64,000 nt of DNA from Adhaeribacter swui (GTDB taxonomy: Bacteria; Bacteroidota; Bacteroidia; Cytophagales; Hymenobacteraceae): assembly GCF_014217805.1 (NCBI RefSeq), contig NZ_CP055156.1, positions 1,990,585-2,054,584 on the forward strand, given 5' to 3'. The notes beneath the pieces were generated by a model. The model saw nothing but the letters and a program-made list of their open reading frames with translations. It had not been told where the DNA came from and ran no database searches. Below are positions 1 to 64,000 of the stretch, one piece after another. Position numbers and translations under genes: made by a program. The stretch's first letter is position 1; each line of letters opens with the position of its first letter.

Positions 1-438
1 TAGATCCAGGTTGTATTTGTTTTTGTACCGCGCCTTTAAAAAATCTTCTTCCATGGAGAATTTAGTAGCGAGCAAACCCAGTTTCCGGTACGACTTTTTT
101 TGTATTTCTTCGGCGGTGGCATCCACAATGTGTAAAAACGGAATGGTAACTTGGCGCTCAATCGCATCGGCTACTTTATGCATGGTGTTGGTACAAAGCA
201 GGATCATATCGGCCCCGCCCCGTTCCAGTTTTTGCGCAACGGCCACCATTTTTTCGGCCAGTATATCCCACTGACCCTGATGTTGTAAGTCGGCAATTTC
301 GGCAAAGTCTACGGAGTACAGCAAGCAGCTGCCCGAATGGACACCTCCTAATTCCCTTTGTACTTTTTGGTTAATTATTTGGTAGTATAAAGCCGAACTT
401 TCCCAGGACATTCCTCCAATTAGCCCAATTGTTTTCAT
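1..438 (-). CDS. Aspartate/glutamate racemase family protein (partial)
   Basis: The gene runs off the left edge; the first 146 codons are visible from an ATG at 438. The N-terminus carries an LIGGMSWESS motif (residues 6-15), typical of the Asp/Glu racemase superfamily (aspartate racemase, YgeA-like). CTNTMH at 82-87 contains the first of the two catalytic cysteines these cofactor-independent racemases use; the second would lie in the missing half. The expected reaction is interconversion of L- and D-aspartate or glutamate in the cytoplasm. The substrate cannot be assigned from this fragment. It is separated by about 150 bp from the HxlR-type gene on the same strand, so a shared operon is uncertain. 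Confidence 0.85.
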   Translation of the reverse strand, partial: MKTIGLIGGMSWESSALYYQIINQKVQRELGGVHSGSCLLYSVDFAEIADLQHQGQWDILAEKMVAVAQKLERGGADMILLCTNTMHKVADAIERQVTIPFLHIVDATAEEIQKKSYRKLGLLATKFSMEEDFLKARYKNKYNLDL

Positions 439-591
439 GCGGATGCGGTTTTTGAAATTTTTAAAAATATAACTGCCTTGGTGTATGCCGGGTAGCGATA
501 AGGGCCATATTTGGCTGTTTGCTAAACTTAACCCGCTTAGAAATTAGCAACCGGATTATCGCTTTCCCTTTTCCGGGGCAAGCTAAGCAAC

Positions 592-957
592 TTAAGGCTT
601 TTCCAGCAACTCTTTGTGTTTTTTGCCCCAGCTTTCGAGTTGCAAAATAATGGGTTTTAGTTCGTAGCCAATAGGGGTCAGTTCGTATTCCACGCGGGGC
701 GGAACTTCGGCGTAAACGGTGCGCTGCACAATTTTGTTTTGCTCTAATTTACGCAGTTGCAAAGTAAGCATCCGTTCGGTAATGGTGGGCAAATGCCCTT
801 TTAGCTCACTAAAGCGGAGCTTCCCGTTTATTAACCACGAGCAAATCACTAAAGCCCACTGGCCGCCAATAGTATACGCCGCGTATACTTCCAGGCATTC
901 GTCGGCTAAGGCTTTTTTGTTGGCAAAGGTGGTAGAGGTTTCTTTAATCACGGACAT
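592..957 (-). CDS. HxlR-family winged-helix transcriptional regulator
   Basis: This 121-residue protein has the size and layout of an HxlR regulator: the IGGQWALVI helix (30-38), the recognition helix around TERMLTLQLRKLE (60-72) and the wing VYAEVPPRVEYELT (81-94), all hallmark HxlR segments. Cys21 and Cys39 could act as redox or electrophile sensors, as in YodB and HypR, but this is inference. It is divergent from the quinone-reductase-like gene at 1056 with a 98-bp shared intergenic region, so it probably controls that gene. AGTACC occurs twice in the shared region (974-979 and 991-996), a possible but weak operator. A second HxlR module lies about 1 kb away. Confidence 0.9.
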   Translation of the reverse strand: MSVIKETSTTFANKKALADECLEVYAAYTIGGQWALVICSWLINGKLRFSELKGHLPTITERMLTLQLRKLEQNKIVQRTVYAEVPPRVEYELTPIGYELKPIILQLESWGKKHKELLEKP

Positions 958-1055
958 TACTTACACTTTTTATAGTACCATACAATGGGCAGTACCGAAA
1001 CAAAATTGAAAGTTTACGCTTTACTTTTACGCAAGGCAATTCTAAAGTAAATAAA

Positions 1056-1586
1056 GTGAAAACGCTAATAATCGTCATTCATCCCGATATAAATAACTCG
1101 GTGGTTAATAAAAGATGGACACAAGAGTTAAGTAAATTTCCGGAGAAGTACGACGTACATCTATTACACGACGTTTACCCCGACGAAAAAATTGACGTGC
1201 TGGCCGAACAAAAACGGGTGGAGCAGTATAACACCATCGTTTTTCAGTTTCCTTATTATTGGTTTAATAGCCCGCCCCTGTTTAAAAAATGGTTAGACGA
1301 AGTTTTAACCTACGGCTGGGCTTACGGCAGCAAAAGCGGGTACAAAGTTGCGGAAAAGAAAATTGCCCTGGCTATTTCGTTAGGCGCCGATGAGCACGAG
1401 TACCAACCTGGCGATAAATACCAATACACCTTGGCGGAGTTGCTGCGGCCTTTTGAGCTCACGTTTGACTACGTAAAAGCCGATTACCAGCCTTTTTTCG
1501 CGTACTATGGCATTGATTCTAATCCTGCGGCGGAGTGGATTGAACGCAGCGTGCCCTTGTACCTGGATTTTTTAAATTCTTTGTAA
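1056..1586 (+). CDS. Flavodoxin-like NAD(P)H:quinone oxidoreductase
   Basis: The protein (176 aa) matches the flavodoxin-fold NAD(P)H dehydrogenase (quinone) family (KefF/MdaB/YwrO type). It has the short beta strand MKTLIIVIHP at the start, the FMN-site segment QFPYYWFNSPPLFKKWLDE (64-82), and a C-terminal helix. Such enzymes carry out two-electron reduction of quinones and other electrophiles with FMN in the cytoplasm, or act as ancillary subunits of potassium efflux systems. The frame opens with GTG at 1056 (AAGTGAAAACG); no in-frame ATG nearby would preserve the first beta strand. The divergent HxlR gene is the likely regulator, the usual arrangement for electrophile-responsive reductases. 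Confidence 0.85.
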   Translation: MKTLIIVIHPDINNSVVNKRWTQELSKFPEKYDVHLLHDVYPDEKIDVLAEQKRVEQYNTIVFQFPYYWFNSPPLFKKWLDEVLTYGWAYGSKSGYKVAEKKIALAISLGADEHEYQPGDKYQYTLAELLRPFELTFDYVKADYQPFFAYYGIDSNPAAEWIERSVPLYLDFLNSL

Positions 1587-1694
1587 AAATATATTTTTAT
1601 CAGGCTATAATTGGCCGCTTACGGATTTTAGAATAATCAAAGGCGGCCATTTTGCTTGATTGGTAAACGTGTTTTAAACGTGAACTTACTTTTA

Positions 1695-2099
1695 TCAACT
1701 TACGGGTACTTTATTGGCTGGCCTTTTAGGGCTATTGTTTTTCTTTTTGGGTTCTTCCTGCTTTTCTTTGGCAATCTGTTTATCGCCCCATTCTTTCAGG
1801 TAGCTGATAAACGGAATAAGTTCCTGGCCCATTTCGGTTAAGGTGTATTCTACCTTAGGGGGTACTTCGTGGTATACTTTGCGGTGAATTAAATGATCCG
1901 TTTCCAGTTCCCGTAATGTTTGGGTTAGCATTTTGGTGGTAATGTCGGGTAAGTTCCGGCTTAGCTCGCCGTAACGTAAAATAACATGTTCGTGCAGGTA
2001 CCACAATATCCGGCCTTTATACTTTCCGCCGATCCGTTTAAACGCATAATCCACGGAGCAGGTAGCAACCGCCGGGCATTCTTTGTTTTTGTTTCGCAT
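1695..2099 (-). CDS. HxlR-family regulator with N-terminal cysteine motif
   Basis: The protein has 134 residues. Cys-Pro at 8-9 followed by Cys14 and the IGGKYKGRILWYL helix (23-35) is the classic HxlR start, where the CP cysteine is the usual redox sensor. The recognition helix (TTKMLTQTLRELE, 54-66) and wing (VYHEVPPKVEYTLT, 75-88) are intact. The C-terminal 25 residues are rich in Lys, Glu and Pro and lie outside the domain. It is divergent from the SDR gene at 2217. A perfect 8-bp inverted repeat between the two genes (2135-2163) is the probable operator. It resembles the other HxlR gene (592-957), so the two modules may come from one duplication. Confidence 0.9.
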   Translation of the reverse strand: MRNKNKECPAVATCSVDYAFKRIGGKYKGRILWYLHEHVILRYGELSRNLPDITTKMLTQTLRELETDHLIHRKVYHEVPPKVEYTLTEMGQELIPFISYLKEWGDKQIAKEKQEEPKKKNNSPKRPANKVPVS

Positions 2100-2134
2100 T
2101 TTAATTACTTGATAATCAACAATACATTCTTTTT

Positions 2135-2163
2135 AGTATGTAAGATACCAAAAAGTACATACT
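2135..2163. promoter_or_regulatory. Probable HxlR operator
   Basis: AGTATGTA (2135-2142) and TACATACT (2156-2163) form a perfect 8-bp inverted repeat with a 13-nt spacer, so equivalent positions are 21 bp (two helical turns) apart, as expected for a dimeric winged-helix regulator. It lies in the divergent promoter region of the HxlR and SDR genes. Its right end touches TTGA (2163-2166), followed 19 nt later by CAGTTTTG (2186-2193), an approximate Bacteroidota -33/-7 pair for the SDR gene. Binding there could block transcription. Confidence 0.5.
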
Positions 2164-2216
2164 TGACATAAAGATACGGATCGTTCAGTTTTGTAGTTCA
2201 TTAAAGCATTAACAAA

Positions 2217-2969
2217 ATGGACTTAAAATTAGAAAACAAAGTAGCCGTAGTTACCGGCGCCTCCAAAGGCATTGGGGCCAGCATTGCCAAAGCATTTGCG
2301 AAAGAAGGCGCCAAAGTTGTTATAAACTTTGCTTCCAGTAAGGCTAGTGCCGATAAAGTAGTGCAGGAGATAACAGAAAACGGGGGCACGGCTATAGCGG
2401 TGCAGGCCGATGTTTCCAAGTTTGCCGATATCATCCGGCTTTTTGAAGAAACAAAAAAAGCTTTTGGTACCTTAGATGTTCTGGTAAACAATGCGGGGGT
2501 ATTTAAAATAGAACTGCTGGATGGCATCTCCGAAGAAAGTTTCCATTTACAAGTAAACACCCATTTACTAGGGCCAATTCTTAGTATTCAGCAAGCGGTT
2601 AACCTGTTAGGCGAAAAGGGTGGCAGTATCATCAATCTTAGTTCTACCGTAAGTTTAAATCCACTTCCGGGGGTTATGGTATACTCTGCCGCCAAAGCCG
2701 GCATTGATAATGTTACCAAAACCTTGGCTAAAGAATTGGGACCCAAAAAAATACGGGTTAACGCGATAGCGCCGGGCGTTACCGAAACCGAAGGAAATCA
2801 TGAGGCCGGCATTATTGGCGGGGATATTGAGAAACAAATGCTTCCGCTTACCCCATTAGGCCGTATTGGCCAACCAGACGACATTGCCAAAGTAGCCGTT
2901 TTTCTGGCCTCAGACGATGCCGCCTGGGTAACGGGTGAACGAATTACCGTATCCGGTGGTTTGCTGTAA
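2217..2969 (+). CDS. SDR-family NAD(P)-dependent oxidoreductase
   Basis: A classical short-chain dehydrogenase/reductase of 250 aa. The coenzyme motif TGASKGIG is at 13-20, NNAG at 91-94, catalytic Ser at about 142-143, and YxxxK is Tyr156-Lys160 (YSAAK). The C-terminal AWVTGERITVSGG segment is typical of the FabG / glucose-1-dehydrogenase-like group. The basic residue after TGAS suggests NADP(H) preference (inference). The substrate cannot be told from sequence. The divergent HxlR gene and operator point to induction by an electrophile or aldehyde and not to housekeeping fatty-acid synthesis. A terminator follows at 2985-3013. Confidence 0.9.
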   Translation: MDLKLENKVAVVTGASKGIGASIAKAFAKEGAKVVINFASSKASADKVVQEITENGGTAIAVQADVSKFADIIRLFEETKKAFGTLDVLVNNAGVFKIELLDGISEESFHLQVNTHLLGPILSIQQAVNLLGEKGGSIINLSSTVSLNPLPGVMVYSAAKAGIDNVTKTLAKELGPKKIRVNAIAPGVTETEGNHEAGIIGGDIEKQMLPLTPLGRIGQPDDIAKVAVFLASDDAAWVTGERITVSGGLL

Positions 2970-2984
2970 GTAGTTCGAAATTTT

Positions 2985-3013
2985 AAAATGCCGCTATCGC
3001 AAAGCGGCATTTT
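2985..3013. terminator. Bidirectional intrinsic terminator
   Basis: AAAATGCCGCT (2985-2995) and AGCGGCATTTT (3003-3013) form an 11-bp stem with a 7-nt loop. A T-run follows on the plus strand and an A-run precedes it, so it can end both the SDR transcript and the convergent lipoprotein transcript whose stop codon begins at 3014-3016. Confidence 0.8.
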
Positions 3014-3562
3014 TTATTTTCCTAAAAGCTCCCGGATCATCTTGGGTACTTCTTTTTCCGGAGTTGGGAAGTTGTGAAGCTCTTTGTTTTGATAGATGTT
3101 ATAAGTAGATCGGGCCAATTCTTCCTTCCCATCCGGCGAGACAAAAACAATTTCTAATTTATCCAGCACTTTTTTAAAATCCCATCGCCATGTGTCCTGG
3201 TACATAATTATCAGGTCAAAACCTTCCGGGATATCATCTTTTTGGCCAATGATTGCGGTTATCCCTGTTTTTTCAAGTTCGTTTTTGATTACGGTAGCGG
3301 TATGGCCAATTACTTCGTGTTGTTGAGCAGGATTATCCGGCGGAACCAGGTAGCCGAAAGGGGTAATAGTGCCGAATCTAAATTTAATGTATTGGGAGTT
3401 TTCTGCCGAAATAATATAGGCTTTGGTGTAATTAGACGTATTATGCTCCGGTTTCTTAATCGTGTTTATTTTACCGGCGCAACCGTATACCCCGGCAAAT
3501 AAAGTGTATAAGGCTATTTTAAATAAGATTCCTTTTCTGAAACATTTTAAACCCATGTTCAT
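3014..3562 (-). CDS. Putative lipoprotein of unknown function
   Basis: The frame extends to a GTG at 3577, but the ATG codons at 3562 or 3556 better fit the N-terminal signal. The N-terminus has basic residues, a hydrophobic stretch and a Val-Tyr-Gly-Cys lipobox-like site, so an outer-membrane or periplasmic lipoprotein is likely. The mature part (about 160 residues) contains a segment with tandem acidic and hydrophobic residues and no catalytic motif I recognise. Its general layout resembles small DUF4136-like or YajG-like lipoproteins, but I do not assign a family. It converges with the SDR gene and starts a run of small poorly conserved genes up to 4.7 kb. Confidence 0.65.
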   Translation of the reverse strand: MNMGLKCFRKGILFKIALYTLFAGVYGCAGKINTIKKPEHNTSNYTKAYIISAENSQYIKFRFGTITPFGYLVPPDNPAQQHEVIGHTATVIKNELEKTGITAIIGQKDDIPEGFDLIIMYQDTWRWDFKKVLDKLEIVFVSPDGKEELARSTYNIYQNKELHNFPTPEKEVPKMIRELLGK

Positions 3563-3626
3563 AGTTTTTAATTTCACCTGGCTGCTGGATACATCTGAAA
3601 CTAAACTTCAGAAATCCAGTCTAAAA

Positions 3627-3971
3627 CTACTTGGATACTTGGATTGTATCCGTTGAGATAAGCACGTCATTTTCCCAAACTTGGTCTACTTGGAATGTAG
3701 GGTAATGTATTTTACGTTTTCCGGCGGCAATATTGTCTTTTATTTCTTGCTCTATAATAAGCTTACCATTAGAGTGAAATTTGCGAAATAGCCCGTTAAT
3801 TTTTCCTCCGCTTAAATCGGTTAAGCTAAAACCACTTGTTTGATGATAACTGTGAGCAAAGGTATTTTGGGGCAATGTTACTTGTAAAGGTTTTAAACGG
3901 GCCGCTTGTTTCCAGTTCTTTGCTATTGTTTTTCCGCTCTGGAATAAAATCCAGCAATTACAATTATTAGG
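3627..3971 (-). pseudogene. MORN-like repeat protein remnant (no usable start)
   Basis: The open frame can be read from just after a stop at about 3970 to 3627, but it contains no ATG; the first alternative start is a TTG at 3875 that would cut off conserved-looking sequence. The segment around GLFRKFHSNGKLIIEQEIKDN looks like a MORN-type repeat (Gly-x-aromatic...NGK) of the kind in antitoxin-like or membrane-associated repeat proteins. A different frame just upstream encodes a hydrophobic stretch (LIIVIAGFYSRAEK), suggesting that a frameshift removed the N-terminal membrane anchor. The NWKQ motif before the repeat is also found in the adjacent upstream gene, so the two may be related. It could instead be expressed from TTG. 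Confidence 0.4.
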
Positions 3972-3974
3972 TGA

Positions 3975-4229
3975 TTAAAATTCTTTTAAAAACCGAATTA
4001 GATTTTCTCTTTTCGTAGAACTTGCCGCAAAAAGGTAGTAATTTTCTTTTTCAGGGCCATGCCAGCAACGATATGGGCTTTGTTGAGAATCCAGTAAGAT
4101 AAATTTCGTATCCTTAACGCGTGTTTCTGGGGGTAACTCAGGTTGTTTCCAGTTCGTGGTAGTAGTAGCGATAAAGTAAAAGGAAAGAAGACCGACCAGA
4201 ACAACTCCGAGCGTGACATACACCTGCAT
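3975..4229 (-). CDS. Small membrane-anchored hypothetical protein
   Basis: The 84-residue product starts at an ATG (4227-4229). Residues 3-21 are a single hydrophobic helix (VYVTLGVVLVGLLSFYFIA), and the rest is a short soluble domain with a Cys-Trp-His triplet. I do not recognise a family. The segment after the helix contains NWKQ, as does the remnant immediately downstream, which hints at an old tandem duplication. It reads in the same frame as that remnant, separated by one stop codon. Confidence 0.45.
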   Translation of the reverse strand: MQVYVTLGVVLVGLLSFYFIATTTTNWKQPELPPETRVKDTKFILLDSQQSPYRCWHGPEKENYYLFAASSTKRENLIRFLKEF

Positions 4230-4298
4230 GCTGTTCCGTTCTATACTGATACTTTATAGTTTATGATAGTTGCTTGGCTAAACGATGAATGTAGCGTG

Positions 4299-4693
4299 TT
4301 ATTTACTATTTGGTTTTTTCTCCCGAAACACTTTCTTGTCTTCATCCCAAATGTAGATTTTTGGATGGCAATAAAAGCAATCATCGAAGAAGCCAGTACT
4401 ATCGGGTGGGTTTACGATAAGCATATTACTATCTTTTTTAAATTGATAACCCAATGCTGCTGCTGGACCATCGTAAACCTTCCCTGTAATTAAATCTACA
4501 ACTGCGCTACTCTGGCAAGGTGAGCCACAACCCCAAAAACAATGATAATTGTGAGTGGAATGGCTGGGTCAATGATAGTTCTTCTGTAAATATCAATTTG
4601 GAAGACCATTAAAGTTGTTCCTGTAAAGAAGGTCAAGCCAAAGAACCACTTACAATACATTTTATTTTTTAAGCCTTCTTTTTTCCTTTCCAA
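4299..4693 (-). pseudogene. Frameshifted WGCGSPC-motif secreted protein
   Basis: Two overlapping frames together make one recognisable protein. The first part (from a TTG at 4693 or an ATG at 4660) has a hydrophobic N-terminus and ends in TIIIVF. The second part begins FWGCGSPCQSSAVVDLITG and runs to a stop at 4299, through LGYQFKKDSNMLIVNPPD and a CFYCHPKIYIW end. FWGCGSPCQ plus a D-x2-TGKVYDGP strand and an LLIVNPPD-like strand is a familiar pattern of small periplasmic Bacteroidota and proteobacterial proteins of unknown function. The frames join if the T-run at about 4542-4546 had one more base. The usual NFAGHY segment just before is also corrupted, so decay is more likely than one sequencing error. 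Confidence 0.55.
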
Positions 4694-4848
4694 TTTTCAT
4701 ATTTAGTATTGATTACAACTTTAACGTGTTTATGAAGTTGTGGCATTTGAAAAACGTCAGTTTCAATTAAAGACAAAAGCAAAATTATGATCTATTGTTG
4801 AGTGCTTAATGTCCAGCCACAATTTCATAAACACACTGTTGGGCGAAG

Positions 4849-5607
4849 TCATGGTCTTATAAAAACTGTTACTGCCATCTTACCTTCAGCCCTAGACAAG
4901 TCTTTCTCAATCCCTTTTGGGTTTGCGATATAACCCTCGGGGTCATAAACAAAACAGATTAAAGTTTCACAATCGGGGTGAACACTGTAACGTGAAATGT
5001 CTTCGATTAGCTCGCTGCCAATTTGGCTTGCGTTAAGACTGCGTCTTGTCTTTTTAACCTCTATGACGATTTTATAATCCTTTAGTAAAAAATCCATCCG
5101 GCAACATTTGCCAGCATAACTGGGTGTCCACTCCTCGGCACGGATATCTTCAAAATGTAAAATCAAAAGTGCATGAAGCAGGTCTTGAACATCATATTCA
5201 TCGGCAACATCAAGAGTAGGACGAGCTGAATATCTATTTCTCATTTGACGAACTATCAAATGGAACTTTGCAAATATTTTTTCTAATATCTCGCTCGGAT
5301 CAAATACTTTTTTCGGCTTTGTATTTAGCAAATTCAAATCTAAGTCTTCTAAAACCGATTGTAAAATGCCAATACCCTGTTCACAAGAACTTTGATAACC
5401 GCGCTTTACTTGTTCTTTAAAATGAAGCAAGTATTGATTGTCTGGCGGAAGGTTGGATGATAGATAGCTTAGTACTTGTGTCTTCCATGCTTCAAACTTT
5501 CCCGAGTCAAGCGTAGGAAATCCAAATGTGCCCTCTACATGGTAATGAGTTTTAAGTACTGCCTTGCCTTTTTCAATTAGCTGTTCAAGCCTTTCTTTTT
5601 CTAACAT
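4849..5607 (-). CDS. DpnII/MboI-like PD-(D/E)XK nuclease-domain protein
   Basis: A 252-residue cytoplasmic protein. The first 115 residues are mostly helical. The C-terminal domain (about 120-252) has a PD-(D/E)XK nuclease core: Glu158-Glu159 before the core, Asp172 (RMDFLL) and Glu183-x-Lys185 (IEVKK), with QDLLHALL and HPDCETLICFVYDPEG segments. These conserved strings are typical of the REase_DpnII-MboI-like domain, often found as a stand-alone gene in defence-rich regions. No DNA methyltransferase lies within the window, so a classical restriction-modification pair is not supported here. It may act as a solitary effector or need a distant partner. Function is inferred from the motif only. 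Confidence 0.75.
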   Translation of the reverse strand: MLEKERLEQLIEKGKAVLKTHYHVEGTFGFPTLDSGKFEAWKTQVLSYLSSNLPPDNQYLLHFKEQVKRGYQSSCEQGIGILQSVLEDLDLNLLNTKPKKVFDPSEILEKIFAKFHLIVRQMRNRYSARPTLDVADEYDVQDLLHALLILHFEDIRAEEWTPSYAGKCCRMDFLLKDYKIVIEVKKTRRSLNASQIGSELIEDISRYSVHPDCETLICFVYDPEGYIANPKGIEKDLSRAEGKMAVTVFIRP

Positions 5608-5729
5608 TCGTGAATTTATGATTTTGCCTAATTAATATATCCGGAGTTATTACATCAACCTTCCAGTATAAGCGAGATATACGGAGTAATCTTGCTCTTG
5701 GTCAAGCCGATAACAGGAATGTTATAGAA

Positions 5730-6131
5730 CTAACTCTGCAAAGTAACCGCAATTCCTTGCCGTAAAGTATTATGAATTTCGGCAATCTGATCTACGTAAG
5801 AGACTAAATCGGCAATTTCCTGTGGGGTGTGTTCCGGGGCCTGGATATGGGCTTGGTAGGTAATGGAGGTGGCGGGCTCGCCTTCCTGGCCAAACTCGCC
5901 GGACACCGTTACTTCTACCGCCTGGATGTGCATTTGGCGCTTAGTGGCTTCGCGGTAAACGTCGTTGCAGAAGCAGGTGGCCAAGGCCAGAAAAAGCAAT
6001 TCGCCGCCGTTTACCGCGGAGCCGTAACCAGTAGGCTTACCCGGAATGGTAACGGTGCGGGAATTAGCGTTGGTGGTAACAACCACTTCGTGCGATTGGT
6101 AGCGGTTGGTAACGGTAGCCGAAATCAGCAT
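5730..6131 (-). CDS. OsmC-family protein
   Basis: The frame opens at 6158, but the ATG at 6131 (MLISATVTNRY, 133 aa) gives the normal OsmC start, a beta strand. The core (GGELLFLALATCFCNDVYREA) is the OsmC helix containing the peroxidatic cysteine. OsmC/Ohr proteins reduce organic hydroperoxides in the cytoplasm using two cysteines. Here the position of the second cysteine (usually in a C-P-V/I-S context near the C-terminus) reads EIHNTL, so the resolving cysteine is missing. The protein is therefore probably an OsmC-like member of unknown activity and not a typical thiol peroxidase. Two hairpin terminators lie beyond its start, towards the TolC gene. Confidence 0.8.
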   Translation of the reverse strand: MLISATVTNRYQSHEVVVTTNANSRTVTIPGKPTGYGSAVNGGELLFLALATCFCNDVYREATKRQMHIQAVEVTVSGEFGQEGEPATSITYQAHIQAPEHTPQEIADLVSYVDQIAEIHNTLRQGIAVTLQS

Positions 6132-6242
6132 AAGCGAGCGGTTAAGTGGGTACAGCAACTGCGCCTATTTTAAGTCCGGAAACTACGGTGCCCGGAAGAG
6201 CGCGGTTGTTCCCGGAATTTAAAAATTTACGGGAATTTAAAA

Positions 6243-6275
6243 AAGGAAGCCGTAGCAAGCGGGCTTCCTTTTTTA
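6243..6275. terminator. Hairpin terminator
   Basis: AAGGAAGCC and GGCTTCCTT form a 9-bp stem around a loop of about 10 nt, followed by a T-run on the plus strand and preceded by A residues. It sits between the OsmC-like and TolC genes. On the minus strand it is the second of two terminators after the TolC stop. Confidence 0.65.
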
Positions 6276-6300
6276 AATTATACGCAATCAACAACGTCGT

Positions 6301-6352
6301 AAAAGCGCTGCTTCGGCTAGGAATAAACCCGCCGAAGCAGCGCTTTTTTAAA
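6301..6352. terminator. Intrinsic terminator of the TolC-family gene
   Basis: AAAAGCGCTGCTTCGGC (6301-6317) and GCCGAAGCAGCGCTTTTTT (6331-6349) form a 17-bp stem with a 13-nt loop. A-runs and T-runs on the two sides let it work in both directions. It lies 13 bp beyond the TolC stop codon on the minus strand. Confidence 0.85.
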
Positions 6353-6364
6353 TTTTTAAATTTC

Positions 6365-7831
6365 TTACTTCGCGGTAGTGTCCTGGAGGTAAAAGTCCAG
6401 AACGCGCTCCCGGAACAAATAGTCGTATTTGGCTTGTACCTGGTTACTCAGGGCTTTGTCGTAGTTGGTTTTGGCCAGGTTTAAATCTACGTAATGTACG
6501 CTGCCGCTTTCAAAACGCTTTTGGGCCGCATCGTAGGCAATTTTAGACGCATTTACCTGCCGGGTGGCCGTTTGATAGCGGATTTGAGCAGCTTCGAGGT
6601 TATTATGGGCCAGTTCCATGTTCTGGCGTAGTTGCAAACGCGCGTTTTCGGCGGCGTACTCGGCGGTTTTTTCGGCAATAATGGCGTTGCTCAAACGGGC
6701 CCGGTTTTGCCAGCTATTCAGAATCGGAATACTTAAATTAAACCCGACACTTTTGCGCATGTTAAACTCCAACTGGTCGAAATAGTAAAAGTTTTCTACT
6801 CTGCCGTTCGGTTCGGTCCGGGTATTAATGATGGGCGTGCGAGTGCCATTTATTAACACAAAATCAGTTTCGGAAGGTACTTCGCGGGTGGTAGTGCCGG
6901 TACCGTCGGCCACAAACCTAGAGGTAGGCACGGCGCTGGAATAATTACTACCAATGTACCCGCCCAAACTTAAGCTCGGCAACAAACTGGCGCGGGCAGC
7001 CCGTACGCCGCGGTTCGCGCTTTTTACCCGGTAATCGGCACCAATAATGCCCGGTTGTATTTTCTCGGCGATGGCAACCAGCTCGGCGGTACTTTTGGCG
7101 TAAGGGGTAGTAGCGGGTATTTCGGTGGCTAATGGCTGAATGGTAAAAGCCGTAGTAGCGGGTAAGTTAAGCAACTGCAGCAAACTCAGTTGAGCAGTTT
7201 TTAAATCGGTAGCGGCCGTTACTTGTTGCAGCTCATCCTGGGCGGCCTGCACTTCTAAATCGGCGAGGGTAGAGGTAGCCAGGGCACCGGCATCTACTAA
7301 ATGTTTAGAACGCTCTACCTGCAAGTTGGTATTTTTTAACTGGTTTTCGGCAATGGTTAACAGCTCCTGACTAAATAAAACGTTTAAATAGGCCAGCGTA
7401 ACGTTTAAAGCTACCGTTTGCCGGGTTTGCTCCAGTTCATAGCGGCTGGCCTTTAAGCCCAGGTTGCTTTGCTGTAACCGGTGTTGCAATTGCCCCCCGT
7501 TAAATAAAAGTAGATCGGCCGACAGTGCAAAGTTATTTGATTGAATTTGATCGGTAGTAGGTTGGTTGGTAAACGGGTCGATGGACCGGCCGGTGTTATA
7601 CGAATGCGATCCGGAAAATTGGCTGATGGGTAAAAAAGCCGCTTTGGCTTGGGCATTGGTAACCCGGCTGGCCTGCAAATTTAATTCGCTTTGCTTTACC
7701 AGAATGTTCTGCGAAATGGCCTGGTTGATGCACGAATCTAAAGACCAAACGCGGGGAGTTTGCTGCGCAGCCAGTTTCCCGGCGGAAAAAAGCAGCAAAA
7801 AAGTTAGAATTAAGGTTAAATGTTTAAACAT
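6365..7831 (-). CDS. TolC-family outer-membrane efflux protein
   Basis: The product is 488 aa from the ATG at 7831, which starts a clean signal peptide (MFKHLTLILTFLLLFSAGKLAAQ); an upstream start at 7879 would add 16 charged residues before it. After cleavage come the two OEP repeats typical of TolC: long coiled-coil helices with Ala, Gln and Asn, for example around residues 70-200 and 380-470. It would form the trimeric outer-membrane channel of a tripartite efflux or export system. It is the last gene of the minus-strand array and has its own sigma-54-like upstream region (7939-8046), the same architecture found before permeases 5 and 8. That links it functionally to the permeases, although no membrane-fusion protein or ATPase gene is in view. 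Confidence 0.9.
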   Translation of the reverse strand: MFKHLTLILTFLLLFSAGKLAAQQTPRVWSLDSCINQAISQNILVKQSELNLQASRVTNAQAKAAFLPISQFSGSHSYNTGRSIDPFTNQPTTDQIQSNNFALSADLLLFNGGQLQHRLQQSNLGLKASRYELEQTRQTVALNVTLAYLNVLFSQELLTIAENQLKNTNLQVERSKHLVDAGALATSTLADLEVQAAQDELQQVTAATDLKTAQLSLLQLLNLPATTAFTIQPLATEIPATTPYAKSTAELVAIAEKIQPGIIGADYRVKSANRGVRAARASLLPSLSLGGYIGSNYSSAVPTSRFVADGTGTTTREVPSETDFVLINGTRTPIINTRTEPNGRVENFYYFDQLEFNMRKSVGFNLSIPILNSWQNRARLSNAIIAEKTAEYAAENARLQLRQNMELAHNNLEAAQIRYQTATRQVNASKIAYDAAQKRFESGSVHYVDLNLAKTNYDKALSNQVQAKYDYLFRERVLDFYLQDTTAK

Positions 7832-7938
7832 AATGCGCGATTTAGAGCGGTTAGCGTTCTGTTTCTTTGCCAATAGCACCAGCTGATTTACTGGCTACCG
7901 GTAGAATTACTTTCCGGTTAAAAGGAGTATACAATAAA

Positions 7939-8046
7939 ATGCCATTTTGCTAAATTATTGATTGTTAGTTTGTTGTGTTTAAATCAACTGGGCCGTTAAT
8001 TAAGATTGTCCGGTTCCGATACAAATAATTGTTCGCTTTTATAACA
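7939..8046 (-). promoter_or_regulatory. Sigma-54-like promoter with tandem 17-bp enhancer elements (TolC)
   Basis: On the minus strand TGGCAT (7944 to 7939) resembles a -24 element; its downstream -12 partner is poor. Exactly 63 bp further upstream are two tandem elements: TGTCCGGTTCCGATACA (8007-8023) and TGTTCGCTTTTATAACA (8030-8046), each with TGT and ACA ends, separated by 6 bp. The same layout with the same 63-bp distance precedes the permease at 22743, and with 65 bp the one at 33726. Confidence 0.55.
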
Positions 8047-8084
8047 CCATACCGGCTTACCACTGGTTTTTTAATTAAAAGCAC

Positions 8085-8121
8085 AAAAAAGCCCCGCCGG
8101 CGAACCAAGCGGGGCTTTTGG
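8085..8121. terminator. GC-rich hairpin with flanking A/T runs
   Basis: GCCCCGC and GCGGGGC form a stem flanked by an A-run on the left and TTTT on the right. It resembles an intrinsic terminator, but no gene clearly ends here. It may insulate the TolC promoter region from transcription through the repeat-rich DNA to its right. Confidence 0.5.
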
Positions 8122-8213
8122 GATTGATTACTGCTATTTTTTAAATTTTATCTAATATCAAATCGTACTAACCAGCTTCTATAGCTATTACTTACAATTA
8201 CAAGTATTTCTTT

Positions 8214-8466
8214 GGAGCCTTTTCAAGTCTCCGTGCGCAGGTTCCATCTTATTTGATAAGGCTGCGTTTGCCTCGTGTCCGGCGGGCCTTGTTTGGACCT
8301 CACCCCCAACCCCTCTCCTATAGGAGAAGGGAGCTTAAAAATAGTTTAGCGAACCTTGGTTCATTTCACTGCGCCATGCCTGTTAACGTCGACACCGGAA
8401 CGCTAGATTCGCAGAATCCGAAAGGTCCTCAACAGCCAAACTGGTGTTAGTTGCGCTTAGCTTCGG
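8214..8466 (+). repeat. Composite intergenic repeat, copy A (partial)
   Basis: This copy runs from GGAGCCTTTTCAAGTCTCC through TTTGCCTCGTGTCCGGCGGG to AACAGCCAAACTGGTGTTAG. It shares these blocks with copies at 8625, 25160, 30834 and 58731. At 8298-8336 it carries an inserted CACCCCCAACCCCTCTCC / GGAGAAGGGAG palindrome. An open frame at 8253-8450 merely reads through the repeat. Confidence 0.7.
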
Positions 8467-8624
8467 CTTTTCTACTTGGATGATGGAGATTAAAGGTTTT
8501 GGTTTAGATAGAATACAGGAAGAAACAGAAATTAGCTTGTCAGCCCTTTTTCTGCGGAAAAAGGACTGACAAGTTATATAATACCATTAATTATCATTTC
8601 TTCAAGTAGCCAAGAACAGTAGCT

Positions 8625-8813
8625 ACTAGCAATTGATACCAGTTCAGCTCTTTCGGACCTTCTAAGGTTCCGGTGCCGGAGGCATTCCGCAGCGGAGCGA
8701 GGAAAGGAAGCTTAGACAGTCCGAAAGAGCTGAACGAGGCCCGCCGGCCATGAGGCAAACAGGTTACTGTTCAAACAAGGTAGTACCAACTCCTGGAGAC
8801 CTGAAAAGGCTCC
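8625..8813 (-). repeat. Composite intergenic repeat, copy B (partial, inverted)
   Basis: This copy is inverted relative to copy A. It contains GGCCCGCCGGCCATGAGGC, AGCGGAGCGAGGAAAGGAAG and GGAGACCTGAAAAGGCTCC. In this copy GTTCAGCTCTTTCGGAC (about 8642-8658) is repeated in inverse orientation (GTCCGAAAGAGCTGAAC, about 8720-8736), so a 17-bp stem encloses the central block. Confidence 0.7.
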
Positions 8814-8866
8814 AAAGAACAACAATCCCGCTACAAAAACTACTTTTACTATAATCAATCAAGGTG

Positions 8867-11299
8867 CTATTCGTTACGCAAAGCATTTACCGGGTTATTG
8901 GCCGCGGCTTTTAACGCGTGAAACGCCACAGTTACCAGGGCAATGAGCAAAGCCAGCACCGTAGCCAAACCAAAAGTCCAGACGGATAAAGACGTGCGGT
9001 AGGCAAAGTCCTGCAGCCATTGGTGCATGCCGTACCAGGCAATGGGCCAGGCCAGCAAGTTGGCGAGCAACACTAATTTTACAAAATCCCGGGAAAGCAA
9101 AGAAACAATGCCCGGTACCGTGGCGCCCAGAACCTTGCGAATGCTGATTTCTTTGGCGCGTTGTTCCATGGCAAACGAGGCCAGACCGTATAAGCCCAAA
9201 CAGGCAATAACAATGGCAATGCCCGAGAAAACCGAAAACAAAGTACCCAGCCGTTGTTCGGATTCGTACAAGCGACCAAATTTTTCGTCGAGGAAAGTAT
9301 ATTCTAAAGGCCGGTGCGGTAAAAACTTTTGCCAGGTTTTCTGGATGTGCGCTAAACCGCTCTGTAATTGGTTGCCCGGCAGTTTAAAAGAAAGATCGTT
9401 GTAGCCGTCGCCGTTAGCCATAATAAACACCAACGGTTTAATTTTTTCGTGCAGCGATTCAAAATGGAAATCCTGCAGCACGCCCACCAGTTTTCCTTTG
9501 CGATTGCCGTATTCGATGTTCCGGCCCAGGGCTTCGCGTGGGTTGGTAAAGCCCAGCATTTTTAAACCGGCTTCGTTCAGCATAAAAGCCATAGAATCGT
9601 CGGTAGGGTATTCTTTCGGGTTAAAGTTGCGGCCGGCTTTGAGTTTAAGCTGGTAAGTGTTCACGAAATAATCGTCAATGGCCAGATATTGAAAAGAAAC
9701 CGGCGAAGGCGCCAGCGAATCGTTTTTCTGAATCCGCAGCGTACCCATGGAGTTTAACAAGCGATCCGAAGGCACGCCTACCGACCGCCCCACGGCACTT
9801 ACCTGCCCCGTTGCCAGCAACTCGTTCCTAAAAGCCTGGTACTTGTCGGCGAGTTCGCTGGTGTAATTGGCCGTAATAATGTGTTCTTTGTTAAAGCCCA
9901 AGGTTTGGTGGCGCAGGTAGTAAAGTTGTTTGTACACCACGGCGGTACACACCAGCAACACCACCGAAATAGCAAATTGCAGCACTACCAGCGATTTGCG
10001 CAGCGATACCGAATTGCGGCCAATGGTTAATTTGCCTTTGAGTACTTTTACCGGTTGAAACGAAGCTAAAAACAAGGCCGGATAAGAACCCGCCAGCAGC
10101 CCCACCAGCAAAGCCAAACCCACCAGCACCAACACCAACGACCAGCTGTTGCCGAAGCTAAAACGCAACTCTTTGCCGATAAAGTTACCCAGTACCGGTA
10201 GAAACACCCATGTAAGCGCCACCGCTAAAACTACGGCCAGCAAAGCAAACAAAATAGATTCGCTCAGAAACTGCCGGATTAAATTAGGCTGGGTAGCCCC
10301 CATCACTTTACGCAAACCAATTTCCTTAGCCCGCAGCGACGAACGCGCCGTGCTTAAGTTCATGAAATTAATGCAGGCAATAAGTAAAATAAACAAGGCC
10401 ACTGCCGAGAACAAGTACACCGTGGTAATATTGCCGTTAGGCTCCAGCTCCGAATCCAGGTGGGAGCGCAGGTGAATGTCGGTGAGTTTTTGCAGAAACA
10501 GCTTGGTCCACGACGAAGGCTTTATCCCATTGCCCGGGTCATCGGTCATGTGGCGGTCCAGAAAAGCCGGGAACTGCGCTTCCAGGTTTTGGGTCGGGTA
10601 GTTTTCGGGTAGCAGCAAGTAGGTGGTAAAAGCGTTGTTGCCCCAGTTGGTGAGTAAGTTTTGTTTGCCGTAAATGGTGCTATCTTCCAGGGTATTAAAC
10701 GATACTAGGAAATCGGGGTGCAGGTGCGCGTTTACCGGGAATGACTCGTACACGCCGGTTACCTTCACGTTAAACTGGTTGTTCAGGCGCAAGACTTTCC
10801 CTACCGCGTTTTGCCCTGGAAAATATTTCTCGGCCATTTTTTCGGTGAGCATCAGGGAGTACGGTTCCGACAGCGCTTGCTCGGGGTTGCCCTGGTGTAC
10901 CGGCACCGTAAAAATTTTAAAAAATGCGGGCTCCGCAAAGAAAACCTCCCGCTCGTTAAAAGCACGTTCCTGGTTTACGGCCAGCAAGGTATTGGTTTGC
11001 AGCGTGCGGGCTATTTGCTGAATATCCGGAAAATCGTTTTTTAACAAGGGCCCGAAAGGCGGCGCCACGTTGGCTAAATGCAAGTTTACGTTACCATCCG
11101 GGTCGGAGAAGTTGCGGGTAACCCGGTAAATGCGGTCGGCATTTTGATGATAGCAATCGTAGCTTAACTCCTGCCGGATGTACAGGGCAATGAGCAAACA
11201 ACAGGTTAACCCCACAGCCAAACCAAACAAATTAATAAAAGTAAAGCCACGATGCCGCCGCATGTTGCGCCAGGCAATTTTAAAATAATTCCGGAGCAT
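8867..11299 (-). CDS. FtsX/MacB-type ABC transporter permease 1
   Basis: An 810-residue inner-membrane protein of the Bacteroidota ABC permease family with two FtsX domains. Layout: membrane helix 1 at about 20-42, a large MacB-like periplasmic domain to about 285, a three-helix FtsX domain starting with the ALFILLIACINFMNLSTARS helix and the cytoplasmic RAKEIGLRKVMGA coupling motif, a fifth helix (about 430-455), a second periplasmic domain, and a C-terminal three-helix FtsX domain with RAKEISIRKVLGA. The C-terminus NPVNALRNE is the family signature. MacB-like permeases export or transmit mechanical force powered by a separate ATPase, which is not in this window. It ends the permease run, 300 bp below the pentapeptide-repeat gene. 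Confidence 0.93.
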   Translation of the reverse strand: MLRNYFKIAWRNMRRHRGFTFINLFGLAVGLTCCLLIALYIRQELSYDCYHQNADRIYRVTRNFSDPDGNVNLHLANVAPPFGPLLKNDFPDIQQIARTLQTNTLLAVNQERAFNEREVFFAEPAFFKIFTVPVHQGNPEQALSEPYSLMLTEKMAEKYFPGQNAVGKVLRLNNQFNVKVTGVYESFPVNAHLHPDFLVSFNTLEDSTIYGKQNLLTNWGNNAFTTYLLLPENYPTQNLEAQFPAFLDRHMTDDPGNGIKPSSWTKLFLQKLTDIHLRSHLDSELEPNGNITTVYLFSAVALFILLIACINFMNLSTARSSLRAKEIGLRKVMGATQPNLIRQFLSESILFALLAVVLAVALTWVFLPVLGNFIGKELRFSFGNSWSLVLVLVGLALLVGLLAGSYPALFLASFQPVKVLKGKLTIGRNSVSLRKSLVVLQFAISVVLLVCTAVVYKQLYYLRHQTLGFNKEHIITANYTSELADKYQAFRNELLATGQVSAVGRSVGVPSDRLLNSMGTLRIQKNDSLAPSPVSFQYLAIDDYFVNTYQLKLKAGRNFNPKEYPTDDSMAFMLNEAGLKMLGFTNPREALGRNIEYGNRKGKLVGVLQDFHFESLHEKIKPLVFIMANGDGYNDLSFKLPGNQLQSGLAHIQKTWQKFLPHRPLEYTFLDEKFGRLYESEQRLGTLFSVFSGIAIVIACLGLYGLASFAMEQRAKEISIRKVLGATVPGIVSLLSRDFVKLVLLANLLAWPIAWYGMHQWLQDFAYRTSLSVWTFGLATVLALLIALVTVAFHALKAAANNPVNALRNE

Positions 11300-11599
11300 A
11301 GTCAGGTTGGTTAAAAGAAATTTTAAAATTTTGTTTTAGCGCCATCACTGGTGCAGGATGGTAGCGCACACCAGTGAAACCATGTATTCTTCTATCGCGA
11401 GCGTCCTCGCTCGTGATAATTATCGTCCGGCCTCTGGCCGGTTGGAATTTGTTGCTGGTTTAAACCTCATCCCCCAACCCCTTCTCCTCCAGGAGAAGGG
11501 GAGCAAAAAAGTCCCTTTTTAAGGAGAGGAACTTTGTTTAGAAATGATTATAAATAACTCCCCTTCTCCTGAAGGAGAAGGGGCCGGGGGGTGAGGCCC
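11300..11599. repeat. Palindromic repeat cluster without a gene
   Basis: This 300-bp gap holds three repeat types. ATCACTGGTG...CACCAGTGA at 11345-11377 is a loose CACTGG hairpin also seen at 24970 and 30543. Positions 11393-11460 carry CGCGAGCGTCCTCGCTCGTG followed by CCGGCCTCTGGCCGG, found again at 49473 and inverted at 49565. Two opposed CCCCTTCTCC...GGAGAAGGGG elements lie at about 11466-11596. No coding sequence was seen. Confidence 0.7.
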
Positions 11600-12403
11600 C
11601 TACTTCTCTTGCCGGTAGGTATCCGTAAATTTCTGGCCGCCCAGTTTGGTGTATTTAAAATCTTTATTGCCGTTAAAGGCCAGCCCTTGCAGTTTTGCTT
11701 CGTCCGAGAAATCGGCGTATTTAAAATTGGCGAAACCGTTAAACTGCGCTTTTTCAAAATTTACTTTACCCGGAAATTTAGCGTATTTAAAATCGGCATC
11801 GTCGGTGAAAACGGCCTGGCTGAAATTGGTGTTGGCCGGGAAGTGCACGTATTTAAAAACCGCGTTATCCGAGAACTTTACTTTGCTAAAATCCGGGGCT
11901 TGCTCAAATTTAGCATATTTAAAAAAGGCTTCGTCGGCAAAAGTACTGCCGGTAAAGGAAACCGCTTCTTTAAACTGCGAATATTTAAATGCCGCGTCTT
12001 GCTGAAAAGTGCAATGCTGAAAGCTTACCTCTTTTTCGAAATTGGTATTATAGATTTCGTTTTTGCTATCGTCTTTACTAAAATACAAAATGCCCTGATC
12101 GGGATTATAGTAGGCCAGCACCTTGCCGGTAAACGTGCAGTTGGTAAACTTTAAGGGAGCCGTAACGGTGCTCACGTATTCTTTCGTCGAAGGATTATCA
12201 TCATCTTTATTTCCACCTTTTTTTAACTGCTTGTTGGCCAGTTGAGTTAAATCCAGGTCCCCGGTAATTTCCACGTTTTGGTAAGTAACGGCCTGTCCGC
12301 GGTTAATCTGCGCAAACACGTCGGCGGCGTTAACGGAAGTCTGAGCGGCAACACCGCCCGAAACAATAATAATCAGCAGGAAGGTAAGAACGACATTTTT
12401 CAT
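11600..12403 (-). CDS. Secreted pentapeptide-repeat-like protein
   Basis: The 267-residue product has a signal peptide (MKNVVLTFLLIIIVSGGVAAQ, cut about residue 21) and a short N-terminal domain. From about residue 120 it has a regular Phe ladder: FKYAKF, FSKVKF, FKYVHF, FSQAVF, FKYAKF, FEKAQF, FKYADF, spaced 11 residues apart. This is the AxF-type variant of pentapeptide repeats, expected to fold as a right-handed quadrilateral beta-helix. FKY alternates with FSx/FEx, giving a 22-residue super-repeat. It lies between two permeases on the same strand (88 bp below permease 2) and is the only non-permease gene in that run, so it may be a periplasmic partner. Its function is unknown. Confidence 0.8.
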   Translation of the reverse strand: MKNVVLTFLLIIIVSGGVAAQTSVNAADVFAQINRGQAVTYQNVEITGDLDLTQLANKQLKKGGNKDDDNPSTKEYVSTVTAPLKFTNCTFTGKVLAYYNPDQGILYFSKDDSKNEIYNTNFEKEVSFQHCTFQQDAAFKYSQFKEAVSFTGSTFADEAFFKYAKFEQAPDFSKVKFSDNAVFKYVHFPANTNFSQAVFTDDADFKYAKFPGKVNFEKAQFNGFANFKYADFSDEAKLQGLAFNGNKDFKYTKLGGQKFTDTYRQEK

Positions 12404-12491
12404 GGAATTGATTATTAGGATGATAGATTGCTTTAACTGCCAAGGGTAACTTCTTCTTTTTTAAAAGGTAACAGCTTTTTAAATTTATTTT

Positions 12492-14891
12492 TTACTCGTT
12501 GCGCAAGGCCTCTACCGGGTTATCCAGGGCGGCTTTTATAGCCTGGAAGCTAATGGTTAAGAAAGCAATTATCAGCGCAGCCCCACCGGCCAAGCCGAAT
12601 ATCCACCAGCTAATAGTAATGCGGTGCGCAAAATCCTGCAGCCACTGTTGCATAAACCACCAGGCTACCGGTGCCGCCACCACAATGGACACCAGAATCA
12701 GTTGCAGGAAATTCTTAGAAACAAGCGTTACAATGCTGAGCGTAGTAGCTCCCAGTACCTTGCGGATGCCGATTTCCTTGGTGCGTTGCGTAATGGTAAA
12801 CGTGGTTAGGCCAAATAATCCCAGACAGGCCAGCAGCACGGTAAGGCCGGTAAATACCCCGAAGATGCTTGCCAGGCGGTCTTCGGCCTGGTACTGGGCG
12901 TTAAAAGCATCGTCCAGGAAAGTATAGGTAAACGGGGTGGTCTGGTCGAACTGCTGGTAGGTTTTCGCCATTCTTTCCAGGACGGTGGGCAGGTTGGTAC
13001 GCGGATTAATGCGCGCGAACAAACACCCGCCTACCGCGCCCCAAGCATTGGCTGTATCGGGGGCCAGTACTAAGCCCAGTGGTTGGGTTTCGTGCACCAG
13101 CGAGCCAAAAACAAAATTGTTTACGACGCCGGCAACTTCAAATCCGTCCCCGCCCGGCATGTTTACCAAACTACCCACCGGGTTAGCCGGCAAGCCTAAT
13201 TTGGCCAGCGCCAGCTCGTTCACCACTATTTTTTGCGGTTGGTTTAATACATCCTGCGATACAGGTGGCACTTTCCACTGGATGCCTAAAGTCGGTACAA
13301 AGTTTTTATCCACGGATAAAACGGGCAGCAGAATATCTTCGGTACTGTTTTTTCCTTTGGCTACCCACATGTCGTACCCCTTGTACATGGGGTAACGGGC
13401 GGTTGCTACCTGGGCCACGCCGGGCAAAGCGGCTATTTCGCGTTTAAACTGTTGGTAATGGTTGCCGAACATTTCGGTTATCGGGATCATTACCACGTTT
13501 TCGCGGTTGATACCGGTTTCGGTGTGCCGGAAATAATACAGCTGCCGGTCGATGACGAGGCCGCAAATCATTAAACCTACCGAGATGCTAAACTGCGCCG
13601 TGGTAAACACCTGGCGAACCCGCACTGCCCCAATTTGCTTGCCCATCTTGCCTTTTAAGGTAGCCACCGGCTGGTAACCCGAAAGCACAAAAGCCGGGTA
13701 ACTGCCGGCCACCAAAATGGTAAAGACCAGCAAGCCAAGCAACAGCAACAACAAGGTAGGGCTGTACAAAAATGCCGTATCAATCTGCAATTGCAGTTTA
13801 TTTAAAAACCAGGGCGTTAGCAAGTAACAAGCGCCGTAGGCCAGACTAAAAGCCAGCACCGCAAACAACGTAGACTCCACATAGAACTGCGCCATGATAA
13901 TTTTGCGGTTGGCGCCAAACACCTGCCGCACGCCAATTTCTTTGGCCCGGATGGTAGAACGAGCGGTGGTTAAGCTCATGTAGTTAATAAGGGCCAGCAG
14001 CAAAATTAAACCTGCTACCAACGGGAATATTTTAATGTATTTGGAATTGGTAAAATCGCCGAAGTTGGCTTTTAAGTGCAGATCCGGCAGGGCGGTAAAA
14101 ACAAACTTTTGCACCTGCGCGAATGAGTCTTCCTGCACCAGCCGGCGCATGGTGTTTTGGAGCTGCGTGGTATCGGCGGCTTGCTTCAGCCGGAAATACG
14201 TGCGGAAATCCCCGCCCCGCAACTGGGTTGATTTTACTAATTCGGCGGTGGCCGGCATTACTTTTAAGCTGGCCACAGAAGCTACAAAGTCAAAGGTAAT
14301 GCTGGAGTTGGAGGGTGCCGGGGCGGCTACGCCGGTTACTTGGTAAGTAAACGTGCTGTCAGTTTTAATGCGTAAGGTTTTACCCACCGGGTTGCTGGTG
14401 CCAAAATACTTGGTTGCCATTTTCTGGGAAATAACCACCGCTAAAGGTTCCCGCAGCACGGTAGCGGGGTTGCCTTGCTTCAACTCAAAAGTGAAAAAGC
14501 GGAAAAAATCGGCGTCGGCGAACAAGAAATTGCTTTCGGTAAAAGTAGCGTTAGCCACCGCCGGATTTTGAATAATAACGCTTTTATGGGGCTGGTGCGT
14601 GCGCATATAACCCGTAACCGCGGGGGTACTTTGCTGCACCGCCGGCCCGGTATAATAACTCATGGTCGGGAACTGCACCGACTCGCCACCCCCCATTTTT
14701 AACTGTTCGTGCACGGCAAAAGTTTGGTTAGCCTGCGCGTGAAACTGGTCGAAGCTGTGTTCGTGGGCCACGTAAATTAGAATCAGCATGCAAACTGTTA
14801 AACCCACCGCCAAGCCGCCCAAGTTAATCAGACTGTAAAGTTTGTGCCGGATTAAATTCCGCCACGCGATTACCAGATAGTTATAGAACAT
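12492..14891 (-). CDS. FtsX/MacB-type ABC transporter permease 2
   Basis: This 799-aa paralogue starts MFYNYLVIAWRNLIRHKLYSLINLGGLAVG and ends NPVEALRNE. It has the usual eight predicted membrane helices and two periplasmic domains. The first coupling motif is RAKEIGVRQVFGANRK, with Gln and Phe where the others have Lys and Ile/Met/Leu, so this copy is somewhat diverged. The second motif (RTKEIGIRKVLGA) is standard. Its start lies only 27 bp after the stop of permease 3, so the two are almost certainly co-transcribed. The pentapeptide-repeat gene follows 88 bp downstream and may be in the same unit. Confidence 0.93.
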   Translation of the reverse strand: MFYNYLVIAWRNLIRHKLYSLINLGGLAVGLTVCMLILIYVAHEHSFDQFHAQANQTFAVHEQLKMGGGESVQFPTMSYYTGPAVQQSTPAVTGYMRTHQPHKSVIIQNPAVANATFTESNFLFADADFFRFFTFELKQGNPATVLREPLAVVISQKMATKYFGTSNPVGKTLRIKTDSTFTYQVTGVAAPAPSNSSITFDFVASVASLKVMPATAELVKSTQLRGGDFRTYFRLKQAADTTQLQNTMRRLVQEDSFAQVQKFVFTALPDLHLKANFGDFTNSKYIKIFPLVAGLILLLALINYMSLTTARSTIRAKEIGVRQVFGANRKIIMAQFYVESTLFAVLAFSLAYGACYLLTPWFLNKLQLQIDTAFLYSPTLLLLLLGLLVFTILVAGSYPAFVLSGYQPVATLKGKMGKQIGAVRVRQVFTTAQFSISVGLMICGLVIDRQLYYFRHTETGINRENVVMIPITEMFGNHYQQFKREIAALPGVAQVATARYPMYKGYDMWVAKGKNSTEDILLPVLSVDKNFVPTLGIQWKVPPVSQDVLNQPQKIVVNELALAKLGLPANPVGSLVNMPGGDGFEVAGVVNNFVFGSLVHETQPLGLVLAPDTANAWGAVGGCLFARINPRTNLPTVLERMAKTYQQFDQTTPFTYTFLDDAFNAQYQAEDRLASIFGVFTGLTVLLACLGLFGLTTFTITQRTKEIGIRKVLGATTLSIVTLVSKNFLQLILVSIVVAAPVAWWFMQQWLQDFAHRITISWWIFGLAGGAALIIAFLTISFQAIKAALDNPVEALRNE

Positions 14892-14918
14892 AAATCGTCA
14901 TTTTTTTAAAAATTTAAC

Positions 14919-17369
14919 TTATTCGTTGCGTAACGCATTTACCGGATTGGCTACTGCGGCTTTGATCGCCTGGAAACTGACGGTAAGCAAAGTAACCAGC
15001 AAGGTGGCTGCCCCCGCCAAAGCAAATACTTCCCAGCCAATGGCAATGCGGTACGTAAAATTTTGCAGCCAGTGGTGCAGACCGTACCAGGCCACGGGCC
15101 AGGCCAGTAAATTGGCGAGCAAGACTAATTTTAAAAAATCGCGGGAGAGCAGCGCGGTAATGCTGTTTACCGAAGCGCCCAGCACTTTGCGAATGCCAAT
15201 TTCTTTGGTGCGGGCTTGAATCGTGTACATGGCTAAACCCAGCAAACCCAAACAGCTAATCAGCAACGATAGGCCGGTGGCCCAGTTGAGCAGTTTGGCG
15301 GTGCGTTGTTCGGTTTGGTAAAAGCTGGCCACGGCATCGTCTACGAACCGGTAATCGAAATCTTCGCCGGGGTAAATGCGCTGGTAAATCTGCTGCATGC
15401 CCGCAATAGCTTGTTGCCAATTATCCGTACCGGGCAAATTGGGTTTTAACCGCACGTGAAAAATATCACCGTTGTTGTTGCCCAACACCACCGGGGTAAT
15501 CGGGCGGTGCATGGATTCCGCGTGGAAATCCTGCACCACCCCCACAATGGGCAGTTTTTTATCGTTGAAAATAAGACTTTGCCCAATGGCAGCCTCCGGA
15601 TTTTTAAAGCCCAGGCGGCGCGCGTAGGTTTCGTTAATTAAAAATTCGGTAATGCTGTCGCTGGCCCGCACGTTGCGGCCGGCGCGTAATTTAATTTGAT
15701 ACACCTGCAGGTAATTTGGGTCGCCCCAGCGGATTTGCACCGGATCTTTTAGCTCGGGTTTAGGGGCGTACGTAATTTGCGTAAAAGCCGGGCCTTCTTC
15801 GATGGGGGCCAGAAAACCGGTGCTCGCTACTTCTACGGTAGGCAAAGCATTAATTTCGTTTAACATTTGCTGGCGATGGTTTATGCCGTTGTTGCGGGGC
15901 AGGTTAAAAGTAAGTACGCCCTCTTTGGTGAAGCCCAGTTCGGTATGCACCGCGTAGTTTAGTTGTTTGCCCACCAGCAAGGTGGCTACCACAAAAACCT
16001 GGGCAATGACAAACTGCGATACCGTTAACGTTTGCCGAATCCAAACTTGCCGGGTTTGCGCGCCGGTAACGGTGGCTTGCGCTTTTAACACTTTAACCGG
16101 TTCGTAGCCAGATAAAACCAAAGCCGGATACCAACCCGCTAAAAAGCTAACTAATAGCGTTAGCCCGGCTAAAAACAAAAACACACCCGGTTGCCACAAC
16201 GCCCCGGATTGCAGACCCGGCGGCAAGAAATCGGCGAACAATTGCAGTAAAACGGGCGCTAACCCAAACGAGAGCAAACCCGCCAGACTAGTTAACACCA
16301 AGGTTTCGGTGAGGAACTGCGTAATGAGTTGTTGCCGGGAGCTGCCCATGGTTTTACGGATACCAATTTCCTTGGCCCGTTGCGCCGAGTTAGCGGTAGT
16401 TAAATTGATAAAGTTGATGCAGGCCAGCGTTAACAAAAAAGCCGCTACGGCCAACAATCCGTACAGTATAAATTTCTGGGCTACTCTTTGGTTAAACCCT
16501 GCGTAGTCTTGATTAAAATGCACGTCGGGCAATGGTTGCAAGGCAAAACGCAGGGCGTTACCTGGTTGGCGGTTGGCATTGGGGTGGTACTTGTTTAACA
16601 GGGCATTTAACTGCTTCGCCACTGGAGCGGCCGGGTTGTTTGGGGCCAATTTCACGTACACCTGCGAATAAGCCATCCAATCGTTCCAGACGTTCATCAT
16701 AAAGTTTTCCTGCAGGTGCGTTTCGGCGATGGTTGGGAAGGAGATAAACTCCACGGCATCCAGGGTGGTATTCTGGGGTAAATCCTGTACAATTCCGGCC
16801 ACCGTAGCCGTAAAATCGCTGTTGTACCGCAGGGTTTTACCAATAATGTCCGCCAGATTTAACGTCGGGAAATACTGTTGGGCGCGGCTTTGAGTGAGCA
16901 CTACCCGGAAAGGCTGTTGCAGCGCCGTAGCCGGCGAGCCCGCCAGCCATTGGTAAGGCAGCAAACTAAAATACTGTTGATTGGTAAAGATAATACCGGC
17001 CTGTTTTTTTAAAATTTTGGCTTGTCCAGTGCTTCCTGGATGGATGGTTACCTTCGCCGTAGCATCGCCCTGAAAATGCATGATTGGCACGGTTAATTCT
17101 ACTCCGGTTACTTCCACTGGAATAGTCTGGCTTAAAGGAGCCGGCACCCCGGCGCTATGCCCTGCCTCCCCGTTAAATTTTAAATCCAGCACCACCCGGT
17201 AAACGCGGTCCTTGTCGGGAAGTTGATCGTAGCTCAGTTCGTGCTGCGTGATTAAAAAAATCAGCAGCGAGGCACTAATGCCGATGGCCAAGCCCAGCAC
17301 GTTTATCAACGAAAACACCTGGTGTCGCCGTAAATTCCGGAGCGCTATTTTAAAGTGGATGTATTGCAT
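14919..17369 (-). CDS. FtsX/MacB-type ABC transporter permease 3
   Basis: This is the longest paralogue (816 aa), starting MQYIHFKIALRNLRRHQVFSLINVLGLAIG and ending NPVNALRNE. The extra length is in the first periplasmic domain, which contains a KVTIHPGSTGQAKILKKQ insertion around residue 110. Coupling motifs are RAKEIGIRKTMGSSRQ in the first FtsX domain and RTKEIGIRKVLGA in the second. The 147-bp gap to permease 4 holds a dispersed GAACCTTGATTTAT repeat and no obvious promoter. Downstream it is coupled to permease 2. Confidence 0.93.
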   Translation of the reverse strand: MQYIHFKIALRNLRRHQVFSLINVLGLAIGISASLLIFLITQHELSYDQLPDKDRVYRVVLDLKFNGEAGHSAGVPAPLSQTIPVEVTGVELTVPIMHFQGDATAKVTIHPGSTGQAKILKKQAGIIFTNQQYFSLLPYQWLAGSPATALQQPFRVVLTQSRAQQYFPTLNLADIIGKTLRYNSDFTATVAGIVQDLPQNTTLDAVEFISFPTIAETHLQENFMMNVWNDWMAYSQVYVKLAPNNPAAPVAKQLNALLNKYHPNANRQPGNALRFALQPLPDVHFNQDYAGFNQRVAQKFILYGLLAVAAFLLTLACINFINLTTANSAQRAKEIGIRKTMGSSRQQLITQFLTETLVLTSLAGLLSFGLAPVLLQLFADFLPPGLQSGALWQPGVFLFLAGLTLLVSFLAGWYPALVLSGYEPVKVLKAQATVTGAQTRQVWIRQTLTVSQFVIAQVFVVATLLVGKQLNYAVHTELGFTKEGVLTFNLPRNNGINHRQQMLNEINALPTVEVASTGFLAPIEEGPAFTQITYAPKPELKDPVQIRWGDPNYLQVYQIKLRAGRNVRASDSITEFLINETYARRLGFKNPEAAIGQSLIFNDKKLPIVGVVQDFHAESMHRPITPVVLGNNNGDIFHVRLKPNLPGTDNWQQAIAGMQQIYQRIYPGEDFDYRFVDDAVASFYQTEQRTAKLLNWATGLSLLISCLGLLGLAMYTIQARTKEIGIRKVLGASVNSITALLSRDFLKLVLLANLLAWPVAWYGLHHWLQNFTYRIAIGWEVFALAGAATLLVTLLTVSFQAIKAAVANPVNALRNE

Positions 17370-17383
17370 ATTTTTAGTCTTTT

Positions 17384-17516
17384 GAACCTTGATTTATGGG
17401 ATTAAGGGATTGCCTGGATTGATAAAATTTAAAAAATTGAACTCCCGAAATAAATTGATTTCCTTTTAACACCTTCATCCTGATAATCCCATAATCCTAC
17501 GAATCAAGGTTCCGAC
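17384..17516. repeat. GAACCTTGATT...AATCAAGGTTC intergenic repeat
   Basis: The element begins GAACCTTGATTTATGGGATT and ends AATCCTACGAATCAAGGTTC, so its ends are inverted copies. Its right end lies directly against the stop codon of permease 4. Related copies are at 19943-20170, 20285-20325, 25590-25632 and 31335-31371; all but the 19943-20170 copy also lie directly after a permease stop codon. Confidence 0.6.
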
Positions 17517-19925
17517 TCACTCGCTGCGTAAGGCATTTACCGGATTGGCTACTGCGGCTTTGATCGCCTGGAAACTAACGGTGATTAAGGCAATGAGCAG
17601 GGCCACTACACCGGCTAGCCCAAATACCCACCAGTTAATGTCGATGCGGTAGGCAAAGTCTTGCAGCCAGCGGTGGGTGCCGTACCAGGCAATGGGGCAG
17701 GCAATAACAATAGCAATGAGTACCAGCCGGGTGAAATCGCGGGAAAGCAGCAACATGATTTGCGGCACGGAGGCGCCCATTACTTTGCGGATGCCAATTT
17801 CGCGGGTGCGCTGCTGCGCCGAGAAAGCCACTAATCCCAGCAAACCCAGGCAGGCAATAAAAATGGCTAAACCCGAGAAAAGGGTAAATACCTGGCTCAT
17901 CTTCCGCTCTTTCCCGATCATCTGGTCAAACGACTCGTCTAAAAAGTGATAGGTAAAAGGATATTCTGGCGCTAGGGTGCGCCAGGTATTTTCCAGGTCT
18001 GCTAGCGTATTGGAGACATTATCCGGGCGAATTCGTACGGTCATCCAGGTGGCGGCGGCCGGGTACACGTGCATCACGAAAGGTTCTATTTTCTGCTGCA
18101 AGGATTTAAAATGAAAATCCTTAACTACCCCGATAACTTTACCGGCTTTTACTTTGTCGGGTGCTTCCCATTCGTCCCAGAAAATTTCCTGACCCAGAGC
18201 TTGCTCGGGCGTGCCGAGGTTAAATTCTTTTACGGCCGTTTCGTTCAGGATAAAGGCTTGTTGCTCATCGGTTTTAAATTTTTTAAAAAAAGGCCGGCCC
18301 GCTACCATTTGCATTTTCATTAGCGGGATGTAGTCGTAATCCACGGTAAACATGCTAATGTGCCGGTTATTCTTGTCGCCGCGCAGCCGAATGGTTTCGC
18401 CGGCCGCTATTCCGCCCGGTTCGCCGTACGAAGTAGCCGCCGCTAGCACGTGTGGGTTGCGGAGCAGTTCAATTTTAAATTGTTCCGCGGCCTGAAGCAT
18501 GCGGGTGCCTTCCATTCGGAAAACCAAAGTTTGCTCTTTATCAAACCCTAAATCTTTGTTTTGGAGGTAATTCAGTTGGCGGTACACGATAGCGGTAGCG
18601 GCAATCAGCACCACTGATATTACAAATTGCGCCACTACCAAACCTTGCCGCAACGAAGAAAGCCGGTAGCCCCTGGTGGTAGTATTGCTTTTTAATACCG
18701 CAATAGGTCGCAAAGACGACAGGAAAAAAGCCGGATACAAGCCCGCCAGTAAACCCACCGGAATGCTTAGCAAAAGCAACCCAACTATTACCAGCAAATC
18801 TTTCGTGAAATGTAATTGCAGCACTTCGCCGGACAACTCATTGAAGAAAGGCAACACTACTCTAACCAGCGGAATAGCTAACGTAAAAGCTATGAAAGTG
18901 AGCAAAATAGATTCACCGAGGTATTGGCCAATGAGCTGGCTTTTGTGTGCCCCAATTACTTTCCGTACGCCCACTTCTTTGGCCCGTTTTAATGAACGCG
19001 CCGTAGATAAATTCATGAAATTAAAGCAGGCAATTACCAGAATAAATACCGCGATAATGGCAAAGGCGTACACGTAATTGCTGTTGCCCCGGTTGGGCTG
19101 GTCGTACTCCAGGTGCGCGGAACGCAGGTAAATAGCTGTTACTGGCTGCAGATGAAAATTAAACCCGATGTCGTCGTCTTGGAGCAAGGGTTGTACCTTA
19201 TTTTGTATATAATCAGCGAGTTTGGCTTCAAACGCGGGCGCGGAAGTGTTTTCCCGCAAGCGGACGTAAGTATAAAACTGCTGCCAGGTCCAGTCGTTTA
19301 ACCGTTCCTGGTACATGCTGCGGGCCAGCGCAAAAGAGCCGATAAAATCCGCTTTCAGGTGCGTTGGCGTGGTGGGTTTTGCCAGTACCCCGGTTACAGT
19401 AAGTTTTACTTCTTTATCCAGGGACAAAATTTTACCTACTGGGTTTTCGGAGCCGAAGTATTTTTGGGCCGCATCTGCTGAAATCAGCACCGCATCTGGC
19501 GTGTGCAAGGCCGTGCGGGCATCGCCGGAACGCAAGGGTAAATTTAAGATTTGGAGCAGGGCGGAATCGGCCAGGTAAAAGTTGTCTTCGTAAAACCGGC
19601 GGTTGTCGTGCTCGATTAAAGTGCCGGGTAAAATCAGCAGGCGGGCGGCCTGTGCTACTTCCGGGAAAGTTTTTTGTAAGGTAGGCGCCAGCATGGGCGT
19701 GGTAAAGGCCATCCATTTTTGCTGGTCTTTTTTATCTTCGCCCACTATCCGGTAAATATTGTTGGCTCCCCGGTGGTGCGTATCATAACTCAAGGAAGTG
19801 CGCACGTACAGGAATATGATTAGGCAGCACGCCATACCAATCGCCAGCCCAGCTATATTTAAAAAAGAGTAAAATTTATGCCGGAACAAGTTCCGGCAGG
19901 CGAGTGTCAGGTAGTGGGTAAGCAT
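17517..19925 (-). CDS. FtsX/MacB-type ABC transporter permease 4
   Basis: An 802-aa copy starting MLTHYLTLACRNLFRHKFYSFLNIAGLAIG and ending NPVNALRSE. Its first FtsX coupling motif is RAKEVGVRKVIGAHKSQL and the second RTREIGIRKVMGA. The first periplasmic domain (about 45-280) has the repeated YRIVGEDKKDQQKW start, and the segment VSMFTVDYDYIPLMKMQMVAGRPF-like region in the second domain is of the MacB type. A 403-bp repeat-rich gap separates it from permease 5, with no sigma-54-like element, so it is either transcribed by read-through or from an unrecognised promoter. Confidence 0.93.
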   Translation of the reverse strand: MLTHYLTLACRNLFRHKFYSFLNIAGLAIGMACCLIIFLYVRTSLSYDTHHRGANNIYRIVGEDKKDQQKWMAFTTPMLAPTLQKTFPEVAQAARLLILPGTLIEHDNRRFYEDNFYLADSALLQILNLPLRSGDARTALHTPDAVLISADAAQKYFGSENPVGKILSLDKEVKLTVTGVLAKPTTPTHLKADFIGSFALARSMYQERLNDWTWQQFYTYVRLRENTSAPAFEAKLADYIQNKVQPLLQDDDIGFNFHLQPVTAIYLRSAHLEYDQPNRGNSNYVYAFAIIAVFILVIACFNFMNLSTARSLKRAKEVGVRKVIGAHKSQLIGQYLGESILLTFIAFTLAIPLVRVVLPFFNELSGEVLQLHFTKDLLVIVGLLLLSIPVGLLAGLYPAFFLSSLRPIAVLKSNTTTRGYRLSSLRQGLVVAQFVISVVLIAATAIVYRQLNYLQNKDLGFDKEQTLVFRMEGTRMLQAAEQFKIELLRNPHVLAAATSYGEPGGIAAGETIRLRGDKNNRHISMFTVDYDYIPLMKMQMVAGRPFFKKFKTDEQQAFILNETAVKEFNLGTPEQALGQEIFWDEWEAPDKVKAGKVIGVVKDFHFKSLQQKIEPFVMHVYPAAATWMTVRIRPDNVSNTLADLENTWRTLAPEYPFTYHFLDESFDQMIGKERKMSQVFTLFSGLAIFIACLGLLGLVAFSAQQRTREIGIRKVMGASVPQIMLLLSRDFTRLVLIAIVIACPIAWYGTHRWLQDFAYRIDINWWVFGLAGVVALLIALITVSFQAIKAAVANPVNALRSE

Positions 19926-20328
19926 ACTCTTTGGGGTTTAGTCTGAACCTTGATTTATTAGATTTTGGGATTACCGGATGCATTTGTCTGAACCAAGATT
20001 TTCAAGATTAAAGGATTTTAGGATTAAACTTTTTCTGCCACGACTTGCCGCGGTTTGTGTCTGCACAGACCGCAACTACAGGAAATGATTTTCAAATCAA
20101 CCATTAGAGTGTTTTTGTGAAGCCTAAATAATCCGGATAATCCTAAAATCTCATAAATCAAGGTTCCGACATTATTCGCGGCAAAGGATCAAAAAGCCGA
20201 TTGTGCATACACAAACGGCGGCAGTCCCGATGCTCGTTCCTTCGTCGATAACTTCTGCGTAAGTTCTTCCTCATTGATTTTAAAAAATCCTGTTCATCCT
20301 TCAATCCTAATAATCAAAGGTTTAAAAA
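19926..20328. repeat. Repeat-rich gap between permeases 4 and 5
   Basis: No gene. Positions 19943-20170 form a large copy of the GAACCTTGATT/AATCAAGGTTC element: a right-hand TAAATCAAGGTTCCGAC answers the left-hand GAACCTTGATTTATTAG. It encloses an imperfect hairpin at 20050-20073 (GCGGTTTGTG / CACAGACCGC). A shorter half-copy (AATCCTAATAATCAAAGGTT) stands just before the stop of permease 5. Confidence 0.6.
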
Positions 20329-22743
20329 CTACTCACTCCGCAGCGCCTCCACGGGGTTGGCAACGGCGGCTTTGATGGCTTGGAAGCTGACCGTAATCAA
20401 GGCAATCAACAAGGCGCCCAAACCGGCTACGGCAAACATCCACCAGCCAATGGGGGTGCGGTATTCAAAATCCTGGAGCCAGCGTTGCATGGCCCACCAG
20501 GCTAGCGGCCAGGCCAGCACATTAGCCAATAAAACCAGTTTCAGGAAATCGCGGGATAGCAGCGAAACAATGTTGGGCAACGAGGCCCCTAATACCTTGC
20601 GGATACCGATTTCTTTGGTTTTTTGCATTGCTACGAACGATACCAAACCGTACAAACCCAAACAGCCAATGAAAATGGCAATGGCGGCAAAAATTTTAAA
20701 AAGTTGGGCTAGTTTGGTTTCGCCTTCGTAGAACTCAGCCAGGCGCTCATCCAGGAAACTGGCCTCGTACACGTACTCCGGAAAAGTCTCGTTCCAGATT
20801 TGCTCCACAGTCCGGAGGGTTTCTTTCATGTCCGCATTCGCGGGTTTTAGTTTTAACCCTACCTGCCGGTAGCTGCTTTTGTTTGCGAGAATGGCGGTGG
20901 GCGCAATAGGGTCGCGTAGCGATACATTGTGAAAATCTTGTACTACGCCGACTACCGGATAATTGCGGTCGTTGATGCGGATGGTCTGGCCGATGGCATC
21001 TTGGGCGTGTTTCACGCCAACTTGGCGGAGTAATTTCTCGTTTACCACTACTTCGCGCGCCGTATCGCTGGGGAAATAAGCTCGGCCCGCCACTAAGCGC
21101 AACTGGAACGTAGAAAAATAATCAACGTCGCCGGCTTTTAAGTTAACCGGAAACTGCGCGTCTTCGGTGGCCTTGCCAAACCGGAAATTGGTCATGGAAT
21201 TACTACCCGACGAAGGCGCCGCAAAATGCAAACTTACTTTTTGTACTGCCGATAAAGCCTGGAACCGGTTTTTTAACGTTTGTAATTTAAATTGGCTCAG
21301 GCTGTCCTGGGGTACGCTTACCAGCAAGATGGCTTCCTGGTTATAACCTAAATCTTTTTTGCGTACGTAGTCCATTTGCGTAATGGCAATCAAGGTGGCA
21401 ATTACGAGTACCTGCGAAATAGAAAACTGCATTACCACCAAAGCTTTGCGCAACGAAATGCCACCCACGGTTTGCAGCGTCATTTTGCTTTTTAAAGCCT
21501 GCACCGGCTGAAACCCCGATAAAATTAAGGCCGGATAAAAGCCCGAAAGCACTGTAACCACCAAGATCAAAAAGAGCAGGAAACCGACCATTTCTAAAGA
21601 TAAAGGCAGCTGAAAATCGTCGGGCAGGTTCGAAATTGACCGCACGAAAGGCAGCACGGCTAGTACCAACAACACAGCTACGGATACCGCCAGTAGCACA
21701 ATAAAGAAAGTTTCGCCGAGAAACTGCACTATTAAATGTCCCCGGTTACTGCCCAGCACTTTGCGGATGCCGGTTTCTTTAGCCCGGCCAATAGCCTGCG
21801 CCGTAGCCAGGTTCACAAAGTTAATGCAGGCAATGATTAGAATAAAAGCGCCAATTAACACCAGCGATAAAACCGTAGTTTTGCTGATGCTGCGGTACGT
21901 CATGGAAGGGTAGCGCGTATTAAAATGCAGATCCGATAAAGCTTGCAGTTTGTAGGTGTGGTTCCGGTCGTCGGAATTGTGTTTTTTTAAAAAAGACGCT
22001 AATGACCGGTCAAACTGCGTGGGCGATGCCTTGGGCGGAAGTACCAGGTAGCATTGCGTGCTGCTCCAGACACTGCCCCAATTGGTAAATTCATTGGCAT
22101 CTATAAACTTGCGCAGGGTAGGGAACGAAACGGCTATTTGTATTGGAAAATCGGTATTATCCGGCAGATCTTTTAAAATGCCGTTTACTTGCAGCAATTG
22201 CTTGTTATCGAGCTTAATAAACTTGCCCAAAGCTTTTTGCCAGGAGCCAAAATACTTTTCGGCAATAGAGCGGGTGAGGGCAACGGTATTGGGTTCTACT
22301 AAAACTTTCTTGGGATCTCCGGCTAGCCACGGGTAATCAAAAATTTGAAAAAACTCGGGTTCTGTAAATAAAAGGCTGTTTTCTTCTCTAAACTTTTTGG
22401 TAATAGCACCTTGCTCATCCAGAACCGTGATTTGCGAATTATAGGCTTGAAATGTAGTAGTTACTTTTTCTAGTTGCGGGAAGTCGGTTTTTAAGGCCGG
22501 CACAAACGGAAACGGTACGCCCACCTGGTAATCTTTACCGGCTTCGTGGGTAAAATCGTTTACTACCCGGTACGTCCGGTCGCGCTTCTGGTGGAACGTA
22601 TCAAAACTCAGCTCAAAACGCACGATTAAAAAGATCAGCAAAGCCACCGCTACGCCCACCGACAAGCCGGCAATGTTCAGCAGCGAAAAAGCTTTGTGCC
22701 GCAATAAATTTCGGAAAGCAATTTTAAAGTAGTTGAGTAACAT
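20329..22743 (-). CDS. FtsX/MacB-type ABC transporter permease 5
   Basis: An 804-aa copy starting MLLNYFKIAFRNLLRHKAFSLLNIAGLSVG, most like permease 8 at its N-terminus (NLLRHKAFS), and ending NPVEALRSE. The first FtsX domain has RAKETGIRKVLGSNRG, with a Thr where the family usually has Ile or Val; the second has KTKEIGIRKVLGA. It is the first gene after the AT-rich island and carries its own sigma-54-like control region at 22790-22897, so it probably begins the transcription unit leading to permeases 4, 3 and 2. Confidence 0.93.
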   Translation of the reverse strand: MLLNYFKIAFRNLLRHKAFSLLNIAGLSVGVAVALLIFLIVRFELSFDTFHQKRDRTYRVVNDFTHEAGKDYQVGVPFPFVPALKTDFPQLEKVTTTFQAYNSQITVLDEQGAITKKFREENSLLFTEPEFFQIFDYPWLAGDPKKVLVEPNTVALTRSIAEKYFGSWQKALGKFIKLDNKQLLQVNGILKDLPDNTDFPIQIAVSFPTLRKFIDANEFTNWGSVWSSTQCYLVLPPKASPTQFDRSLASFLKKHNSDDRNHTYKLQALSDLHFNTRYPSMTYRSISKTTVLSLVLIGAFILIIACINFVNLATAQAIGRAKETGIRKVLGSNRGHLIVQFLGETFFIVLLAVSVAVLLVLAVLPFVRSISNLPDDFQLPLSLEMVGFLLFLILVVTVLSGFYPALILSGFQPVQALKSKMTLQTVGGISLRKALVVMQFSISQVLVIATLIAITQMDYVRKKDLGYNQEAILLVSVPQDSLSQFKLQTLKNRFQALSAVQKVSLHFAAPSSGSNSMTNFRFGKATEDAQFPVNLKAGDVDYFSTFQLRLVAGRAYFPSDTAREVVVNEKLLRQVGVKHAQDAIGQTIRINDRNYPVVGVVQDFHNVSLRDPIAPTAILANKSSYRQVGLKLKPANADMKETLRTVEQIWNETFPEYVYEASFLDERLAEFYEGETKLAQLFKIFAAIAIFIGCLGLYGLVSFVAMQKTKEIGIRKVLGASLPNIVSLLSRDFLKLVLLANVLAWPLAWWAMQRWLQDFEYRTPIGWWMFAVAGLGALLIALITVSFQAIKAAVANPVEALRSE

Positions 22744-22789
22744 AGCCGAAGCGATTTAATAGACCGGTACAAAATACCGCGTAATAAAA

Positions 22790-22897
22790 ATGCCACGATT
22801 ATAAAACACTGAAATTTAGATTGTTATATAGGTGTAAACTGTTCTTAAATTTAAAAATGTCCGGTTTTGATACAATATATTGTTCGATTCTGAAACA
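22790..22897 (-). promoter_or_regulatory. Sigma-54-like promoter with tandem 17-bp enhancer elements (permease 5)
   Basis: On the minus strand TGGCAT (22795 to 22790) is followed after five bases by TTAC, close to the -24/-12 form TGGCAC-N5-TTGC. Upstream by 63 bp are TGTCCGGTTTTGATACA (22858-22874), 6 bp, and TGTTCGATTCTGAAACA (22881-22897). Each has TGT and ACA ends and looks like a binding site for a dimeric activator. Confidence 0.6.
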
Positions 22898-23127
22898 GGC
22901 GGGGAGTGGGCTTTAAAGGAGGTTTCTTTTTAGCGTAAAAGGTAAGCAGTGATTAGTGTTCTTGCTATTGCTTTAGCAGGTATTGCGTTTTTGTAATTGA
23001 CTACAACGTAAGTTTTTATGGTGATTTTATGGTAAGTTCTATTCCTGGTAAGTTGGTCTAATAATCTATCTATTTTCTAACTTTAGACAACTTAGGTAAA
23101 TATCTTAAAAGTTATCAATATTTTATT

Positions 23128-24105
23128 ATGGAGAATATTCATTATGTAAGAGAACTCGAAGAGGGTAGGCAAAAAATTTATTGTAGTAAAAGAATGTGTC
23201 TAATTCCAGATTGTACAAAATATGCAATTAAGAATAGTCATGTGTTACAGAGGAAGAGAATTTTAGAAAAAATTGTTGATGCAACGAACAAATTTTACGT
23301 TCTAGAAAAAACTAGCCTTTTTAATAAAGAACACAGAGGATTGCTCATTATTAAAAAAATGGGTATAAAAGAAGCATGCATTTTTCCTGGATTTTGCCAA
23401 AGCTGTGACAGAGATTTTTTCTCTGAAATAGAAAATAATAAACTCATATTTCAAAGTAGAAGGCTTAAATCATTATTTGCTTATAGAACTTTATGTTTAG
23501 AATTAAGAAGAAAAGAGATTTACTTAGAGCTCGTTCAATTAATAAAAGCAACTAGGAAAAAGCATTTCCCTTTAGTAACAAATTATTTTGACTTAGGACC
23601 AGCAGAGCTCGCAATTTCTGATTTGAAGTTTTTTAAAGCTGAATTAGAGTCTGAGTTATTCGAAGACAAGAAAAGGTTCAACCATTTTTACTTAAAACTA
23701 CCTGAAAGACAATTATGCTTTTCAACAGTAGTTTCTATTTTCGACCAAAATAATCCTCTTACTTTTGAGTACGACAAATATGGTTACACGAGAACAAAGC
23801 CCATAGTCATAAGTGTGTTAAATTATTTTCCTTATGAAAATAATTCGTACTTGTTAGCCTCTTTTCACACAAAATACCCATGTAAATGGACTACTAACCT
23901 ATTAAGTAAAATTAAGGCTAATGAAACTTACGCTGATAAAGAAATTAGTGATATTGTGACGTATAGGAGCGATTTTTGGGCAATATCCCCTGATATTTTC
24001 GAGTCTTGGAGTGAAGAAAAGATTAAGGAGTTTAAAGAAGAAACAGACTTAAATGCTGACAATTATTCATTTGAAATCAAAAGTAAGTTTAGTATATGGG
24101 AATAA
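23128..24105 (+). CDS. Unknown protein with HNH-like Cys/His motifs
   Basis: A 325-residue protein in distinctly AT-rich DNA with codon use unlike its neighbours, suggesting recent acquisition. The N-terminal 100 residues carry Cys24-x4-Cys29, an NSHVLQ segment with His38, and an FPGFCQSCDRDFF segment with Cys90-x2-Cys93-Asp94. This arrangement (two cysteines, Ser-His, then PGFCxxCD) resembles a zinc-binding HNH-like fold in poorly described proteins often found near defence genes. The C-terminal 200 residues are helical then mixed, with no motif I recognise. There is no signal peptide or membrane helix. A nuclease role is a guess; the island context with a toxin-antitoxin pair supports a defence or selfish role. 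Confidence 0.6.
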   Translation: MENIHYVRELEEGRQKIYCSKRMCLIPDCTKYAIKNSHVLQRKRILEKIVDATNKFYVLEKTSLFNKEHRGLLIIKKMGIKEACIFPGFCQSCDRDFFSEIENNKLIFQSRRLKSLFAYRTLCLELRRKEIYLELVQLIKATRKKHFPLVTNYFDLGPAELAISDLKFFKAELESELFEDKKRFNHFYLKLPERQLCFSTVVSIFDQNNPLTFEYDKYGYTRTKPIVISVLNYFPYENNSYLLASFHTKYPCKWTTNLLSKIKANETYADKEISDIVTYRSDFWAISPDIFESWSEEKIKEFKEETDLNADNYSFEIKSKFSIWE

Positions 24106-24289
24106 AAAATACTGAGAGCACGGTTTGTCGCGACATGAAAGTGGTATGCAAGCTATTGGTTAATTAGACTTTATTAACATAAATTCAGTCCGAAGATTAA
24201 TTACTCCGCAGTTTCGCACTTCGTTAAATTACGAATTGTTAGTACTAAGCACAGAATAAAAAAGATTAACGAAAATCGTAAACTTAGTT

Positions 24290-24595
24290 ATGATACAAAC
24301 AATTAGTGACTATAAGGAGCAAATAAAAAGCCTTTGTGAGCAGCACCGCGTTAGAAGCCTTTTTGCATTTGGCTCTGTCACCAACGACAGGTTTAAAGCC
24401 GATAGTGATATTGACTTAGTGGTAGATATTGATGCACCTGATCCTTTAGAATATACGGATCATTACTTTGAACTAAAATTTGAGTTAGAACAAATCCTGC
24501 AACGAGAAGTTGATTTACTAGAACAAAAAGCTATTAGAAACCCTTTCCTCAAACAAGAAATTGATCGAACCAAAGTACTTGTTTATGGAAAGTGA
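24290..24595 (+). CDS. mntA: MntA-type nucleotidyltransferase antitoxin
   Basis: A 101-residue minimal nucleotidyltransferase. The signature GSx10DxD is complete: Gly28-Ser29 and Asp40-Ile-Asp42 (GSVTNDRFKADSDIDLVV), with the third acidic strand at REVDLLE (about 72-78). In characterised pairs MntA adds AMP groups to a tyrosine of the HepT toxin and so neutralises it. The gene overlaps the HepT gene by 11 nt, the usual antitoxin-first order. It lies in the same AT-rich island as the Cys/His-motif gene. Confidence 0.9.
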   Translation: MIQTISDYKEQIKSLCEQHRVRSLFAFGSVTNDRFKADSDIDLVVDIDAPDPLEYTDHYFELKFELEQILQREVDLLEQKAIRNPFLKQEIDRTKVLVYGK

Positions 24596-24917
24596 TATTC
24601 AATTATGGTTAGCCGACATTAAAAGGTCTGTAGTAGAAATTTATGATTTCTTACCAGCAGAAAAAGACTTTCACCTGTTCCAGCAAGACCTGAAAACCAG
24701 GAAAGCAGTTGAGCGAAATCTGGAAATAATAGGAGAAGCCCTCAATCGAATTTTAAGAATACATCCTGAAATAAATATTACAAATGCCCGAAGAATTGTA
24801 AATACAAGAAATAGAATAATCCACTGCTACGATACTGTTTCGGAAGACATCATTTGGGCTATAGTGATTAAAGACCTTCCAAAACTGGAAGAAGAAATAG
24901 AAAAGTTGCTTTCGTAA
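24585..24917 (+). CDS. hepT: HepT-like ribonuclease toxin (DUF86)
   Basis: The ATG at 24585 (MESDIQLWLADIK) gives a normal 110-residue HEPN-domain protein; a TTG at 24561 would add eight residues. The active-site motif Rx4HxY is complete as Arg75-NRII-His80-Cys-Tyr82. Arg and His form the RNase centre of HEPN toxins, and the Tyr is the residue modified by MntA in studied pairs. Helix ERNLEIIGEALNRI (43-56) is the typical HepT dimer helix. An intact toxin with an intact antitoxin suggests a functional type VII pair that helps maintain the island or limits phage. Confidence 0.9.
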   Translation: MESDIQLWLADIKRSVVEIYDFLPAEKDFHLFQQDLKTRKAVERNLEIIGEALNRILRIHPEINITNARRIVNTRNRIIHCYDTVSEDIIWAIVIKDLPKLEEEIEKLLS

Positions 24918-25159
24918 AAACAGGACGCTTCAGGCAACTTTCAAGAGCGAATAAAAAGCTCCCTTAAACTAGCGCCAGTGTTCAGCGTAGCGTCACTGGT
25001 GCTTCATGAGCAAAAGGAAGTCTCCTGACTCACGTAAAACAAATTAGCAGATATTGCCGCCAGTCGGGAGACAAGCTTTTGTTATGAAGACACAAGTCTC
25101 GCTACGCTACGGCTTGCGCCAAGGTTGTCTTTAAGATTTCAACTTATCATCAAACAGTA
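24918..25159. repeat. Intergenic DNA with CACTGG hairpin repeat
   Basis: No gene. GCGCCAGTGTTCAGCGTAGC and the following TCACTGGTG (24972-25001), with AAGGAAGTCTCCTGACTC after it, match the block at 30543-30620 and, loosely, 11345-11377. A TGAAGACACAA string at about 25085 belongs to the hairpin family that is well formed at 42313-42336. Confidence 0.5.
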
Positions 25160-25515
25160 GCTAAATGCTACTAACACCAGTTTGGCTGTTGAGGGCCTTC
25201 TAAGGTTCCGGTTTTGCGCAGCAAAATTCCTCAGCGGAGCGAGGAAAGGAAGCTTAGACCAGCCCGAAAGAGTCAAACGAGGCCCGCCGGCCAAGAGGCA
25301 AACTGGTTACTGTTCAAGCTAGATAGCACCATTACCTAGAAAGATGAAATCTTTCTAAAAGCAAGCAGTGGAAAACTCTTATTCTTAAATTATTCTAAAA
25401 GAATTTAGCTTCTAATAGCTTGTTAAAGCAGATGATTAATCCGGACGCCAGCCGGAGTAAAGTCACAGACTTTACATTATAAGTAGACCCAAGTTTTGGA
25501 AACTTACGCCAGAAA
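25160..25515 (-). repeat. Composite intergenic repeat, copy C (full, inverted)
   Basis: Reading on the minus strand: a degenerate GGCGTAAGTTTCCAAAACTT hairpin (about 25486-25514), then the AAAGTCTGTGACTTTACTCC block (25426-25475), about 95 bp of spacer, then the main block (25160-25330) with GGCCGGCGGGCCTCGTTT and CCTTCCTTTCCTCGCTCCG. The order is the same as in copies D and E. The remaining DNA to permease 6 (25516-25633) ends in a degenerate GAACCTTGATT-type repeat. Confidence 0.7.
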
Positions 25516-25633
25516 ATAGAAGATGACCATTACTTAAAATCTAAGCGGAGTCTCTAATTCTGTTAAAAAGATGGAAAATCAAAAATAACTGAATCACGAG
25601 GAGCCTTTAATCGCATAAATCCTGGTTCGGATA

Positions 25634-28063
25634 TCATTCATTACGCAAAGCTTTCACCGGTTTAGTAAAAGCAGCCCGGATAGATTGATAGCTGATGGTA
25701 AGCACCGCAATGCAAACGGCTAGTATCCCGGCAATCAAGAATACATCCCAAGTGATAGAAACGCGGTACTCATAATCTTGCAGCCATTTTTGCATACCGA
25801 ACCAGGCAATAGGCACTGCCAGGAGTAAGGCAATGAACACTAATTTTAAAAAATTCTGAGTCAGTAACCGGAAAATGTTAAACGTAGAAGCCCCTAGCAC
25901 CAGCCGGATGCTGATTTCTTTGCTGCGTTGCTCCACCATAAATGCCGATAAAGCAAACAAGCCCAGGCAAGCCACGATTATAGCCAGTATCGCAAAACTG
26001 CTAAAGATCTGGCCCATGTGCTGCACGTCTTCGTGCATGCGGGCGTAAGACTCGTCGAGGAAGCTAAACCGGATAGGTTGGTGCGGCGCTACGGTTTTCC
26101 AAACGGTGGTTAGGTCTTGCAGCAGGTTAGCCATTTGCGGGGTATTTACTTTTACCGCCACTACCGACGGGCTATTGCCTAACACCAGGCACAAGGGTTC
26201 GATATTTTGTTTAAACGTTTCGTAATGAAAGTCTTCAATTACCCCGATGATCGTCCAGGTTTGGCCGCCATTGGTAATGCGTTGACCAATGGGTTGTGCA
26301 AAATTAAATTTTTGAATTAGCGCTTGGTTTACTACTACGGCTTGGGCGTCGGAGGCCAGGTCGCGGGAGAAATCCTGTCCAGCGGTAATTTTCATGCCCA
26401 GGGTTTTCACGTAATCCTGGTCTACTTCCCAAATCTGACCATTAATAGAACTTTCTTCGGTAACTTTTCCCTCTTTCCAGAAAGAGTTGCCATTGCGTTT
26501 GGTATCTTTCACGGGCAGGTAATCGCTTACGCTCACACTTTTTACCTCAGGTAAGCGCAGGAGTTCGGTTTTTAAAGTTTTTATCTTATTGCCTAACGTA
26601 TTGGTGCCTTGCAGTAAAATCACTTGGTCTTTCTCAAAGCCAATTTCTTTATTCAGAATATAATTCATTTGCCGGTAGATGATAAAAGTACCGACAATTA
26701 GAACAATAGAAGTAGTAAATTGAAAAACCACTAATAAACCGCGGGTGCCGGAGCTTTTGCTACCGCGGCTGACAGCACCTTTTAATACGCTAACCGGTTG
26801 AAAAGCCGACAAGTAAAATGCCGGATACAATCCTGCCACTACACCTACAACCACAGCCGCAGAAAGTAAAGTAGGCAGCAGCCACCAGGCCTGCCACGGA
26901 ATAACCAGCGCTTTAGCGGCTAGTTGGTTAAAATAAGGCAGTAAAAGCCAGGCCAGGATAAGCCCAACAGCAAAAGAAATAACGCTGTATAAAAGCGACT
27001 CGGTTAAGAATTGTTTAACTAAACTGCTACGGTAAGAGCCTAACACTTTGCGTAAGCCTACTTCTTTGGCCCGGTTGGCCGATTTAGCCGTAGACAGGTT
27101 AATGAAGTTAATGCAGGCAATTATTAAAATAAAGGCCGCAATAGCGCCAAACAAATACACAAACCGAATATCGCCGTACTTAGACCAGGTGTCCCGGATG
27201 CCGTTGGAGTACAGGTGAATATCCAGAAGCGGCTGCAGCTTAAACGTAATATTTTTAACAATGTTTGCCGCCTCTACGTTACCATTCGCCACCATTTGCG
27301 GCACCATGTTTTTCTCAATAACGGAGATTAATTTTTTCGTTAATTGCTTGGCATCTGCTCCTGGCCGCAGCAATACATAAGTCAGGTAATTGGTGTTTTG
27401 CCAATTGGTTTGTTCGCCCGGGAAAAATTCCAGCCCGGTTAAAGTAAGTAAAAAATCGTACTGCAGGTGCGAGGTAGCCGGCATGTCGGCCATTACGCCG
27501 CCAATTTTGTAAGGCTTTTCGGTGTTGTCGTTAATGATTAAAGTTTTGCCAACCGGGTTTTCGTTCGGGAAAAATTTATCGGCTTTTGTTTTAGAGATAA
27601 CAATGGTGTTAGGTTCCGCGAGAGCGTGCTGCCGGTCGCCGTATACCATGGGCAGTTGCAGCAAATCTATTAAATCCTGATCGACAAAGGCTACGTGTTC
27701 TTCGTAGGAGTTTTCCAGCCTATCGCTGCGCCTAATTTGGGCGTTGCCGGCCCCAAAAAGTTCGCTGGCAATTAAGCGACCTGCTTTTTCAATTTCCGGG
27801 AAATCGGCTTTTAACGCTTTGGCAAAGGGAGCCTGAAAATGAACACTTTTTATAATCTCACCCTGGTTGTTAAAATCTATTGCCACCCGGTAAATGCGCT
27901 CCGCATGCGGCACGTGGCGGTCGTAGCGCAGCTCGTCGCGGATGTATAAAGAAATTAAAAAACAGGCCGCAATGCCTAACGCAAAGCCGCCCACTTTAAT
28001 GGCCGCATACATTTTTTGCTTCGTTAAAGAACGCCAGGCAATTTTAAAATAGTTTTTTAACAT
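25634..28063 (-). CDS. FtsX/MacB-type ABC transporter permease 6
   Basis: An 809-aa copy and one of the more diverged ones: it starts MLKNYFKIAWRSLTKQKMYAAIKVGGFALG, where the others have RNL.RHK.., and ends FTKPVKALRNE with Lys instead of Asn/Glu in the tail signature. The coupling motifs are RAKEVGLRKVLGSYRSS and RSKEISIRLVLGA, the second with Leu replacing Lys at the motif centre. The two-by-four membrane helix layout is unchanged. Permease 7 ends 35 bp upstream of its start, so permeases 7 and 6 form one unit. Confidence 0.93.
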   Translation of the reverse strand: MLKNYFKIAWRSLTKQKMYAAIKVGGFALGIAACFLISLYIRDELRYDRHVPHAERIYRVAIDFNNQGEIIKSVHFQAPFAKALKADFPEIEKAGRLIASELFGAGNAQIRRSDRLENSYEEHVAFVDQDLIDLLQLPMVYGDRQHALAEPNTIVISKTKADKFFPNENPVGKTLIINDNTEKPYKIGGVMADMPATSHLQYDFLLTLTGLEFFPGEQTNWQNTNYLTYVLLRPGADAKQLTKKLISVIEKNMVPQMVANGNVEAANIVKNITFKLQPLLDIHLYSNGIRDTWSKYGDIRFVYLFGAIAAFILIIACINFINLSTAKSANRAKEVGLRKVLGSYRSSLVKQFLTESLLYSVISFAVGLILAWLLLPYFNQLAAKALVIPWQAWWLLPTLLSAAVVVGVVAGLYPAFYLSAFQPVSVLKGAVSRGSKSSGTRGLLVVFQFTTSIVLIVGTFIIYRQMNYILNKEIGFEKDQVILLQGTNTLGNKIKTLKTELLRLPEVKSVSVSDYLPVKDTKRNGNSFWKEGKVTEESSINGQIWEVDQDYVKTLGMKITAGQDFSRDLASDAQAVVVNQALIQKFNFAQPIGQRITNGGQTWTIIGVIEDFHYETFKQNIEPLCLVLGNSPSVVAVKVNTPQMANLLQDLTTVWKTVAPHQPIRFSFLDESYARMHEDVQHMGQIFSSFAILAIIVACLGLFALSAFMVEQRSKEISIRLVLGASTFNIFRLLTQNFLKLVFIALLLAVPIAWFGMQKWLQDYEYRVSITWDVFLIAGILAVCIAVLTISYQSIRAAFTKPVKALRNE

Positions 28064-28098
28064 AACCGTACTTACAAAAATTTAAAAATCTACTGTTC

Positions 28099-30495
28099 CT
28101 ACTCGTCGCGTAGGGCATTTACCGGGTTAGCCACCGCTACTTTTAAAGCCTGGAAACTTACCGTTACAATCGCAATGAGCAAGGCCATAACGCCGGCTAC
28201 AATAAATATCAGCGCGCTGAGTTCTACGCGGTAGGTAAAATCCTGCAACCATTTGTGCATGGCCCACCAGGCTAATGGCCAGGCCAGAATATTGGCCAGC
28301 AATACTAATTTTAAAAAATCCTGAGAGAGCAAAGTCACCACGTTGCTCACCGAAGCGCCCAATACTTTGCGGATGCCAATTTCTTTGCGGCGTTGCTGGG
28401 TGGTGTAAGAAGCCAAACCTAATAAACCGAGGCAAGCAATAGAAATAGCCAGTACGGAGAATACTGCCAGTATTTGCGCCTGCTTTTGTTCGCTCTTATA
28501 CAACTTGCCAAACGACTCGTCGAGGAACGTATATTGAAACGGATATTTTGGTGCGGTTTGATTGAACACTTTTTCGATGGCCGCCAGGCTGGATTTTGGG
28601 TTGCCCGCGGCTAGCCGGATAGCCACCAAGCGGCGATCGGGGCGCATAGCTATTACCAGGGGTTCAATGGTTTCTTTCAGCGAAGAAAAATGAAAATCCT
28701 GCACTACCCCAGTTACTTTGCGGCGACGTGGCGCTTGTTGTTCAGCCCAATGGCTGGGATCCACAAATTCTTTCCCGATAGCTTCCTGCGGCGTCCAGCC
28801 TAAGTTTTTAACCGCGGTTTCGTTCAGTAAAATGGCCGCTACCGAATCCGTAGCAAAAGATTTTGAAAAATTACGGCCTGCTATTAGTTTAATGCCGAGC
28901 GTTGGCAAATAATTTTCATCGGAAAAAGCCGTCCGGAAACTCCAGGTCTCGTTGGGTTTATCGATTACGTTAAATACATACCTATCGTGGAAACCACCCG
29001 GTTCCCCCGACATTACCGATACCGATTGAACATCCGGCAGTTGCTGTAAACGATTAATAAAAGCGCGGCTCCGGCTGTAAATTTCTTCGTTATCCAACGG
29101 TATGGTAATCACATGTTCTTTACTGAACCCTAAATTTTTGTTCTGCACGTAATCCATCTGCCGGAAAATAACTACGGTGCCAATCATCAGAAAAATTGAC
29201 AGGCTAAACTGCGATACTACCAAGGCTTTCCGTAGTAACGGATGACCCGCACTGGAAGCAAGTCGCCCGCGTAAAACTTTTACCGGCTCAAACGACGATA
29301 AAAAGAAAGCCGGATAACTGCCCGCCAGCAAACCCACTCCCAGGGCAACGCCCACTAAAAACACGTATAACCAAGGATTAGTAAAAGGAATAGCTAAGTG
29401 CTTTTCGGCGAATGTGTTAAAATAAGGTAATATTAAGATAATTAAACCCAGCGATAAAGCTACCGCGATAAACGTGAGCAAGGTAGATTCGCTTAAAAAC
29501 TGGCTGATTAAATGTTGCTTGTATGCGCCCAAAACCTTGCGCACGCCCACTTCTTTCGCGCGGCCAGCCGAACGGGCTGAAGCCAGATTCATAAAATTAA
29601 TGCAGGCAATGAGCAAGATAAAAACGGCAATCGCCGAAAAAATATACACGTTGCTTTTATTACCCTGCTCCGCAAAATCGAACTGCGTGTTGGTATCCAG
29701 GTGAATGGCGTGGAGCGGTTGTAGTTCCAGGGTCATATTCTGCCCTTCTTTTTTAGTTTCGGAGCCCCGGTGTTTCTCCATGAAAGCGGGGAATTGTGCG
29801 AGCAGGTTTTCGGGATTGGTTTTCTCTTCCAGCAGCACGTAGGTAAACATCGAATTATTATTCCAGCGCTGGAACCACTCCTGGCTTTCGTAATCTTTAA
29901 TCGAAAATACAAAATCAAATTTCAGATGCGAGTTATCGGGCACGTTGGCCACTACCCCAGCTACTTTGCACGTTTGGTTTTTATCCAGGGTCAGGAGTTT
30001 GCCCATCGGGTTTTCGGAACCGAAATACTTTTGAGCAATGGCTTGGCTGATGACTACATTATCCGGGTCGGCAAGGGCCTGGCGCGGATCGCCTTGCACC
30101 AGCGGAAAAGAAAACATTGTTAGAAATTCAGGATCCGTAATAAATACCCGTTCTTCTTTAAAAGTTTTGTCCTGGTACGAAAACAAGGCATTCGTGGACA
30201 TTACCCGTACGGCTGCTTTTACATCGCTGGGAAAATCAGTGAGCAGCGCCGGCGCATATGGCCCCGACACGTACGGTATCTTGGTCTTATCGCCGTTCAT
30301 GTTACCAACCCGCAGCACCCGGTAAATGCGGTCGCCCTGCGCGTGGAATTTATCGTAACTCAACTCGTTCTGCACAAATAAAAATATCAGCAAACAACAG
30401 GTTATACCCAGCGTTAGCCCGACTACGTTGATGGCGGTATAAAACTTCTGCCGCAGCAAATTCCGGTAAGCAAGTTTTAAGTAGTTGTAAAGCAT
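28099..30495 (-). CDS. FtsX/MacB-type ABC transporter permease 7
   Basis: The frame extends to 30627, but the first 44 residues would be repeat-derived, and the ATG at 30495 gives the family start MLYNYLKLAYRNLLRQKFYTAINVVGLTLG (798 aa). It ends NPVNALRDE. Coupling motifs are RAKEVGVRKVLGAYKQHL and RRKEIGIRKVLGASVSN. The first periplasmic domain is similar to that of permease 4. It leads a two-gene unit with permease 6. No sigma-54-like element was found in the 873 bp before it; that gap holds repeat copy D. Confidence 0.93.
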   Translation of the reverse strand: MLYNYLKLAYRNLLRQKFYTAINVVGLTLGITCCLLIFLFVQNELSYDKFHAQGDRIYRVLRVGNMNGDKTKIPYVSGPYAPALLTDFPSDVKAAVRVMSTNALFSYQDKTFKEERVFITDPEFLTMFSFPLVQGDPRQALADPDNVVISQAIAQKYFGSENPMGKLLTLDKNQTCKVAGVVANVPDNSHLKFDFVFSIKDYESQEWFQRWNNNSMFTYVLLEEKTNPENLLAQFPAFMEKHRGSETKKEGQNMTLELQPLHAIHLDTNTQFDFAEQGNKSNVYIFSAIAVFILLIACINFMNLASARSAGRAKEVGVRKVLGAYKQHLISQFLSESTLLTFIAVALSLGLIILILPYFNTFAEKHLAIPFTNPWLYVFLVGVALGVGLLAGSYPAFFLSSFEPVKVLRGRLASSAGHPLLRKALVVSQFSLSIFLMIGTVVIFRQMDYVQNKNLGFSKEHVITIPLDNEEIYSRSRAFINRLQQLPDVQSVSVMSGEPGGFHDRYVFNVIDKPNETWSFRTAFSDENYLPTLGIKLIAGRNFSKSFATDSVAAILLNETAVKNLGWTPQEAIGKEFVDPSHWAEQQAPRRRKVTGVVQDFHFSSLKETIEPLVIAMRPDRRLVAIRLAAGNPKSSLAAIEKVFNQTAPKYPFQYTFLDESFGKLYKSEQKQAQILAVFSVLAISIACLGLLGLASYTTQQRRKEIGIRKVLGASVSNVVTLLSQDFLKLVLLANILAWPLAWWAMHKWLQDFTYRVELSALIFIVAGVMALLIAIVTVSFQALKVAVANPVNALRDE

Positions 30496-30542
30496 GAGAT
30501 GGATTGTTAATTTTTTAAATTTTTCTAATTTTAGTAAGTCGG

Positions 30543-30620
30543 TTACTGATTTCATTACACTGGCGTCCGTGTTTCGCGTAGTGGCACTGGTGGCTTTTTG
30601 ACAAGAAGTTAGTCTCCTGC
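30543..30620 (+). repeat. CACTGG hairpin repeat
   Basis: ACACTGGCGTCCGTGTTTCG...GTGGCACTGGTGGC, followed by AAGTTAGTCTCCTGCC, matches the block after the HepT gene at 24972. It explains the false N-terminal extension of permease 7. Confidence 0.5.
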
Positions 30621-30691
30621 CTGGCATATCTGCTTTTGTAATTGGTTTCTTTTAATTCTTTGGAGTCTTTTCAAGTCTCCAGGCTCTTTCT

Positions 30692-31036
30692 CTGGTGCAA
30701 GTTTTTAAACTTGTACCTACCAATAAGGTAAAGTCTGTAACTTTACTCCGGCTTTAGCCGGAACCTTGATCTGCTTATTATAAGCTGCTAAAAAGTAAAT
30801 TTTTAAAAATTTAGTATTCTACTGTACTTACTTGGAGCCTGTTCCAGCCTCCATTTACTGGTGCTATCTAACTGGCTAACTACAAGTTTTGCCTCGTGGC
30901 CGGCGGGCCTCGTTTGGCTCTCTCGCACGGGCTAGCCTTCCTTTCCTCGACTCCGTCTGCGGAATTTTGCTGCGCAAAACCGGAACCCTAGCAGGTGCTC
31001 AATAGCCAAACTGGTGTCATTTGCTTTTAGCTTCTG
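30692..31036 (+). repeat. Composite intergenic repeat, copy D (full)
   Basis: A hairpin (TGGTGCAAGTTTTTAAACTT, about 30694-30719), then AAAGTCTGTAACTTTACTCC with a GGCTTTAGCC hairpin (30727-30776), a 57-bp spacer, then GGAGCCTGTTCCAGCCTCC (30834) through GCCTCGTGGCCGGCGGGCC and CCTTCCTTTCCTCG to AATAGCCAAACTGGTGTC. The element contains no open frame of its own. Confidence 0.7.
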
Positions 31037-31368
31037 TCTGATGCTTGACTACCATTTTTCTTGTTTTTCTAGCTGACATCTGTGTATATTTCATTGCTAG
31101 TGCCTTTTCGCAGTTATTGTTTTTCAGATTTATCTTGTCAAATCAAACCAATCTAGTCTAATCAGTTGCAGAAAGTCCCCCTTTGGAGGGGGTAGGGGGA
31201 GGATAAACAGTATCAGATTAGTGACCACAATCATTCCTTGCCTTCTCAATCCTCAATCACCCACTTAAATAATTGTCGTTTTCCCCTCTAAGACTTGCGC
31301 AAGTTCCATCAAATCTAATAACATCTGAATCCAGGTAATCCTCTAATCCTATAAATCAAAGTTCCGGC
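31037..31368. other. Intergenic DNA before permease 8 stop
   Basis: No gene. It contains a GTCCCCCTTTGGAGGGGG palindrome (about 31169-31186), of the same class as the CCCCTTCTCC elements elsewhere, and a GAACCTTGATT-type half repeat (AATCCTATAAATCAAAGTTCC) ending at the stop codon. Confidence 0.5.
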
Positions 31369-33726
31369 CTACTCGCTGCGCAGGGAGTTTACCGGGTTGG
31401 CGACGGCACTGCGTACAGCCTGGAAGCTTACTGTTATAAGCGCAATGCCCAAAGTAGCTACCCCGGCCAAGGCAAAAATCCACCAGCCTAAATCGGCGCG
31501 GAATGCAAAGTTTTGCAGCCATTTATTCATGGCCCACCAGGCGAGCGGCCAGGCCAACACATTGGCTAGTAACACTAATTTTAAAAAATCACGGGAGAGC
31601 AAGGCCACAATGTTAAATACGGAGGCTCCCAGCACTTTGCGCACGCCTATTTCTTTGGTGCGCTGCTCAGCGGTAAATAAAGCCAAGCCAAATAAGCCTA
31701 AACAAGAAATAAAAATAGCCAAGCCCGCAAAACAGTTAATCAGGGTGCCAATAGTTATTTCGCTCCGGTATTGTTGTTCAAAAACTTCGTCCAGAAACTT
31801 GTACTCGAACGGGTAACCCGGATTATAGGTGCGCATGGCTTTTTCCAGACTGGCCAAGGCTTCTTTGGTTTTGCCGGGTTCGGTGCGTACCAGCAAAATG
31901 CCTTCGCCGCGGGGTTTTGGTAACGGCAGCATAATCAAGGGCTTAATGGGTTCGTGCAGCGATTGCATATGAAAGTTTTTCGTAACGCCAATTATTTTCC
32001 CTTTGCCATTCCAGAACGATACGGTTTGCCCTACCGGGTTTTGCAGGCCCATAATGTCGGCGGCGGCTTCGTTTATAATGTAAGTGCTGCTGTCACTAGC
32101 AAAATCATAGGAAAAAGACCGGCCTTCTTTTAATGGAATATTCATGGTTCTGAAGTAGTCGTAATCCACAAATACGCCGGAAACAGAAGAAGCTTCTTTT
32201 TCGGATTTGCCGGGCCATTGCAAGTCTGCCGACGTGTTATTAATATCCAGGGGAAGGTTGCTAGTGGCCGTAACCCATTTAATACCCGGGGTTTGTAATA
32301 TTTCGTTTTTAAAAGCTTTTATATTTTTATCGAGATTGCCCTCTACGCCAATAGAAATTACATTTTCCCGATCAAAACCTAAGTTACTGTTCTGAATAAA
32401 GGAAATCTGGCGGTGAATAACCAGGGTGCCTACAATCAGAACAAGCGACAAGGTAAATTGAAAAACGACCAGGCCTTTGCGCAACAGCAACGATTTAAAA
32501 CCAAACTTAATGCTGCCTTTCAATACTTTTACTGGCTCCAGCGACGATAAAAACAAGGCCGGATAACTGCCCGCAACAAGGCCGGTAATTACGGCAATGC
32601 TTATTAAGGATAAGGAGAACAAAGGGCTGGAATAATCGATAGCAATGGTTTTGCCGGTAACCTGGTTAAAAACAGGCAACAATAAAATTACCCCTATCAC
32701 CGAGAGAAGTACCGCCAGTAAAGCTGTGAGCAAAGCCTCGCCCATAAATTGCCCCACCAGCAACGATCGGGCTGCTCCGATTACTTTCCGGATGCCTACT
32801 TCTTTCGAGCGTTTGGCGGAGCGGGCCGTAGCCAGGTTCATAAAATTAATGCAGGCAATCAGTAAAATAAATACGGCTACCACGGTAAACAAGCGCACGT
32901 ACGCAATGCGGCCGCCATCGGGTTTACCGGCTTTGTAGGCGTATAAATGCATATCCGCCAGGGGTTGCAGGAAAAAATCAGCTTTTTGTTCCGGATGATT
33001 TTGCGGCATGTATTTCCGGATTTGCCCATCTACTTTGGCAAAATCCGCATCGGGCCGCAGTTGCAGAAAGGTGTTAAAACTAAAGTTACCCCAGGTTTTT
33101 GCCCAATCATTCTTTTTAATAAAAATTTCTAGTGGCAACACAAAATCAAACTGCAAAGAAGAGTTCTTGGGCATATCCTGCATTACACCGGTTACCCGCA
33201 CATTGCTCTGATCTTTGATGTGAATAATTTGCCCGAGCGCCGGCTGGTTCCCGAAATACTTGCGCGCTAAAGATTGAGAGATCACCACCGCATCCGGGGC
33301 AGTTAAGGCAGTTTTGGGGTCCCCTTCTACCAGCGGAAAAGAGAACATCTGAAATAGCTCAGGACCAACAAACCGGCCTTTGGTTTCTTTGTTGATTTTG
33401 CCATTTGCTTCGAATAACACGCCCAGATCCCATTCGGTCATCTGTACCACGTGGGTAATTTCCGGAATTTCTTTGCGCAATGCATCGGCTAAGGGTTGCG
33501 GCGAATTGGCGCCAGTCTGGATTTCGCCCCAATTTAAATTAGCCATAATCCGGTACAAGTGCGGTCCATTTTTGTGGAACCGGTTATAGCTTAATTCGTC
33601 CTGCACCCACAGCATAATTAAAATACTACAGGTCATTCCCAAAGCCAAGCCCATAATGTTTATAAAAGAAAAAGCTTTATGGCGGAGCAGGTTTCGCAAC
33701 GCAATTTTCAGATAGTTCTGGAGCAT
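31369..33726 (-). CDS. FtsX/MacB-type ABC transporter permease 8
   Basis: This shortest paralogue (785 aa) starts MLQNYLKIALRNLLRHKAFSFINIMGLALG and ends NPVNSLRSE. Coupling motifs are RSKEVGIRKVIGAARSLL and RTKEIGVRKVLGASVFN. The first periplasmic domain is about 20 residues shorter than in the other copies. It heads the whole array and has a sigma-54-like control region at 33838-33946. About 870 bp of repeats separate it from permease 7, so it is probably its own transcript. Confidence 0.93.
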   Translation of the reverse strand: MLQNYLKIALRNLLRHKAFSFINIMGLALGMTCSILIMLWVQDELSYNRFHKNGPHLYRIMANLNWGEIQTGANSPQPLADALRKEIPEITHVVQMTEWDLGVLFEANGKINKETKGRFVGPELFQMFSFPLVEGDPKTALTAPDAVVISQSLARKYFGNQPALGQIIHIKDQSNVRVTGVMQDMPKNSSLQFDFVLPLEIFIKKNDWAKTWGNFSFNTFLQLRPDADFAKVDGQIRKYMPQNHPEQKADFFLQPLADMHLYAYKAGKPDGGRIAYVRLFTVVAVFILLIACINFMNLATARSAKRSKEVGIRKVIGAARSLLVGQFMGEALLTALLAVLLSVIGVILLLPVFNQVTGKTIAIDYSSPLFSLSLISIAVITGLVAGSYPALFLSSLEPVKVLKGSIKFGFKSLLLRKGLVVFQFTLSLVLIVGTLVIHRQISFIQNSNLGFDRENVISIGVEGNLDKNIKAFKNEILQTPGIKWVTATSNLPLDINNTSADLQWPGKSEKEASSVSGVFVDYDYFRTMNIPLKEGRSFSYDFASDSSTYIINEAAADIMGLQNPVGQTVSFWNGKGKIIGVTKNFHMQSLHEPIKPLIMLPLPKPRGEGILLVRTEPGKTKEALASLEKAMRTYNPGYPFEYKFLDEVFEQQYRSEITIGTLINCFAGLAIFISCLGLFGLALFTAEQRTKEIGVRKVLGASVFNIVALLSRDFLKLVLLANVLAWPLAWWAMNKWLQNFAFRADLGWWIFALAGVATLGIALITVSFQAVRSAVANPVNSLRSE

Positions 33727-33837
33727 ATCCGCGGAATATAAAATTTAAAAAAATTCGCAATTCTAAAATTTAGAAGGCTACTGCCCAGGAGCATCTGGCA
33801 AATAGTAACTCCTCCCGATAATATTAAAATAAGAAAG

Positions 33838-33946
33838 ATGCCATTGTCGTAAATTATTGATTATGAGTAATGTTATGCGATTAAAGTGGGCCGTTTTTTT
33901 TAAATTTTGTCCGATTTTGATACAGTTTTTGTCCGTTTTTAGCACA
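33838..33946 (-). promoter_or_regulatory. Sigma-54-like promoter with tandem 17-bp enhancer elements (permease 8)
   Basis: TGGCAT on the minus strand (33843 to 33838) is followed after five bases by TTAT. Upstream by 65 bp are TGTCCGATTTTGATACA (33908-33924), 5 bp, and TGTCCGTTTTTAGCACA (33930-33946). Between box and enhancers lies TAAATTATTGATT, also present in the TolC region. Confidence 0.6.
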
Positions 33947-34150
33947 AGTTTTTTAAGCTTTCCCGGGTAAGCCCGTTTTTATTAAACTCATCAAGATAAA
34001 GTAAAACGCTTAAAATGAATGACTATCAGAACTACTTGTTGCCTTTTAAGCGAACTTCCTCATTTTGGCTACACATCCCCGCAATTAGCCTACAGGTAAA
34101 AAAGCGTGGCGGCCGATCTTTGTTGTATCAATAATCTAAAAACAACAAAG

Positions 34151-34888
34151 ATGAAAAAAGCCTTAATTACCGGCGCTAATAAAAGCATCGGCTTTGAAAC
34201 TGCCCGCCAACTATTGCAAAACAACTATTACGTGTACCTCGGAAGCCGCAATTTACAAAACGGACAAGCCGCCGCAGAAAAACTAAAAGCCGAAGGTTTT
34301 ACGCAAGTAGAGCCGGTGCAAATAGACGTGAGTAATCCGGAATCGGTAAAAGCCGCCCGGGTGGAGTTAGGCCGGAAAACAAATGTTCTGGATGCCTTAA
34401 TCAACAATGCCGGCGTGCTCGGGGCCGTGCCCCAAAATGCTTTGGATTTGGACGTAGATACAATGCACGAGGTATTTAATACCAACCTCTACGGCGTTAT
34501 CCGGGTAACCCAGGCCTTTATTGATTTGTTGCAGAAAGCAGAGCAGCCCCGCATTGTGATGGTTACTTCTTTATCCGCTTCTATGGTTTTAAACAACGAC
34601 CCTACCTGGAAGTATTATCATCATAAAGCAGCGGTATACCAGCCTTCCAAAGCCGCTCTGAACATGTATACCATCGATCTGGCCTACGAACTGCGCGATA
34701 CGCCGTTTAAAGTAAATGCCGTTGATCCGGGCTTTGTAGCCACCGACTTTAACCACCACCGCGGCACCGGCACCGCCCAGGAAGCCGGATCGCGCATTGC
34801 CAAATACGCCATGATCGGGACCGATGGACCCACCGGCAAGTTTATTAGCGAAGAACAAAACCCCGAAACCGGCGAAATTCCCTGGTAA
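34151..34888 (+). CDS. SDR-family oxidoreductase (carbonyl-reductase-like)
   Basis: The ATG at 34151 starts the first Rossmann strand (MKKALITGANKSIG); the frame extends further up to 34106 without conserved sequence. The 245-aa protein has TGANKSIG (7-14), NNAG (about 84-87), Ser in VTSLSAS, and YQPSK as the Tyr-x3-Lys pair. The long TWKYYHHKAAVYQPSK loop and the FISEEQNPETGEIPW tail are typical of the carbonyl-reductase-like SDR group that acts on aldehydes and ketones with NADPH. The AraC gene follows 33 bp downstream on the same strand and may regulate it. Confidence 0.85.
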   Translation: MKKALITGANKSIGFETARQLLQNNYYVYLGSRNLQNGQAAAEKLKAEGFTQVEPVQIDVSNPESVKAARVELGRKTNVLDALINNAGVLGAVPQNALDLDVDTMHEVFNTNLYGVIRVTQAFIDLLQKAEQPRIVMVTSLSASMVLNNDPTWKYYHHKAAVYQPSKAALNMYTIDLAYELRDTPFKVNAVDPGFVATDFNHHRGTGTAQEAGSRIAKYAMIGTDGPTGKFISEEQNPETGEIPW

Positions 34889-34921
34889 GCTAAAGCAAGC
34901 AGAAATTTTTAAATTTACCCC

Positions 34922-35836
34922 ATGAAAAAGGAAGAGCAGTTACCGCGCCGCTTTACATCATTAACCGACTTCCACCGGGTGTTTGGGCTACCCAAGCCCC
35001 TGCACCCGCTGGGTAGTTTTATTGATATTAATGATATAAATATTCTTCGCGACGAATTAACCAGTATGTTTCTGCTGGATTTTTACAAAATAGCTTACAA
35101 AACCAACGTGTGCGGCAAAGCGAAATACGGGCAAAATTATTACGATTTTGGCGAAGGTGGTTTGGTGTTTTCGGCGCCCAATCAACTGTTTGAATCGCCG
35201 CCCGATAAGGCAGTTTCCGGTTACATATTACTCTTTCACCCAGATTTTTTGTTGTCTTATTCTTTGGCCCGGAAAATTAAGCAATACGGTTATTTTTCGT
35301 ACGCGGCCAACGAAGCCTTACACCTCTCGGATCAGGAAAAAGAAACCATTCTGGCCATTTTTAAAATAATTGACGAAGAGCTAAAAAGCCGGATCGATGA
35401 TTTTAGCCACGATGTTATTATTTCGCAGTTGGAGTTATTACTGAACTACTGCAACCGGTTCTACAAACGCCAGTTTATTACCCGCAAAGCTGTGAACAAC
35501 GACATGTTGCAAAAGCTGGAAGAGTTGCTGGATAATTATTTTAACCACAAGAAAACCCTGGAGCAAGGTCTGCCTTCGGTGCAGTACCTGGCCAGTCATT
35601 TAAACGTATCGCCAAGTTATTTAAGCGATATGCTGCGCGCCTTAACCGGACAGAACGCCCAGCAGCACATCCATCAGAAGCTCATCGAAAAAGCCAAAGA
35701 AAAGCTGTCTACCACCGAACATACGGTCAGCGAAATTGCCTATGCTCTGGGTTTTGAGCATCCGCAGTCGTTTAGTAAACTGTTTAAAACTAAGACCCAA
35801 CTCTCGCCCCTGGAATTCCGGCAATCGTTTAACTAA
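34922..35836 (+). CDS. AraC-family transcriptional regulator
   Basis: 304 aa. The N-terminal two thirds form a cupin-like ligand-binding or dimerisation domain. The C-terminal domain (about 205-300) has the two helix-turn-helix motifs of AraC proteins: SVQYLASHLNVSPSYLSDMLR for the first, and TVSEIAYALGFEHPQSFSKLFK followed by SPLEFRQ for the second, the family signature. It sits between an SDR and an NmrA-like gene in the same direction, a common arrangement for regulators of redox enzymes. The inducer is unknown. Confidence 0.92.
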   Translation: MKKEEQLPRRFTSLTDFHRVFGLPKPLHPLGSFIDINDINILRDELTSMFLLDFYKIAYKTNVCGKAKYGQNYYDFGEGGLVFSAPNQLFESPPDKAVSGYILLFHPDFLLSYSLARKIKQYGYFSYAANEALHLSDQEKETILAIFKIIDEELKSRIDDFSHDVIISQLELLLNYCNRFYKRQFITRKAVNNDMLQKLEELLDNYFNHKKTLEQGLPSVQYLASHLNVSPSYLSDMLRALTGQNAQQHIHQKLIEKAKEKLSTTEHTVSEIAYALGFEHPQSFSKLFKTKTQLSPLEFRQSFN

Positions 35837-35991
35837 AAGCCAGGTGTTTTTAAATTTCGGGTAAAGTGCTGCTCTGGTAAAATGAGTGGTACAAAACTGG
35901 TCAAACTCAAATCGGCTACAACAAGGCGCGTTTTGGCTACGGGTGTTTTTGGTTGATTGCGGAATTTTGCAACAACCAAAATTTAAAAAAT

Positions 35992-36897
35992 ATGAACATA
36001 GTAATCACGGGTTCTCTGGGGAACATTGGTAAACCACTCACCCAGGCATTAGTGGCCCAAGGCCACGCTGTAACCGTAATCAGCAGTAAACCCGAAAGAC
36101 AACCGCACATAGAAGCTCTAGGTGCCCAATCTGCCATCGGCACCATGCAGGATGTTGCTTTTTTAACCGCTACGTTTACTGGCGCCGATGTGGTATACCT
36201 GATCGAAACCTGGGAAGGCATCGGGAGTTTGCTGGACCAGAACGTAGACTTTGCTGCCGGCATGCGCCAGATTGGCCTGAATTACAAACAAGCCGTAGAA
36301 CAATCCGGGGTTAAAAAAGTAGTGCACCTCAGCAGCGTGGGGGCGCACAGCGCTACAGGCTACGGTTCGCTGGCCGTACACTACGAGGTTGAGCAAATCT
36401 TGCAACAGTTACCCGAGGAGGTAGCCATTAAGTTTATGCGCCCGGTAGGCTTTTACACGAATCTGTACCGTTCCCTGGCAACCATTAAAGCGCAGGGTGC
36501 GATTATTTCTAATTATGGTGGCAACAAAAAAGAACCTTGGGTGTCGCCGTTGGATATTGCCCAGGTAATTGCCGCGGAAATGGAAAAGCCTTTTGTTGGA
36601 CGGACGGTTCACTATATTGCCAGCGACGAAATTTCGCCCAACAAAATAGCCCAGGTACTGGGCGAAGCCATCGGCCAGCCTGATTTACAATGGCTTGTTA
36701 TACCGGATGAACAATTACTAAGTGGCATGTTAAGTGCCGGCGTAAATGCAAAAATTGCGCACGGCATAGTAGAGATGCAGGCCAGTCAGCGCAGCGGGTT
36801 GCTTTTCGAAGATTATTACCGCCACCAACCTGCTTTGGGTAAAGTAAAGTTTGCCGAGTTTGCCCGGGAGTTTGCCCAAGCTTACCACGAAAAGTAA
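35992..36897 (+). CDS. NmrA-like NAD(P)-binding protein
   Basis: The ATG at 35992 starts the nucleotide-binding strand (MNIVITGSLGNIG), giving 301 aa. TGSLGNIG is the TGxxGxxG motif of atypical SDRs; the following strand ends in SSKPER, suggesting NADP binding. There is no Tyr-x3-Lys pair in the usual place, and the family (NmrA/HSCARG, QOR2-like) acts either as redox sensor or as quinone reductase. It follows the AraC gene after 155 bp and ends before a strong terminator. Confidence 0.85.
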   Translation: MNIVITGSLGNIGKPLTQALVAQGHAVTVISSKPERQPHIEALGAQSAIGTMQDVAFLTATFTGADVVYLIETWEGIGSLLDQNVDFAAGMRQIGLNYKQAVEQSGVKKVVHLSSVGAHSATGYGSLAVHYEVEQILQQLPEEVAIKFMRPVGFYTNLYRSLATIKAQGAIISNYGGNKKEPWVSPLDIAQVIAAEMEKPFVGRTVHYIASDEISPNKIAQVLGEAIGQPDLQWLVIPDEQLLSGMLSAGVNAKIAHGIVEMQASQRSGLLFEDYYRHQPALGKVKFAEFAREFAQAYHEK

Positions 36898-36932
36898 AAT
36901 TTTAAAATTTCTATTTCCAGGTTAATAGTTTT

Positions 36933-36982
36933 TAAGTTAGCGATAAGAGTGGCCTTAAACACCCTTATCGCTAACTTTTTAT
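36933..36982. terminator. Bidirectional intrinsic terminator
   Basis: AAGTTAGCGATAAGAGTG and CACCCTTATCGCTAACTT form a stem of about 17 bp with one mismatch and a 7-nt loop, followed by TTTT. It ends the NmrA-like transcript and can also end the convergent DUF3861 transcript. Confidence 0.8.
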
Positions 36983-37078
36983 ATGCTTCGTAATTTAATT
37001 TTTTAAAAACAGTACTGCCGCTTAATCGTGTTGGCTGCAAGAATGCCGCCTTATGTACCAATTAGCTATAGTTCGCAG

Positions 37079-37372
37079 CTACAAGCTTTTTAACCGTTTC
37101 ATAAAGTTGCCGAAAGCTGGCCGGAGTTCTTCGAACAAAGCATGATCGCGGTTTTTCAGCATTACTTCGCTGAACAACTTTAACCCCAAGGCAAACTCCG
37201 CGGCTTGCGCCGGGTTATTAAACGGATCTTTTTCGCGCAGCCGTTCTATTATCCCAAAAATCTCGTCGTGATTATCAAAGTTTAACGCTAACGCTTTGGG
37301 TGGCTCTGTTTGGCCGTTGGCGTATTGCTGTAACGTTAAAACTAAATGGTATTTGTAGGTTTTCTTTTCCAC
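37079..37372 (-). CDS. DUF3861 domain protein
   Basis: A 97-residue protein matching the small DUF3861 family: a YKYHLVLTL strand, then LNFDNHDEIFGIIERLREKDPF, AEFALGLKLFSEVMLKNRDHALFEEL, and a basic tail, all spaced as in that family. It is cytoplasmic with no membrane helix. The function of the family is unknown. It stands alone between a terminator and the operator region of the next operon. Confidence 0.8.
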   Translation of the reverse strand: MEKKTYKYHLVLTLQQYANGQTEPPKALALNFDNHDEIFGIIERLREKDPFNNPAQAAEFALGLKLFSEVMLKNRDHALFEELRPAFGNFMKRLKSL

Positions 37373-37941
37373 GGATTTTTAAATTTAAGTTTATAACGAA
37401 AGCTGGATGCAGAAGATTTTAACCGGCAAGCAGCTCTATAGCTTACTACTTATATTGCTTTAAAAAGCATGCCGGCGGTTAATCCGGAGCCCTGCCAACA
37501 TTTTTTTATCTTCCCCCATCCTTACTGCCATTGCAAAACTTAATAATAAAAGATTGCCCGATATTATATGTAATCTGCCGATTTTATACTGGTTCTATAG
37601 CGTGTTCGAGCACATATTGTATTTTTTTATGCGTTTTCGAACACTTTTTTAACTTTTTGCTTGCTTCTTTTACTTTTAGTTAATAAGTTTAGTACACCGT
37701 GTTGCTTCTACTTTAAAAATAGTGTTTACCCCTAAGTCTTGCTGTTGTCTTTGTTGCGAGCAGAAAAGAATGAACCGGTAAGCAAGGGGGAATGATAAGC
37801 CTAGCCAATAAGGATATTATACGCCGCAAAGAAAAATGGCAAGCTTAGCCAGGAAAAACACGAATAAAACAAACTGGAAAATTTGTGTGTTGCGCAGATA
37901 ATACGCGAAAAATCAATAACTTAGTAAATAGCCGCACCTCT
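37373..37941. other. Control region upstream of the nucleotidyltransferase operon
   Basis: 569 bp without a gene. It contains the operator pair at 37602-37644 and an AT-rich possible promoter after it (TTTT at 37646-37649, then 21 nt, then TACTTTTA at 37671-37678, a weak match to the Bacteroidota -33/-7 form). That would leave a leader of about 260 nt before the ATG at 37942. Confidence 0.45.
37602..37644. promoter_or_regulatory. LacI-type operator pair, copy 1
   Basis: GTGTTCGAGCAC (37602-37613) and GTTTTCGAACAC (37633-37644) have centres 31 bp apart. The central TTCGA and near-palindromic form fit LacI-family operators. The same pair with the same spacing lies before susC at 44112-44154. 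Confidence 0.65.
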
Positions 37942-38880
37942 ATGAGCAGGAATGCAAGCCCCACTTTGGTAGTAATGGCCGCTGGCATGGCCACCCGCTA
38001 TGGCAGCTTAAAACAAATAGATGCTTTTGGCCCCAACGGCGAAACTATTATCGAGTATTCTGTTTACGATGCCATACGGGCAGGTTTTAAAAAAATTATT
38101 TTCATCATCCGGCAATCGGTGGAAGAGGAATTTCGGCGGGTTATGCAGAACAAGTTTCCGGACGAAATCGAAATAGATTACGTGTTGCAGGAACTGGATA
38201 ATTTGCCCGATGGATTTACCGTACCGGAAAACCGGGTAAAACCCTGGGGCACCGGGCACGCCTTGTGGGTAGCGGGCCAAAAAATTAAAGAACCTTTTGC
38301 TATTATCAACGGCGATGATTTTTACGGCAGCACCTCGTATGCTCAGATTACGCAATTTTTTCAGCAGGAAAATGCGCCAGCGGGCTGTTTGGTGGGCTAC
38401 CAACTGGTGAATACACTGTCGGATAATGGGGCCGTGTCGCGGGGAGTTTGTGAGCGCGACGAAAACGGTTTTTTAAAAAGCATTACCGAGCAAACCCACA
38501 TTCAGGATACGCCCGAGGGCATTGTGGCACAAACCGCCAATGGCGAAATTTTAAAATTAAGTGGCTGCGAGATTGTATCGATGAATTTGATGGCTTTTCA
38601 GCCTGAGGTTTTAGCTTATTTTGAAGAATACCTGATTCAGTTTTTAGAAAAAGAAGCCCATCAGCCCAAAGCCGAGTTTTTTCTGCCTACGGTTATTAAC
38701 AACCTGGTACAGGAAAATAAAATTAAGGTGCAGGTAATCGAGTCCGGCGAAAAGTGGTTTGGGGTAACTTATCCGGCAGATAAACCCGTAGCCGTGCAAA
38801 ATTTAAAAAAACGGATCGATAAAGGCATTTATCCGGAAAATTTATGGAATAACACCTTAGAAACCGCAGACTTAGCATGA
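37942..38880 (+). CDS. Sugar-1-phosphate nucleotidyltransferase (MurU-like role)
   Basis: The ATG at 37942 gives 312 aa starting with the signature VVMAAGMATRYGSLKQ (10-25), the NTP-binding loop of sugar-phosphate nucleotidyltransferases. NGDDFYG contains the metal-binding aspartate. The final GVTYPADKPVAVQNL part resembles UDP-sugar synthases. It overlaps the kinase gene by 4 nt (ATGA), so the two act together, most simply by converting N-acetylhexosamine to its 1-phosphate and then to UDP-HexNAc, by analogy with the AmgK/MurU pair of Pseudomonas. The nucleotide and sugar specificity are inferred. The upstream operator pair ties it to the susC regulon. Confidence 0.8.
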   Translation: MSRNASPTLVVMAAGMATRYGSLKQIDAFGPNGETIIEYSVYDAIRAGFKKIIFIIRQSVEEEFRRVMQNKFPDEIEIDYVLQELDNLPDGFTVPENRVKPWGTGHALWVAGQKIKEPFAIINGDDFYGSTSYAQITQFFQQENAPAGCLVGYQLVNTLSDNGAVSRGVCERDENGFLKSITEQTHIQDTPEGIVAQTANGEILKLSGCEIVSMNLMAFQPEVLAYFEEYLIQFLEKEAHQPKAEFFLPTVINNLVQENKIKVQVIESGEKWFGVTYPADKPVAVQNLKKRIDKGIYPENLWNNTLETADLA

Positions 38881-40022
38881 AAAAGAGTAGTAAGGAAGCT
38901 TATGATTTGCCCGATATTATCGCCCAGTTTAAAATACAAGGTACCGTTGGTGCTATCCAAACGCATGGTTCCGGTCACATCCACGATACTTTTCACGTAG
39001 CCAACCACCAGGCCGAAGCCCCGGATTACCTGCTGCAGCGCATTAACCACCATATTTTTAAAAATGTGCCCTTGCTCATGGATAACATCCGGCAGGTAAC
39101 GGCGCATTTGCGCGAAAAACTGCAAACTATTCCGGGCGCCGAGCCCGGGAAAGAAGTGCTTACTTTAGTACCTACGCACCACGACCAATGGTATTACCAG
39201 GACGAGGCCGGCAATTACTGGCGCATGTATTATTTTTTAAAAAATACCAATTCCTACGACATCGTACAAACCCCGCAGCAAGCTTTTGAAGGCGGCAAAG
39301 CCTTCGGGCGGTTTCAGGCTTTGTTAGCCGATTTAGCCGTAGACCGGGTGCACGATACCATTCCTAACTTCCATAATATCCAGAGCCGTTTACAAATTTT
39401 CCGGGCGGCAATCCAGAAAGATCCGGTAAACCGGGTAAAAGACGTGGCCCCCGAAATAGCTTTTGTGGAAGAACGCGCCGAAGCCATGAGCACCATTCTG
39501 CGTTTAGGTGAAGCCGGCGCTTTGCCCTTACGCATTACCCACAACGATACCAAGTTTAACAATGTGCTGCTGAGCCAGGATAATAAAGCCCAGTGCGTGA
39601 TTGATCTGGATACCGTAATGCCCGGCTACGTGGCCTACGATTTCGGCGATGCCATTCGGACTACGGTAAACACGGCTGCCGAAGACGAAAAAGATCTGGA
39701 AAAAGTAACCGTAAATATGGCCTTGCTCGAAAGCTTTACCCAAGGTTTTCTGGAAGAAACCAAGCTTTTACTTTCCAAAACCGAAATTGAATCTTTGGCT
39801 TTGGGTGTGTTATTGTTGCCTTACATTATGGGTCTGCGTTTTTTAACCGATTACATCGATGGCGACAATTACTACAAAATTCATTTCCCGGAACATAACC
39901 TGCAACGCGCGCGGGCCCAGTTGCAACTCGTAAAAAAACTCGAAGAACAATACCCGCAAATCGAACAAATTATTCGCACCTGCGCCCAGGTAAAGCCGCA
40001 ACTAAGCACAATCGCTAAATAA
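38877..40022 (+). CDS. N-acetylhexosamine 1-kinase-like phosphotransferase
   Basis: A 381-residue APH-fold kinase. The catalytic loop ITHNDTKFNNVLL (about 220-232) supplies the catalytic Asp and an Asn for metal binding; IDLDTVMPGYVAYDFGD (about 241-257) is the DFG-equivalent. The TVMPGY and DFGDAIR strings are characteristic of the NahK/LnpB group, which phosphorylates GlcNAc or GalNAc at C1 with ATP, without a 6-phosphate step. It overlaps the nucleotidyltransferase by 4 nt and is followed after 3 nt by the CBM9-like gene. The nearby hexosaminidases would supply its substrate. Confidence 0.85.
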   Translation: MKKSSKEAYDLPDIIAQFKIQGTVGAIQTHGSGHIHDTFHVANHQAEAPDYLLQRINHHIFKNVPLLMDNIRQVTAHLREKLQTIPGAEPGKEVLTLVPTHHDQWYYQDEAGNYWRMYYFLKNTNSYDIVQTPQQAFEGGKAFGRFQALLADLAVDRVHDTIPNFHNIQSRLQIFRAAIQKDPVNRVKDVAPEIAFVEERAEAMSTILRLGEAGALPLRITHNDTKFNNVLLSQDNKAQCVIDLDTVMPGYVAYDFGDAIRTTVNTAAEDEKDLEKVTVNMALLESFTQGFLEETKLLLSKTEIESLALGVLLLPYIMGLRFLTDYIDGDNYYKIHFPEHNLQRARAQLQLVKKLEEQYPQIEQIIRTCAQVKPQLSTIAK

Positions 40023-40025
40023 GCT

Positions 40026-40676
40026 ATGAAAAAACTGGAAGTACCTTATTTGCCTTTACTAAACCGGCAAAGTCCCCTGGAAGAAGTTGCTCCGGAACTG
40101 GATAACCTGGAAAAAAATCTGTTGGATAATACCCCTTGGGCTAAATACAGCTACAAGCCGCAGGTGCAGTTTGTTTTGGGCTACAACCACGATTGCATTT
40201 TTTTAAAATTTTACGTCGACGAAGAAGCCGTGCGGGCCAAGTTCCGCAATATCAACGATCCGGTTTATAAAGATAGTTGCGTCGAGTTTTTTATTTCGTT
40301 TAACGGCGAAGAAAATTATTATAACCTGGAATTTAACTGCTTAGGAACCTGCCGGTTGGGGTTTGGTGCCAGCCGGGAAAACCGGCAGTTACTGCCCGAA
40401 GAATTTATTCGGAAAATTAAGCATTCTGTGATTTTGCAAAAAACGGCGCTACCCAACGGCGAGCGGGTTACGTCTTGGGAATTAACCTTGCTTATTCCGG
40501 CGGAAGTGTTTACCCAGCATGCCATTACAACTTTTCAAGGGATAAACGCCCGGGGAAATTTTTACAAATGCGGCGACGAATTACCGCGCCCCCATTTTGT
40601 AACCTGGAATAACATTTACGCCCCGGAACCTAACTTTCATTTGCCGGAATATTTTGGGGGGGTGCAATTTGTGTAA
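40026..40676 (+). CDS. CBM9-like domain protein (cytoplasmic form)
   Basis: A 216-aa protein made of one carbohydrate-binding family 9-like beta-sandwich: FVLGYNHDCIFLKFYVDE, DSCVEFFISF, YYNLEFNCLG and the final PHFVTWNNI are the conserved strands. It has no signal peptide, in contrast to the second CBM9-like protein at 55471. It starts 3 nt after the kinase stop and is therefore translated with it. A soluble sugar-binding or accessory role in amino-sugar salvage is an inference. Confidence 0.8.
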   Translation: MKKLEVPYLPLLNRQSPLEEVAPELDNLEKNLLDNTPWAKYSYKPQVQFVLGYNHDCIFLKFYVDEEAVRAKFRNINDPVYKDSCVEFFISFNGEENYYNLEFNCLGTCRLGFGASRENRQLLPEEFIRKIKHSVILQKTALPNGERVTSWELTLLIPAEVFTQHAITTFQGINARGNFYKCGDELPRPHFVTWNNIYAPEPNFHLPEYFGGVQFV

Positions 40677-40869
40677 GCTTGCTTTTAAAAGAAATTTTAA
40701 AAAATCGCCTTTTGCATGCAGATAGAAGCTTGATAGACAGAGAAAAGAGTAAAGCTTAGAAGGGTAGAATAAATTCTATAACTTAATCAGAATGGTAGTT
40801 TCTGCTTCACCGGAGATCTACATCACTTCAGAAAATTAAAAATTTTAAAAATAACTAAGTTCCAGAACC

Positions 40870-42279
40870 ATGAGCAATAACCGTCGTGAATTTTTAAAGC
40901 TGGCCGGATTAGCCGGTGTAAGCTTGGCCGGCACCGGCCTGATAACCTCCTGTGCCTCCTCCGGGTCGGCTGCTACGTCGATGGGTAAAAACCACCGGCA
41001 ACAGTTTAACATGAGCAACTACGCCGCACCCAAAATCGAAACTGTACGCATTGGCTTTATTGGCCTGGGGCAACGCGGGCCGGGAGCCGTAAAACGTATC
41101 AGTTACATGGATGGCGTAGATATTAAAGGTTTATGCGATATCCGGCCCGAGAAAGTAGCTAAAGCCCAGCAAATTCTGGCTGGTTCCCCGCACCAACCCA
41201 CCACGTATTCCGGTAAAGCCGATTCGTGGAAAGAAATGGTAAACCGCGATGATATTGATTTAATTTACATTGCCACACCTTGGCAACTGCACACGCCCAT
41301 GGCCGTTTACGCCATGGAGCACGGCAAACACGTAGCCGTAGAAGTGCCCGCCGCCACTACCCTCGAAGAATGCTGGCAGCTGGTAGAAACTTCCGAAAAA
41401 ACGAAAAAGCATTGCATGATGCTGGAAAACTGCTGCTACGACTTTTTTGAATTAATGACCTTAAACATGGCCCGGCAAGGTTTCTTCGGCGAAATTATTC
41501 ACTGCGAAGGCGCTTATATCCATAACCTCGTGGACCTTAATTTCTCGAAAGAAGGCTATTACGAGATGTGGCGCCTGAAAGAAAATTACCGAAACGGTAG
41601 CTTGTATCCTACCCACGGTTTAGGTCCGATTTGCCAGATCATGAACATCAACCGCGGCGACCAGATGGATTATCTGGTATCGGTATCCAGCAATGATTTT
41701 ACTATGGGCCCTACCGCCAAGCAACTGGCTTCTACGGATAGTTTTTACCAGGAATTTGCCAACAAGCAATATCGCGGCAACATGAATACCACCACCGTGC
41801 GCACCAAAAAAGGCAAAACCATTATGATTCAGCACGACGTATCGTCTACCCGGCCTTATTCGCGCATTCACCTGGTAAGTGGCACCAAAGGCGCGGCCAG
41901 CAAATGGCCCGGCCCAGCCCGTATTGCCACCAGCCACGAAGACTGGGTATCGGAAGCAGAATTCAAAAATCTGGAAGAAAAATTTAAACCCGAGCTGGTA
42001 AGTAAACTGGGCGAAATGGCCAAGCAAATCGGTGGCCACGGCGGAATGGACTTCTTGATGGACTGGCGCTTAATTGATTGTTTACGCAATGGTTTGCCAT
42101 TGGATCAGGACGTGTACGATGCCGCTCTGTGGAGTGCTATTGCGCCATTAAGCGAAAAATCGGTAGCCAACCGATCTACTTCCATGGATGTGCCCGATTT
42201 TACCGCCGGTGCCTGGGAAAAGAACCCACCCGTGGATATTTCGCTACGCGGCGGAGGCTCAACTAAGGTGAAGGTTTAG
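40870..42279 (+). CDS. Gfo/Idh/MocA-fold GH109-type alpha-N-acetylgalactosaminidase
   Basis: The 469-residue protein starts with a Tat-like signal (NRREFLKLAG, Arg5-Arg6) and a possible lipobox ending at Cys28. The Rossmann motif GLGQRG (65-70) binds NAD. Features matching the GH109 family are LENCCYD (Glu), EGAYIHNL (Tyr), PTHGLGPICQ (His) and STRPYSRIH (Tyr), as well as the DVPDFTAGAWE tail. GH109 enzymes remove alpha-GalNAc by a redox mechanism with tightly bound NAD, in the periplasm. Some related proteins are plain oxidoreductases. It follows the kinase operon after 193 bp and fits as a GalNAc-releasing enzyme. Confidence 0.8.
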   Translation: MSNNRREFLKLAGLAGVSLAGTGLITSCASSGSAATSMGKNHRQQFNMSNYAAPKIETVRIGFIGLGQRGPGAVKRISYMDGVDIKGLCDIRPEKVAKAQQILAGSPHQPTTYSGKADSWKEMVNRDDIDLIYIATPWQLHTPMAVYAMEHGKHVAVEVPAATTLEECWQLVETSEKTKKHCMMLENCCYDFFELMTLNMARQGFFGEIIHCEGAYIHNLVDLNFSKEGYYEMWRLKENYRNGSLYPTHGLGPICQIMNINRGDQMDYLVSVSSNDFTMGPTAKQLASTDSFYQEFANKQYRGNMNTTTVRTKKGKTIMIQHDVSSTRPYSRIHLVSGTKGAASKWPGPARIATSHEDWVSEAEFKNLEEKFKPELVSKLGEMAKQIGGHGGMDFLMDWRLIDCLRNGLPLDQDVYDAALWSAIAPLSEKSVANRSTSMDVPDFTAGAWEKNPPVDISLRGGGSTKVKV

Positions 42280-42575
42280 TTGTTCGGATTTCGGGTTGGT
42301 AGGCGATACAAAGCTGTTTGTGAAGACACAAACAGCGGCGGGTGGCACCAATAGCGGCAGGTAAATTGGCAACATTGCAAAAACCCGTTTGTGAAGATAC
42401 AAAGGGGCAGGGGAGGTCAGGGTAACCTGGCATTAAACACAAGATCCTGACTTGCATGGCAACAACTATGTACAACACTTCAGTTCCTAGGTTCCATACC
42501 CGCCATAGTCAATGTATTTACTGACAATTTTTAAATTTTTAACACAAAACAGAATCCGGGAGCATACCGGATACA
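42280..42575. repeat. TTTGTGAAGACACAAA hairpin repeats
   Basis: No gene. GCTGTTTGTG (42313-42322) and CACAAACAGC (42327-42336) form a perfect 10-bp stem with an AAGA loop. A second, weaker copy (CCCGTTTGTGAAGATACAAAGGGG) lies at about 42384-42406. Related strings are at 20050-20073 and near 25085. The rest of the gap holds nothing recognisable. Confidence 0.6.
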
Positions 42576-42605
42576 AAAAAAGGAGGCTCATCAGCCTCCT
42601 TTTTT
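42575..42605. terminator. Intrinsic terminator of the LacI-type gene
   Basis: AGGAGGCT (42581-42588) and AGCCTCCT (42593-42600) form a short stem with a 4-nt loop, with A-runs and T-runs on either side. Its right T-run touches the LacI stop at 42604, so it works in both directions. Confidence 0.75.
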
Positions 42606-43671
42606 ATTCTGCATCTATGTAATAGCTTAAGTTTTCTTTGGTAATAATATCCAGGGGCAGGTATTTAATCGGGTTGATGTCTTTTTTAAAAACCAGGAAA
42701 TCGCTGAGTTGGTAAATGCTCCAGTAGCCCTGGCCTTTGGGGTTTTGGTTGATTATAAAGTTGATCACGCCGTCTTCCAGGTACTGAATGTTTTTGGGTA
42801 GCAAGTCATAACCGATCAGTTTGATGTTGGTTAACCGGTGTTTCTCCAGGTAAAAAGCAATTTCGTAGGCTTTGGAATTGGTAACGTAAATGCCTTTTAA
42901 ATTGGGGTGTTCTTTCCGGAGTTGAGCTAGTTGTTCGGTAAAAGCTAAACTGTTGGGGTTGCTCAATTCCTGCCGGGCTACGGTGTACCGGTTTTTTAAA
43001 TTTTCCTGCAAAAAATAATCGGTAAAGCCTTTTTCCTTAGTAATTAAGTGGGCGGAGTTGGGAATATCTTCGTTAATGTGGGCCACCAAAACCGTGCACG
43101 GATCGGGTAAACCGTAGTGCAGCATTTTAGCCGCCAGAAAACCGCTTTGATAAGAGTCTTGCCCAATGTAGCTCAATGGCGTGCTATCCTGTATCTGTGT
43201 GTTAAACAACACATACGGAATTTCTTTCTGCGTCCACTGTTCAAAAAACGGTAACACTTCGCGATAAAAAACCGGTGCCAGAATAATTCCGTCCGGAGCA
43301 GATTGGGTAGCTTCCGCGGCTTTTTTTAAAAAAGAATCAATGTTGTACGGGTTAAAAATAAAGGGCTTCACCGCAATTCCGTACTGCTTTAGCTCCTTCT
43401 CGGCTTTTTCTATCCCGGATTTTGGCGCTTCCCAGTACGGATCAATCAGAGGGTCCGGAATCAGGGCGGCCAGGTAAAAGTTGCGGTTCGATTTTAAAGT
43501 ACGGGCAATCAGGTTGGGTTCGTAGTTCATTTCCTCAATAATCCGGAGGATTTTCTGCCGCACATCTTCGGCCACCCGGCCCCGGTTGTGCAGCACCCGG
43601 TCTACGGTGCCTTTCGAAACCTGCGCTTTTTCAGCAATATCTTTTATCCGTACAATTTTATTATGCAACAT
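42604..43671 (-). CDS. LacI-family transcriptional regulator
   Basis: The 355-residue protein begins with a LacI helix-turn-helix (IKDIAEKAQVSKGTVDRVLHNRGRVAEDVRQKIL, about 9-42) followed by the hinge YEPNLIARTLKSN and a periplasmic-binding-protein type sensor domain (65-355), most like the ribose/sugar-binding type 4 fold. ISxxTVDRVLHNRG is the subtype common in Bacteroidota regulators of sugar use. It is divergent from susC across 873 bp and also faces the GH109 gene. The two operator pairs of TTCGA palindromes are its likely sites. An own operator may be the TTAACC-TTTCG-GGTTAA repeat at 43730-43746. The ligand is probably GlcNAc, GalNAc or a phosphate of these. Confidence 0.9.
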   Translation of the reverse strand: MLHNKIVRIKDIAEKAQVSKGTVDRVLHNRGRVAEDVRQKILRIIEEMNYEPNLIARTLKSNRNFYLAALIPDPLIDPYWEAPKSGIEKAEKELKQYGIAVKPFIFNPYNIDSFLKKAAEATQSAPDGIILAPVFYREVLPFFEQWTQKEIPYVLFNTQIQDSTPLSYIGQDSYQSGFLAAKMLHYGLPDPCTVLVAHINEDIPNSAHLITKEKGFTDYFLQENLKNRYTVARQELSNPNSLAFTEQLAQLRKEHPNLKGIYVTNSKAYEIAFYLEKHRLTNIKLIGYDLLPKNIQYLEDGVINFIINQNPKGQGYWSIYQLSDFLVFKKDINPIKYLPLDIITKENLSYYIDAE

Positions 43672-43729
43672 GAAAACAAAGTAAGCAGTGATTTTAAAAT
43701 TTTATATGTATCTGTTTTACCCATGGTAA

Positions 43730-43746
43730 TTAACCTTTCGGGTTAA
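43730..43746. promoter_or_regulatory. Inverted repeat upstream of the LacI-type gene
   Basis: TTAACC (43730-43735) and GGTTAA (43741-43746) are perfectly inverted around TTTCG, 59 bp above the LacI start. It may be an autoregulatory site, but it does not match the TTCGA pairs. Confidence 0.35.
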
Positions 43747-44111
43747 ACAAAAATAGAATAGCAGCAACAACGCAATAGTATACACAGCGTTTAGGGCAGG
43801 CAGAGGGAGGCGGAACCAAGACTTACCTTCGCAAATACTTGATTAATATTGAAATTCCCAAGCTAGCTTTATTACGATTTAGTAAATATTTCTTGTGTTT
43901 AGGTAATTTATAACCGTGCAGCCGCCAAAAAGTTAAAGTAAGGAGCCCTTTATCAGCAAAATCAATTACTTAAATTTAAAAATTTGTTTTTAAGCCGCAT
44001 TTCTCGCGCTGAGCCGATTAGTAGAAAATTAATTTTTTTAAAAAATCTCTTTAAAATCTTTATTTGTTTGGGTATGCCATTAGATAAAACGCAATTGATT
44101 AAAAGATTTGC

Positions 44112-44154
44112 GTGTTCGAACACAATTGTATCTAAATTTTGAGTGTTCGAGCAC
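44112..44154. promoter_or_regulatory. LacI-type operator pair, copy 2 (upstream of susC)
   Basis: GTGTTCGAACAC (44112-44123, perfect palindrome) and GTGTTCGAGCAC (44143-44154) have centres 31 bp apart, the same as in copy 1. The pair ends 17 bp before the -33 element of the susC promoter, a position that suits an activator or a looping regulator as well as a repressor. Confidence 0.7.
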
Positions 44155-44171
44155 ATTTTAGCTTTATTTTA

Positions 44172-44202
44172 TTTGTTTGTTCTTTTCTCTTTATTATATT
44201 TG
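44172..44202 (+). promoter_or_regulatory. Bacteroidota-type promoter of susC
   Basis: TTTG (44172-44175), a 19-nt spacer, then TATATTTG (44195-44202) match the TTTG-N19-21-TAnnTTTG form bound by the primary sigma factor of this phylum. Transcription would start near 44210. Confidence 0.7.
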
Positions 44203-44544
44203 TTTAGTAACGATTAAAAATAGCCGCAGTACAACTCAAGAGGTTCTACTGGGTTTAGCTGACCAGTGAGACTAAACAAAACTACCTTCCTAAGGGGTGT
44301 TTGTTTCTGATTTATCGCAATTCCAAGATTCTAACGCGTTTTCTTTCGCCATAATCCGGCAAAAGAAACATTACATATAACCAAAATAAATTTGTCCTAA
44401 TCCGGCCTTCTGGAAGCAATTCTGGAGGGGCTATGGCTTTGCTTTGGCTATTCCAAAGTAAAAATTGCCGGCGTTAAACCCAACAGGTAACTCCTGTTAA
44501 GTTCAAGTGCCGGTGTAACGTGTATCAATCTAAATTTTTCTGTT
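44203..44544 (+). other. Long susC leader
   Basis: About 335 nt between the predicted start of transcription and the susC ATG at 44545, with no open frame. It contains small inverted repeats, such as AACAGG-TAACT-CCTGTT at about 44490-44506 enclosed by GCCGG/CCGG-rich segments, and could fold into a regulatory structure. Confidence 0.4.
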
Positions 44545-47500
44545 ATGTTGCGAAAAACTACTTCCTCTTATTTAAAGGTTTTTTTGCTGTGCAGCTCGGT
44601 TGGGCTAGGCCTTGTGCCGGTTGGGGCACGGGCGGAAAGCAGTAACTCTTTTTCTTATTTTCAGGAAACTACATTTCCGGTTAAAGGCAAAATCCTGGAT
44701 AGCAGAGGAGACGCTTTAGCCGGGGTAACTGTAATGATAGAAGGTACCAGTATTGGTACGCAAACTGATGTGCAGGGCAATTATACTTTATCCGCCCGAA
44801 CCGCCAACGATGTGTTGGTTGCCAGCTTTATTGGATATAAATCGGTGCGCATTCCGTTGCAGGGTAAAAGTGAGGTGCTGATTACTCTGGAAGAAGATGT
44901 ATCGAAGCTGGATGAAGTGGTAGTAGTGGGTTATTCCAGCCGTTCGCAATCGGAATTGGTAAGTTCGGTTTCGGTGGTAAAAGGCAGTGAGCTGCGCGAC
45001 GTAACCAGTAATAACACGGCTAATTTGCTGCAAGGTAAAGCCGCGGGGGTAGTAGTATCCAACAGCAGCGGCCAGCCCGGAGCAACGCCCACCGTCCGGA
45101 TTAGAGGTACGGGTTCAATTTCGGCCGGGGCCGAGCCTTTGTACGTGGTAGACGGGGTAATTGGCGGCACCGCCAACCCTACGGATATTGAAAGTATTTC
45201 GGTTTTGAAGGATGCCGCAGCAACCGGCTTATACGGTTCGCGGGCCGCCAACGGGGTAATTGTAATTACTACCAAGAGTGGTAAAGCCGGAAAAACGCGC
45301 GTAAGCTACAGCGGAACTACGGGTATTGCGCAAGCTACTACCGGTAAGTTTGAGTTAATGAACGGGCAGGAGTTGTACAACTTCACAGACAAAATGTACC
45401 AGAACGACTACACCGGTAAACGCAACACCTACATTGGCGAACTAACCAAAACTAACCCGAACCCAACCGAAAGCGACATTAACGCTTATTTAACTTCTAA
45501 AGGCTTGCCTTTAAATTACAACGATTACGTAAGTGGCGTTTTACCCGCTAGTCCACAGAATACCAACTGGCAGGATTTAGCTTTCCGGACTGCTAAAACC
45601 AACAACCACCAATTGTCGCTTTCGGGTGGTACTGATAAAACCCGGTTTTATATAGGCGGTAATTATTACCAGGAGCAAGGTACGGTAATCAACACGGATT
45701 ATGAGCAAACCAACCTGCGGGTTAACCTGGACCATAATATTAATCCTAAACTAAAAATAACGACCCGGGTAAACGCGCAGTTCTCAAACCGGAGCGACGA
45801 TCCGAGCGATGCTATTGTGGATTCGTACATCAACATGCCCTGGGATAATCCTTACAACCCGGATGGTTCGGTAAAATACGTGGATTCGGATACCGAGGGC
45901 TGGTTTGGCCGCGACCGGAACAACTTCTTGTTTACCAGTTTATACAACTACAATAAACTACGCTCGCAGTCGCTTACCGGCGATTTAAAGCTGGAGTACA
46001 ATATTTTAAAATGGCTTACTTTTTCTACGACCAACCGCTATACTACCGGCAACACCCGCCTGGAGTATAACAACGATTCGCGTACGCCTAACGGCCAGTC
46101 GGTTAATGGCGAGTTAAGCAATGAATACGGGTACACCAATAGCTTTTTGTCGTCAAACCTCTTAACTGTTGATAAATCGTTTGGCAACCACACCATCCGG
46201 GGCATATTAGGGGCAGAGTCGCAAACTAATTATTCCGATGGCATTAACGCTACCGGGCAAGGTATTTTCCCGGGTTTACAAACCTTAAGTTCGGCCGCTA
46301 CGCCGCGTACGCTGGGTGGCTATAAATTAAAAAATAACTTTATCTCGGGCTTTGTAAACGTCGATTACGATTTCAGCAGCAAATATTTTGCTACAGTATC
46401 GTTCCGGCGCGATGGTTCTTCGCGGTTTGGCCGGGATAATCGCTACGGTAACTTTTATTCCTTTGGCGGGGCATGGGCTGTTTCCAACGAAGATTTCTTC
46501 CAAGGTTTATCCAATAAAATTCATTTGTTAAAAATCCGGAGCAGCTACGGTACCACCGGTAACGCCAACATCGATGATTTCGCCGCGCAGGATTTGTACC
46601 AGTTCGATGTGCAGTACGCCGGTCAGCCGGGTGGTTTTCCGCGCCGTTTAGCTAACCCCAACCTAACCTGGGAAAAAGCTTATACCTACGATGCCGGAGT
46701 AAACATTGGCCTGTTTAACCGCATCGACTTGGCCGTTGATTTTTATACCCGGCGCAACAATAACATTCTGCAGGATGTGCCGCTGTCTTCGGCGAGTGGT
46801 TTTTATTTCCAGACCCAGAATATTGGTGCCGTACGCAACAAAGGCGTAGACTTTGAACTGACTACCCAAAACATTAAAAAAGCTTTTACCTGGGAAACCA
46901 GCTTAAACCTAAACTTTAACCGCAATAAAGTTCTGGAATTATACGGGGGCCAGCCCATCGAAAACAATAACCAGCGCATCGAAGTGGGGCGTCCGATTGG
47001 GTCGTGGTACATGCGCGATTGGCAAGGCGTAGATCCGGCCAATGGCAACCCGCTGTGGTTAGTACAAACTCCCGATGGCTTAACCCGCAGCACCACTAAC
47101 TTATACAACAGCGCTACCCGGGTATATACCGGCCTTTCTAATCCGAAGTTTACCGGCGGTATGCGCAATACCTTTGCCTACCGGGGCTTTACCTTATCGG
47201 CTTTCATGAGTTATGTGTATGGCAACAAGGTGTATAATGCTAACCGCGAAATTTTTGATGCCGACGGCGCTTATCCTACTTACAATAGTATTCGCCTGAT
47301 CGATGGCTGGAGCCGCTGGGAAAAAGAAGGCGATAATGCTACCCATCCTTTGCCTGTTCTGGGCGGTAATCTAGCTTCTAATAAGCCTTCGTCGCGGTTC
47401 CTGGAAAATGGCAGCTACCTGCGCTTACGCAACGTTACTTTTTCCTACGATTTGCCCACGGCTTTTATCAACAAGTATAAAATTGGCGCGGTACGGGTAT

Positions 47501-47637
47501 TCCTGAGCGGCGATAACCTGGTAACCCTTACCAAGTTCTCGGGCATGGATCCAGAAGTAGATATGGAAGATGGTACCGCTAATGCCAAGTACCCGATCAG
47601 TAAAAAGTATTTGTTCGGCGTGAATATCGATTTTTAA
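44545..47637 (+). CDS. susC: SusC/RagA-family TonB-linked outer-membrane transporter
   Basis: 1030 aa. It has a signal peptide (about 1-30), a carboxypeptidase-D-regulatory-like domain (FPVKGKILDSRGDALAGVTVMIEG, about 44-120), the TonB box area LDEVVVVGYSSR, a plug domain (about 125-240, with VRIRGTGSI, PLYVVDGV and ANGVIVITTKSGK) and a long beta barrel ending KYLFGVNIDF. SusC proteins import oligosaccharides across the outer membrane using TonB energy, with SusD as lid. Following genes point to amino-sugar oligosaccharides. SusD follows after 19 bp. The operator pair and promoter upstream suggest control by the LacI-type regulator and not by an ECF sigma or hybrid two-component system. Confidence 0.95.
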   Translation: MLRKTTSSYLKVFLLCSSVGLGLVPVGARAESSNSFSYFQETTFPVKGKILDSRGDALAGVTVMIEGTSIGTQTDVQGNYTLSARTANDVLVASFIGYKSVRIPLQGKSEVLITLEEDVSKLDEVVVVGYSSRSQSELVSSVSVVKGSELRDVTSNNTANLLQGKAAGVVVSNSSGQPGATPTVRIRGTGSISAGAEPLYVVDGVIGGTANPTDIESISVLKDAAATGLYGSRAANGVIVITTKSGKAGKTRVSYSGTTGIAQATTGKFELMNGQELYNFTDKMYQNDYTGKRNTYIGELTKTNPNPTESDINAYLTSKGLPLNYNDYVSGVLPASPQNTNWQDLAFRTAKTNNHQLSLSGGTDKTRFYIGGNYYQEQGTVINTDYEQTNLRVNLDHNINPKLKITTRVNAQFSNRSDDPSDAIVDSYINMPWDNPYNPDGSVKYVDSDTEGWFGRDRNNFLFTSLYNYNKLRSQSLTGDLKLEYNILKWLTFSTTNRYTTGNTRLEYNNDSRTPNGQSVNGELSNEYGYTNSFLSSNLLTVDKSFGNHTIRGILGAESQTNYSDGINATGQGIFPGLQTLSSAATPRTLGGYKLKNNFISGFVNVDYDFSSKYFATVSFRRDGSSRFGRDNRYGNFYSFGGAWAVSNEDFFQGLSNKIHLLKIRSSYGTTGNANIDDFAAQDLYQFDVQYAGQPGGFPRRLANPNLTWEKAYTYDAGVNIGLFNRIDLAVDFYTRRNNNILQDVPLSSASGFYFQTQNIGAVRNKGVDFELTTQNIKKAFTWETSLNLNFNRNKVLELYGGQPIENNNQRIEVGRPIGSWYMRDWQGVDPANGNPLWLVQTPDGLTRSTTNLYNSATRVYTGLSNPKFTGGMRNTFAYRGFTLSAFMSYVYGNKVYNANREIFDADGAYPTYNSIRLIDGWSRWEKEGDNATHPLPVLGGNLASNKPSSRFLENGSYLRLRNVTFSYDLPTAFINKYKIGAVRVFLSGDNLVTLTKFSGMDPEVDMEDGTANAKYPISKKYLFGVNIDF

Positions 47638-47656
47638 AATTTTTAAATTTTTAGAG

Positions 47657-49156
47657 ATGAAATCAGCTACTTATAAAAAATATATTTTCCCGTACTTGCT
47701 GGGAGCCACACTTTTGGGCGGTTGCGCCGATAAACTGGACATTAAACCCTATGATGGGCTTACCATCGACCAGACTACCAGCACCCCCGAAGGGTTAAAG
47801 GCCGCTACCATTGGTAATTACACCTACATTAAAGACGAGTACTACGTGCGGAACTACCATTTTATGGCCGAGTTCCCCAGCGATAACGTGTCGCTAAGCG
47901 GTACTACTTCCGACCCCTTGTTTTACGCCTATAATTACCGGCACCTCAAAACCATGGCGGTAACTACAAACTTTTTCCGGAAAGCGTACCAGGCTATTTA
48001 CGGTACCAACGTGGTAATCGAAAAGTTAAAAGAAGGTCAGTCGCCGGAGTTAGACCAGGTATTAGGCGAAAATTACTTCCTGCGGGCCATGGTGCATTTT
48101 GATTTGGTAAACTTATTCGGCCGGCCTTACGCCCAGGATAACGGCGCTTCACCGGGCATTATGATCCGGAGCAACACCGATGTAAACGATTTGCCGGCCC
48201 GCAGTACCGTGAAAGAAGTGTACGACTTTATTATCGCGGACCTGGACAAAGCGGCCACCTTAATGCAAAGCGAAAAAAGCAGCAGTTTTGCCTCCAAAGA
48301 AGTAGCCTATGCTTTACTGTCGCGGGTGTACCTGTACATGGAGCAAAATGAAAAAGCCATTGAAATGGCAAACAAAGTAATTAACTCCGGCCGCTATTCC
48401 CTGGTTTCTACCGCCGACCTGCCCAAGTATTTTACCGTAGCCAACGAAACCAACAAAGAAACCATTTTTGCCATCAAACACACTCTGAAAGACGACCGTG
48501 AATGGGGCGCTATCGGGTCGATGTATTTAAGCGATGGCAAAGGCTGGGGCGAAATGTACGCTTCGGAAAGCTACCGGAATTTAATCAATAAATACCCCCA
48601 AGATAAGCGCCGCGAGTTTATTGTGCCGGTGTACGAAAAGAACGCCGATGGTACCGTTAAAACCGACGCCAGCGGCAATCCAATACTGGCCAAAAGAAAT
48701 GGTTTCCCAAAATACTACATCACCAAGTACTCGTACCAGGAAGGCGTAGTAACGCTGAGCTCGCCGGTGTACCTGCGCTTAGCCGAAATGTACTTAACCC
48801 GCGCCGAAGCCAACGCCAAGCTGAGCAACGACCAGGCCGCTCTGGACGATGTAAATTTAATCCGCACCCGCGCCGGTTTATCCAATGATGCCTTATTTAC
48901 TACCGGCGATCTAAAAGGCTACGCCAGCGTGTTAGACGTGGTGCTGGAAGAGCGTCACCTGGAATTTGCCTACGAAGGCTTGCGTAAGTTTGATGTATTC
49001 CGGAACAAACGCACCATGGTGCGCAATTACCCGGGCACCCACATTCTATCGGGCCAAACTACCCAGGAAATCCCTTACACCGACAGCCGGGTCGTCTTTT
49101 TTATCCCAGAGCAGGAAATCGTGCTAAATCCCAAACTGGTGCAAAATCCTGATTAA
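47657..49156 (+). CDS. susD: SusD/RagB-family surface glycan-binding lipoprotein
   Basis: 499 aa with a lipoprotein signal ending LLGGC23. The N-terminal TPR-like region (SusD-like_3, for example ENYFLRAMVHFDLVNLFGRPY and ALLSRVYLYMEQNEKAIEMANKVI) and the C-terminal RagB/SusD segment (YLRLAEMYLTRAEANAKL, LDVVLEERHLEFAYEGLRKFDVFR) are both present, ending VFFIPEQEIVLNPKLVQNPD. It binds the glycan at the cell surface and forms a complex with SusC. It is translated with susC (19-bp gap). Glycan specificity cannot be read from sequence, but the context suggests HexNAc-containing oligosaccharides. Confidence 0.95.
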   Translation: MKSATYKKYIFPYLLGATLLGGCADKLDIKPYDGLTIDQTTSTPEGLKAATIGNYTYIKDEYYVRNYHFMAEFPSDNVSLSGTTSDPLFYAYNYRHLKTMAVTTNFFRKAYQAIYGTNVVIEKLKEGQSPELDQVLGENYFLRAMVHFDLVNLFGRPYAQDNGASPGIMIRSNTDVNDLPARSTVKEVYDFIIADLDKAATLMQSEKSSSFASKEVAYALLSRVYLYMEQNEKAIEMANKVINSGRYSLVSTADLPKYFTVANETNKETIFAIKHTLKDDREWGAIGSMYLSDGKGWGEMYASESYRNLINKYPQDKRREFIVPVYEKNADGTVKTDASGNPILAKRNGFPKYYITKYSYQEGVVTLSSPVYLRLAEMYLTRAEANAKLSNDQAALDDVNLIRTRAGLSNDALFTTGDLKGYASVLDVVLEERHLEFAYEGLRKFDVFRNKRTMVRNYPGTHILSGQTTQEIPYTDSRVVFFIPEQEIVLNPKLVQNPD

Positions 49157-49820
49157 TTTCATTTAGACACAAGTATCAAGATACAAGTATCATGATGTTA
49201 GATATAAGACTTTAGTAAAGGTAGAGGCTAAACATCAAATGGTTATTATGTCAGCTTTAACTGTGGTAGTAGAAAGTTAAATATGATTCTGTGCTTAACT
49301 AAAAGCAGGCAGACGGAATAATTTTTTAAAAAATCGGTCATTCAGGAGGAACCTATTTCGCTCCGTAGCAAAATAGGTTCCTCCTGAATAGCCCATTACA
49401 AGATGTAGGTTTATCATAAAATAAACCTGCTCAAACCAGTAAAAAGTCTCTATTTGGAATTAAGTTCAAATTCTATCGCGAGCGTCCTCGCTCGTGAGAT
49501 TTATCGTCCGGCCTCTGGCCGGTTGGGACTTGTTGCTGATTTGCTTTTAGGAAAGGTATATTGGTTCGCCCGGCCAGAGGCCTACCAGATAGTAGACACG
49601 AGCGAGGACGCTCGCGCCAGTTTCATAAGAAAGAGCGTAACAGCTCTGTTCCTTTAAAGTGGTAGGACGAACAGTTTAAATGATTAATATGATGCAGGCC
49701 CTGTTAAACTAATTAATTTATCAAGGGCATTAAACCAAGAGAGTCCTTGTAAACGCATTTTTTTATAACGCATCAAAGCAGCAACGTAGGCAAAGAAAAA
49801 ATTTTAAAAAAACTTATCGG
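49157..49820. repeat. Hairpin and palindromic repeats between susD and GH20
   Basis: 664 bp without a gene. A perfect 19-bp inverted repeat (arms 49340-49358 and 49371-49389; arm begins ATTCAGGAGGAACC) has a 12-nt loop and no T-run. CGCGAGCGTCCTCGCTCGTG with CCGGCCTCTGGCCGG (49473-49540) is followed by an inverted copy at 49565-49619, so the pair can form a large cruciform. An open frame at 49454-49657 only reads through these repeats. The rest is AT-rich leader to the GH20 start. Confidence 0.65.
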
Positions 49821-51509
49821 ATGAAGAAACAGCAGATTACTTTACAAGCCGGACTTTTTTTATTGGTATCTCTTTTTTGGCAAAGTACGGCTTGGGCGCA
49901 GGTAGCGCAACGGTACGACGTTATTCCACAGCCGCAAAAACTGACACCGCAGTTGGGAACGTTTACCTTAAACCAGAATACCCAGTTTGTTTTGCCCGCC
50001 AAACAAACCCAAGAATACAAAGTAGCCGCTGATTTTTTAGTAAACCTGGTAAAAAGCGCTGCTGGTTACGAGTTAAAATACGCGAAACCTGCCGCCAAAG
50101 TCAATCAAAATACCGTTGCTTTTGTGGTTGATACTACTATCCCCAACGACGAAGGCTATAAACTGGAAGTAACCCCCAAAGCTATTACGGTAAAGTCCAG
50201 AAGTCCGAAAGGGGCTTTTTTTGCTTTGCAAACCATCCGGCAATTAATGCCCGCCGAAGTAGAAAGTAAGACCGCTACCAAAAGTTTTGCGATTCCGGCC
50301 GTAGCTATTGAAGATGCCCCCCGCTTTGGTTACCGCGGCGTGATGCTGGACGTAGGTCGGTACTTCTTCCCGGTTAATTTTTTAAAAAAATACCTCGATT
50401 TACTCGCCTTTTATAAGATTAACACCTTTCATATGCACCTGACCGAAGATGCCGGCTGGCGCATGGAAATTAAAAAATACCCCAAGCTGCAATCAATTGC
50501 CGCCTGGCGCGACAGCACGGTAGTGGGCCACGTGAGCGATAAACCCCGCAAATACGATGGCAAACGCCACGGCGGTTTCTATACCCAAAAAGAACTGAAA
50601 GACTTAGTAAAATACGCCCAGGACCGGTTTATTACCATTATTCCGGAAATTGAAATGCCGGGCCATTCTTTAGCTGCTTTGGCTGCCTACCCCGAACTGG
50701 GCTGCACCCCCGATACCACGTATAAAGTTTTAACTACCTGGGGCATTCAGAAAGATATTTTTTGCCCCCACGAAGCCACGTTTACTTTCTTGCAGGATGT
50801 GCTAACCGAAGTAATGGCGGTTTTCCCGAGTAAATACATTCATATTGGTGGCGACGAAGCGCCCAAAGACCGTTGGAAAAAATCGCCGGTAGCCCAAGGT
50901 TTAATCAAGAAAAATAACTTACAAGACGAGCACGGCCTGCAAAGTTACTTTATTCAGCGCATCGAGAAATTTGTAAACAGTAAAGGCCGCAGCATTATTG
51001 GCTGGGACGAAATTCTGGAAGGTGGATTGGCGCCGAATGCCACGGTAATGTCGTGGCGGGGCGAAGCGGGCGGTATTGCTGCGGCCAAACAAAACCACGA
51101 CGTGATTATGACGCCCAACACGTTTATGTACCTCGATTATTACCAGACACCGCAAAAACGCGAAGTAGAACCCGTGGCGATTGGCGGTTTATTGCCCCTG
51201 GAAAAAGTATACTCCTACAACCCGATACCGGCCAGCTTAACCCCCGCTGAAGCCAAACATATTCTGGGTGTGCAGGCCAACGTCTGGAACGAGTACATCG
51301 GTACTTTTGATCATCTGCAACACATGAGTTTCCCGAGGGTTTGCGCCATGGCCGAAGTTGGCTGGACCACCCCCGAGAAAAAAAGCTACCCGCAATTTAA
51401 AGACCGCTTAACCCAACACGTAAAGCACCTGGAAAAGCTGCAGGTAAAATTTGCACCTTACTTTTTAACCGAAACCGCTACTACGCTGCCGGCAAATATT
51501 AATCAGTAA
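49821..51509 (+). CDS. GH20 beta-N-acetylhexosaminidase
   Basis: 562 aa. It has a signal peptide (MKKQQITLQAGLFLLVSLFWQSTAWAQ), the N-terminal GH20b beta domain (DVIPQPQKLTPQLGTF, to about 150) and a TIM-barrel catalytic domain starting FGYRGVMLDVGRYFFPVNFLKKYLDLLAFYKINTFHMHLTED. The catalytic pair is Asp345-Glu346 in HIGGDE (341-346), with GWDEIL and VMSWRGE downstream, as in family members. It removes terminal beta-GlcNAc or beta-GalNAc by a substrate-assisted mechanism in the periplasm. It is downstream of susCD and upstream of the acyltransferase in the same direction. Confidence 0.95.
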   Translation: MKKQQITLQAGLFLLVSLFWQSTAWAQVAQRYDVIPQPQKLTPQLGTFTLNQNTQFVLPAKQTQEYKVAADFLVNLVKSAAGYELKYAKPAAKVNQNTVAFVVDTTIPNDEGYKLEVTPKAITVKSRSPKGAFFALQTIRQLMPAEVESKTATKSFAIPAVAIEDAPRFGYRGVMLDVGRYFFPVNFLKKYLDLLAFYKINTFHMHLTEDAGWRMEIKKYPKLQSIAAWRDSTVVGHVSDKPRKYDGKRHGGFYTQKELKDLVKYAQDRFITIIPEIEMPGHSLAALAAYPELGCTPDTTYKVLTTWGIQKDIFCPHEATFTFLQDVLTEVMAVFPSKYIHIGGDEAPKDRWKKSPVAQGLIKKNNLQDEHGLQSYFIQRIEKFVNSKGRSIIGWDEILEGGLAPNATVMSWRGEAGGIAAAKQNHDVIMTPNTFMYLDYYQTPQKREVEPVAIGGLLPLEKVYSYNPIPASLTPAEAKHILGVQANVWNEYIGTFDHLQHMSFPRVCAMAEVGWTTPEKKSYPQFKDRLTQHVKHLEKLQVKFAPYFLTETATTLPANINQ

Positions 51510-51571
51510 ATAGTACAGGAAATAACAATAGAAGTAAATGGAAATCAGTAAATTAATAGCCCGGTGAAAGC

Positions 51572-51600
51572 AAAAGTAAAATTTTTTAAATTTTACTTTT
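51572..51600. terminator. AT-rich hairpin after GH20
   Basis: AAAAGTAAAATTT and AAATTTTACTTTT form a 13-bp AT-only stem with a short loop. It may be a weak terminator or mRNA-stabilising hairpin between the GH20 and acyltransferase genes. Confidence 0.35.
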
Positions 51601-51649
51601 CTGGCGCTTCAGAAACTTAAAAACAAGCCCAAACGCTAAAACTAATTTT

Positions 51650-52873
51650 ATGCAAACAGTAACTGCACCCGTGGCGGATGCCGCCATTGTGAATACCGCC
51701 ACGGTTACCCGCCGGATTGCCTCGGTGGATGTTTACCGGGGCTTTGTGATGTTGCTCATGATGGCCGAAGTACTGGCTTTCAGTCGGGTTTCGGAAGCCT
51801 TGCCCAACAGCACCTTCTGGCAGTTTTTAAGTTTTCACCAGAGCCACGTGGAGTGGGTGGGTTGTTCGCTGCACGATTTAATTCAGCCGTCGTTTTCTTT
51901 TCTGGTGGGAGTGGCTTTGCCGTTTTCGTTGGGCAGCCGCTTAGCCAAGGGCGCTACGTTTGGAGCTTTGCTGCGGCATACTATGGTGCGTTCGCTCATC
52001 TTAATTTTACTGGGCATTTTTCTGCGGTCCATGCACTCGGAGCAAACTTACTTTACTTTCGAAGATACGCTTTCCCAGATTGGCCTGGGTTATACCTTCT
52101 TGTTTTTACTGGGCTTTTACTCGCCCCGCGTGCAACTCATTGCTTTGGTGCTGATTCTGGTGGGTTACTGGGCTGCTTTTGCCTTGTTCCCGTTGCCGGG
52201 TGCTGGTTTTAACTACACGCTGGCCGGCGTAACCCCCGACTGGCAATACAACCTGCAAGGCTTTGCCGCGCACTGGAACAAAAACACCAACTTTGCCTGG
52301 GACTTCGACCGCTGGTTTTTAAACTTGTTTCCCCGGGAAAGTACGTTTACCAACAATGGTGGCGGCTATTCTACCTTAAGTTTTATTCCCACGCTGGGCA
52401 CCATGATTCTGGGTTTGTTTGCCGGTAAAACCTTAAAAGATAACGTAGCACCCAATCAAAAAATTAAAAAATTTGTGATCACCGGCGTGTTGCTATTAAT
52501 CGGCGGTTTGGTATTGCACCTAACCGGGGTTAACCCCATCGTCAAACGCATCTGGACGCCCGCCTGGGTTTTGTTTAGCGGCGGCTGGTGCTTCTTGTTT
52601 CTGGCTTTTTTCTACGGCGTAATAGATGTAGCTAATTACAAGCGGTGGTCATTTTTCCTGATGGTAATTGGCATGAACTCCATTGCGGCCTACGTTATTG
52701 CCGATGGCTTGGGGGCATTTATTGGTAATTCTTTAGCTATTCATTTGGGCCAGGATTACAATCTGCTATTTGGTTTACCTTATGCCACGCTGGTAAAAGG
52801 CGCCTTGGTTTTGCTGATTGAGTGGTGGATCTTGTACTGGATGTACAAAAACAAAATCTTTATTAAGATATAA
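51650..52873 (+). CDS. DUF5009/NagX-like membrane acyltransferase-family protein
   Basis: 407 aa with about ten membrane helices. The start RIASVDVYRGFVMLLMM (about 22-38) and HVEWVGCSLHDLIQPSFSFLVGVALPF (about 66-92) are the hallmark segments of the DUF5009 / heparan-alpha-glucosaminide N-acetyltransferase (HGSNAT, NagX) family. The human relative acetylates glucosamine across a membrane. In bacteria NagX-like proteins are common in GlcNAc gene clusters, as here after the GH20 gene. Transport or acetylation of an amino sugar is plausible, but untested. Confidence 0.85.
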   Translation: MQTVTAPVADAAIVNTATVTRRIASVDVYRGFVMLLMMAEVLAFSRVSEALPNSTFWQFLSFHQSHVEWVGCSLHDLIQPSFSFLVGVALPFSLGSRLAKGATFGALLRHTMVRSLILILLGIFLRSMHSEQTYFTFEDTLSQIGLGYTFLFLLGFYSPRVQLIALVLILVGYWAAFALFPLPGAGFNYTLAGVTPDWQYNLQGFAAHWNKNTNFAWDFDRWFLNLFPRESTFTNNGGGYSTLSFIPTLGTMILGLFAGKTLKDNVAPNQKIKKFVITGVLLLIGGLVLHLTGVNPIVKRIWTPAWVLFSGGWCFLFLAFFYGVIDVANYKRWSFFLMVIGMNSIAAYVIADGLGAFIGNSLAIHLGQDYNLLFGLPYATLVKGALVLLIEWWILYWMYKNKIFIKI

Positions 52874-52993
52874 GAGCTCGCCTCTGACTAGGGCAAGATT
52901 TTAAAAATTTTTTCTGGCGCAAACGTTTGTTTCGGCTTACCTGCCCGGAAACACAGCTATACCCTTGATTTTTTAAAAATAATCTCACCTGCT

Positions 52994-54166
52994 ATGTATT
53001 CTACTAAAAGTTACACTTGGTTTACCTTGGGCCTCTTTTCGCTTTTATTGGCACTGCCCAACTGTTCCCAGAAAAAAGCTTCCCCCGAATCCGCAGCGGA
53101 AGTATCTGGCTCTCCGGAAACAGCCGGTTCTCCCGCTGAAACTCCAGCTTACTATACCCTGGACGATTTTGCCAAAATTAAAAAAGTAGATGCGCATTTT
53201 CATATTCGCCGCGACGATGCCGCCATTGTGGAACAAGCTCAACAGGATAACTTTCAGTTGCTCAATATCAACGTAAATGCTTCGGCCAACGACCCGATTG
53301 AAAAGCAGCGTGATTTAGCGGTAAAATACATCCGGGCCTACCCGGAGCAAGTTAGTTTTGCCACCACTTTCCCGCTGAAAAATTTTAATGAACCTGCTTG
53401 GCAGCAACAAGCTATTGCTTATTTAAAAGATTCGTTCGGGAAAGGTGCTATTGGGGTAAAAACCTGGAAGAACATCGGCATGGAGCTGAAAGACAAGCAA
53501 GGCAAATTCGTGATGATTGATAACCCAAAGTTTGACCCCATCCTGGACTACATTGCCCAGAACAAAATTACCTTAATCAGTCACCAGGGCGAACCGAAAA
53601 ACTGCTGGCTGCCCGTAGAAGAAATGACCGTGGAAGGCGACAAAACTTACTTTACCGAGCACCCGCAATACCACATGTACAAGCACCCGGAGTACCCGAG
53701 TTACGACGACCAGATTAACGCCCGCGACCACATGTTAGAAAAGCACCCCGATTTAAAAGTAGTAAGCGTGCACCTGGCCAGCCTGGAGTGGAACGTTGAC
53801 GAAATTGCCAAACGCCTGGATAAATACCCGAACCTGGCCGTAGACATGGCTGCCCGCATTTCGCATTTGCAACACCAGGCCGTTACCGACTGGCAAAAAG
53901 TGCACGACTTTTTCATAAAATACCAGGACCGCCTGCTGTACGGTACCGACATTATTGTGCCCCCCGGCGAAAACGCCACCGCCGCCGAAGTAAAAAAAGA
54001 TGCCCACCAGGTTTGGCTGGAAGACTGGAAGTTTTTCACTACCAACGAATCCTTGAGCAATAGCAGCGATAAAAACTACAAAGGCTTACAGCTACCGCGC
54101 GAGGTAATCGATAAAATTTACTACCAGAACGCCGTAAAATGGATTCCGGGTTTAAAGCCCCGGTAA
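52994..54166 (+). CDS. Secreted TIM-barrel metallohydrolase (amidohydrolase 2 family), first copy
   Basis: 390 aa, with an N-terminal hydrophobic signal ending in Cys24 (ALPNC, a possible but non-canonical lipobox), a low-complexity Ser/Pro/Glu linker to about 52, then the amidohydrolase domain. VDAHFH (65-70) gives the metal-binding His68-x-His70; SHQGEP and VSVHLASLEWN follow, and YGTDIIV supplies the late Asp. The fold covers decarboxylases, lactonases and hydrolases of small carbonyl compounds. The substrate is unknown; in this context a modified or lactone-type sugar is a guess. A related copy lies 183 bp downstream. Confidence 0.8.
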   Translation: MYSTKSYTWFTLGLFSLLLALPNCSQKKASPESAAEVSGSPETAGSPAETPAYYTLDDFAKIKKVDAHFHIRRDDAAIVEQAQQDNFQLLNINVNASANDPIEKQRDLAVKYIRAYPEQVSFATTFPLKNFNEPAWQQQAIAYLKDSFGKGAIGVKTWKNIGMELKDKQGKFVMIDNPKFDPILDYIAQNKITLISHQGEPKNCWLPVEEMTVEGDKTYFTEHPQYHMYKHPEYPSYDDQINARDHMLEKHPDLKVVSVHLASLEWNVDEIAKRLDKYPNLAVDMAARISHLQHQAVTDWQKVHDFFIKYQDRLLYGTDIIVPPGENATAAEVKKDAHQVWLEDWKFFTTNESLSNSSDKNYKGLQLPREVIDKIYYQNAVKWIPGLKPR

Positions 54167-54225
54167 AATCTTAAGACATCAAAGCATTCCAAAACCTATT
54201 TAAAATTTGCAAACCGTACCTGCCG

Positions 54226-54301
54226 CTGGTGCGAGCTTGCAGCTCGTACCATAATTATCCGCGCAAAAGGTCAAAAGGTACGAGCTGCAAGCTCGCACCA
54301 G
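54226..54301. repeat. Perfect 25-bp inverted repeat
   Basis: Left arm 54226-54250 (CTGGTGCGAGCTTGCAGCTC...) and right arm 54277-54301 are perfect inverted copies around a 26-nt loop. There is no T-run, so it is not a typical terminator. It lies between the two metallohydrolase genes. Confidence 0.75.
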
Positions 54302-54349
54302 CAACCAACAACCAGCAACCAAAACATCTGCCTACTTAATCATTCTTTT

Positions 54350-55474
54350 ATGAAAGTGTTATTCCAACTGCCGGCCGTTTGCCGTATGGTGTGTGCCGCC
54401 GGTATTATGGCTTTGCTGTTGGTTTTTACTGCCCAGGCCCAGGAAAAAGCTAATTTAAGGTTGCTCGATTGGCGCCCGCGCAGTGAGTTGGTAGTGCCGC
54501 AAACCGAGATTACCAAGCCTAAATTCCCGGTAATTGATATTCACAACCATTTAGGTAGTTTAGAGAAAACCGAAGAATTTTTAAAAGAAATGGATAAAGC
54601 CGGCGTAACGGCTGCGGTTAGTTTAGACGGTCACTCCAAAGATGATTTTTTTAAAAAACACCTGAAAAAATCCGCGGAAGTGTCGAAAGACCGTTTTCTG
54701 GTATTTTTTGCGCCCGATTGGGAACGCATTGATGAACCGAATTTCGGGCAAAAAGAAGCCAAGCGCCTGACAGAAGCCGTGAAATTGGGTGCGCGTGGGA
54801 TTAAAGTTTACAAGCGGTTAGGTTTAACTGTGAAAGATAAAACCGGCAAAGTGGTGCCCGTAGACGATGCCCGGCTGGATCCAATCTGGGCCAAATGCGG
54901 GGAGCTGGGTATTCCGGTGCTGATGCATGTGTCGGATCCGGTTGCCTTTTTTAAACCAATTGATCAATACAACGAACGTTACGACGAGCTGGCCGGTCAC
55001 CCGGAATGGGGCTATTATGGAAATAATTTTCCCAGCAAAGAAGAAATTCTGGCCCAGCGAAACCGGGTACTGGCCCGTCATCCTAAAACTATTTTTATCG
55101 GAGCGCACGTGGCCAATTTACCCGAAAACCTAGGTGTGGTGTCGCAGTGGCTGGACGAGTTCCCGAACTTATACGTTGAGATTGGAGCCCGCATCAGTGA
55201 GTTGGGCCGGCAACCGGTTACGGCGCGTAAATTCATGATTAAATACCAGGACCGCGTTTTATTTGGCACCGATACCCAGCCCAGCTTTAACGCCTATAAA
55301 ATTTATTACCGTTTTCTGGAAACCGCCGACGAGTATTTTGACCCGGCGGGCGGCCACCACCTGCAAGGCCGCTGGATGATTTACGGCCTGCAATTACCCG
55401 ACGAGGTGCTGGAAAAAGTGTACAATAAAAACGCGCAGAAAATATTAAGCGCCTACGCCGGAAAATTAAAATGA
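54350..55474 (+). CDS. Secreted TIM-barrel metallohydrolase (amidohydrolase 2 family), second copy
   Basis: 374 aa with a signal peptide ending AQAQ (about residue 31). FPVIDIHNHLGS (59-70) has the His65-x-His67 metal pair; HVSDP and FIGAHVANLPEN follow; FGTDTQPS supplies the late Asp. It shares architecture and several segments with the copy at 52994 (GARGIKVYKRLGLTVKDKTGK against GAIGVKTWKNIGMELKDKQGK), so the two are paralogues. It lacks the lipobox and linker. The CBM9-like gene overlaps its stop by 4 nt, so these two are translationally coupled. Confidence 0.8.
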   Translation: MKVLFQLPAVCRMVCAAGIMALLLVFTAQAQEKANLRLLDWRPRSELVVPQTEITKPKFPVIDIHNHLGSLEKTEEFLKEMDKAGVTAAVSLDGHSKDDFFKKHLKKSAEVSKDRFLVFFAPDWERIDEPNFGQKEAKRLTEAVKLGARGIKVYKRLGLTVKDKTGKVVPVDDARLDPIWAKCGELGIPVLMHVSDPVAFFKPIDQYNERYDELAGHPEWGYYGNNFPSKEEILAQRNRVLARHPKTIFIGAHVANLPENLGVVSQWLDEFPNLYVEIGARISELGRQPVTARKFMIKYQDRVLFGTDTQPSFNAYKIYYRFLETADEYFDPAGGHHLQGRWMIYGLQLPDEVLEKVYNKNAQKILSAYAGKLK

Positions 55475-56211
55475 GGGGTTGGCAGAAATTATCTCGGTGC
55501 GGCTGGATCGGCGTGTTGCTTTTCAGTTTACTAGCCCGGGTTGGTAAAGCACAGCCTGATGCCAACGAAACTATTATCGTAAAAGCCATCCCGGATTTTG
55601 AATTAACGGGCACCGGCACCAACCCGAACTGGCAAAAAACTAACTGGATAATTTTACCGCAGCGCAAGGAAACCACAACCCCTAAAGAAACCAAAGTAAA
55701 AGTATTGTACTCCCAAACGGGTTTGTACTTCTTGTTTTCCTGCCAGGACGAATTTTTAACGGCTTCTAAAACCGCGGATTACGAAAAGCTTTGGCTCGAA
55801 GACGTAGTGGAAGTATTTCTGTGGCCGGACCCTGGGCAAACCATTTACTTTGAATACGAGCTGTCGCCGCTGAATTACGAGTTGCCCATCCTGGTGCCCA
55901 ATATCAACGGCAAGCAACTGGGCTGGCGGCCCTGGCTCTACGAAGGCAATCGCCAAACCCGGCACCTGACCAGCGTAAGCGGCGGCAAAAAAATAACCAA
56001 CAGCCCCATTAAAAGCTGGATGGCCGAGTTTTTTATCCCTTACGAACTACTGGCCCCGCTCGGCAATGTGCCGCCCCAGCCCGGCACCGAATGGCGGGCC
56101 AATATGTACCGGGTAGATTACGACCACCAGAAAACGGTGCATTGGTCGTGGCAAAAAACGGAGAAAAGTTTTCATGAATTTAAAAAATTTGGGAAGCTGG
56201 TATTTGAGTAA
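55471..56211 (+). CDS. Secreted CBM9-like domain protein
   Basis: 246 aa with a signal peptide (WIGVLLFSLLARVGKAQ, about 12-28), then one CBM9-like beta-sandwich: NPNWQKTNWIILP, VKVLYSQTGLYFLFSCQDEF, LWLEDVVEVFLWPDP, YFEYELSPLNYELPIL and the late WRANMYRVDY strand. It overlaps the second metallohydrolase by 4 nt (ATGA). Stand-alone CBM9-like proteins in Bacteroidota glycan loci may bind sugars or be hydrolase accessories; no enzyme motif was found. It is the exported counterpart of the cytoplasmic CBM9-like protein at 40026. Confidence 0.8.
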   Translation: MRGWQKLSRCGWIGVLLFSLLARVGKAQPDANETIIVKAIPDFELTGTGTNPNWQKTNWIILPQRKETTTPKETKVKVLYSQTGLYFLFSCQDEFLTASKTADYEKLWLEDVVEVFLWPDPGQTIYFEYELSPLNYELPILVPNINGKQLGWRPWLYEGNRQTRHLTSVSGGKKITNSPIKSWMAEFFIPYELLAPLGNVPPQPGTEWRANMYRVDYDHQKTVHWSWQKTEKSFHEFKKFGKLVFE

Positions 56212-56308
56212 AGTGCCTGCCTGCCGTACAATAAAATTTCCGGCGTTTGCCAAATTACATTCCAATGCGGCTGATGCTATATAAGCCGAAAAAATAAAAA
56301 TTTAAAAA

Positions 56309-58429
56309 ATGGGTTTAAAATCAAGGTTTAAAGCTAATAGCGTAATTCAATGCACCTTTTTGCTTTTTTTACTATTTCGTTTGCCAGGGGCTAGTCCGGC
56401 GGCGGCCATTAGTTTAGCTGAATTTTCGCAGCAGTTTCGTTTATTGCCCCAACCGCAAAAAGTAAGTTTAATATCCGGTAAGGCTGCTCCTGCAGGTTTT
56501 GTAAAACAGATTTTTTTAAAAAATGCGACTAAACCCGTTCTGCCGGCTACCCTAAAAAATTTGCCTCTGGCTACAGCTCCCGGCAAAAACGTGCTGGTGC
56601 TGGAAATTACCACCACCGATAAAGTACCAACTAACCCGGAAGGTTACTGGCTGGAAATAAAAGACGATCAGGTAATTATAGCCGCCCGCAACCAGGCTGG
56701 TTTGTTTTACGGTTGCCAAACCTTGCACCAGTTGCTCCAGGATGCCCAGGACCAAAAGATTACCATTCCGGCCTGCCAGATCACCGATTTCCCGGAACTG
56801 GCCTACCGGGCCGTGCACTTGGATCTAAAGCACCATTTAGATAAGGTAGATTATTACTACAGCTACCTCGACAAGCTGGCCCAGTTTAAAGTAAACGCCG
56901 TAATTGTTGAGTTCGAAGATAAACTGCGTTACCGCAAAGCTCCGGAGGTAGGGGCCAGCCACGCCATCTCCATCGAAGAATTTGCCAAAATAAGTAAATA
57001 CGCCCAGGACCGGCACATCGAAATCAGTCCTTTAATTCAGGGTTTGGGGCACGCTTCGTTTATCCTGAAGCACGAAAAAAATAAAAAACTCCGCGACGAC
57101 CCTGCTTCCGACTGGTCTTTTGATCCTTTAAACCCGGAAACCTACGATTTGCAGTTTGCTCTGTACGAAGATGCGCTAGCCGCTACGCCCAACGGTAAAT
57201 ACCTGCACATTGGCGGCGACGAAGTAGGCAACTTGGGCATGTCGGAGTTGGCAAAAAAATCGGGGAAGAAGCCTTTGGAACTGCAAATGTACTGGCTGAA
57301 TAAAGTCTGTGAATTTGCCCGGCAGCACAACCGTACGCCTATTTTCTGGGACGATATGGTTTTTAAATTATCCGACATGTACGAATCTACGTACCGCGAA
57401 GATCTTTCGGTGAGCGCGATTGATAGCATCTGGCAGAAAAACGAAAACCGGCTAAACCAGAACATTAATTTATTCCCGAAAAACTGCGTGTATATGCGCT
57501 GGAACTACGACAACCCATGGCTACCGGGCAACAGCCGCGCCATCGACTGGTACAAAGCGCACAACTTACAGGTAATGGCAGCCACGGCGGCGCAAACCAT
57601 GTGGCCTTTTATGCCGCGCAACCAATCGAACTACAAACCCATTAAAGAGTTTTGCCGCATTGCCGCCGAGAAAAAAATGAACGGCATTTTGTGCACCGTT
57701 TGGGACGATAGCTCGCCGCATCAGGAAACCGGCATGCGCGGCTTATCTTACTTTGCCCTGTTCAGCTGGAACCACACCGATATTCCCGCAGAAACTGCCG
57801 ACAGTATTTTCCGGCATAGATACTTCGGTCCAGCGGTAGCAGATAAAGCTTACGCATTTCAGGATTTGATGGAATCGGCGGTGGAGTTCTGGGAAGATGG
57901 TTTGCTAAATAAAGGTTACCGCAGCAAATACCCCGAAAAAATAGATTTAATAGAACTGCCCGATGCAACTAAAAGTAGCGAATGGAGTCAGAAATACGCC
58001 CCCAAACTTACCCAGGCCCAACAAGCAATTACCCGGTATATCACCATTAAAAACAAAATAGAACAAGCCGAAAAACTTGCTCGCCGCAATCAGTACACTT
58101 TGGCCTTGTTTAAACAAATGAACGAACTGCAGGTGTATCCGGCTAAGTTACTGGTGTCGCTGCGAAATTATGACCAGGCCAAAACTGCCGCGGAGAAAAA
58201 AGCCGCGCAGCAAAAAGTACAACAACTGGTCACCAACTTTACCACGTTGCGCCAGAACTACGAAAGTGTATTTTCTAAAACCCGCCTGTTAAATAATCCC
58301 CCGGGCTACGTGCTGGACCAAAACGGCCACCATCACCTGGCGAATGGTACGGTCAATAACGATTGGATGTACGTTTACGAATTGGCAATGAATAAAAAAT
58401 TGAAATTGTGGATAAGTGGAGAGATCTAA
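56309..58429 (+). CDS. GH20-like N-acetylhexosaminidase (large)
   Basis: 706 aa. It has a signal peptide (about 1-35), a GH20b-type zincin-like domain (LLPQPQKVSLISGKA to about 165) and a GH20 barrel: LAYRAVHLDLKHHLDKVDYYYSYLDKLAQFKVNAVIVEFED, ISPLIQGLGHASF, then Asp304-Glu305 in HIGGDE (300-305) and IFWDDM. The active-site pair is intact, but the barrel differs from the GH20 at 49821 (LKHHL instead of GRYFF), and a long C-terminal helical region (about 560-706) is added. It belongs to the group acting on unusual substrates, possibly substituted GlcNAc or GalNAc. It closes the locus, followed by a terminator-like hairpin of repeat copy E. Confidence 0.85.
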   Translation: MGLKSRFKANSVIQCTFLLFLLFRLPGASPAAAISLAEFSQQFRLLPQPQKVSLISGKAAPAGFVKQIFLKNATKPVLPATLKNLPLATAPGKNVLVLEITTTDKVPTNPEGYWLEIKDDQVIIAARNQAGLFYGCQTLHQLLQDAQDQKITIPACQITDFPELAYRAVHLDLKHHLDKVDYYYSYLDKLAQFKVNAVIVEFEDKLRYRKAPEVGASHAISIEEFAKISKYAQDRHIEISPLIQGLGHASFILKHEKNKKLRDDPASDWSFDPLNPETYDLQFALYEDALAATPNGKYLHIGGDEVGNLGMSELAKKSGKKPLELQMYWLNKVCEFARQHNRTPIFWDDMVFKLSDMYESTYREDLSVSAIDSIWQKNENRLNQNINLFPKNCVYMRWNYDNPWLPGNSRAIDWYKAHNLQVMAATAAQTMWPFMPRNQSNYKPIKEFCRIAAEKKMNGILCTVWDDSSPHQETGMRGLSYFALFSWNHTDIPAETADSIFRHRYFGPAVADKAYAFQDLMESAVEFWEDGLLNKGYRSKYPEKIDLIELPDATKSSEWSQKYAPKLTQAQQAITRYITIKNKIEQAEKLARRNQYTLALFKQMNELQVYPAKLLVSLRNYDQAKTAAEKKAAQQKVQQLVTNFTTLRQNYESVFSKTRLLNNPPGYVLDQNGHHHLANGTVNNDWMYVYELAMNKKLKLWISGEI

Positions 58430-58567
58430 CTGTTTTGGTACTTCTGCCGGATGGCTTCGGATCTGGTTTTCGTTTATGGACTACTGGCTAATTAGGTGGA
58501 AGCTTTTATTTATTTATTCATCTATTCATTTATTCAACTCATTTACTGTCACCATTTTAAAAAAAAC

Positions 58568-58968
58568 CTGGCGCAAGTTTTCAAACTTGCGCCTTTTTAT
58601 AAAGTAAAGTCTGTGACTTTACTCCGGCCAAAAGCCGGAACCCTGATCTGCTTTGGCAAGCTGCTAAACGGAAGTTTGAGTAGTGTCAGCTTTAAAAAGA
58701 TTTAAGAAACTTATCAACTGTACTTTTTTGGGAGCCGGTTCCCGTCTCTAGGTTTAGGTTCCATCTAATTTGATACGGCTACGTTTGCCTCATGGCCGGC
58801 GGGCCTCGTTTACCCCTCCGCCTGCGGCTCCTCCCCTAAAAACAGGGGAGGAGATGCCGCTATTCTGCTCCCTCAACTGTGTCTGTGTAATTTTGCTCCG
58901 CAACACCGGAACTCTAGCTGGTGCTCTTGAGCTAAAGCCAAACTGGAGTGTTTGCGTTTAGAAGCTGT
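58568..58968 (+). repeat. Composite intergenic repeat, copy E (full)
   Basis: It begins with the perfect hairpin GGCGCAAGTTT-TC-AAACTTGCGCC (58570-58593) followed by TTTTT, which also works as terminator for the GH20-like gene. Then come AAAGTCTGTGACTTTACTCC with a CCGGCCAAAAGCCGG hairpin (58603-58652), a 78-bp spacer and the main block (58731-58968) with TTTGCCTCATGGCCGGCGGG. A CTCCTCCCCT...AGGGGAGGAG palindrome is inserted at about 58829-58853, at the same place as the insert in copy A. Confidence 0.7.
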
Positions 58969-59543
58969 ATAGCCTATATAAAACTAGAGGTAACCTTTGC
59001 CTTTGGGGGTGTCTGCACCACCAAAACGGGATAGCTCCACAAAATACTACTCCTAAATACTTCTAGCTAGTACCTTTAATTATTACATTTTAGAATGCTA
59101 AACGGCTTCTTAGCTAATCTGTTTTTACATAAGCTATGAAAATAGCTTATGTAAAAACAGATTAGCTAAGCTATTCCCCGAAAGTGGTGAACACGGGCAG
59201 TTCCGGTAAGAAACTGGTGAGGTTGGAGTGTGGGTGTGAAAGCAAGGCAGATGATTGGCTTATATTGGGATATAGAGAGTTGTTATTATTATAAGAACTT
59301 TGGATTTCAAAGTATGAATGCAAAAAAATAGGTTTTTAAAAAAAACATTTTTGAAGGATCAGACATTGCGTTTTCTAGAGTAATAAGGGATGAAATACGA
59401 GTACTTGTTTTCTTGAAATAAATTTATAGCAACAATAGGAAGTCAGGTAATTAGGAAGATTTTAATCCTAAAACTTGAGGTTCATTTAATAGATTAATGA
59501 TTTAGTTATGGTGCTTTTATCCACTAAAGGTATTGTTGTCTTT
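58969..59543. other. Intergenic DNA with a long perfect hairpin
   Basis: No gene was seen. It holds the 29-bp hairpin at 59109-59170 described separately and otherwise AT-rich DNA without recognised motifs. Confidence 0.6.
59109..59170. repeat. Perfect 29-bp hairpin with GAAA tetraloop
   Basis: Arms 59109-59137 (CTTAGCTAATCTGTTTTTAC...) and 59142-59170 are perfect inverted copies with a four-base loop, GAAA. No T-run follows, so an intrinsic terminator is unlikely. A GNRA loop on a perfect long stem suggests a structured RNA or a recent fold-back duplication. Confidence 0.8.
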
Positions 59544-60110
59544 CTATCTATTATGAATCTTTTGCAAATGGAATGTATCATTTTTGATAATTAAAACTTT
59601 GGGTATCGTTTTATGATCATCGAATTCATATAGGAAAAGGGTATCAAGAACCGGAGCATCGTATATCTCTTCATAATTCCGAATTCCAGCATTAATGTTA
59701 TTTGTTTTTATCAATCTATTTCCAGGATTGCCAGTAATTCCTGTTTCAAAGTACTGAATTATTACATTTTCCTGTTTTTTGTTCTGGTAAATAGCAATAT
59801 CGGTATAAAATGGCTCTAAGTCACTTAATGAAACATAAAGTATTAATGCTGAAATAATCCACCCGAAAACAAACAAAAAACAAATTAAGTACTTCTCAAT
59901 TTTAAAAAACGCAAGAATTAAAAGAGTTAAAATAAAAGTTAAAGTACTCCAAAATAAAGCTCCTTGGTCAAGGGCAACATAAAAAGGATCTCTGGGTTCT
60001 TGGTTATCGCTATCAATAAATCCAACTGAAAAGTAAATACTCGTTATAAGTATGAGCAAAATAGCTCCTGTAATTATGCGAGTTGAATGACGTAAAAGAA
60101 TGTTTTTCAT
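59544..60110 (-). CDS. Hypothetical membrane protein with C-terminal domain
   Basis: The frame opens at 60167, but the ATG at 60110 (MKNILLRHSTRIITGAILLILI) gives 188 aa with a normal N-terminal helix. Three membrane helices (about 12-32, 55-72, 78-98) are followed by a C-terminal domain of about 85 residues that would lie on one side of the membrane. I do not recognise a family. Codon use is AT-richer than that of the neighbours. It is alone, 13 bp or more from the winged-helix gene on the same strand, which ends at 60181. Confidence 0.55.
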   Translation of the reverse strand: MKNILLRHSTRIITGAILLILITSIYFSVGFIDSDNQEPRDPFYVALDQGALFWSTLTFILTLLILAFFKIEKYLICFLFVFGWIISALILYVSLSDLEPFYTDIAIYQNKKQENVIIQYFETGITGNPGNRLIKTNNINAGIRNYEEIYDAPVLDTLFLYEFDDHKTIPKVLIIKNDTFHLQKIHNR

Positions 60111-60180
60111 CGTTTCAATTACTGCCAACCAGCGACTACAAAGCGAATTGCCTTTGTCAAAACGCAAAATTTTTAAAAAT

Positions 60181-60480
60181 TTACCCTTCCCGGGCTTTAA
60201 TCAACTGTTCCAGGGCGTTTAAATGGTCGTTAAAAGCTTTGCGGCCGGCTTGGGTAACGGCGTAGGACGTGTTGGGCTTTTTGCCGATGAACTGCTTACG
60301 TACTTGCAGGTAATTCAGCTTTTCGAGGGCGGTGATGTGGCTGGCTAAGTTGCCGTCGGTGAGATTGAGCATTTCTTTTAAAGTAGCAAACTCTACCCAA
60401 TCGTTTACCAGCAAAATCGACATCACCCCTAATCGAATCCGACTTTCAAAAGCTTTATTTAGATTGTTAAAGGCGATCAT
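60181..60480 (-). CDS. Winged-helix transcriptional regulator (HTH_34-like)
   Basis: A 99-residue single-domain winged helix: ESRIRLGVMSILLVND (11-26), VEFATLKEMLNLTDGNLASHITALEKLNYLQV (28-60) as helix-turn-helix, and a wing with the KKPNTSYAVTQAGRKAF segment (67-83). This is the form of small MarR/ArsR-like regulators found with membrane partner genes in Bacteroidota. It overlaps the membrane gene upstream by 4 nt (ATGA), so the two are co-translated and the pair is likely a unit. Confidence 0.85.
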   Translation of the reverse strand: MIAFNNLNKAFESRIRLGVMSILLVNDWVEFATLKEMLNLTDGNLASHITALEKLNYLQVRKQFIGKKPNTSYAVTQAGRKAFNDHLNALEQLIKAREG

Positions 60481-61115
60481 CGTTCGTATTTATTGTACAA
60501 CAGGATACCATAAACAATGTGCAGTATCCCAAATCCAATGGCCCAAAACAGCAGGCCATATCCGATAAACCAGGCGGCTAATAAACCTAAAAATAACTCG
60601 CAAAGAGCTAACTGGCGTAAATCGGAGTAAGTGTATTTGCTGGCGTTTAGCAAAGCTAAACCGTAAAACAATAAAGTGGCCGGTGCCAGTAAACCCACCA
60701 AACCGTGTTTCAGCAAAATTAAACAAAAGATGCCGCCGGCAGCTAAAGGAATCAATAAATTCCAGAAAAGCCGCTGGGCCGAAGCATCCCAGACCGGTAA
60801 ATTTTTGCGACGCGCTTGCCGGGTAGTTAAAAATACACACACCGTTAGCGAGGCGACTAATACCAGTAAGGCAACCAAAATTAAAAAAACAGGTAAACTG
60901 GAAGTACTCTGCCCGGTATTGGGTTCGGCGGTAGCATAGGTAGTAGCGGCACGCAGGTTAAAGTTAAGTTTCCAGAAAACAGCCAAAGCACCTAACAAAG
61001 CAGAAGTACCGGCAAATACCCCCGATAAACCGCTCAGGGAAATAAATCGGGACGAACGCTCCATAAGCGAGCGAATCTCGGATAAGTTTTCTAAGTGGCG
61101 ATCCGGGTTTTTCAT
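60477..61115 (-). CDS. Multi-helix membrane protein paired with regulator
   Basis: 212 aa with six predicted helices: two around 30-48 and 72-95 and four between 118 and 205. The N-terminal EIRSLMERSSRFISLSGLSGVFAG segment is typical of a Bacteroidota membrane family that is encoded together with the small winged-helix regulator. It precedes that regulator by translational coupling (ATGA). The function of the family is not known to me; a sensory or modulatory role towards the regulator is an inference. Confidence 0.7.
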   Translation of the reverse strand: MKNPDRHLENLSEIRSLMERSSRFISLSGLSGVFAGTSALLGALAVFWKLNFNLRAATTYATAEPNTGQSTSSLPVFLILVALLVLVASLTVCVFLTTRQARRKNLPVWDASAQRLFWNLLIPLAAGGIFCLILLKHGLVGLLAPATLLFYGLALLNASKYTYSDLRQLALCELFLGLLAAWFIGYGLLFWAIGFGILHIVYGILLYNKYER

Positions 61116-61469
61116 TTGGTGTTATAAAAGTTCTTTGTATTTCAAAGTAAATGTTAAATATTCAAATTTCCAATGATGGTAACTATTAAATTAAAAAAAT
61201 TATTCCTGTATAAGGTAGCGGCGTTTAACCGGCTGCCTTACCAGTAAAGCCCAGAAATCTGATTTTTTAAAATAAACCTATACCTGCAAAATAGGTTATA
61301 GGTCAGTAACCACAATAACCTGCCCTCCGCTTAAGTTAAGCTAAAACTAATATACTATTTGGTTGTGTAAGTACCGGTAATGGCTTGAAAATGAGGAAAA
61401 CTCACGCAAAGTAGGTTTAAACTGGCATAATATTTATTATTCTATATATTCAACTAGAAACTAAATAGC
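61116..61469. other. Intergenic DNA, nothing recognised
   Basis: 354 bp of AT-rich DNA between the divergent membrane/regulator pair and the small genes to the right. No repeat, terminator or promoter was recognised with confidence. Confidence 0.5.
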
Positions 61470-61559
61470 ATGCTACAAAATCTACTTTCGCTTTTCATTA
61501 TCCTTGTTTTACTGGCTAGTTATCAAAAAGAAGAAGATGGCGAATATTTATTCATCTGA
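61470..61559 (+). CDS. Possible 29-residue membrane peptide
   Basis: An ATG at 61470 opens a short frame (MLQNLLSLFIILVLLASYQK, then nine further residues to a stop at 61557-61559). It is a single hydrophobic helix with a charged tail. It overlaps the start of the next gene (ATG 61537) in another frame. It could be a leader peptide or chance. Confidence 0.3.
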   Translation: MLQNLLSLFIILVLLASYQKEEDGEYLFI

Positions 61560-61836
61560 TTCCTTTTTTAACCGTAATGGTTCTGTTATGAATTTATACG
61601 ATTTTTTCGGTAACAACCACCAGCAAAGAGCCTCCCTGGTGTGGGAGCAGGGCGAATTTTTAACTATTCGCGTGAGTGGTGAGTATAGCGTGTGCTTGTA
61701 TTCGATGGGTAATTTTTTTGCCGAAATCTGGTACCGCATCGTGGATAACCAGGTAGATTTTGTACGAGGTTTTAAAAGCAATGCTCTTCTGGAGCCCTAC
61801 CTGGAATTAGTAGATCTTTCGCAAATTATAAGGTGA
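61537..61836 (+). CDS. Hypothetical protein
   Basis: From the ATG at 61537 (MANIYSSDSFFNRNG) the product is 99 aa; an alternative TTG at 61504 would add eleven residues. It is a soluble, aromatic-rich mostly beta protein (SLVWEQGEFLTIRVSGEYSVCLYSMGNFFAEIWY) with an acidic C-terminus. I do not recognise the family. Codon use fits the genome, and it is followed within 6 bp by a small Trp-rich gene, so it is probably real. Confidence 0.6.
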   Translation: MANIYSSDSFFNRNGSVMNLYDFFGNNHQQRASLVWEQGEFLTIRVSGEYSVCLYSMGNFFAEIWYRIVDNQVDFVRGFKSNALLEPYLELVDLSQIIR

Positions 61837-61842
61837 AATACG

Positions 61843-61965
61843 ATGTGGCAGTATTGGGTAGTCGGGTTTATTTTGCTGAACTGGGTAGGTTGGGTGGCCT
61901 ATCATTGGCTGAAACCACAATGGATGCCTAAACTAAACAAGCGCCGAAAATACCGGGGTATTTAG
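61843..61965 (+). CDS. Small Trp-rich membrane protein
   Basis: A 40-residue frame from ATG 61843 to TAG 61963-61965: MWQYWVVGFILLNWVGWVAY, then HWLKPQWMPKL and a basic tail. It is one membrane helix with six tryptophans and a positively charged C-terminus. It starts 6 bp after the preceding gene and is likely co-transcribed with it. No family was recognised. Confidence 0.5.
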   Translation: MWQYWVVGFILLNWVGWVAYHWLKPQWMPKLNKRRKYRGI

Positions 61966-62049
61966 TAAGGTTAAAATTACGGAGCCAGATTTAAGGCCAG
62001 AGTCCGGCGAGGCAAAAATTTTAAAAAGCAACTACTTGTGTTAAGTAGT

Positions 62050-62088
62050 AAAAGGGCTGATTGTTTTAAGAACAGTCAGCCCTTTTTA
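62050..62088. terminator. Intrinsic terminator
   Basis: AAAGGGCTGATTGTT and AACAGTCAGCCCTTT form a stem of about 15 bp with one mismatch, then TTTATT. It ends the small-gene transcript at 61470-61965. Confidence 0.8.
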
Positions 62089-62160
62089 TTTAAAAGCGGG
62101 AAGTGGCAATTGAATGTTTAGATTCTACGTAAAAGCAGTAAAATTTAAAAACATTTACCA

Positions 62161-62592
62161 ATGCTGCCAGAAGAGAACCTGCAACGATTTATATCGGCCC
62201 AAGAATCCAGTTACCCGGTGGCCTTAGCCGAAATAAAACAAGGCCGGAAACAAAGCCATTGGATGTGGTATATTTTCCCGCAAATACAAGGACTGGGCTT
62301 TAGCGAAACTTCCCGGTATTACGCCATCCAAAATATCCGCGAAGCCGAAGCGTATCTAAACCACCCGGTGCTGGGTAAACGCCTGGTGCAAATTTGTGAA
62401 GCCTTGTTGCAACTGCCTAATAATAACGCCACCCGTATCTTCGGTAACCCCGACGATTTAAAGTTAAAATCTTCGATGACCTTATTTGCGGCGGTTAAAA
62501 ACAGTCCACCGGTTTTTCAGGAAGTGCTGGATAAGTTCTTTCGGGGCGTACCGGATCAAAAAACCTTGCAATTGCTTGCCACGCCAGCCTAA
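62161..62592 (+). CDS. DUF1810 domain protein
   Basis: 143 aa matching the DUF1810 family throughout: NLQRFISAQESSYPVALAEIKQGRKQSHWMWYIFPQIQGLGFSETSRYYAI at the start, then HPVLGKRLVQICEALL, IFGNPDDLKLKSSMTLFA and FQEVLDKFF. It is cytoplasmic and helical. The family is widespread; its function is unknown. It follows a terminator and is probably transcribed alone. Confidence 0.9.
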   Translation: MLPEENLQRFISAQESSYPVALAEIKQGRKQSHWMWYIFPQIQGLGFSETSRYYAIQNIREAEAYLNHPVLGKRLVQICEALLQLPNNNATRIFGNPDDLKLKSSMTLFAAVKNSPPVFQEVLDKFFRGVPDQKTLQLLATPA

Positions 62593-62828
62593 AATTTAAA
62601 AATTTCACACCATTTCACCATCACCCGAAATAGTCGGTAACAGAAGGATGGCGATAATAAAATATAATTGCTTTTGATTGATTTACGATAGATTGTGTTT
62701 TGGGGATGATCTTAAAATTTTTCCGGGAGTATATAAAAGTAAATAGATGGCACCGGATTAGAGCTATAAGCCGAATTTACCAGTAAACGGGATAGGTGCG
62801 GGTGTTAATTTTAAAAATTTAAAAAACC

Positions 62829-63899
62829 ATGCAAAAACTGCCCATTACAGTTCAACGGTCACTGGAGCTTTTAGGTCTGTTTATCTTGGGCTGGCTGTTG
62901 ATTATAGGCAAAGCTGTTATTACGCCCTTGCTCATGGCCTTTTTTATAAGCCTGGTTTTACTGCCCATTTACCGCTTTCTGCGCAAAAAACGTTTCCCCG
63001 AAGTATTGGCCATTGTTATTGGTATTTTGGCCTTGTTTATCGTGGTGGGAGTTATCGTTTTCTTTTTCTCTACCCAAGTCACCAACCTGTTATCAGATTT
63101 TCCTACCATCCGGAAAAACGTGAGCCAGCACCTGACTTCTTTAAGTGCCTGGATAAATGCCAAAACTGATTTTTCGCCCGACCAACAGGTTGAATTTATA
63201 AATGAGCAGAGCAACAAGCTGTTAAATTACGGCGGAAATGTATTAAAAGGGGCTGCCGGTTCAGTTACCTCGGTGCTTGTTTTTCTAGGCTTGCTGCCTA
63301 TTTATACTTTCCTGATTTTATTCTATAAAAATTTACTCCTGCAATTTGTTTTTATGTGGTTTCCGGCTAAAAACCAGGAACGGGTAAAAGAAGCTTTAAC
63401 AGAAATCGAACTTATTATTAAAAGTTATTTAATAGGCTTGCTCATTCAAATAACCTACATGACCGTGCTGGTGGGCGGGGCTTTGCTGTTGTTTGGCATA
63501 AAACACGCTTTTTTAATTGGCGTTATTTTCGCGTTGCTCAACTTAATTCCGTACATCGGGGCTTTATTTGGTAATATTATTGGCGTGCTGCTCACTTTAG
63601 CTTCCTCCCCGGATTTAGGACCGGTTTTTACGGTGCTGGCTGTAATTGCGGTGGCACAGTTTCTGGATAATAACATATTAATGCCCCGCATTGTAGGCGC
63701 CAAAGTTAAAATAAATGCCCTAATAGCCATTGTGGGGGTATTTATTGGGGGCGCCATTGCGGGCATTGTAGGCATGTTTTTGTCGTTGCCGATAATTGCT
63801 GTTTTAAAAATTATCTTCGACCGGACGGATAAATTTAAGCAATGGGGTGTTTTATTCGGCGACGAGCGGCCCGCTAAATCCCCGATGCGAAACTCCTGA
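62829..63899 (+). CDS. AI-2E family transporter
   Basis: 356 aa with the layout of the AI-2E/TqsA/PerM family: two helix pairs at the N-terminus (about 12-75), a soluble alpha-helical domain (about 85-150), then five or six helices with the family segments YTFLILFYKNLLLQFVFMWFP, NLIPYIGALFGNIIGVLLTL, AVIAVAQFLDNNILMPRIVG and GGAIAGIVGMFLSLPIIAVLKIIFD. Members move small molecules or Na+ and protons; despite the name, AI-2 export is shown for few. Its start has an A-rich leader and no Shine-Dalgarno box. Confidence 0.92.
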   Translation: MQKLPITVQRSLELLGLFILGWLLIIGKAVITPLLMAFFISLVLLPIYRFLRKKRFPEVLAIVIGILALFIVVGVIVFFFSTQVTNLLSDFPTIRKNVSQHLTSLSAWINAKTDFSPDQQVEFINEQSNKLLNYGGNVLKGAAGSVTSVLVFLGLLPIYTFLILFYKNLLLQFVFMWFPAKNQERVKEALTEIELIIKSYLIGLLIQITYMTVLVGGALLLFGIKHAFLIGVIFALLNLIPYIGALFGNIIGVLLTLASSPDLGPVFTVLAVIAVAQFLDNNILMPRIVGAKVKINALIAIVGVFIGGAIAGIVGMFLSLPIIAVLKIIFDRTDKFKQWGVLFGDERPAKSPMRNS

Positions 63900-63971
63900 G
63901 CCGGCGGGTAACAATTTTAAAAAGTAAAGAGTACATCTTGTTAAGTTGTACGTTTTAAAAAGCGAAGAAGC

Positions 63972-64000
63972 ATGGTAAAAACCGTTATGTTGGTAGATGA
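63972..64000 (+). CDS. Start of a probable response regulator (partial)
   Basis: The last 29 bases read ATG and codons for MVKTVMLVD, with GA beginning the next codon. This is the usual first strand of a response-regulator receiver domain ending in the acidic pocket (LVDD or LVDE). The rest lies outside the window. Confidence 0.5.

Follow-up and report, generated by a model that had tools for sequence, protein, structure and literature searches.

We propose that three upstream regions in a 64,000-nucleotide stretch of Adhaeribacter swui DNA (the window) are sigma-54 promoters with tandem enhancers, through which a sensor kinase and the regulator L079 would jointly drive production of an outer membrane channel, an adaptor, an ATPase and permeases. 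Judged from sequence, we give this reading a probability of roughly 0.86. On the minus strand, the regions lie ahead of a TolC-family gene and two runs of permease genes, with TGGCAT at 7944-7939, 22795-22790 and 33843-33838 (3/3). The layout as read comprises 17-bp sites in pairs spaced by two helical turns, an IHF-like site in many copies, TGGCAT and a T-rich -12 box, and the sequences and coordinates of this shared arrangement are as an earlier note on this DNA gave them. That note had applied one 17-bp consensus to both elements. The full consensus, TGTYCGNTTYYGATACA, fits the near copies exactly, whereas the far copies deviate and keep TGTYCGNTT...ACA. IHF-like sites were scored against WATCARNNNNTTR, which we take to be the IHF consensus. 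The features are as follows.

8030..8046, minus strand: putative far activator site, TolC promoter (differs from the 17-bp consensus at 3 positions)
8007..8023, minus strand: putative near activator site, TolC promoter, TGTATCGGAACCGGACA (exact match to TGTYCGNTTYYGATACA)
7951..7963, minus strand: IHF-like site AATCAATAATTTA, TolC promoter, 6 bp from TGG (exact WATCARNNNNTTR; its position is one of two that are constant in other genomes)
7930..7944, minus strand: putative sigma-54-type promoter of TolC, TGGCAT-N5-TGTA (62 bp from near site)
6365..7879, minus strand: TolC-family outer membrane efflux protein (Pfam OEP, 3.5e-59; start codon uncertain)
22881..22897, minus strand: putative far activator site, permease run 2 (1 mismatch)
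22858..22874, minus strand: putative near activator site, permease run 2 (exact match to TGTYCGNTTYYGATACA)
22781..22795, minus strand: putative sigma-54-type promoter, permease run 2, TGGCAT-N5-TTAC (62 bp from near site; spacer without an exact IHF consensus)
20329..22743, minus strand: MacB_PCD/FtsX permease, first gene of run 2 (Pfam, ORFs)
17517-19925, 14919-17369, 12492-14891 and 8867-11299, minus strand: later genes of run 2 (ORFs)
33930..33946, minus strand: putative far activator site, permease run 1 (3 mismatches)
33908..33924, minus strand: putative near activator site, permease run 1 (exact match to TGTYCGNTTYYGATACA)
33850..33862, minus strand: IHF-like site AATCAATAATTTA, permease run 1, 6 bp from TGG (IHF consensus scan)
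33829..33843, minus strand: putative sigma-54-type promoter, permease run 1, TGGCAT-N5-TTAT (read directly; 64 bp from near site)
31369..33726, minus strand: MacB_PCD/FtsX permease, first gene of run 1 (Pfam; NCBIfam ADOP and DarB nearest, both below cut-off)
28099-30627 and 25634-28063, minus strand: later genes of run 1, after 31369..33726

Single matches to the 17-bp pattern are not what stands out, as the window holds 7 with up to 3 mismatches versus 2.3 expected; the pairing and the exact copies are. The tandem pattern occurs three times in the 6.2-Mb genome, always inside the window (reversed control, 0), and 27 times in 12 of 200 genomes of the window's bacterial family (control, 0). 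The earlier note had held that pairs lacking a TGGCA box elsewhere would speak against its reading; all 27 family pairs have TGGCAY 53-64 bp downstream, at a gap of 62 bp in 17, 63 in six, 64 in two, and 53 and 54 once each. The window's TolC promoter has a further string, TGGCATYTTATTGTATA, in common with L018, L020 and L038, the TolC promoters closest to it; a more distant one, L017, does not keep it.

The genome scan that the earlier note proposed was extended with a looser pattern (site, 45-75 bp, TGGYA), which gave 10 matches in the A. swui genome compared with 2 in the control. Eight precede transporter or LiaF/LiaG-like genes, and we provisionally read the remaining two as chance. Downstream of the eight promoters are TolC, an operon for a MacA/HlyD adaptor, an ATPase and a permease, four more runs of permease genes and a pair of LiaF/LiaG-like genes, which fits the proposal that one two-component system may control TolC and both permease runs through promoters of a single type. 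The genome encodes 18 permeases of about 800 amino acids in three clusters, where one adaptor-ATPase operon is seen. MacB_PCD/FtsX permease, HlyD adaptor, ATPase and OEP channel are all present, with their genes in separate clusters, and we infer that they work together. A genome devoid of rpoN had been named as counterevidence; rpoN is present once (a single Sigma54_DBD match, 5.5e-58). There is also one PF00216 (IHF/HU) match, which does not tell IHF from HU. The canonical promoter pattern TGGCAYN5TTGCW, by comparison, matches nine times in the genome and nine times in the reversed control, and palindromes upstream make two of the nine look genuine.

The element recurs in at least 119 public stretches of other genomes, including other genera and phyla; the counts below refer to the matches listed, which are stretches of up to 8 kb in which related species are not independent samples. 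The 123 site-TGG pairs in these stretches have gaps of 50-54 bp (64 pairs), 62-67 bp (25), 72-75 bp (33) and 45 bp (a single Acinetobacter stretch, L198), with none between. Gaps stepped by about 11 bp are helical phasing of the site relative to TGG; the probability of such gap windows is 10^-36.7, for windows picked after the data were seen. We rejected 72-75 bp as a third spacing class: these gaps arise from the far copy in the 52-bp class, with a match of 10.4/13 at +22 versus 5.2 at +28. Between activator sites and promoter, an IHF-like site is present in two of the three window promoters and in 35 of the 119 listed spacers, versus a mean of 1.35 and a maximum of 5 in 300 single-letter shuffles; the exact consensus is absent from the majority of these spacers. 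All 36 matches among those listed sit at fixed places from TGG, either 17-19 bp (29 in reverse orientation) or 5-6 bp (7 forward). Seven of the 119 loci had no downstream ORF by the rule used. Among the 112 scanned, the next gene matched MacB_PCD in 53, HlyD_3 in 35, ABC_tran in 3 and OEP in 2, and was something else in about one in six. Three elements of the window's family have no matching transporter gene close behind.

The neighboring genes point to a candidate activator. Motif search in ORFs, rather than a family model, identified a gene for an NtrC-type enhancer-binding protein (EBP) in 47 of the 119 stretches listed; 46 are divergent, and 45 are divergent and within 450 bp of the element, while 72 stretches (up to 8 kb each) have none. 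For 44 of the 47, the best match in the A. swui genome is L079 (C3:1,557,782-1,559,158), our best candidate regulator, which has Response_reg, Sigma54_activat and HTH_8 domains and the loop GSFTDA rather than GAFTGA. The earlier note had suggested looking for an NtrC-family gene near the window; L079 sits about 431 kb from its edge, unlinked to its proposed targets, and the element was not found above the L079 gene. The reverse search from the EBP recovered the element at 3 of its 14 best relatives (about 1.5 kb on either side). The loops of the 47 listed EBPs read GAFTDA, GAYTDA or GSFTDA in 41 and GAFTGA or GSFTGA in three, with three not read. Adjoining kinase genes encode 38 proteins, including that of A. 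swui, and 37 of the 38 match HATPase_c. By hydropathy, all 38 have two segments separated by 0-10 residues (both segments pass a stricter bar in 23), within the linker length of under about 12 residues that we took to define an intramembrane-sensing kinase. The earlier proposal of sigma-54 with an NtrC-type activator is strongly supported by rpoN, helical phasing, fixed IHF-like sites and EBP neighbors, all of them computational evidence from sequence.

We considered whether the promoters depend on sigma-54 and another activator, namely the sister EBP L078 (C3:241,995-243,371), L077 (C3:696.6 kb) or L070 (C3:1,714,806). L078 shares the recognition-helix stretch ITRTALYRR with L079 and adjoins a permease with similar palindromes, and L070, about 8 kb from one element, drew suspicion through two nearby sites. 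However, among the stretches listed L078 is the best match of only two EBPs and L073 of one, while L070 and L077 are the best match of none; moreover, the sites beside L078 are 16 bp long with a different left half and a different -12 box. We regard another activator as unlikely. It is less probable still that the 17-mers act as operators for a different regulator, that TGGCAT is not a sigma-54 box and that the Bacteroidota housekeeping sigma factor transcribes these genes. The missing -12 GC throughout the window's family would suit such operators, but TGGYAY lies at a helically phased distance in 30/30 family promoters, the IHF-like site keeps a fixed place, EBP genes are neighbors, and among the matches listed TTGC is present in 11 of the 16 promoters whose record titles place them outside Bacteroidota or are unclear (versus 2 of 103 Bacteroidota promoters). 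Against the housekeeping factor, positions 16 to 23 of 67 Bacteroidota promoters each hold at most 0.29 bits.

That the three regions are recent, functionless copies of one stretch is barely credible. The TolC and 33.8-kb regions do have the extra letters ACGGCCCA and AATCAATAATTTA in common, but the remaining spacer sequence differs between regions, and the same elements, with conserved sites, spacing and boxes, are seen in further genera and phyla; the phasing already contradicts recent copying.

Returning to the sigma-54 reading, we examined the -12 box in 30 of 32 family promoters, having dropped L020 and L036, which are identical to others over 20 bases. The -24 box is TGGCAY in 29/30 (and in 3/3 in the window) and TGGTAT in one, and G is found at position 13, in the -12 box, in none of the 30. 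The canonical GC and TTGC are missing, a point against the sigma-54 reading; mostly TTAY is seen in the window's family, and TTTC is common in other Bacteroidota. We call the promoter a variant because the -12 GC is missing. We correct the earlier note on one point: its T-rich box is a consistent variant of the promoter class and not merely a weak match to TTGC. A sister class with a 16-bp site (36 matches listed, reduced to 30 loci) has the -12 G in 30/30 loci, or in 29/29 without L255 (gap 75), which is out of phase and probably chance. Within the genus, the -12 G is present in 4/4 16-bp-site and 0/26 17-bp-site promoters (Fisher 3.6e-5, on related genomes); the first count, 6/6 versus 0/26, included L215 and L218, which we excluded, having found them by asking for TTGC.

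Two sigma-54 promoter classes may coexist in one family, and in single genomes that carry a single sigma-54 gene (as seen in the A. swui genome), the letters of the -12 box varying with the activator's site: 17-bp without G (mostly TTAY), 16-bp with G. We offer only tentatively, as something short of an even chance, that the -12 letters are a specificity code by which sister two-component systems are kept from firing one another's promoters, and which the activator loop, or the sigma-54 complex that the activator remodels, would read. A simple coevolution of loop and box, GAFTDA accompanying GC loss, was rejected: four Latescibacterota relatives have GAFTDA but TTGC promoters, L078 (16-bp sites) combines GAYTDA with TTG, and L150 combines GSFTGA with TTTA. 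What is new is that the putative 17-bp-site promoters lack the -12 G while the 16-bp sister class has it, most such activators carrying GAFTDA-type loops. The split suggests that sigma-54 promoters can lose this G as a class, with a sister class keeping it in the same genus. Searches with the usual consensus would have difficulty finding promoters of this kind, and in view of the split one may ask whether the -12 box is read by the activator.

In the mechanism we propose, the kinase, whose two membrane helices flank a very short external loop, would sense a change at the cell envelope and phosphorylate L079. The phosphorylated regulator would bind the tandem sites, IHF or HU would bend the promoter DNA, and the regulator's ATPase ring would open the sigma-54 polymerase complex, so that synthesis of channel, adaptor, ATPase and permeases would be coordinated. 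The system would most likely serve in a response to envelope stress or in an export response. For the export-permease arrays of many Bacteroidota, the model names a candidate activator with its probable binding site, a site for DNA bending and the promoters, and it leads to predictions of which dispersed genes should be induced as a group.

The LiaRS envelope-stress module is similar, including in LiaF/LiaG-like genes, and BceR-type response regulators are OmpR-type. The BceRS module (PMC3023708, available sections) is alike in its two-helix, short-loop kinase and FtsX-type permeases. Unlike BceRS and LiaRS, the present system has an NtrC-type regulator with sigma-54, partly unlinked genes, and TolC and MacA; it is not a Bce module because its regulator is NtrC-type rather than BceR-type beside BceAB transporter genes. 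It also resembles MacAB-TolC/DarBCD, with an HlyD adaptor nearest the DarC model, an ATPase nearest DarD, a permease near ADOP and DarB, and a TolC-family channel, all DarB, DarC and DarD matches falling below NCBIfam cut-offs; the 18 permeases, with one adaptor-ATPase operon seen among their clusters, are a further difference. Promoters of the NtrC/NifA type, in the sections available of a review (PMC7057263), are alike in paired upstream sites, an IHF-type site, -24 TGGCA and a REC-AAA-Fis activator. They differ in activator sites about 100-150 bp upstream, versus about 62 bp above TGG here, in a TTGC box where the window's family has mostly TTAY, and in the activator loop, which here is mostly GAFTDA-like. 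In its accessible text, a 2025 survey (PMC12316311) links sigma-54 to COG0577 FtsX-like permeases in Bacteroidia, Opitutia and gamma-Proteobacteria, calls this the first evidence for that family under sigma-54, and describes its method as of limited capacity for promoters far from TGGCACN5-7TTGCT. It treats the same permease class; for that class, the text mentions neither an activator nor enhancer or IHF sites, and neither a TolC/MacA regulon nor a variant -12 box. The survey was the directly relevant item in the literature searched, in the accessible parts of which we did not find this regulon described. In NorR, the substitution G266D, which alters the second GAFTGA glycine, releases the protein from its repressing domain (PMC2941729, in part); most of the activators seen in the stretches listed here naturally have aspartate at this position.

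Sequence inspection and a pattern search within the window confirmed the layout described in the earlier note for three minus-strand regions: in each, a far 17-bp site precedes a near 17-bp site, 62 to 64 bp, and TGGCAT-N5 followed by a T-rich box. The proposed 17-bp consensus holds for the near copies, which match it fully, but not for the far copies, which are 3, 1, and 3 letters off. Elsewhere in this 6.2-Mb genome the tandem pattern does not recur (3 places, all in the window at C3:1,990,585-2,054,584; control, 0). Across 200 Hymenobacteraceae genomes, a search made without requiring TGGCAY returned 27 occurrences in 12 genomes (control, 0), comprising all 8 sampled Adhaeribacter and 4 of another genus, and TGGCAY lies 53 to 64 bp from the tandem sites in 27/27. 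A genome scan for the site, 45 to 75 bp, and TGGYA, of the general kind that the earlier note had proposed, gave 10 matches. Eight are predicted promoters of the candidate regulon (3 in the window plus 5 from looser searches), and the other two are read as chance (control, 2).

Candidate regulon in A. swui (C3, contig NZ_CP055156.1)
Window, minus strand: TolC and two permease runs, predicted promoters
C3:1.679 Mb: permease run, predicted promoter upstream
C3:1.707 Mb: operon of HlyD adaptor, lumazine-binding-like protein, ABC ATPase, and three permeases, predicted promoter upstream
C3:1.929 Mb: four-permease run, predicted promoter upstream
C3:1.695 and 1.941 Mb: two toastrack genes (DUF4097), closest to NCBIfam LiaG and LiaF, under cut-off, each with a predicted promoter upstream

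Counting open frames of ≥790 aa, 18 of the 22 permeases in this genome lie in three clusters, as same-strand runs with such a promoter at the head. The window runs, which are putative single transcripts, contain gaps of 742 and 404 bp. A pentapeptide-repeat protein is encoded within permease run 2 (window 11600-12403), and a DpnII-MboI type restriction enzyme gene is close to TolC (window 4849-5607).

Scanning GTDB species genomes for a site, 45 to 75 bp, and TGGCAYN5TT yielded at least 119 stretches. By record title, about 103 of those listed are Bacteroidota; the others include Latescibacterota, a Calditrichota (Caldithrix), a Gemmatimonadota, and one Acinetobacter. Among the matches listed, the 123 gaps from site to TGG fall at 50 to 54 (64), 62 to 67 (25), and 72 to 75 bp (33), with none between these classes and a best period of 11.0 bp (R = 0.80); a lone gap of 45, in the Acinetobacter stretch, is probably chance. 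Because the 72- to 75-bp gaps are those of the far copy belonging to the first class, the near site lies about 52 or about 63 bp upstream of TGG. Above the near site, a second copy sits most often at 22 bp (37 of the 74 passing the score bar, matches listed).

The architecture predicted from these sequences is that of an enhancer-dependent promoter. As outlined in the review PMC7057263, such promoters have upstream sites, IHF often helps the DNA to loop, and subunits of the activator contact DNA between -20 and -12. Compared with that outline, the present promoters have deviating -12 letters, a short distance, and a GAFTDA-type activator loop. The IHF consensus occurs in 35/119 spacers among the matches listed, always at the same two positions, versus 1.35 in single-letter shuffles, and in 12/32 spacers of the Hymenobacteraceae set.

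Sigma-54 activator domains gave 12 matches in this genome, 8 of them strong, one of these interrupted by a stop. Among the matches listed, 47/119 stretches contain a gene for an enhancer-binding protein (EBP), found by motif; it is divergent from the element in 46/47, 45 within 450 bp and one 2.1 kb off. For 44 of the 47, the best match in A. swui is the candidate activator L079 (C3:1,557,782-1,559,158), with receiver, sigma-54 AAA+, and Fis-type domains. This best candidate for the NtrC-type regulator gene, which the earlier note would seek near the window, lies 431 kb from it. No element was found upstream of L079 in its own genome; its 81% identical relative in Adhaeribacter rhizoryzae divergently adjoins an HlyD operon, with the element in between. 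Of 38 kinases beside these EBPs, A. swui's included, 37 have HATPase_c and all have two hydrophobic segments 0 to 10 residues apart (9 in its own), a pattern termed intramembrane-sensing in PMC3023708. Positions 3638-9288 of locus L078 (C3:237,001-248,000) hold a sister EBP-kinase pair with a divergent permease, palindromes of 16 bp, and two TGGCAT promoters facing away from each other. At L075 (C3:1,840,001-1,851,000), an EBP gene with an in-frame stop (5125-6468) adjoins a 1498-aa ORF, and its first part closely resembles, by eye, the EBP of another locus, L073.

The next genes, scanned for 112 of the matches listed, encode MacB_PCD (53), HlyD_3 (35), ABC_tran (3), and OEP (2). In Hymenobacteraceae relatives, 21/24 elements precede genes matching the TolC, HlyD, or permeases of A. 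swui; 3/24 do not lead into such genes. In three loci of one genus (L023, L024, and L025), this tandem element is not closely followed by a matching transporter gene, and a 137-aa ORF begins about 620 bp beyond it. PMC12316311 has described COG0577 permeases in Bacteroidia as enriched for sigma-54. The general sigma-54-permease link is therefore already known; the present analysis adds a candidate activator, its predicted sites, a putative regulon, and promoter classes.

These classes differ at the -12 box. The 17-bp set (n = 30), assembled without a -12 requirement from the 27 tandem matches, taken without a TGG requirement, and 5 own-genome ones with TGGYA required, less two identical rows, has T at position 11 in 30 and at position 12 in 24, A at position 13 in 19 and G in 0, and C/T at position 14 in 26. 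The sister class, defined by the 16-bp site TGTTCGNNANCGNACA and sought in 100 Hymenobacteraceae genomes, also without a -12 requirement, gave 36 matches, spread over 30 genomes, against 0 in the control. In the 30 loci read, position 13 is G in 30/30 (29/29 minus one out-of-phase match), whereas T or G predominates at position 14; TTGC is therefore rare there too. Within Adhaeribacter, G at position 13 occurs in 4/4 of the 16-bp class versus 0/26 of the 17-bp class, counts that, like the others compared here, depend in part on shared ancestry. In wider Bacteroidota, where the search required TT, the listed promoters have this G in 2/46 with an EBP in the stretch versus 25/57 without, as do 15/16 listed promoters grouped separately because they come from outside Bacteroidota or are of uncertain placement. 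Requiring TTGC retrieved two A. swui promoters (L215, C3:1,102,164; L218, C3:5,251,866) whose sites, at 62 and 64 bp, are of the 16-bp type; the two promoters precede paralogous 99-aa proteins with signal-like starts. Since TTGC promoters thus also occur in this genome, its single RpoN appears to serve both -12 kinds. Close TolC promoters (L018, L020, L038, and window 7944-7930) have TGGCATYTTATTGTATA in common and differ from the permease promoters at the -12 box.
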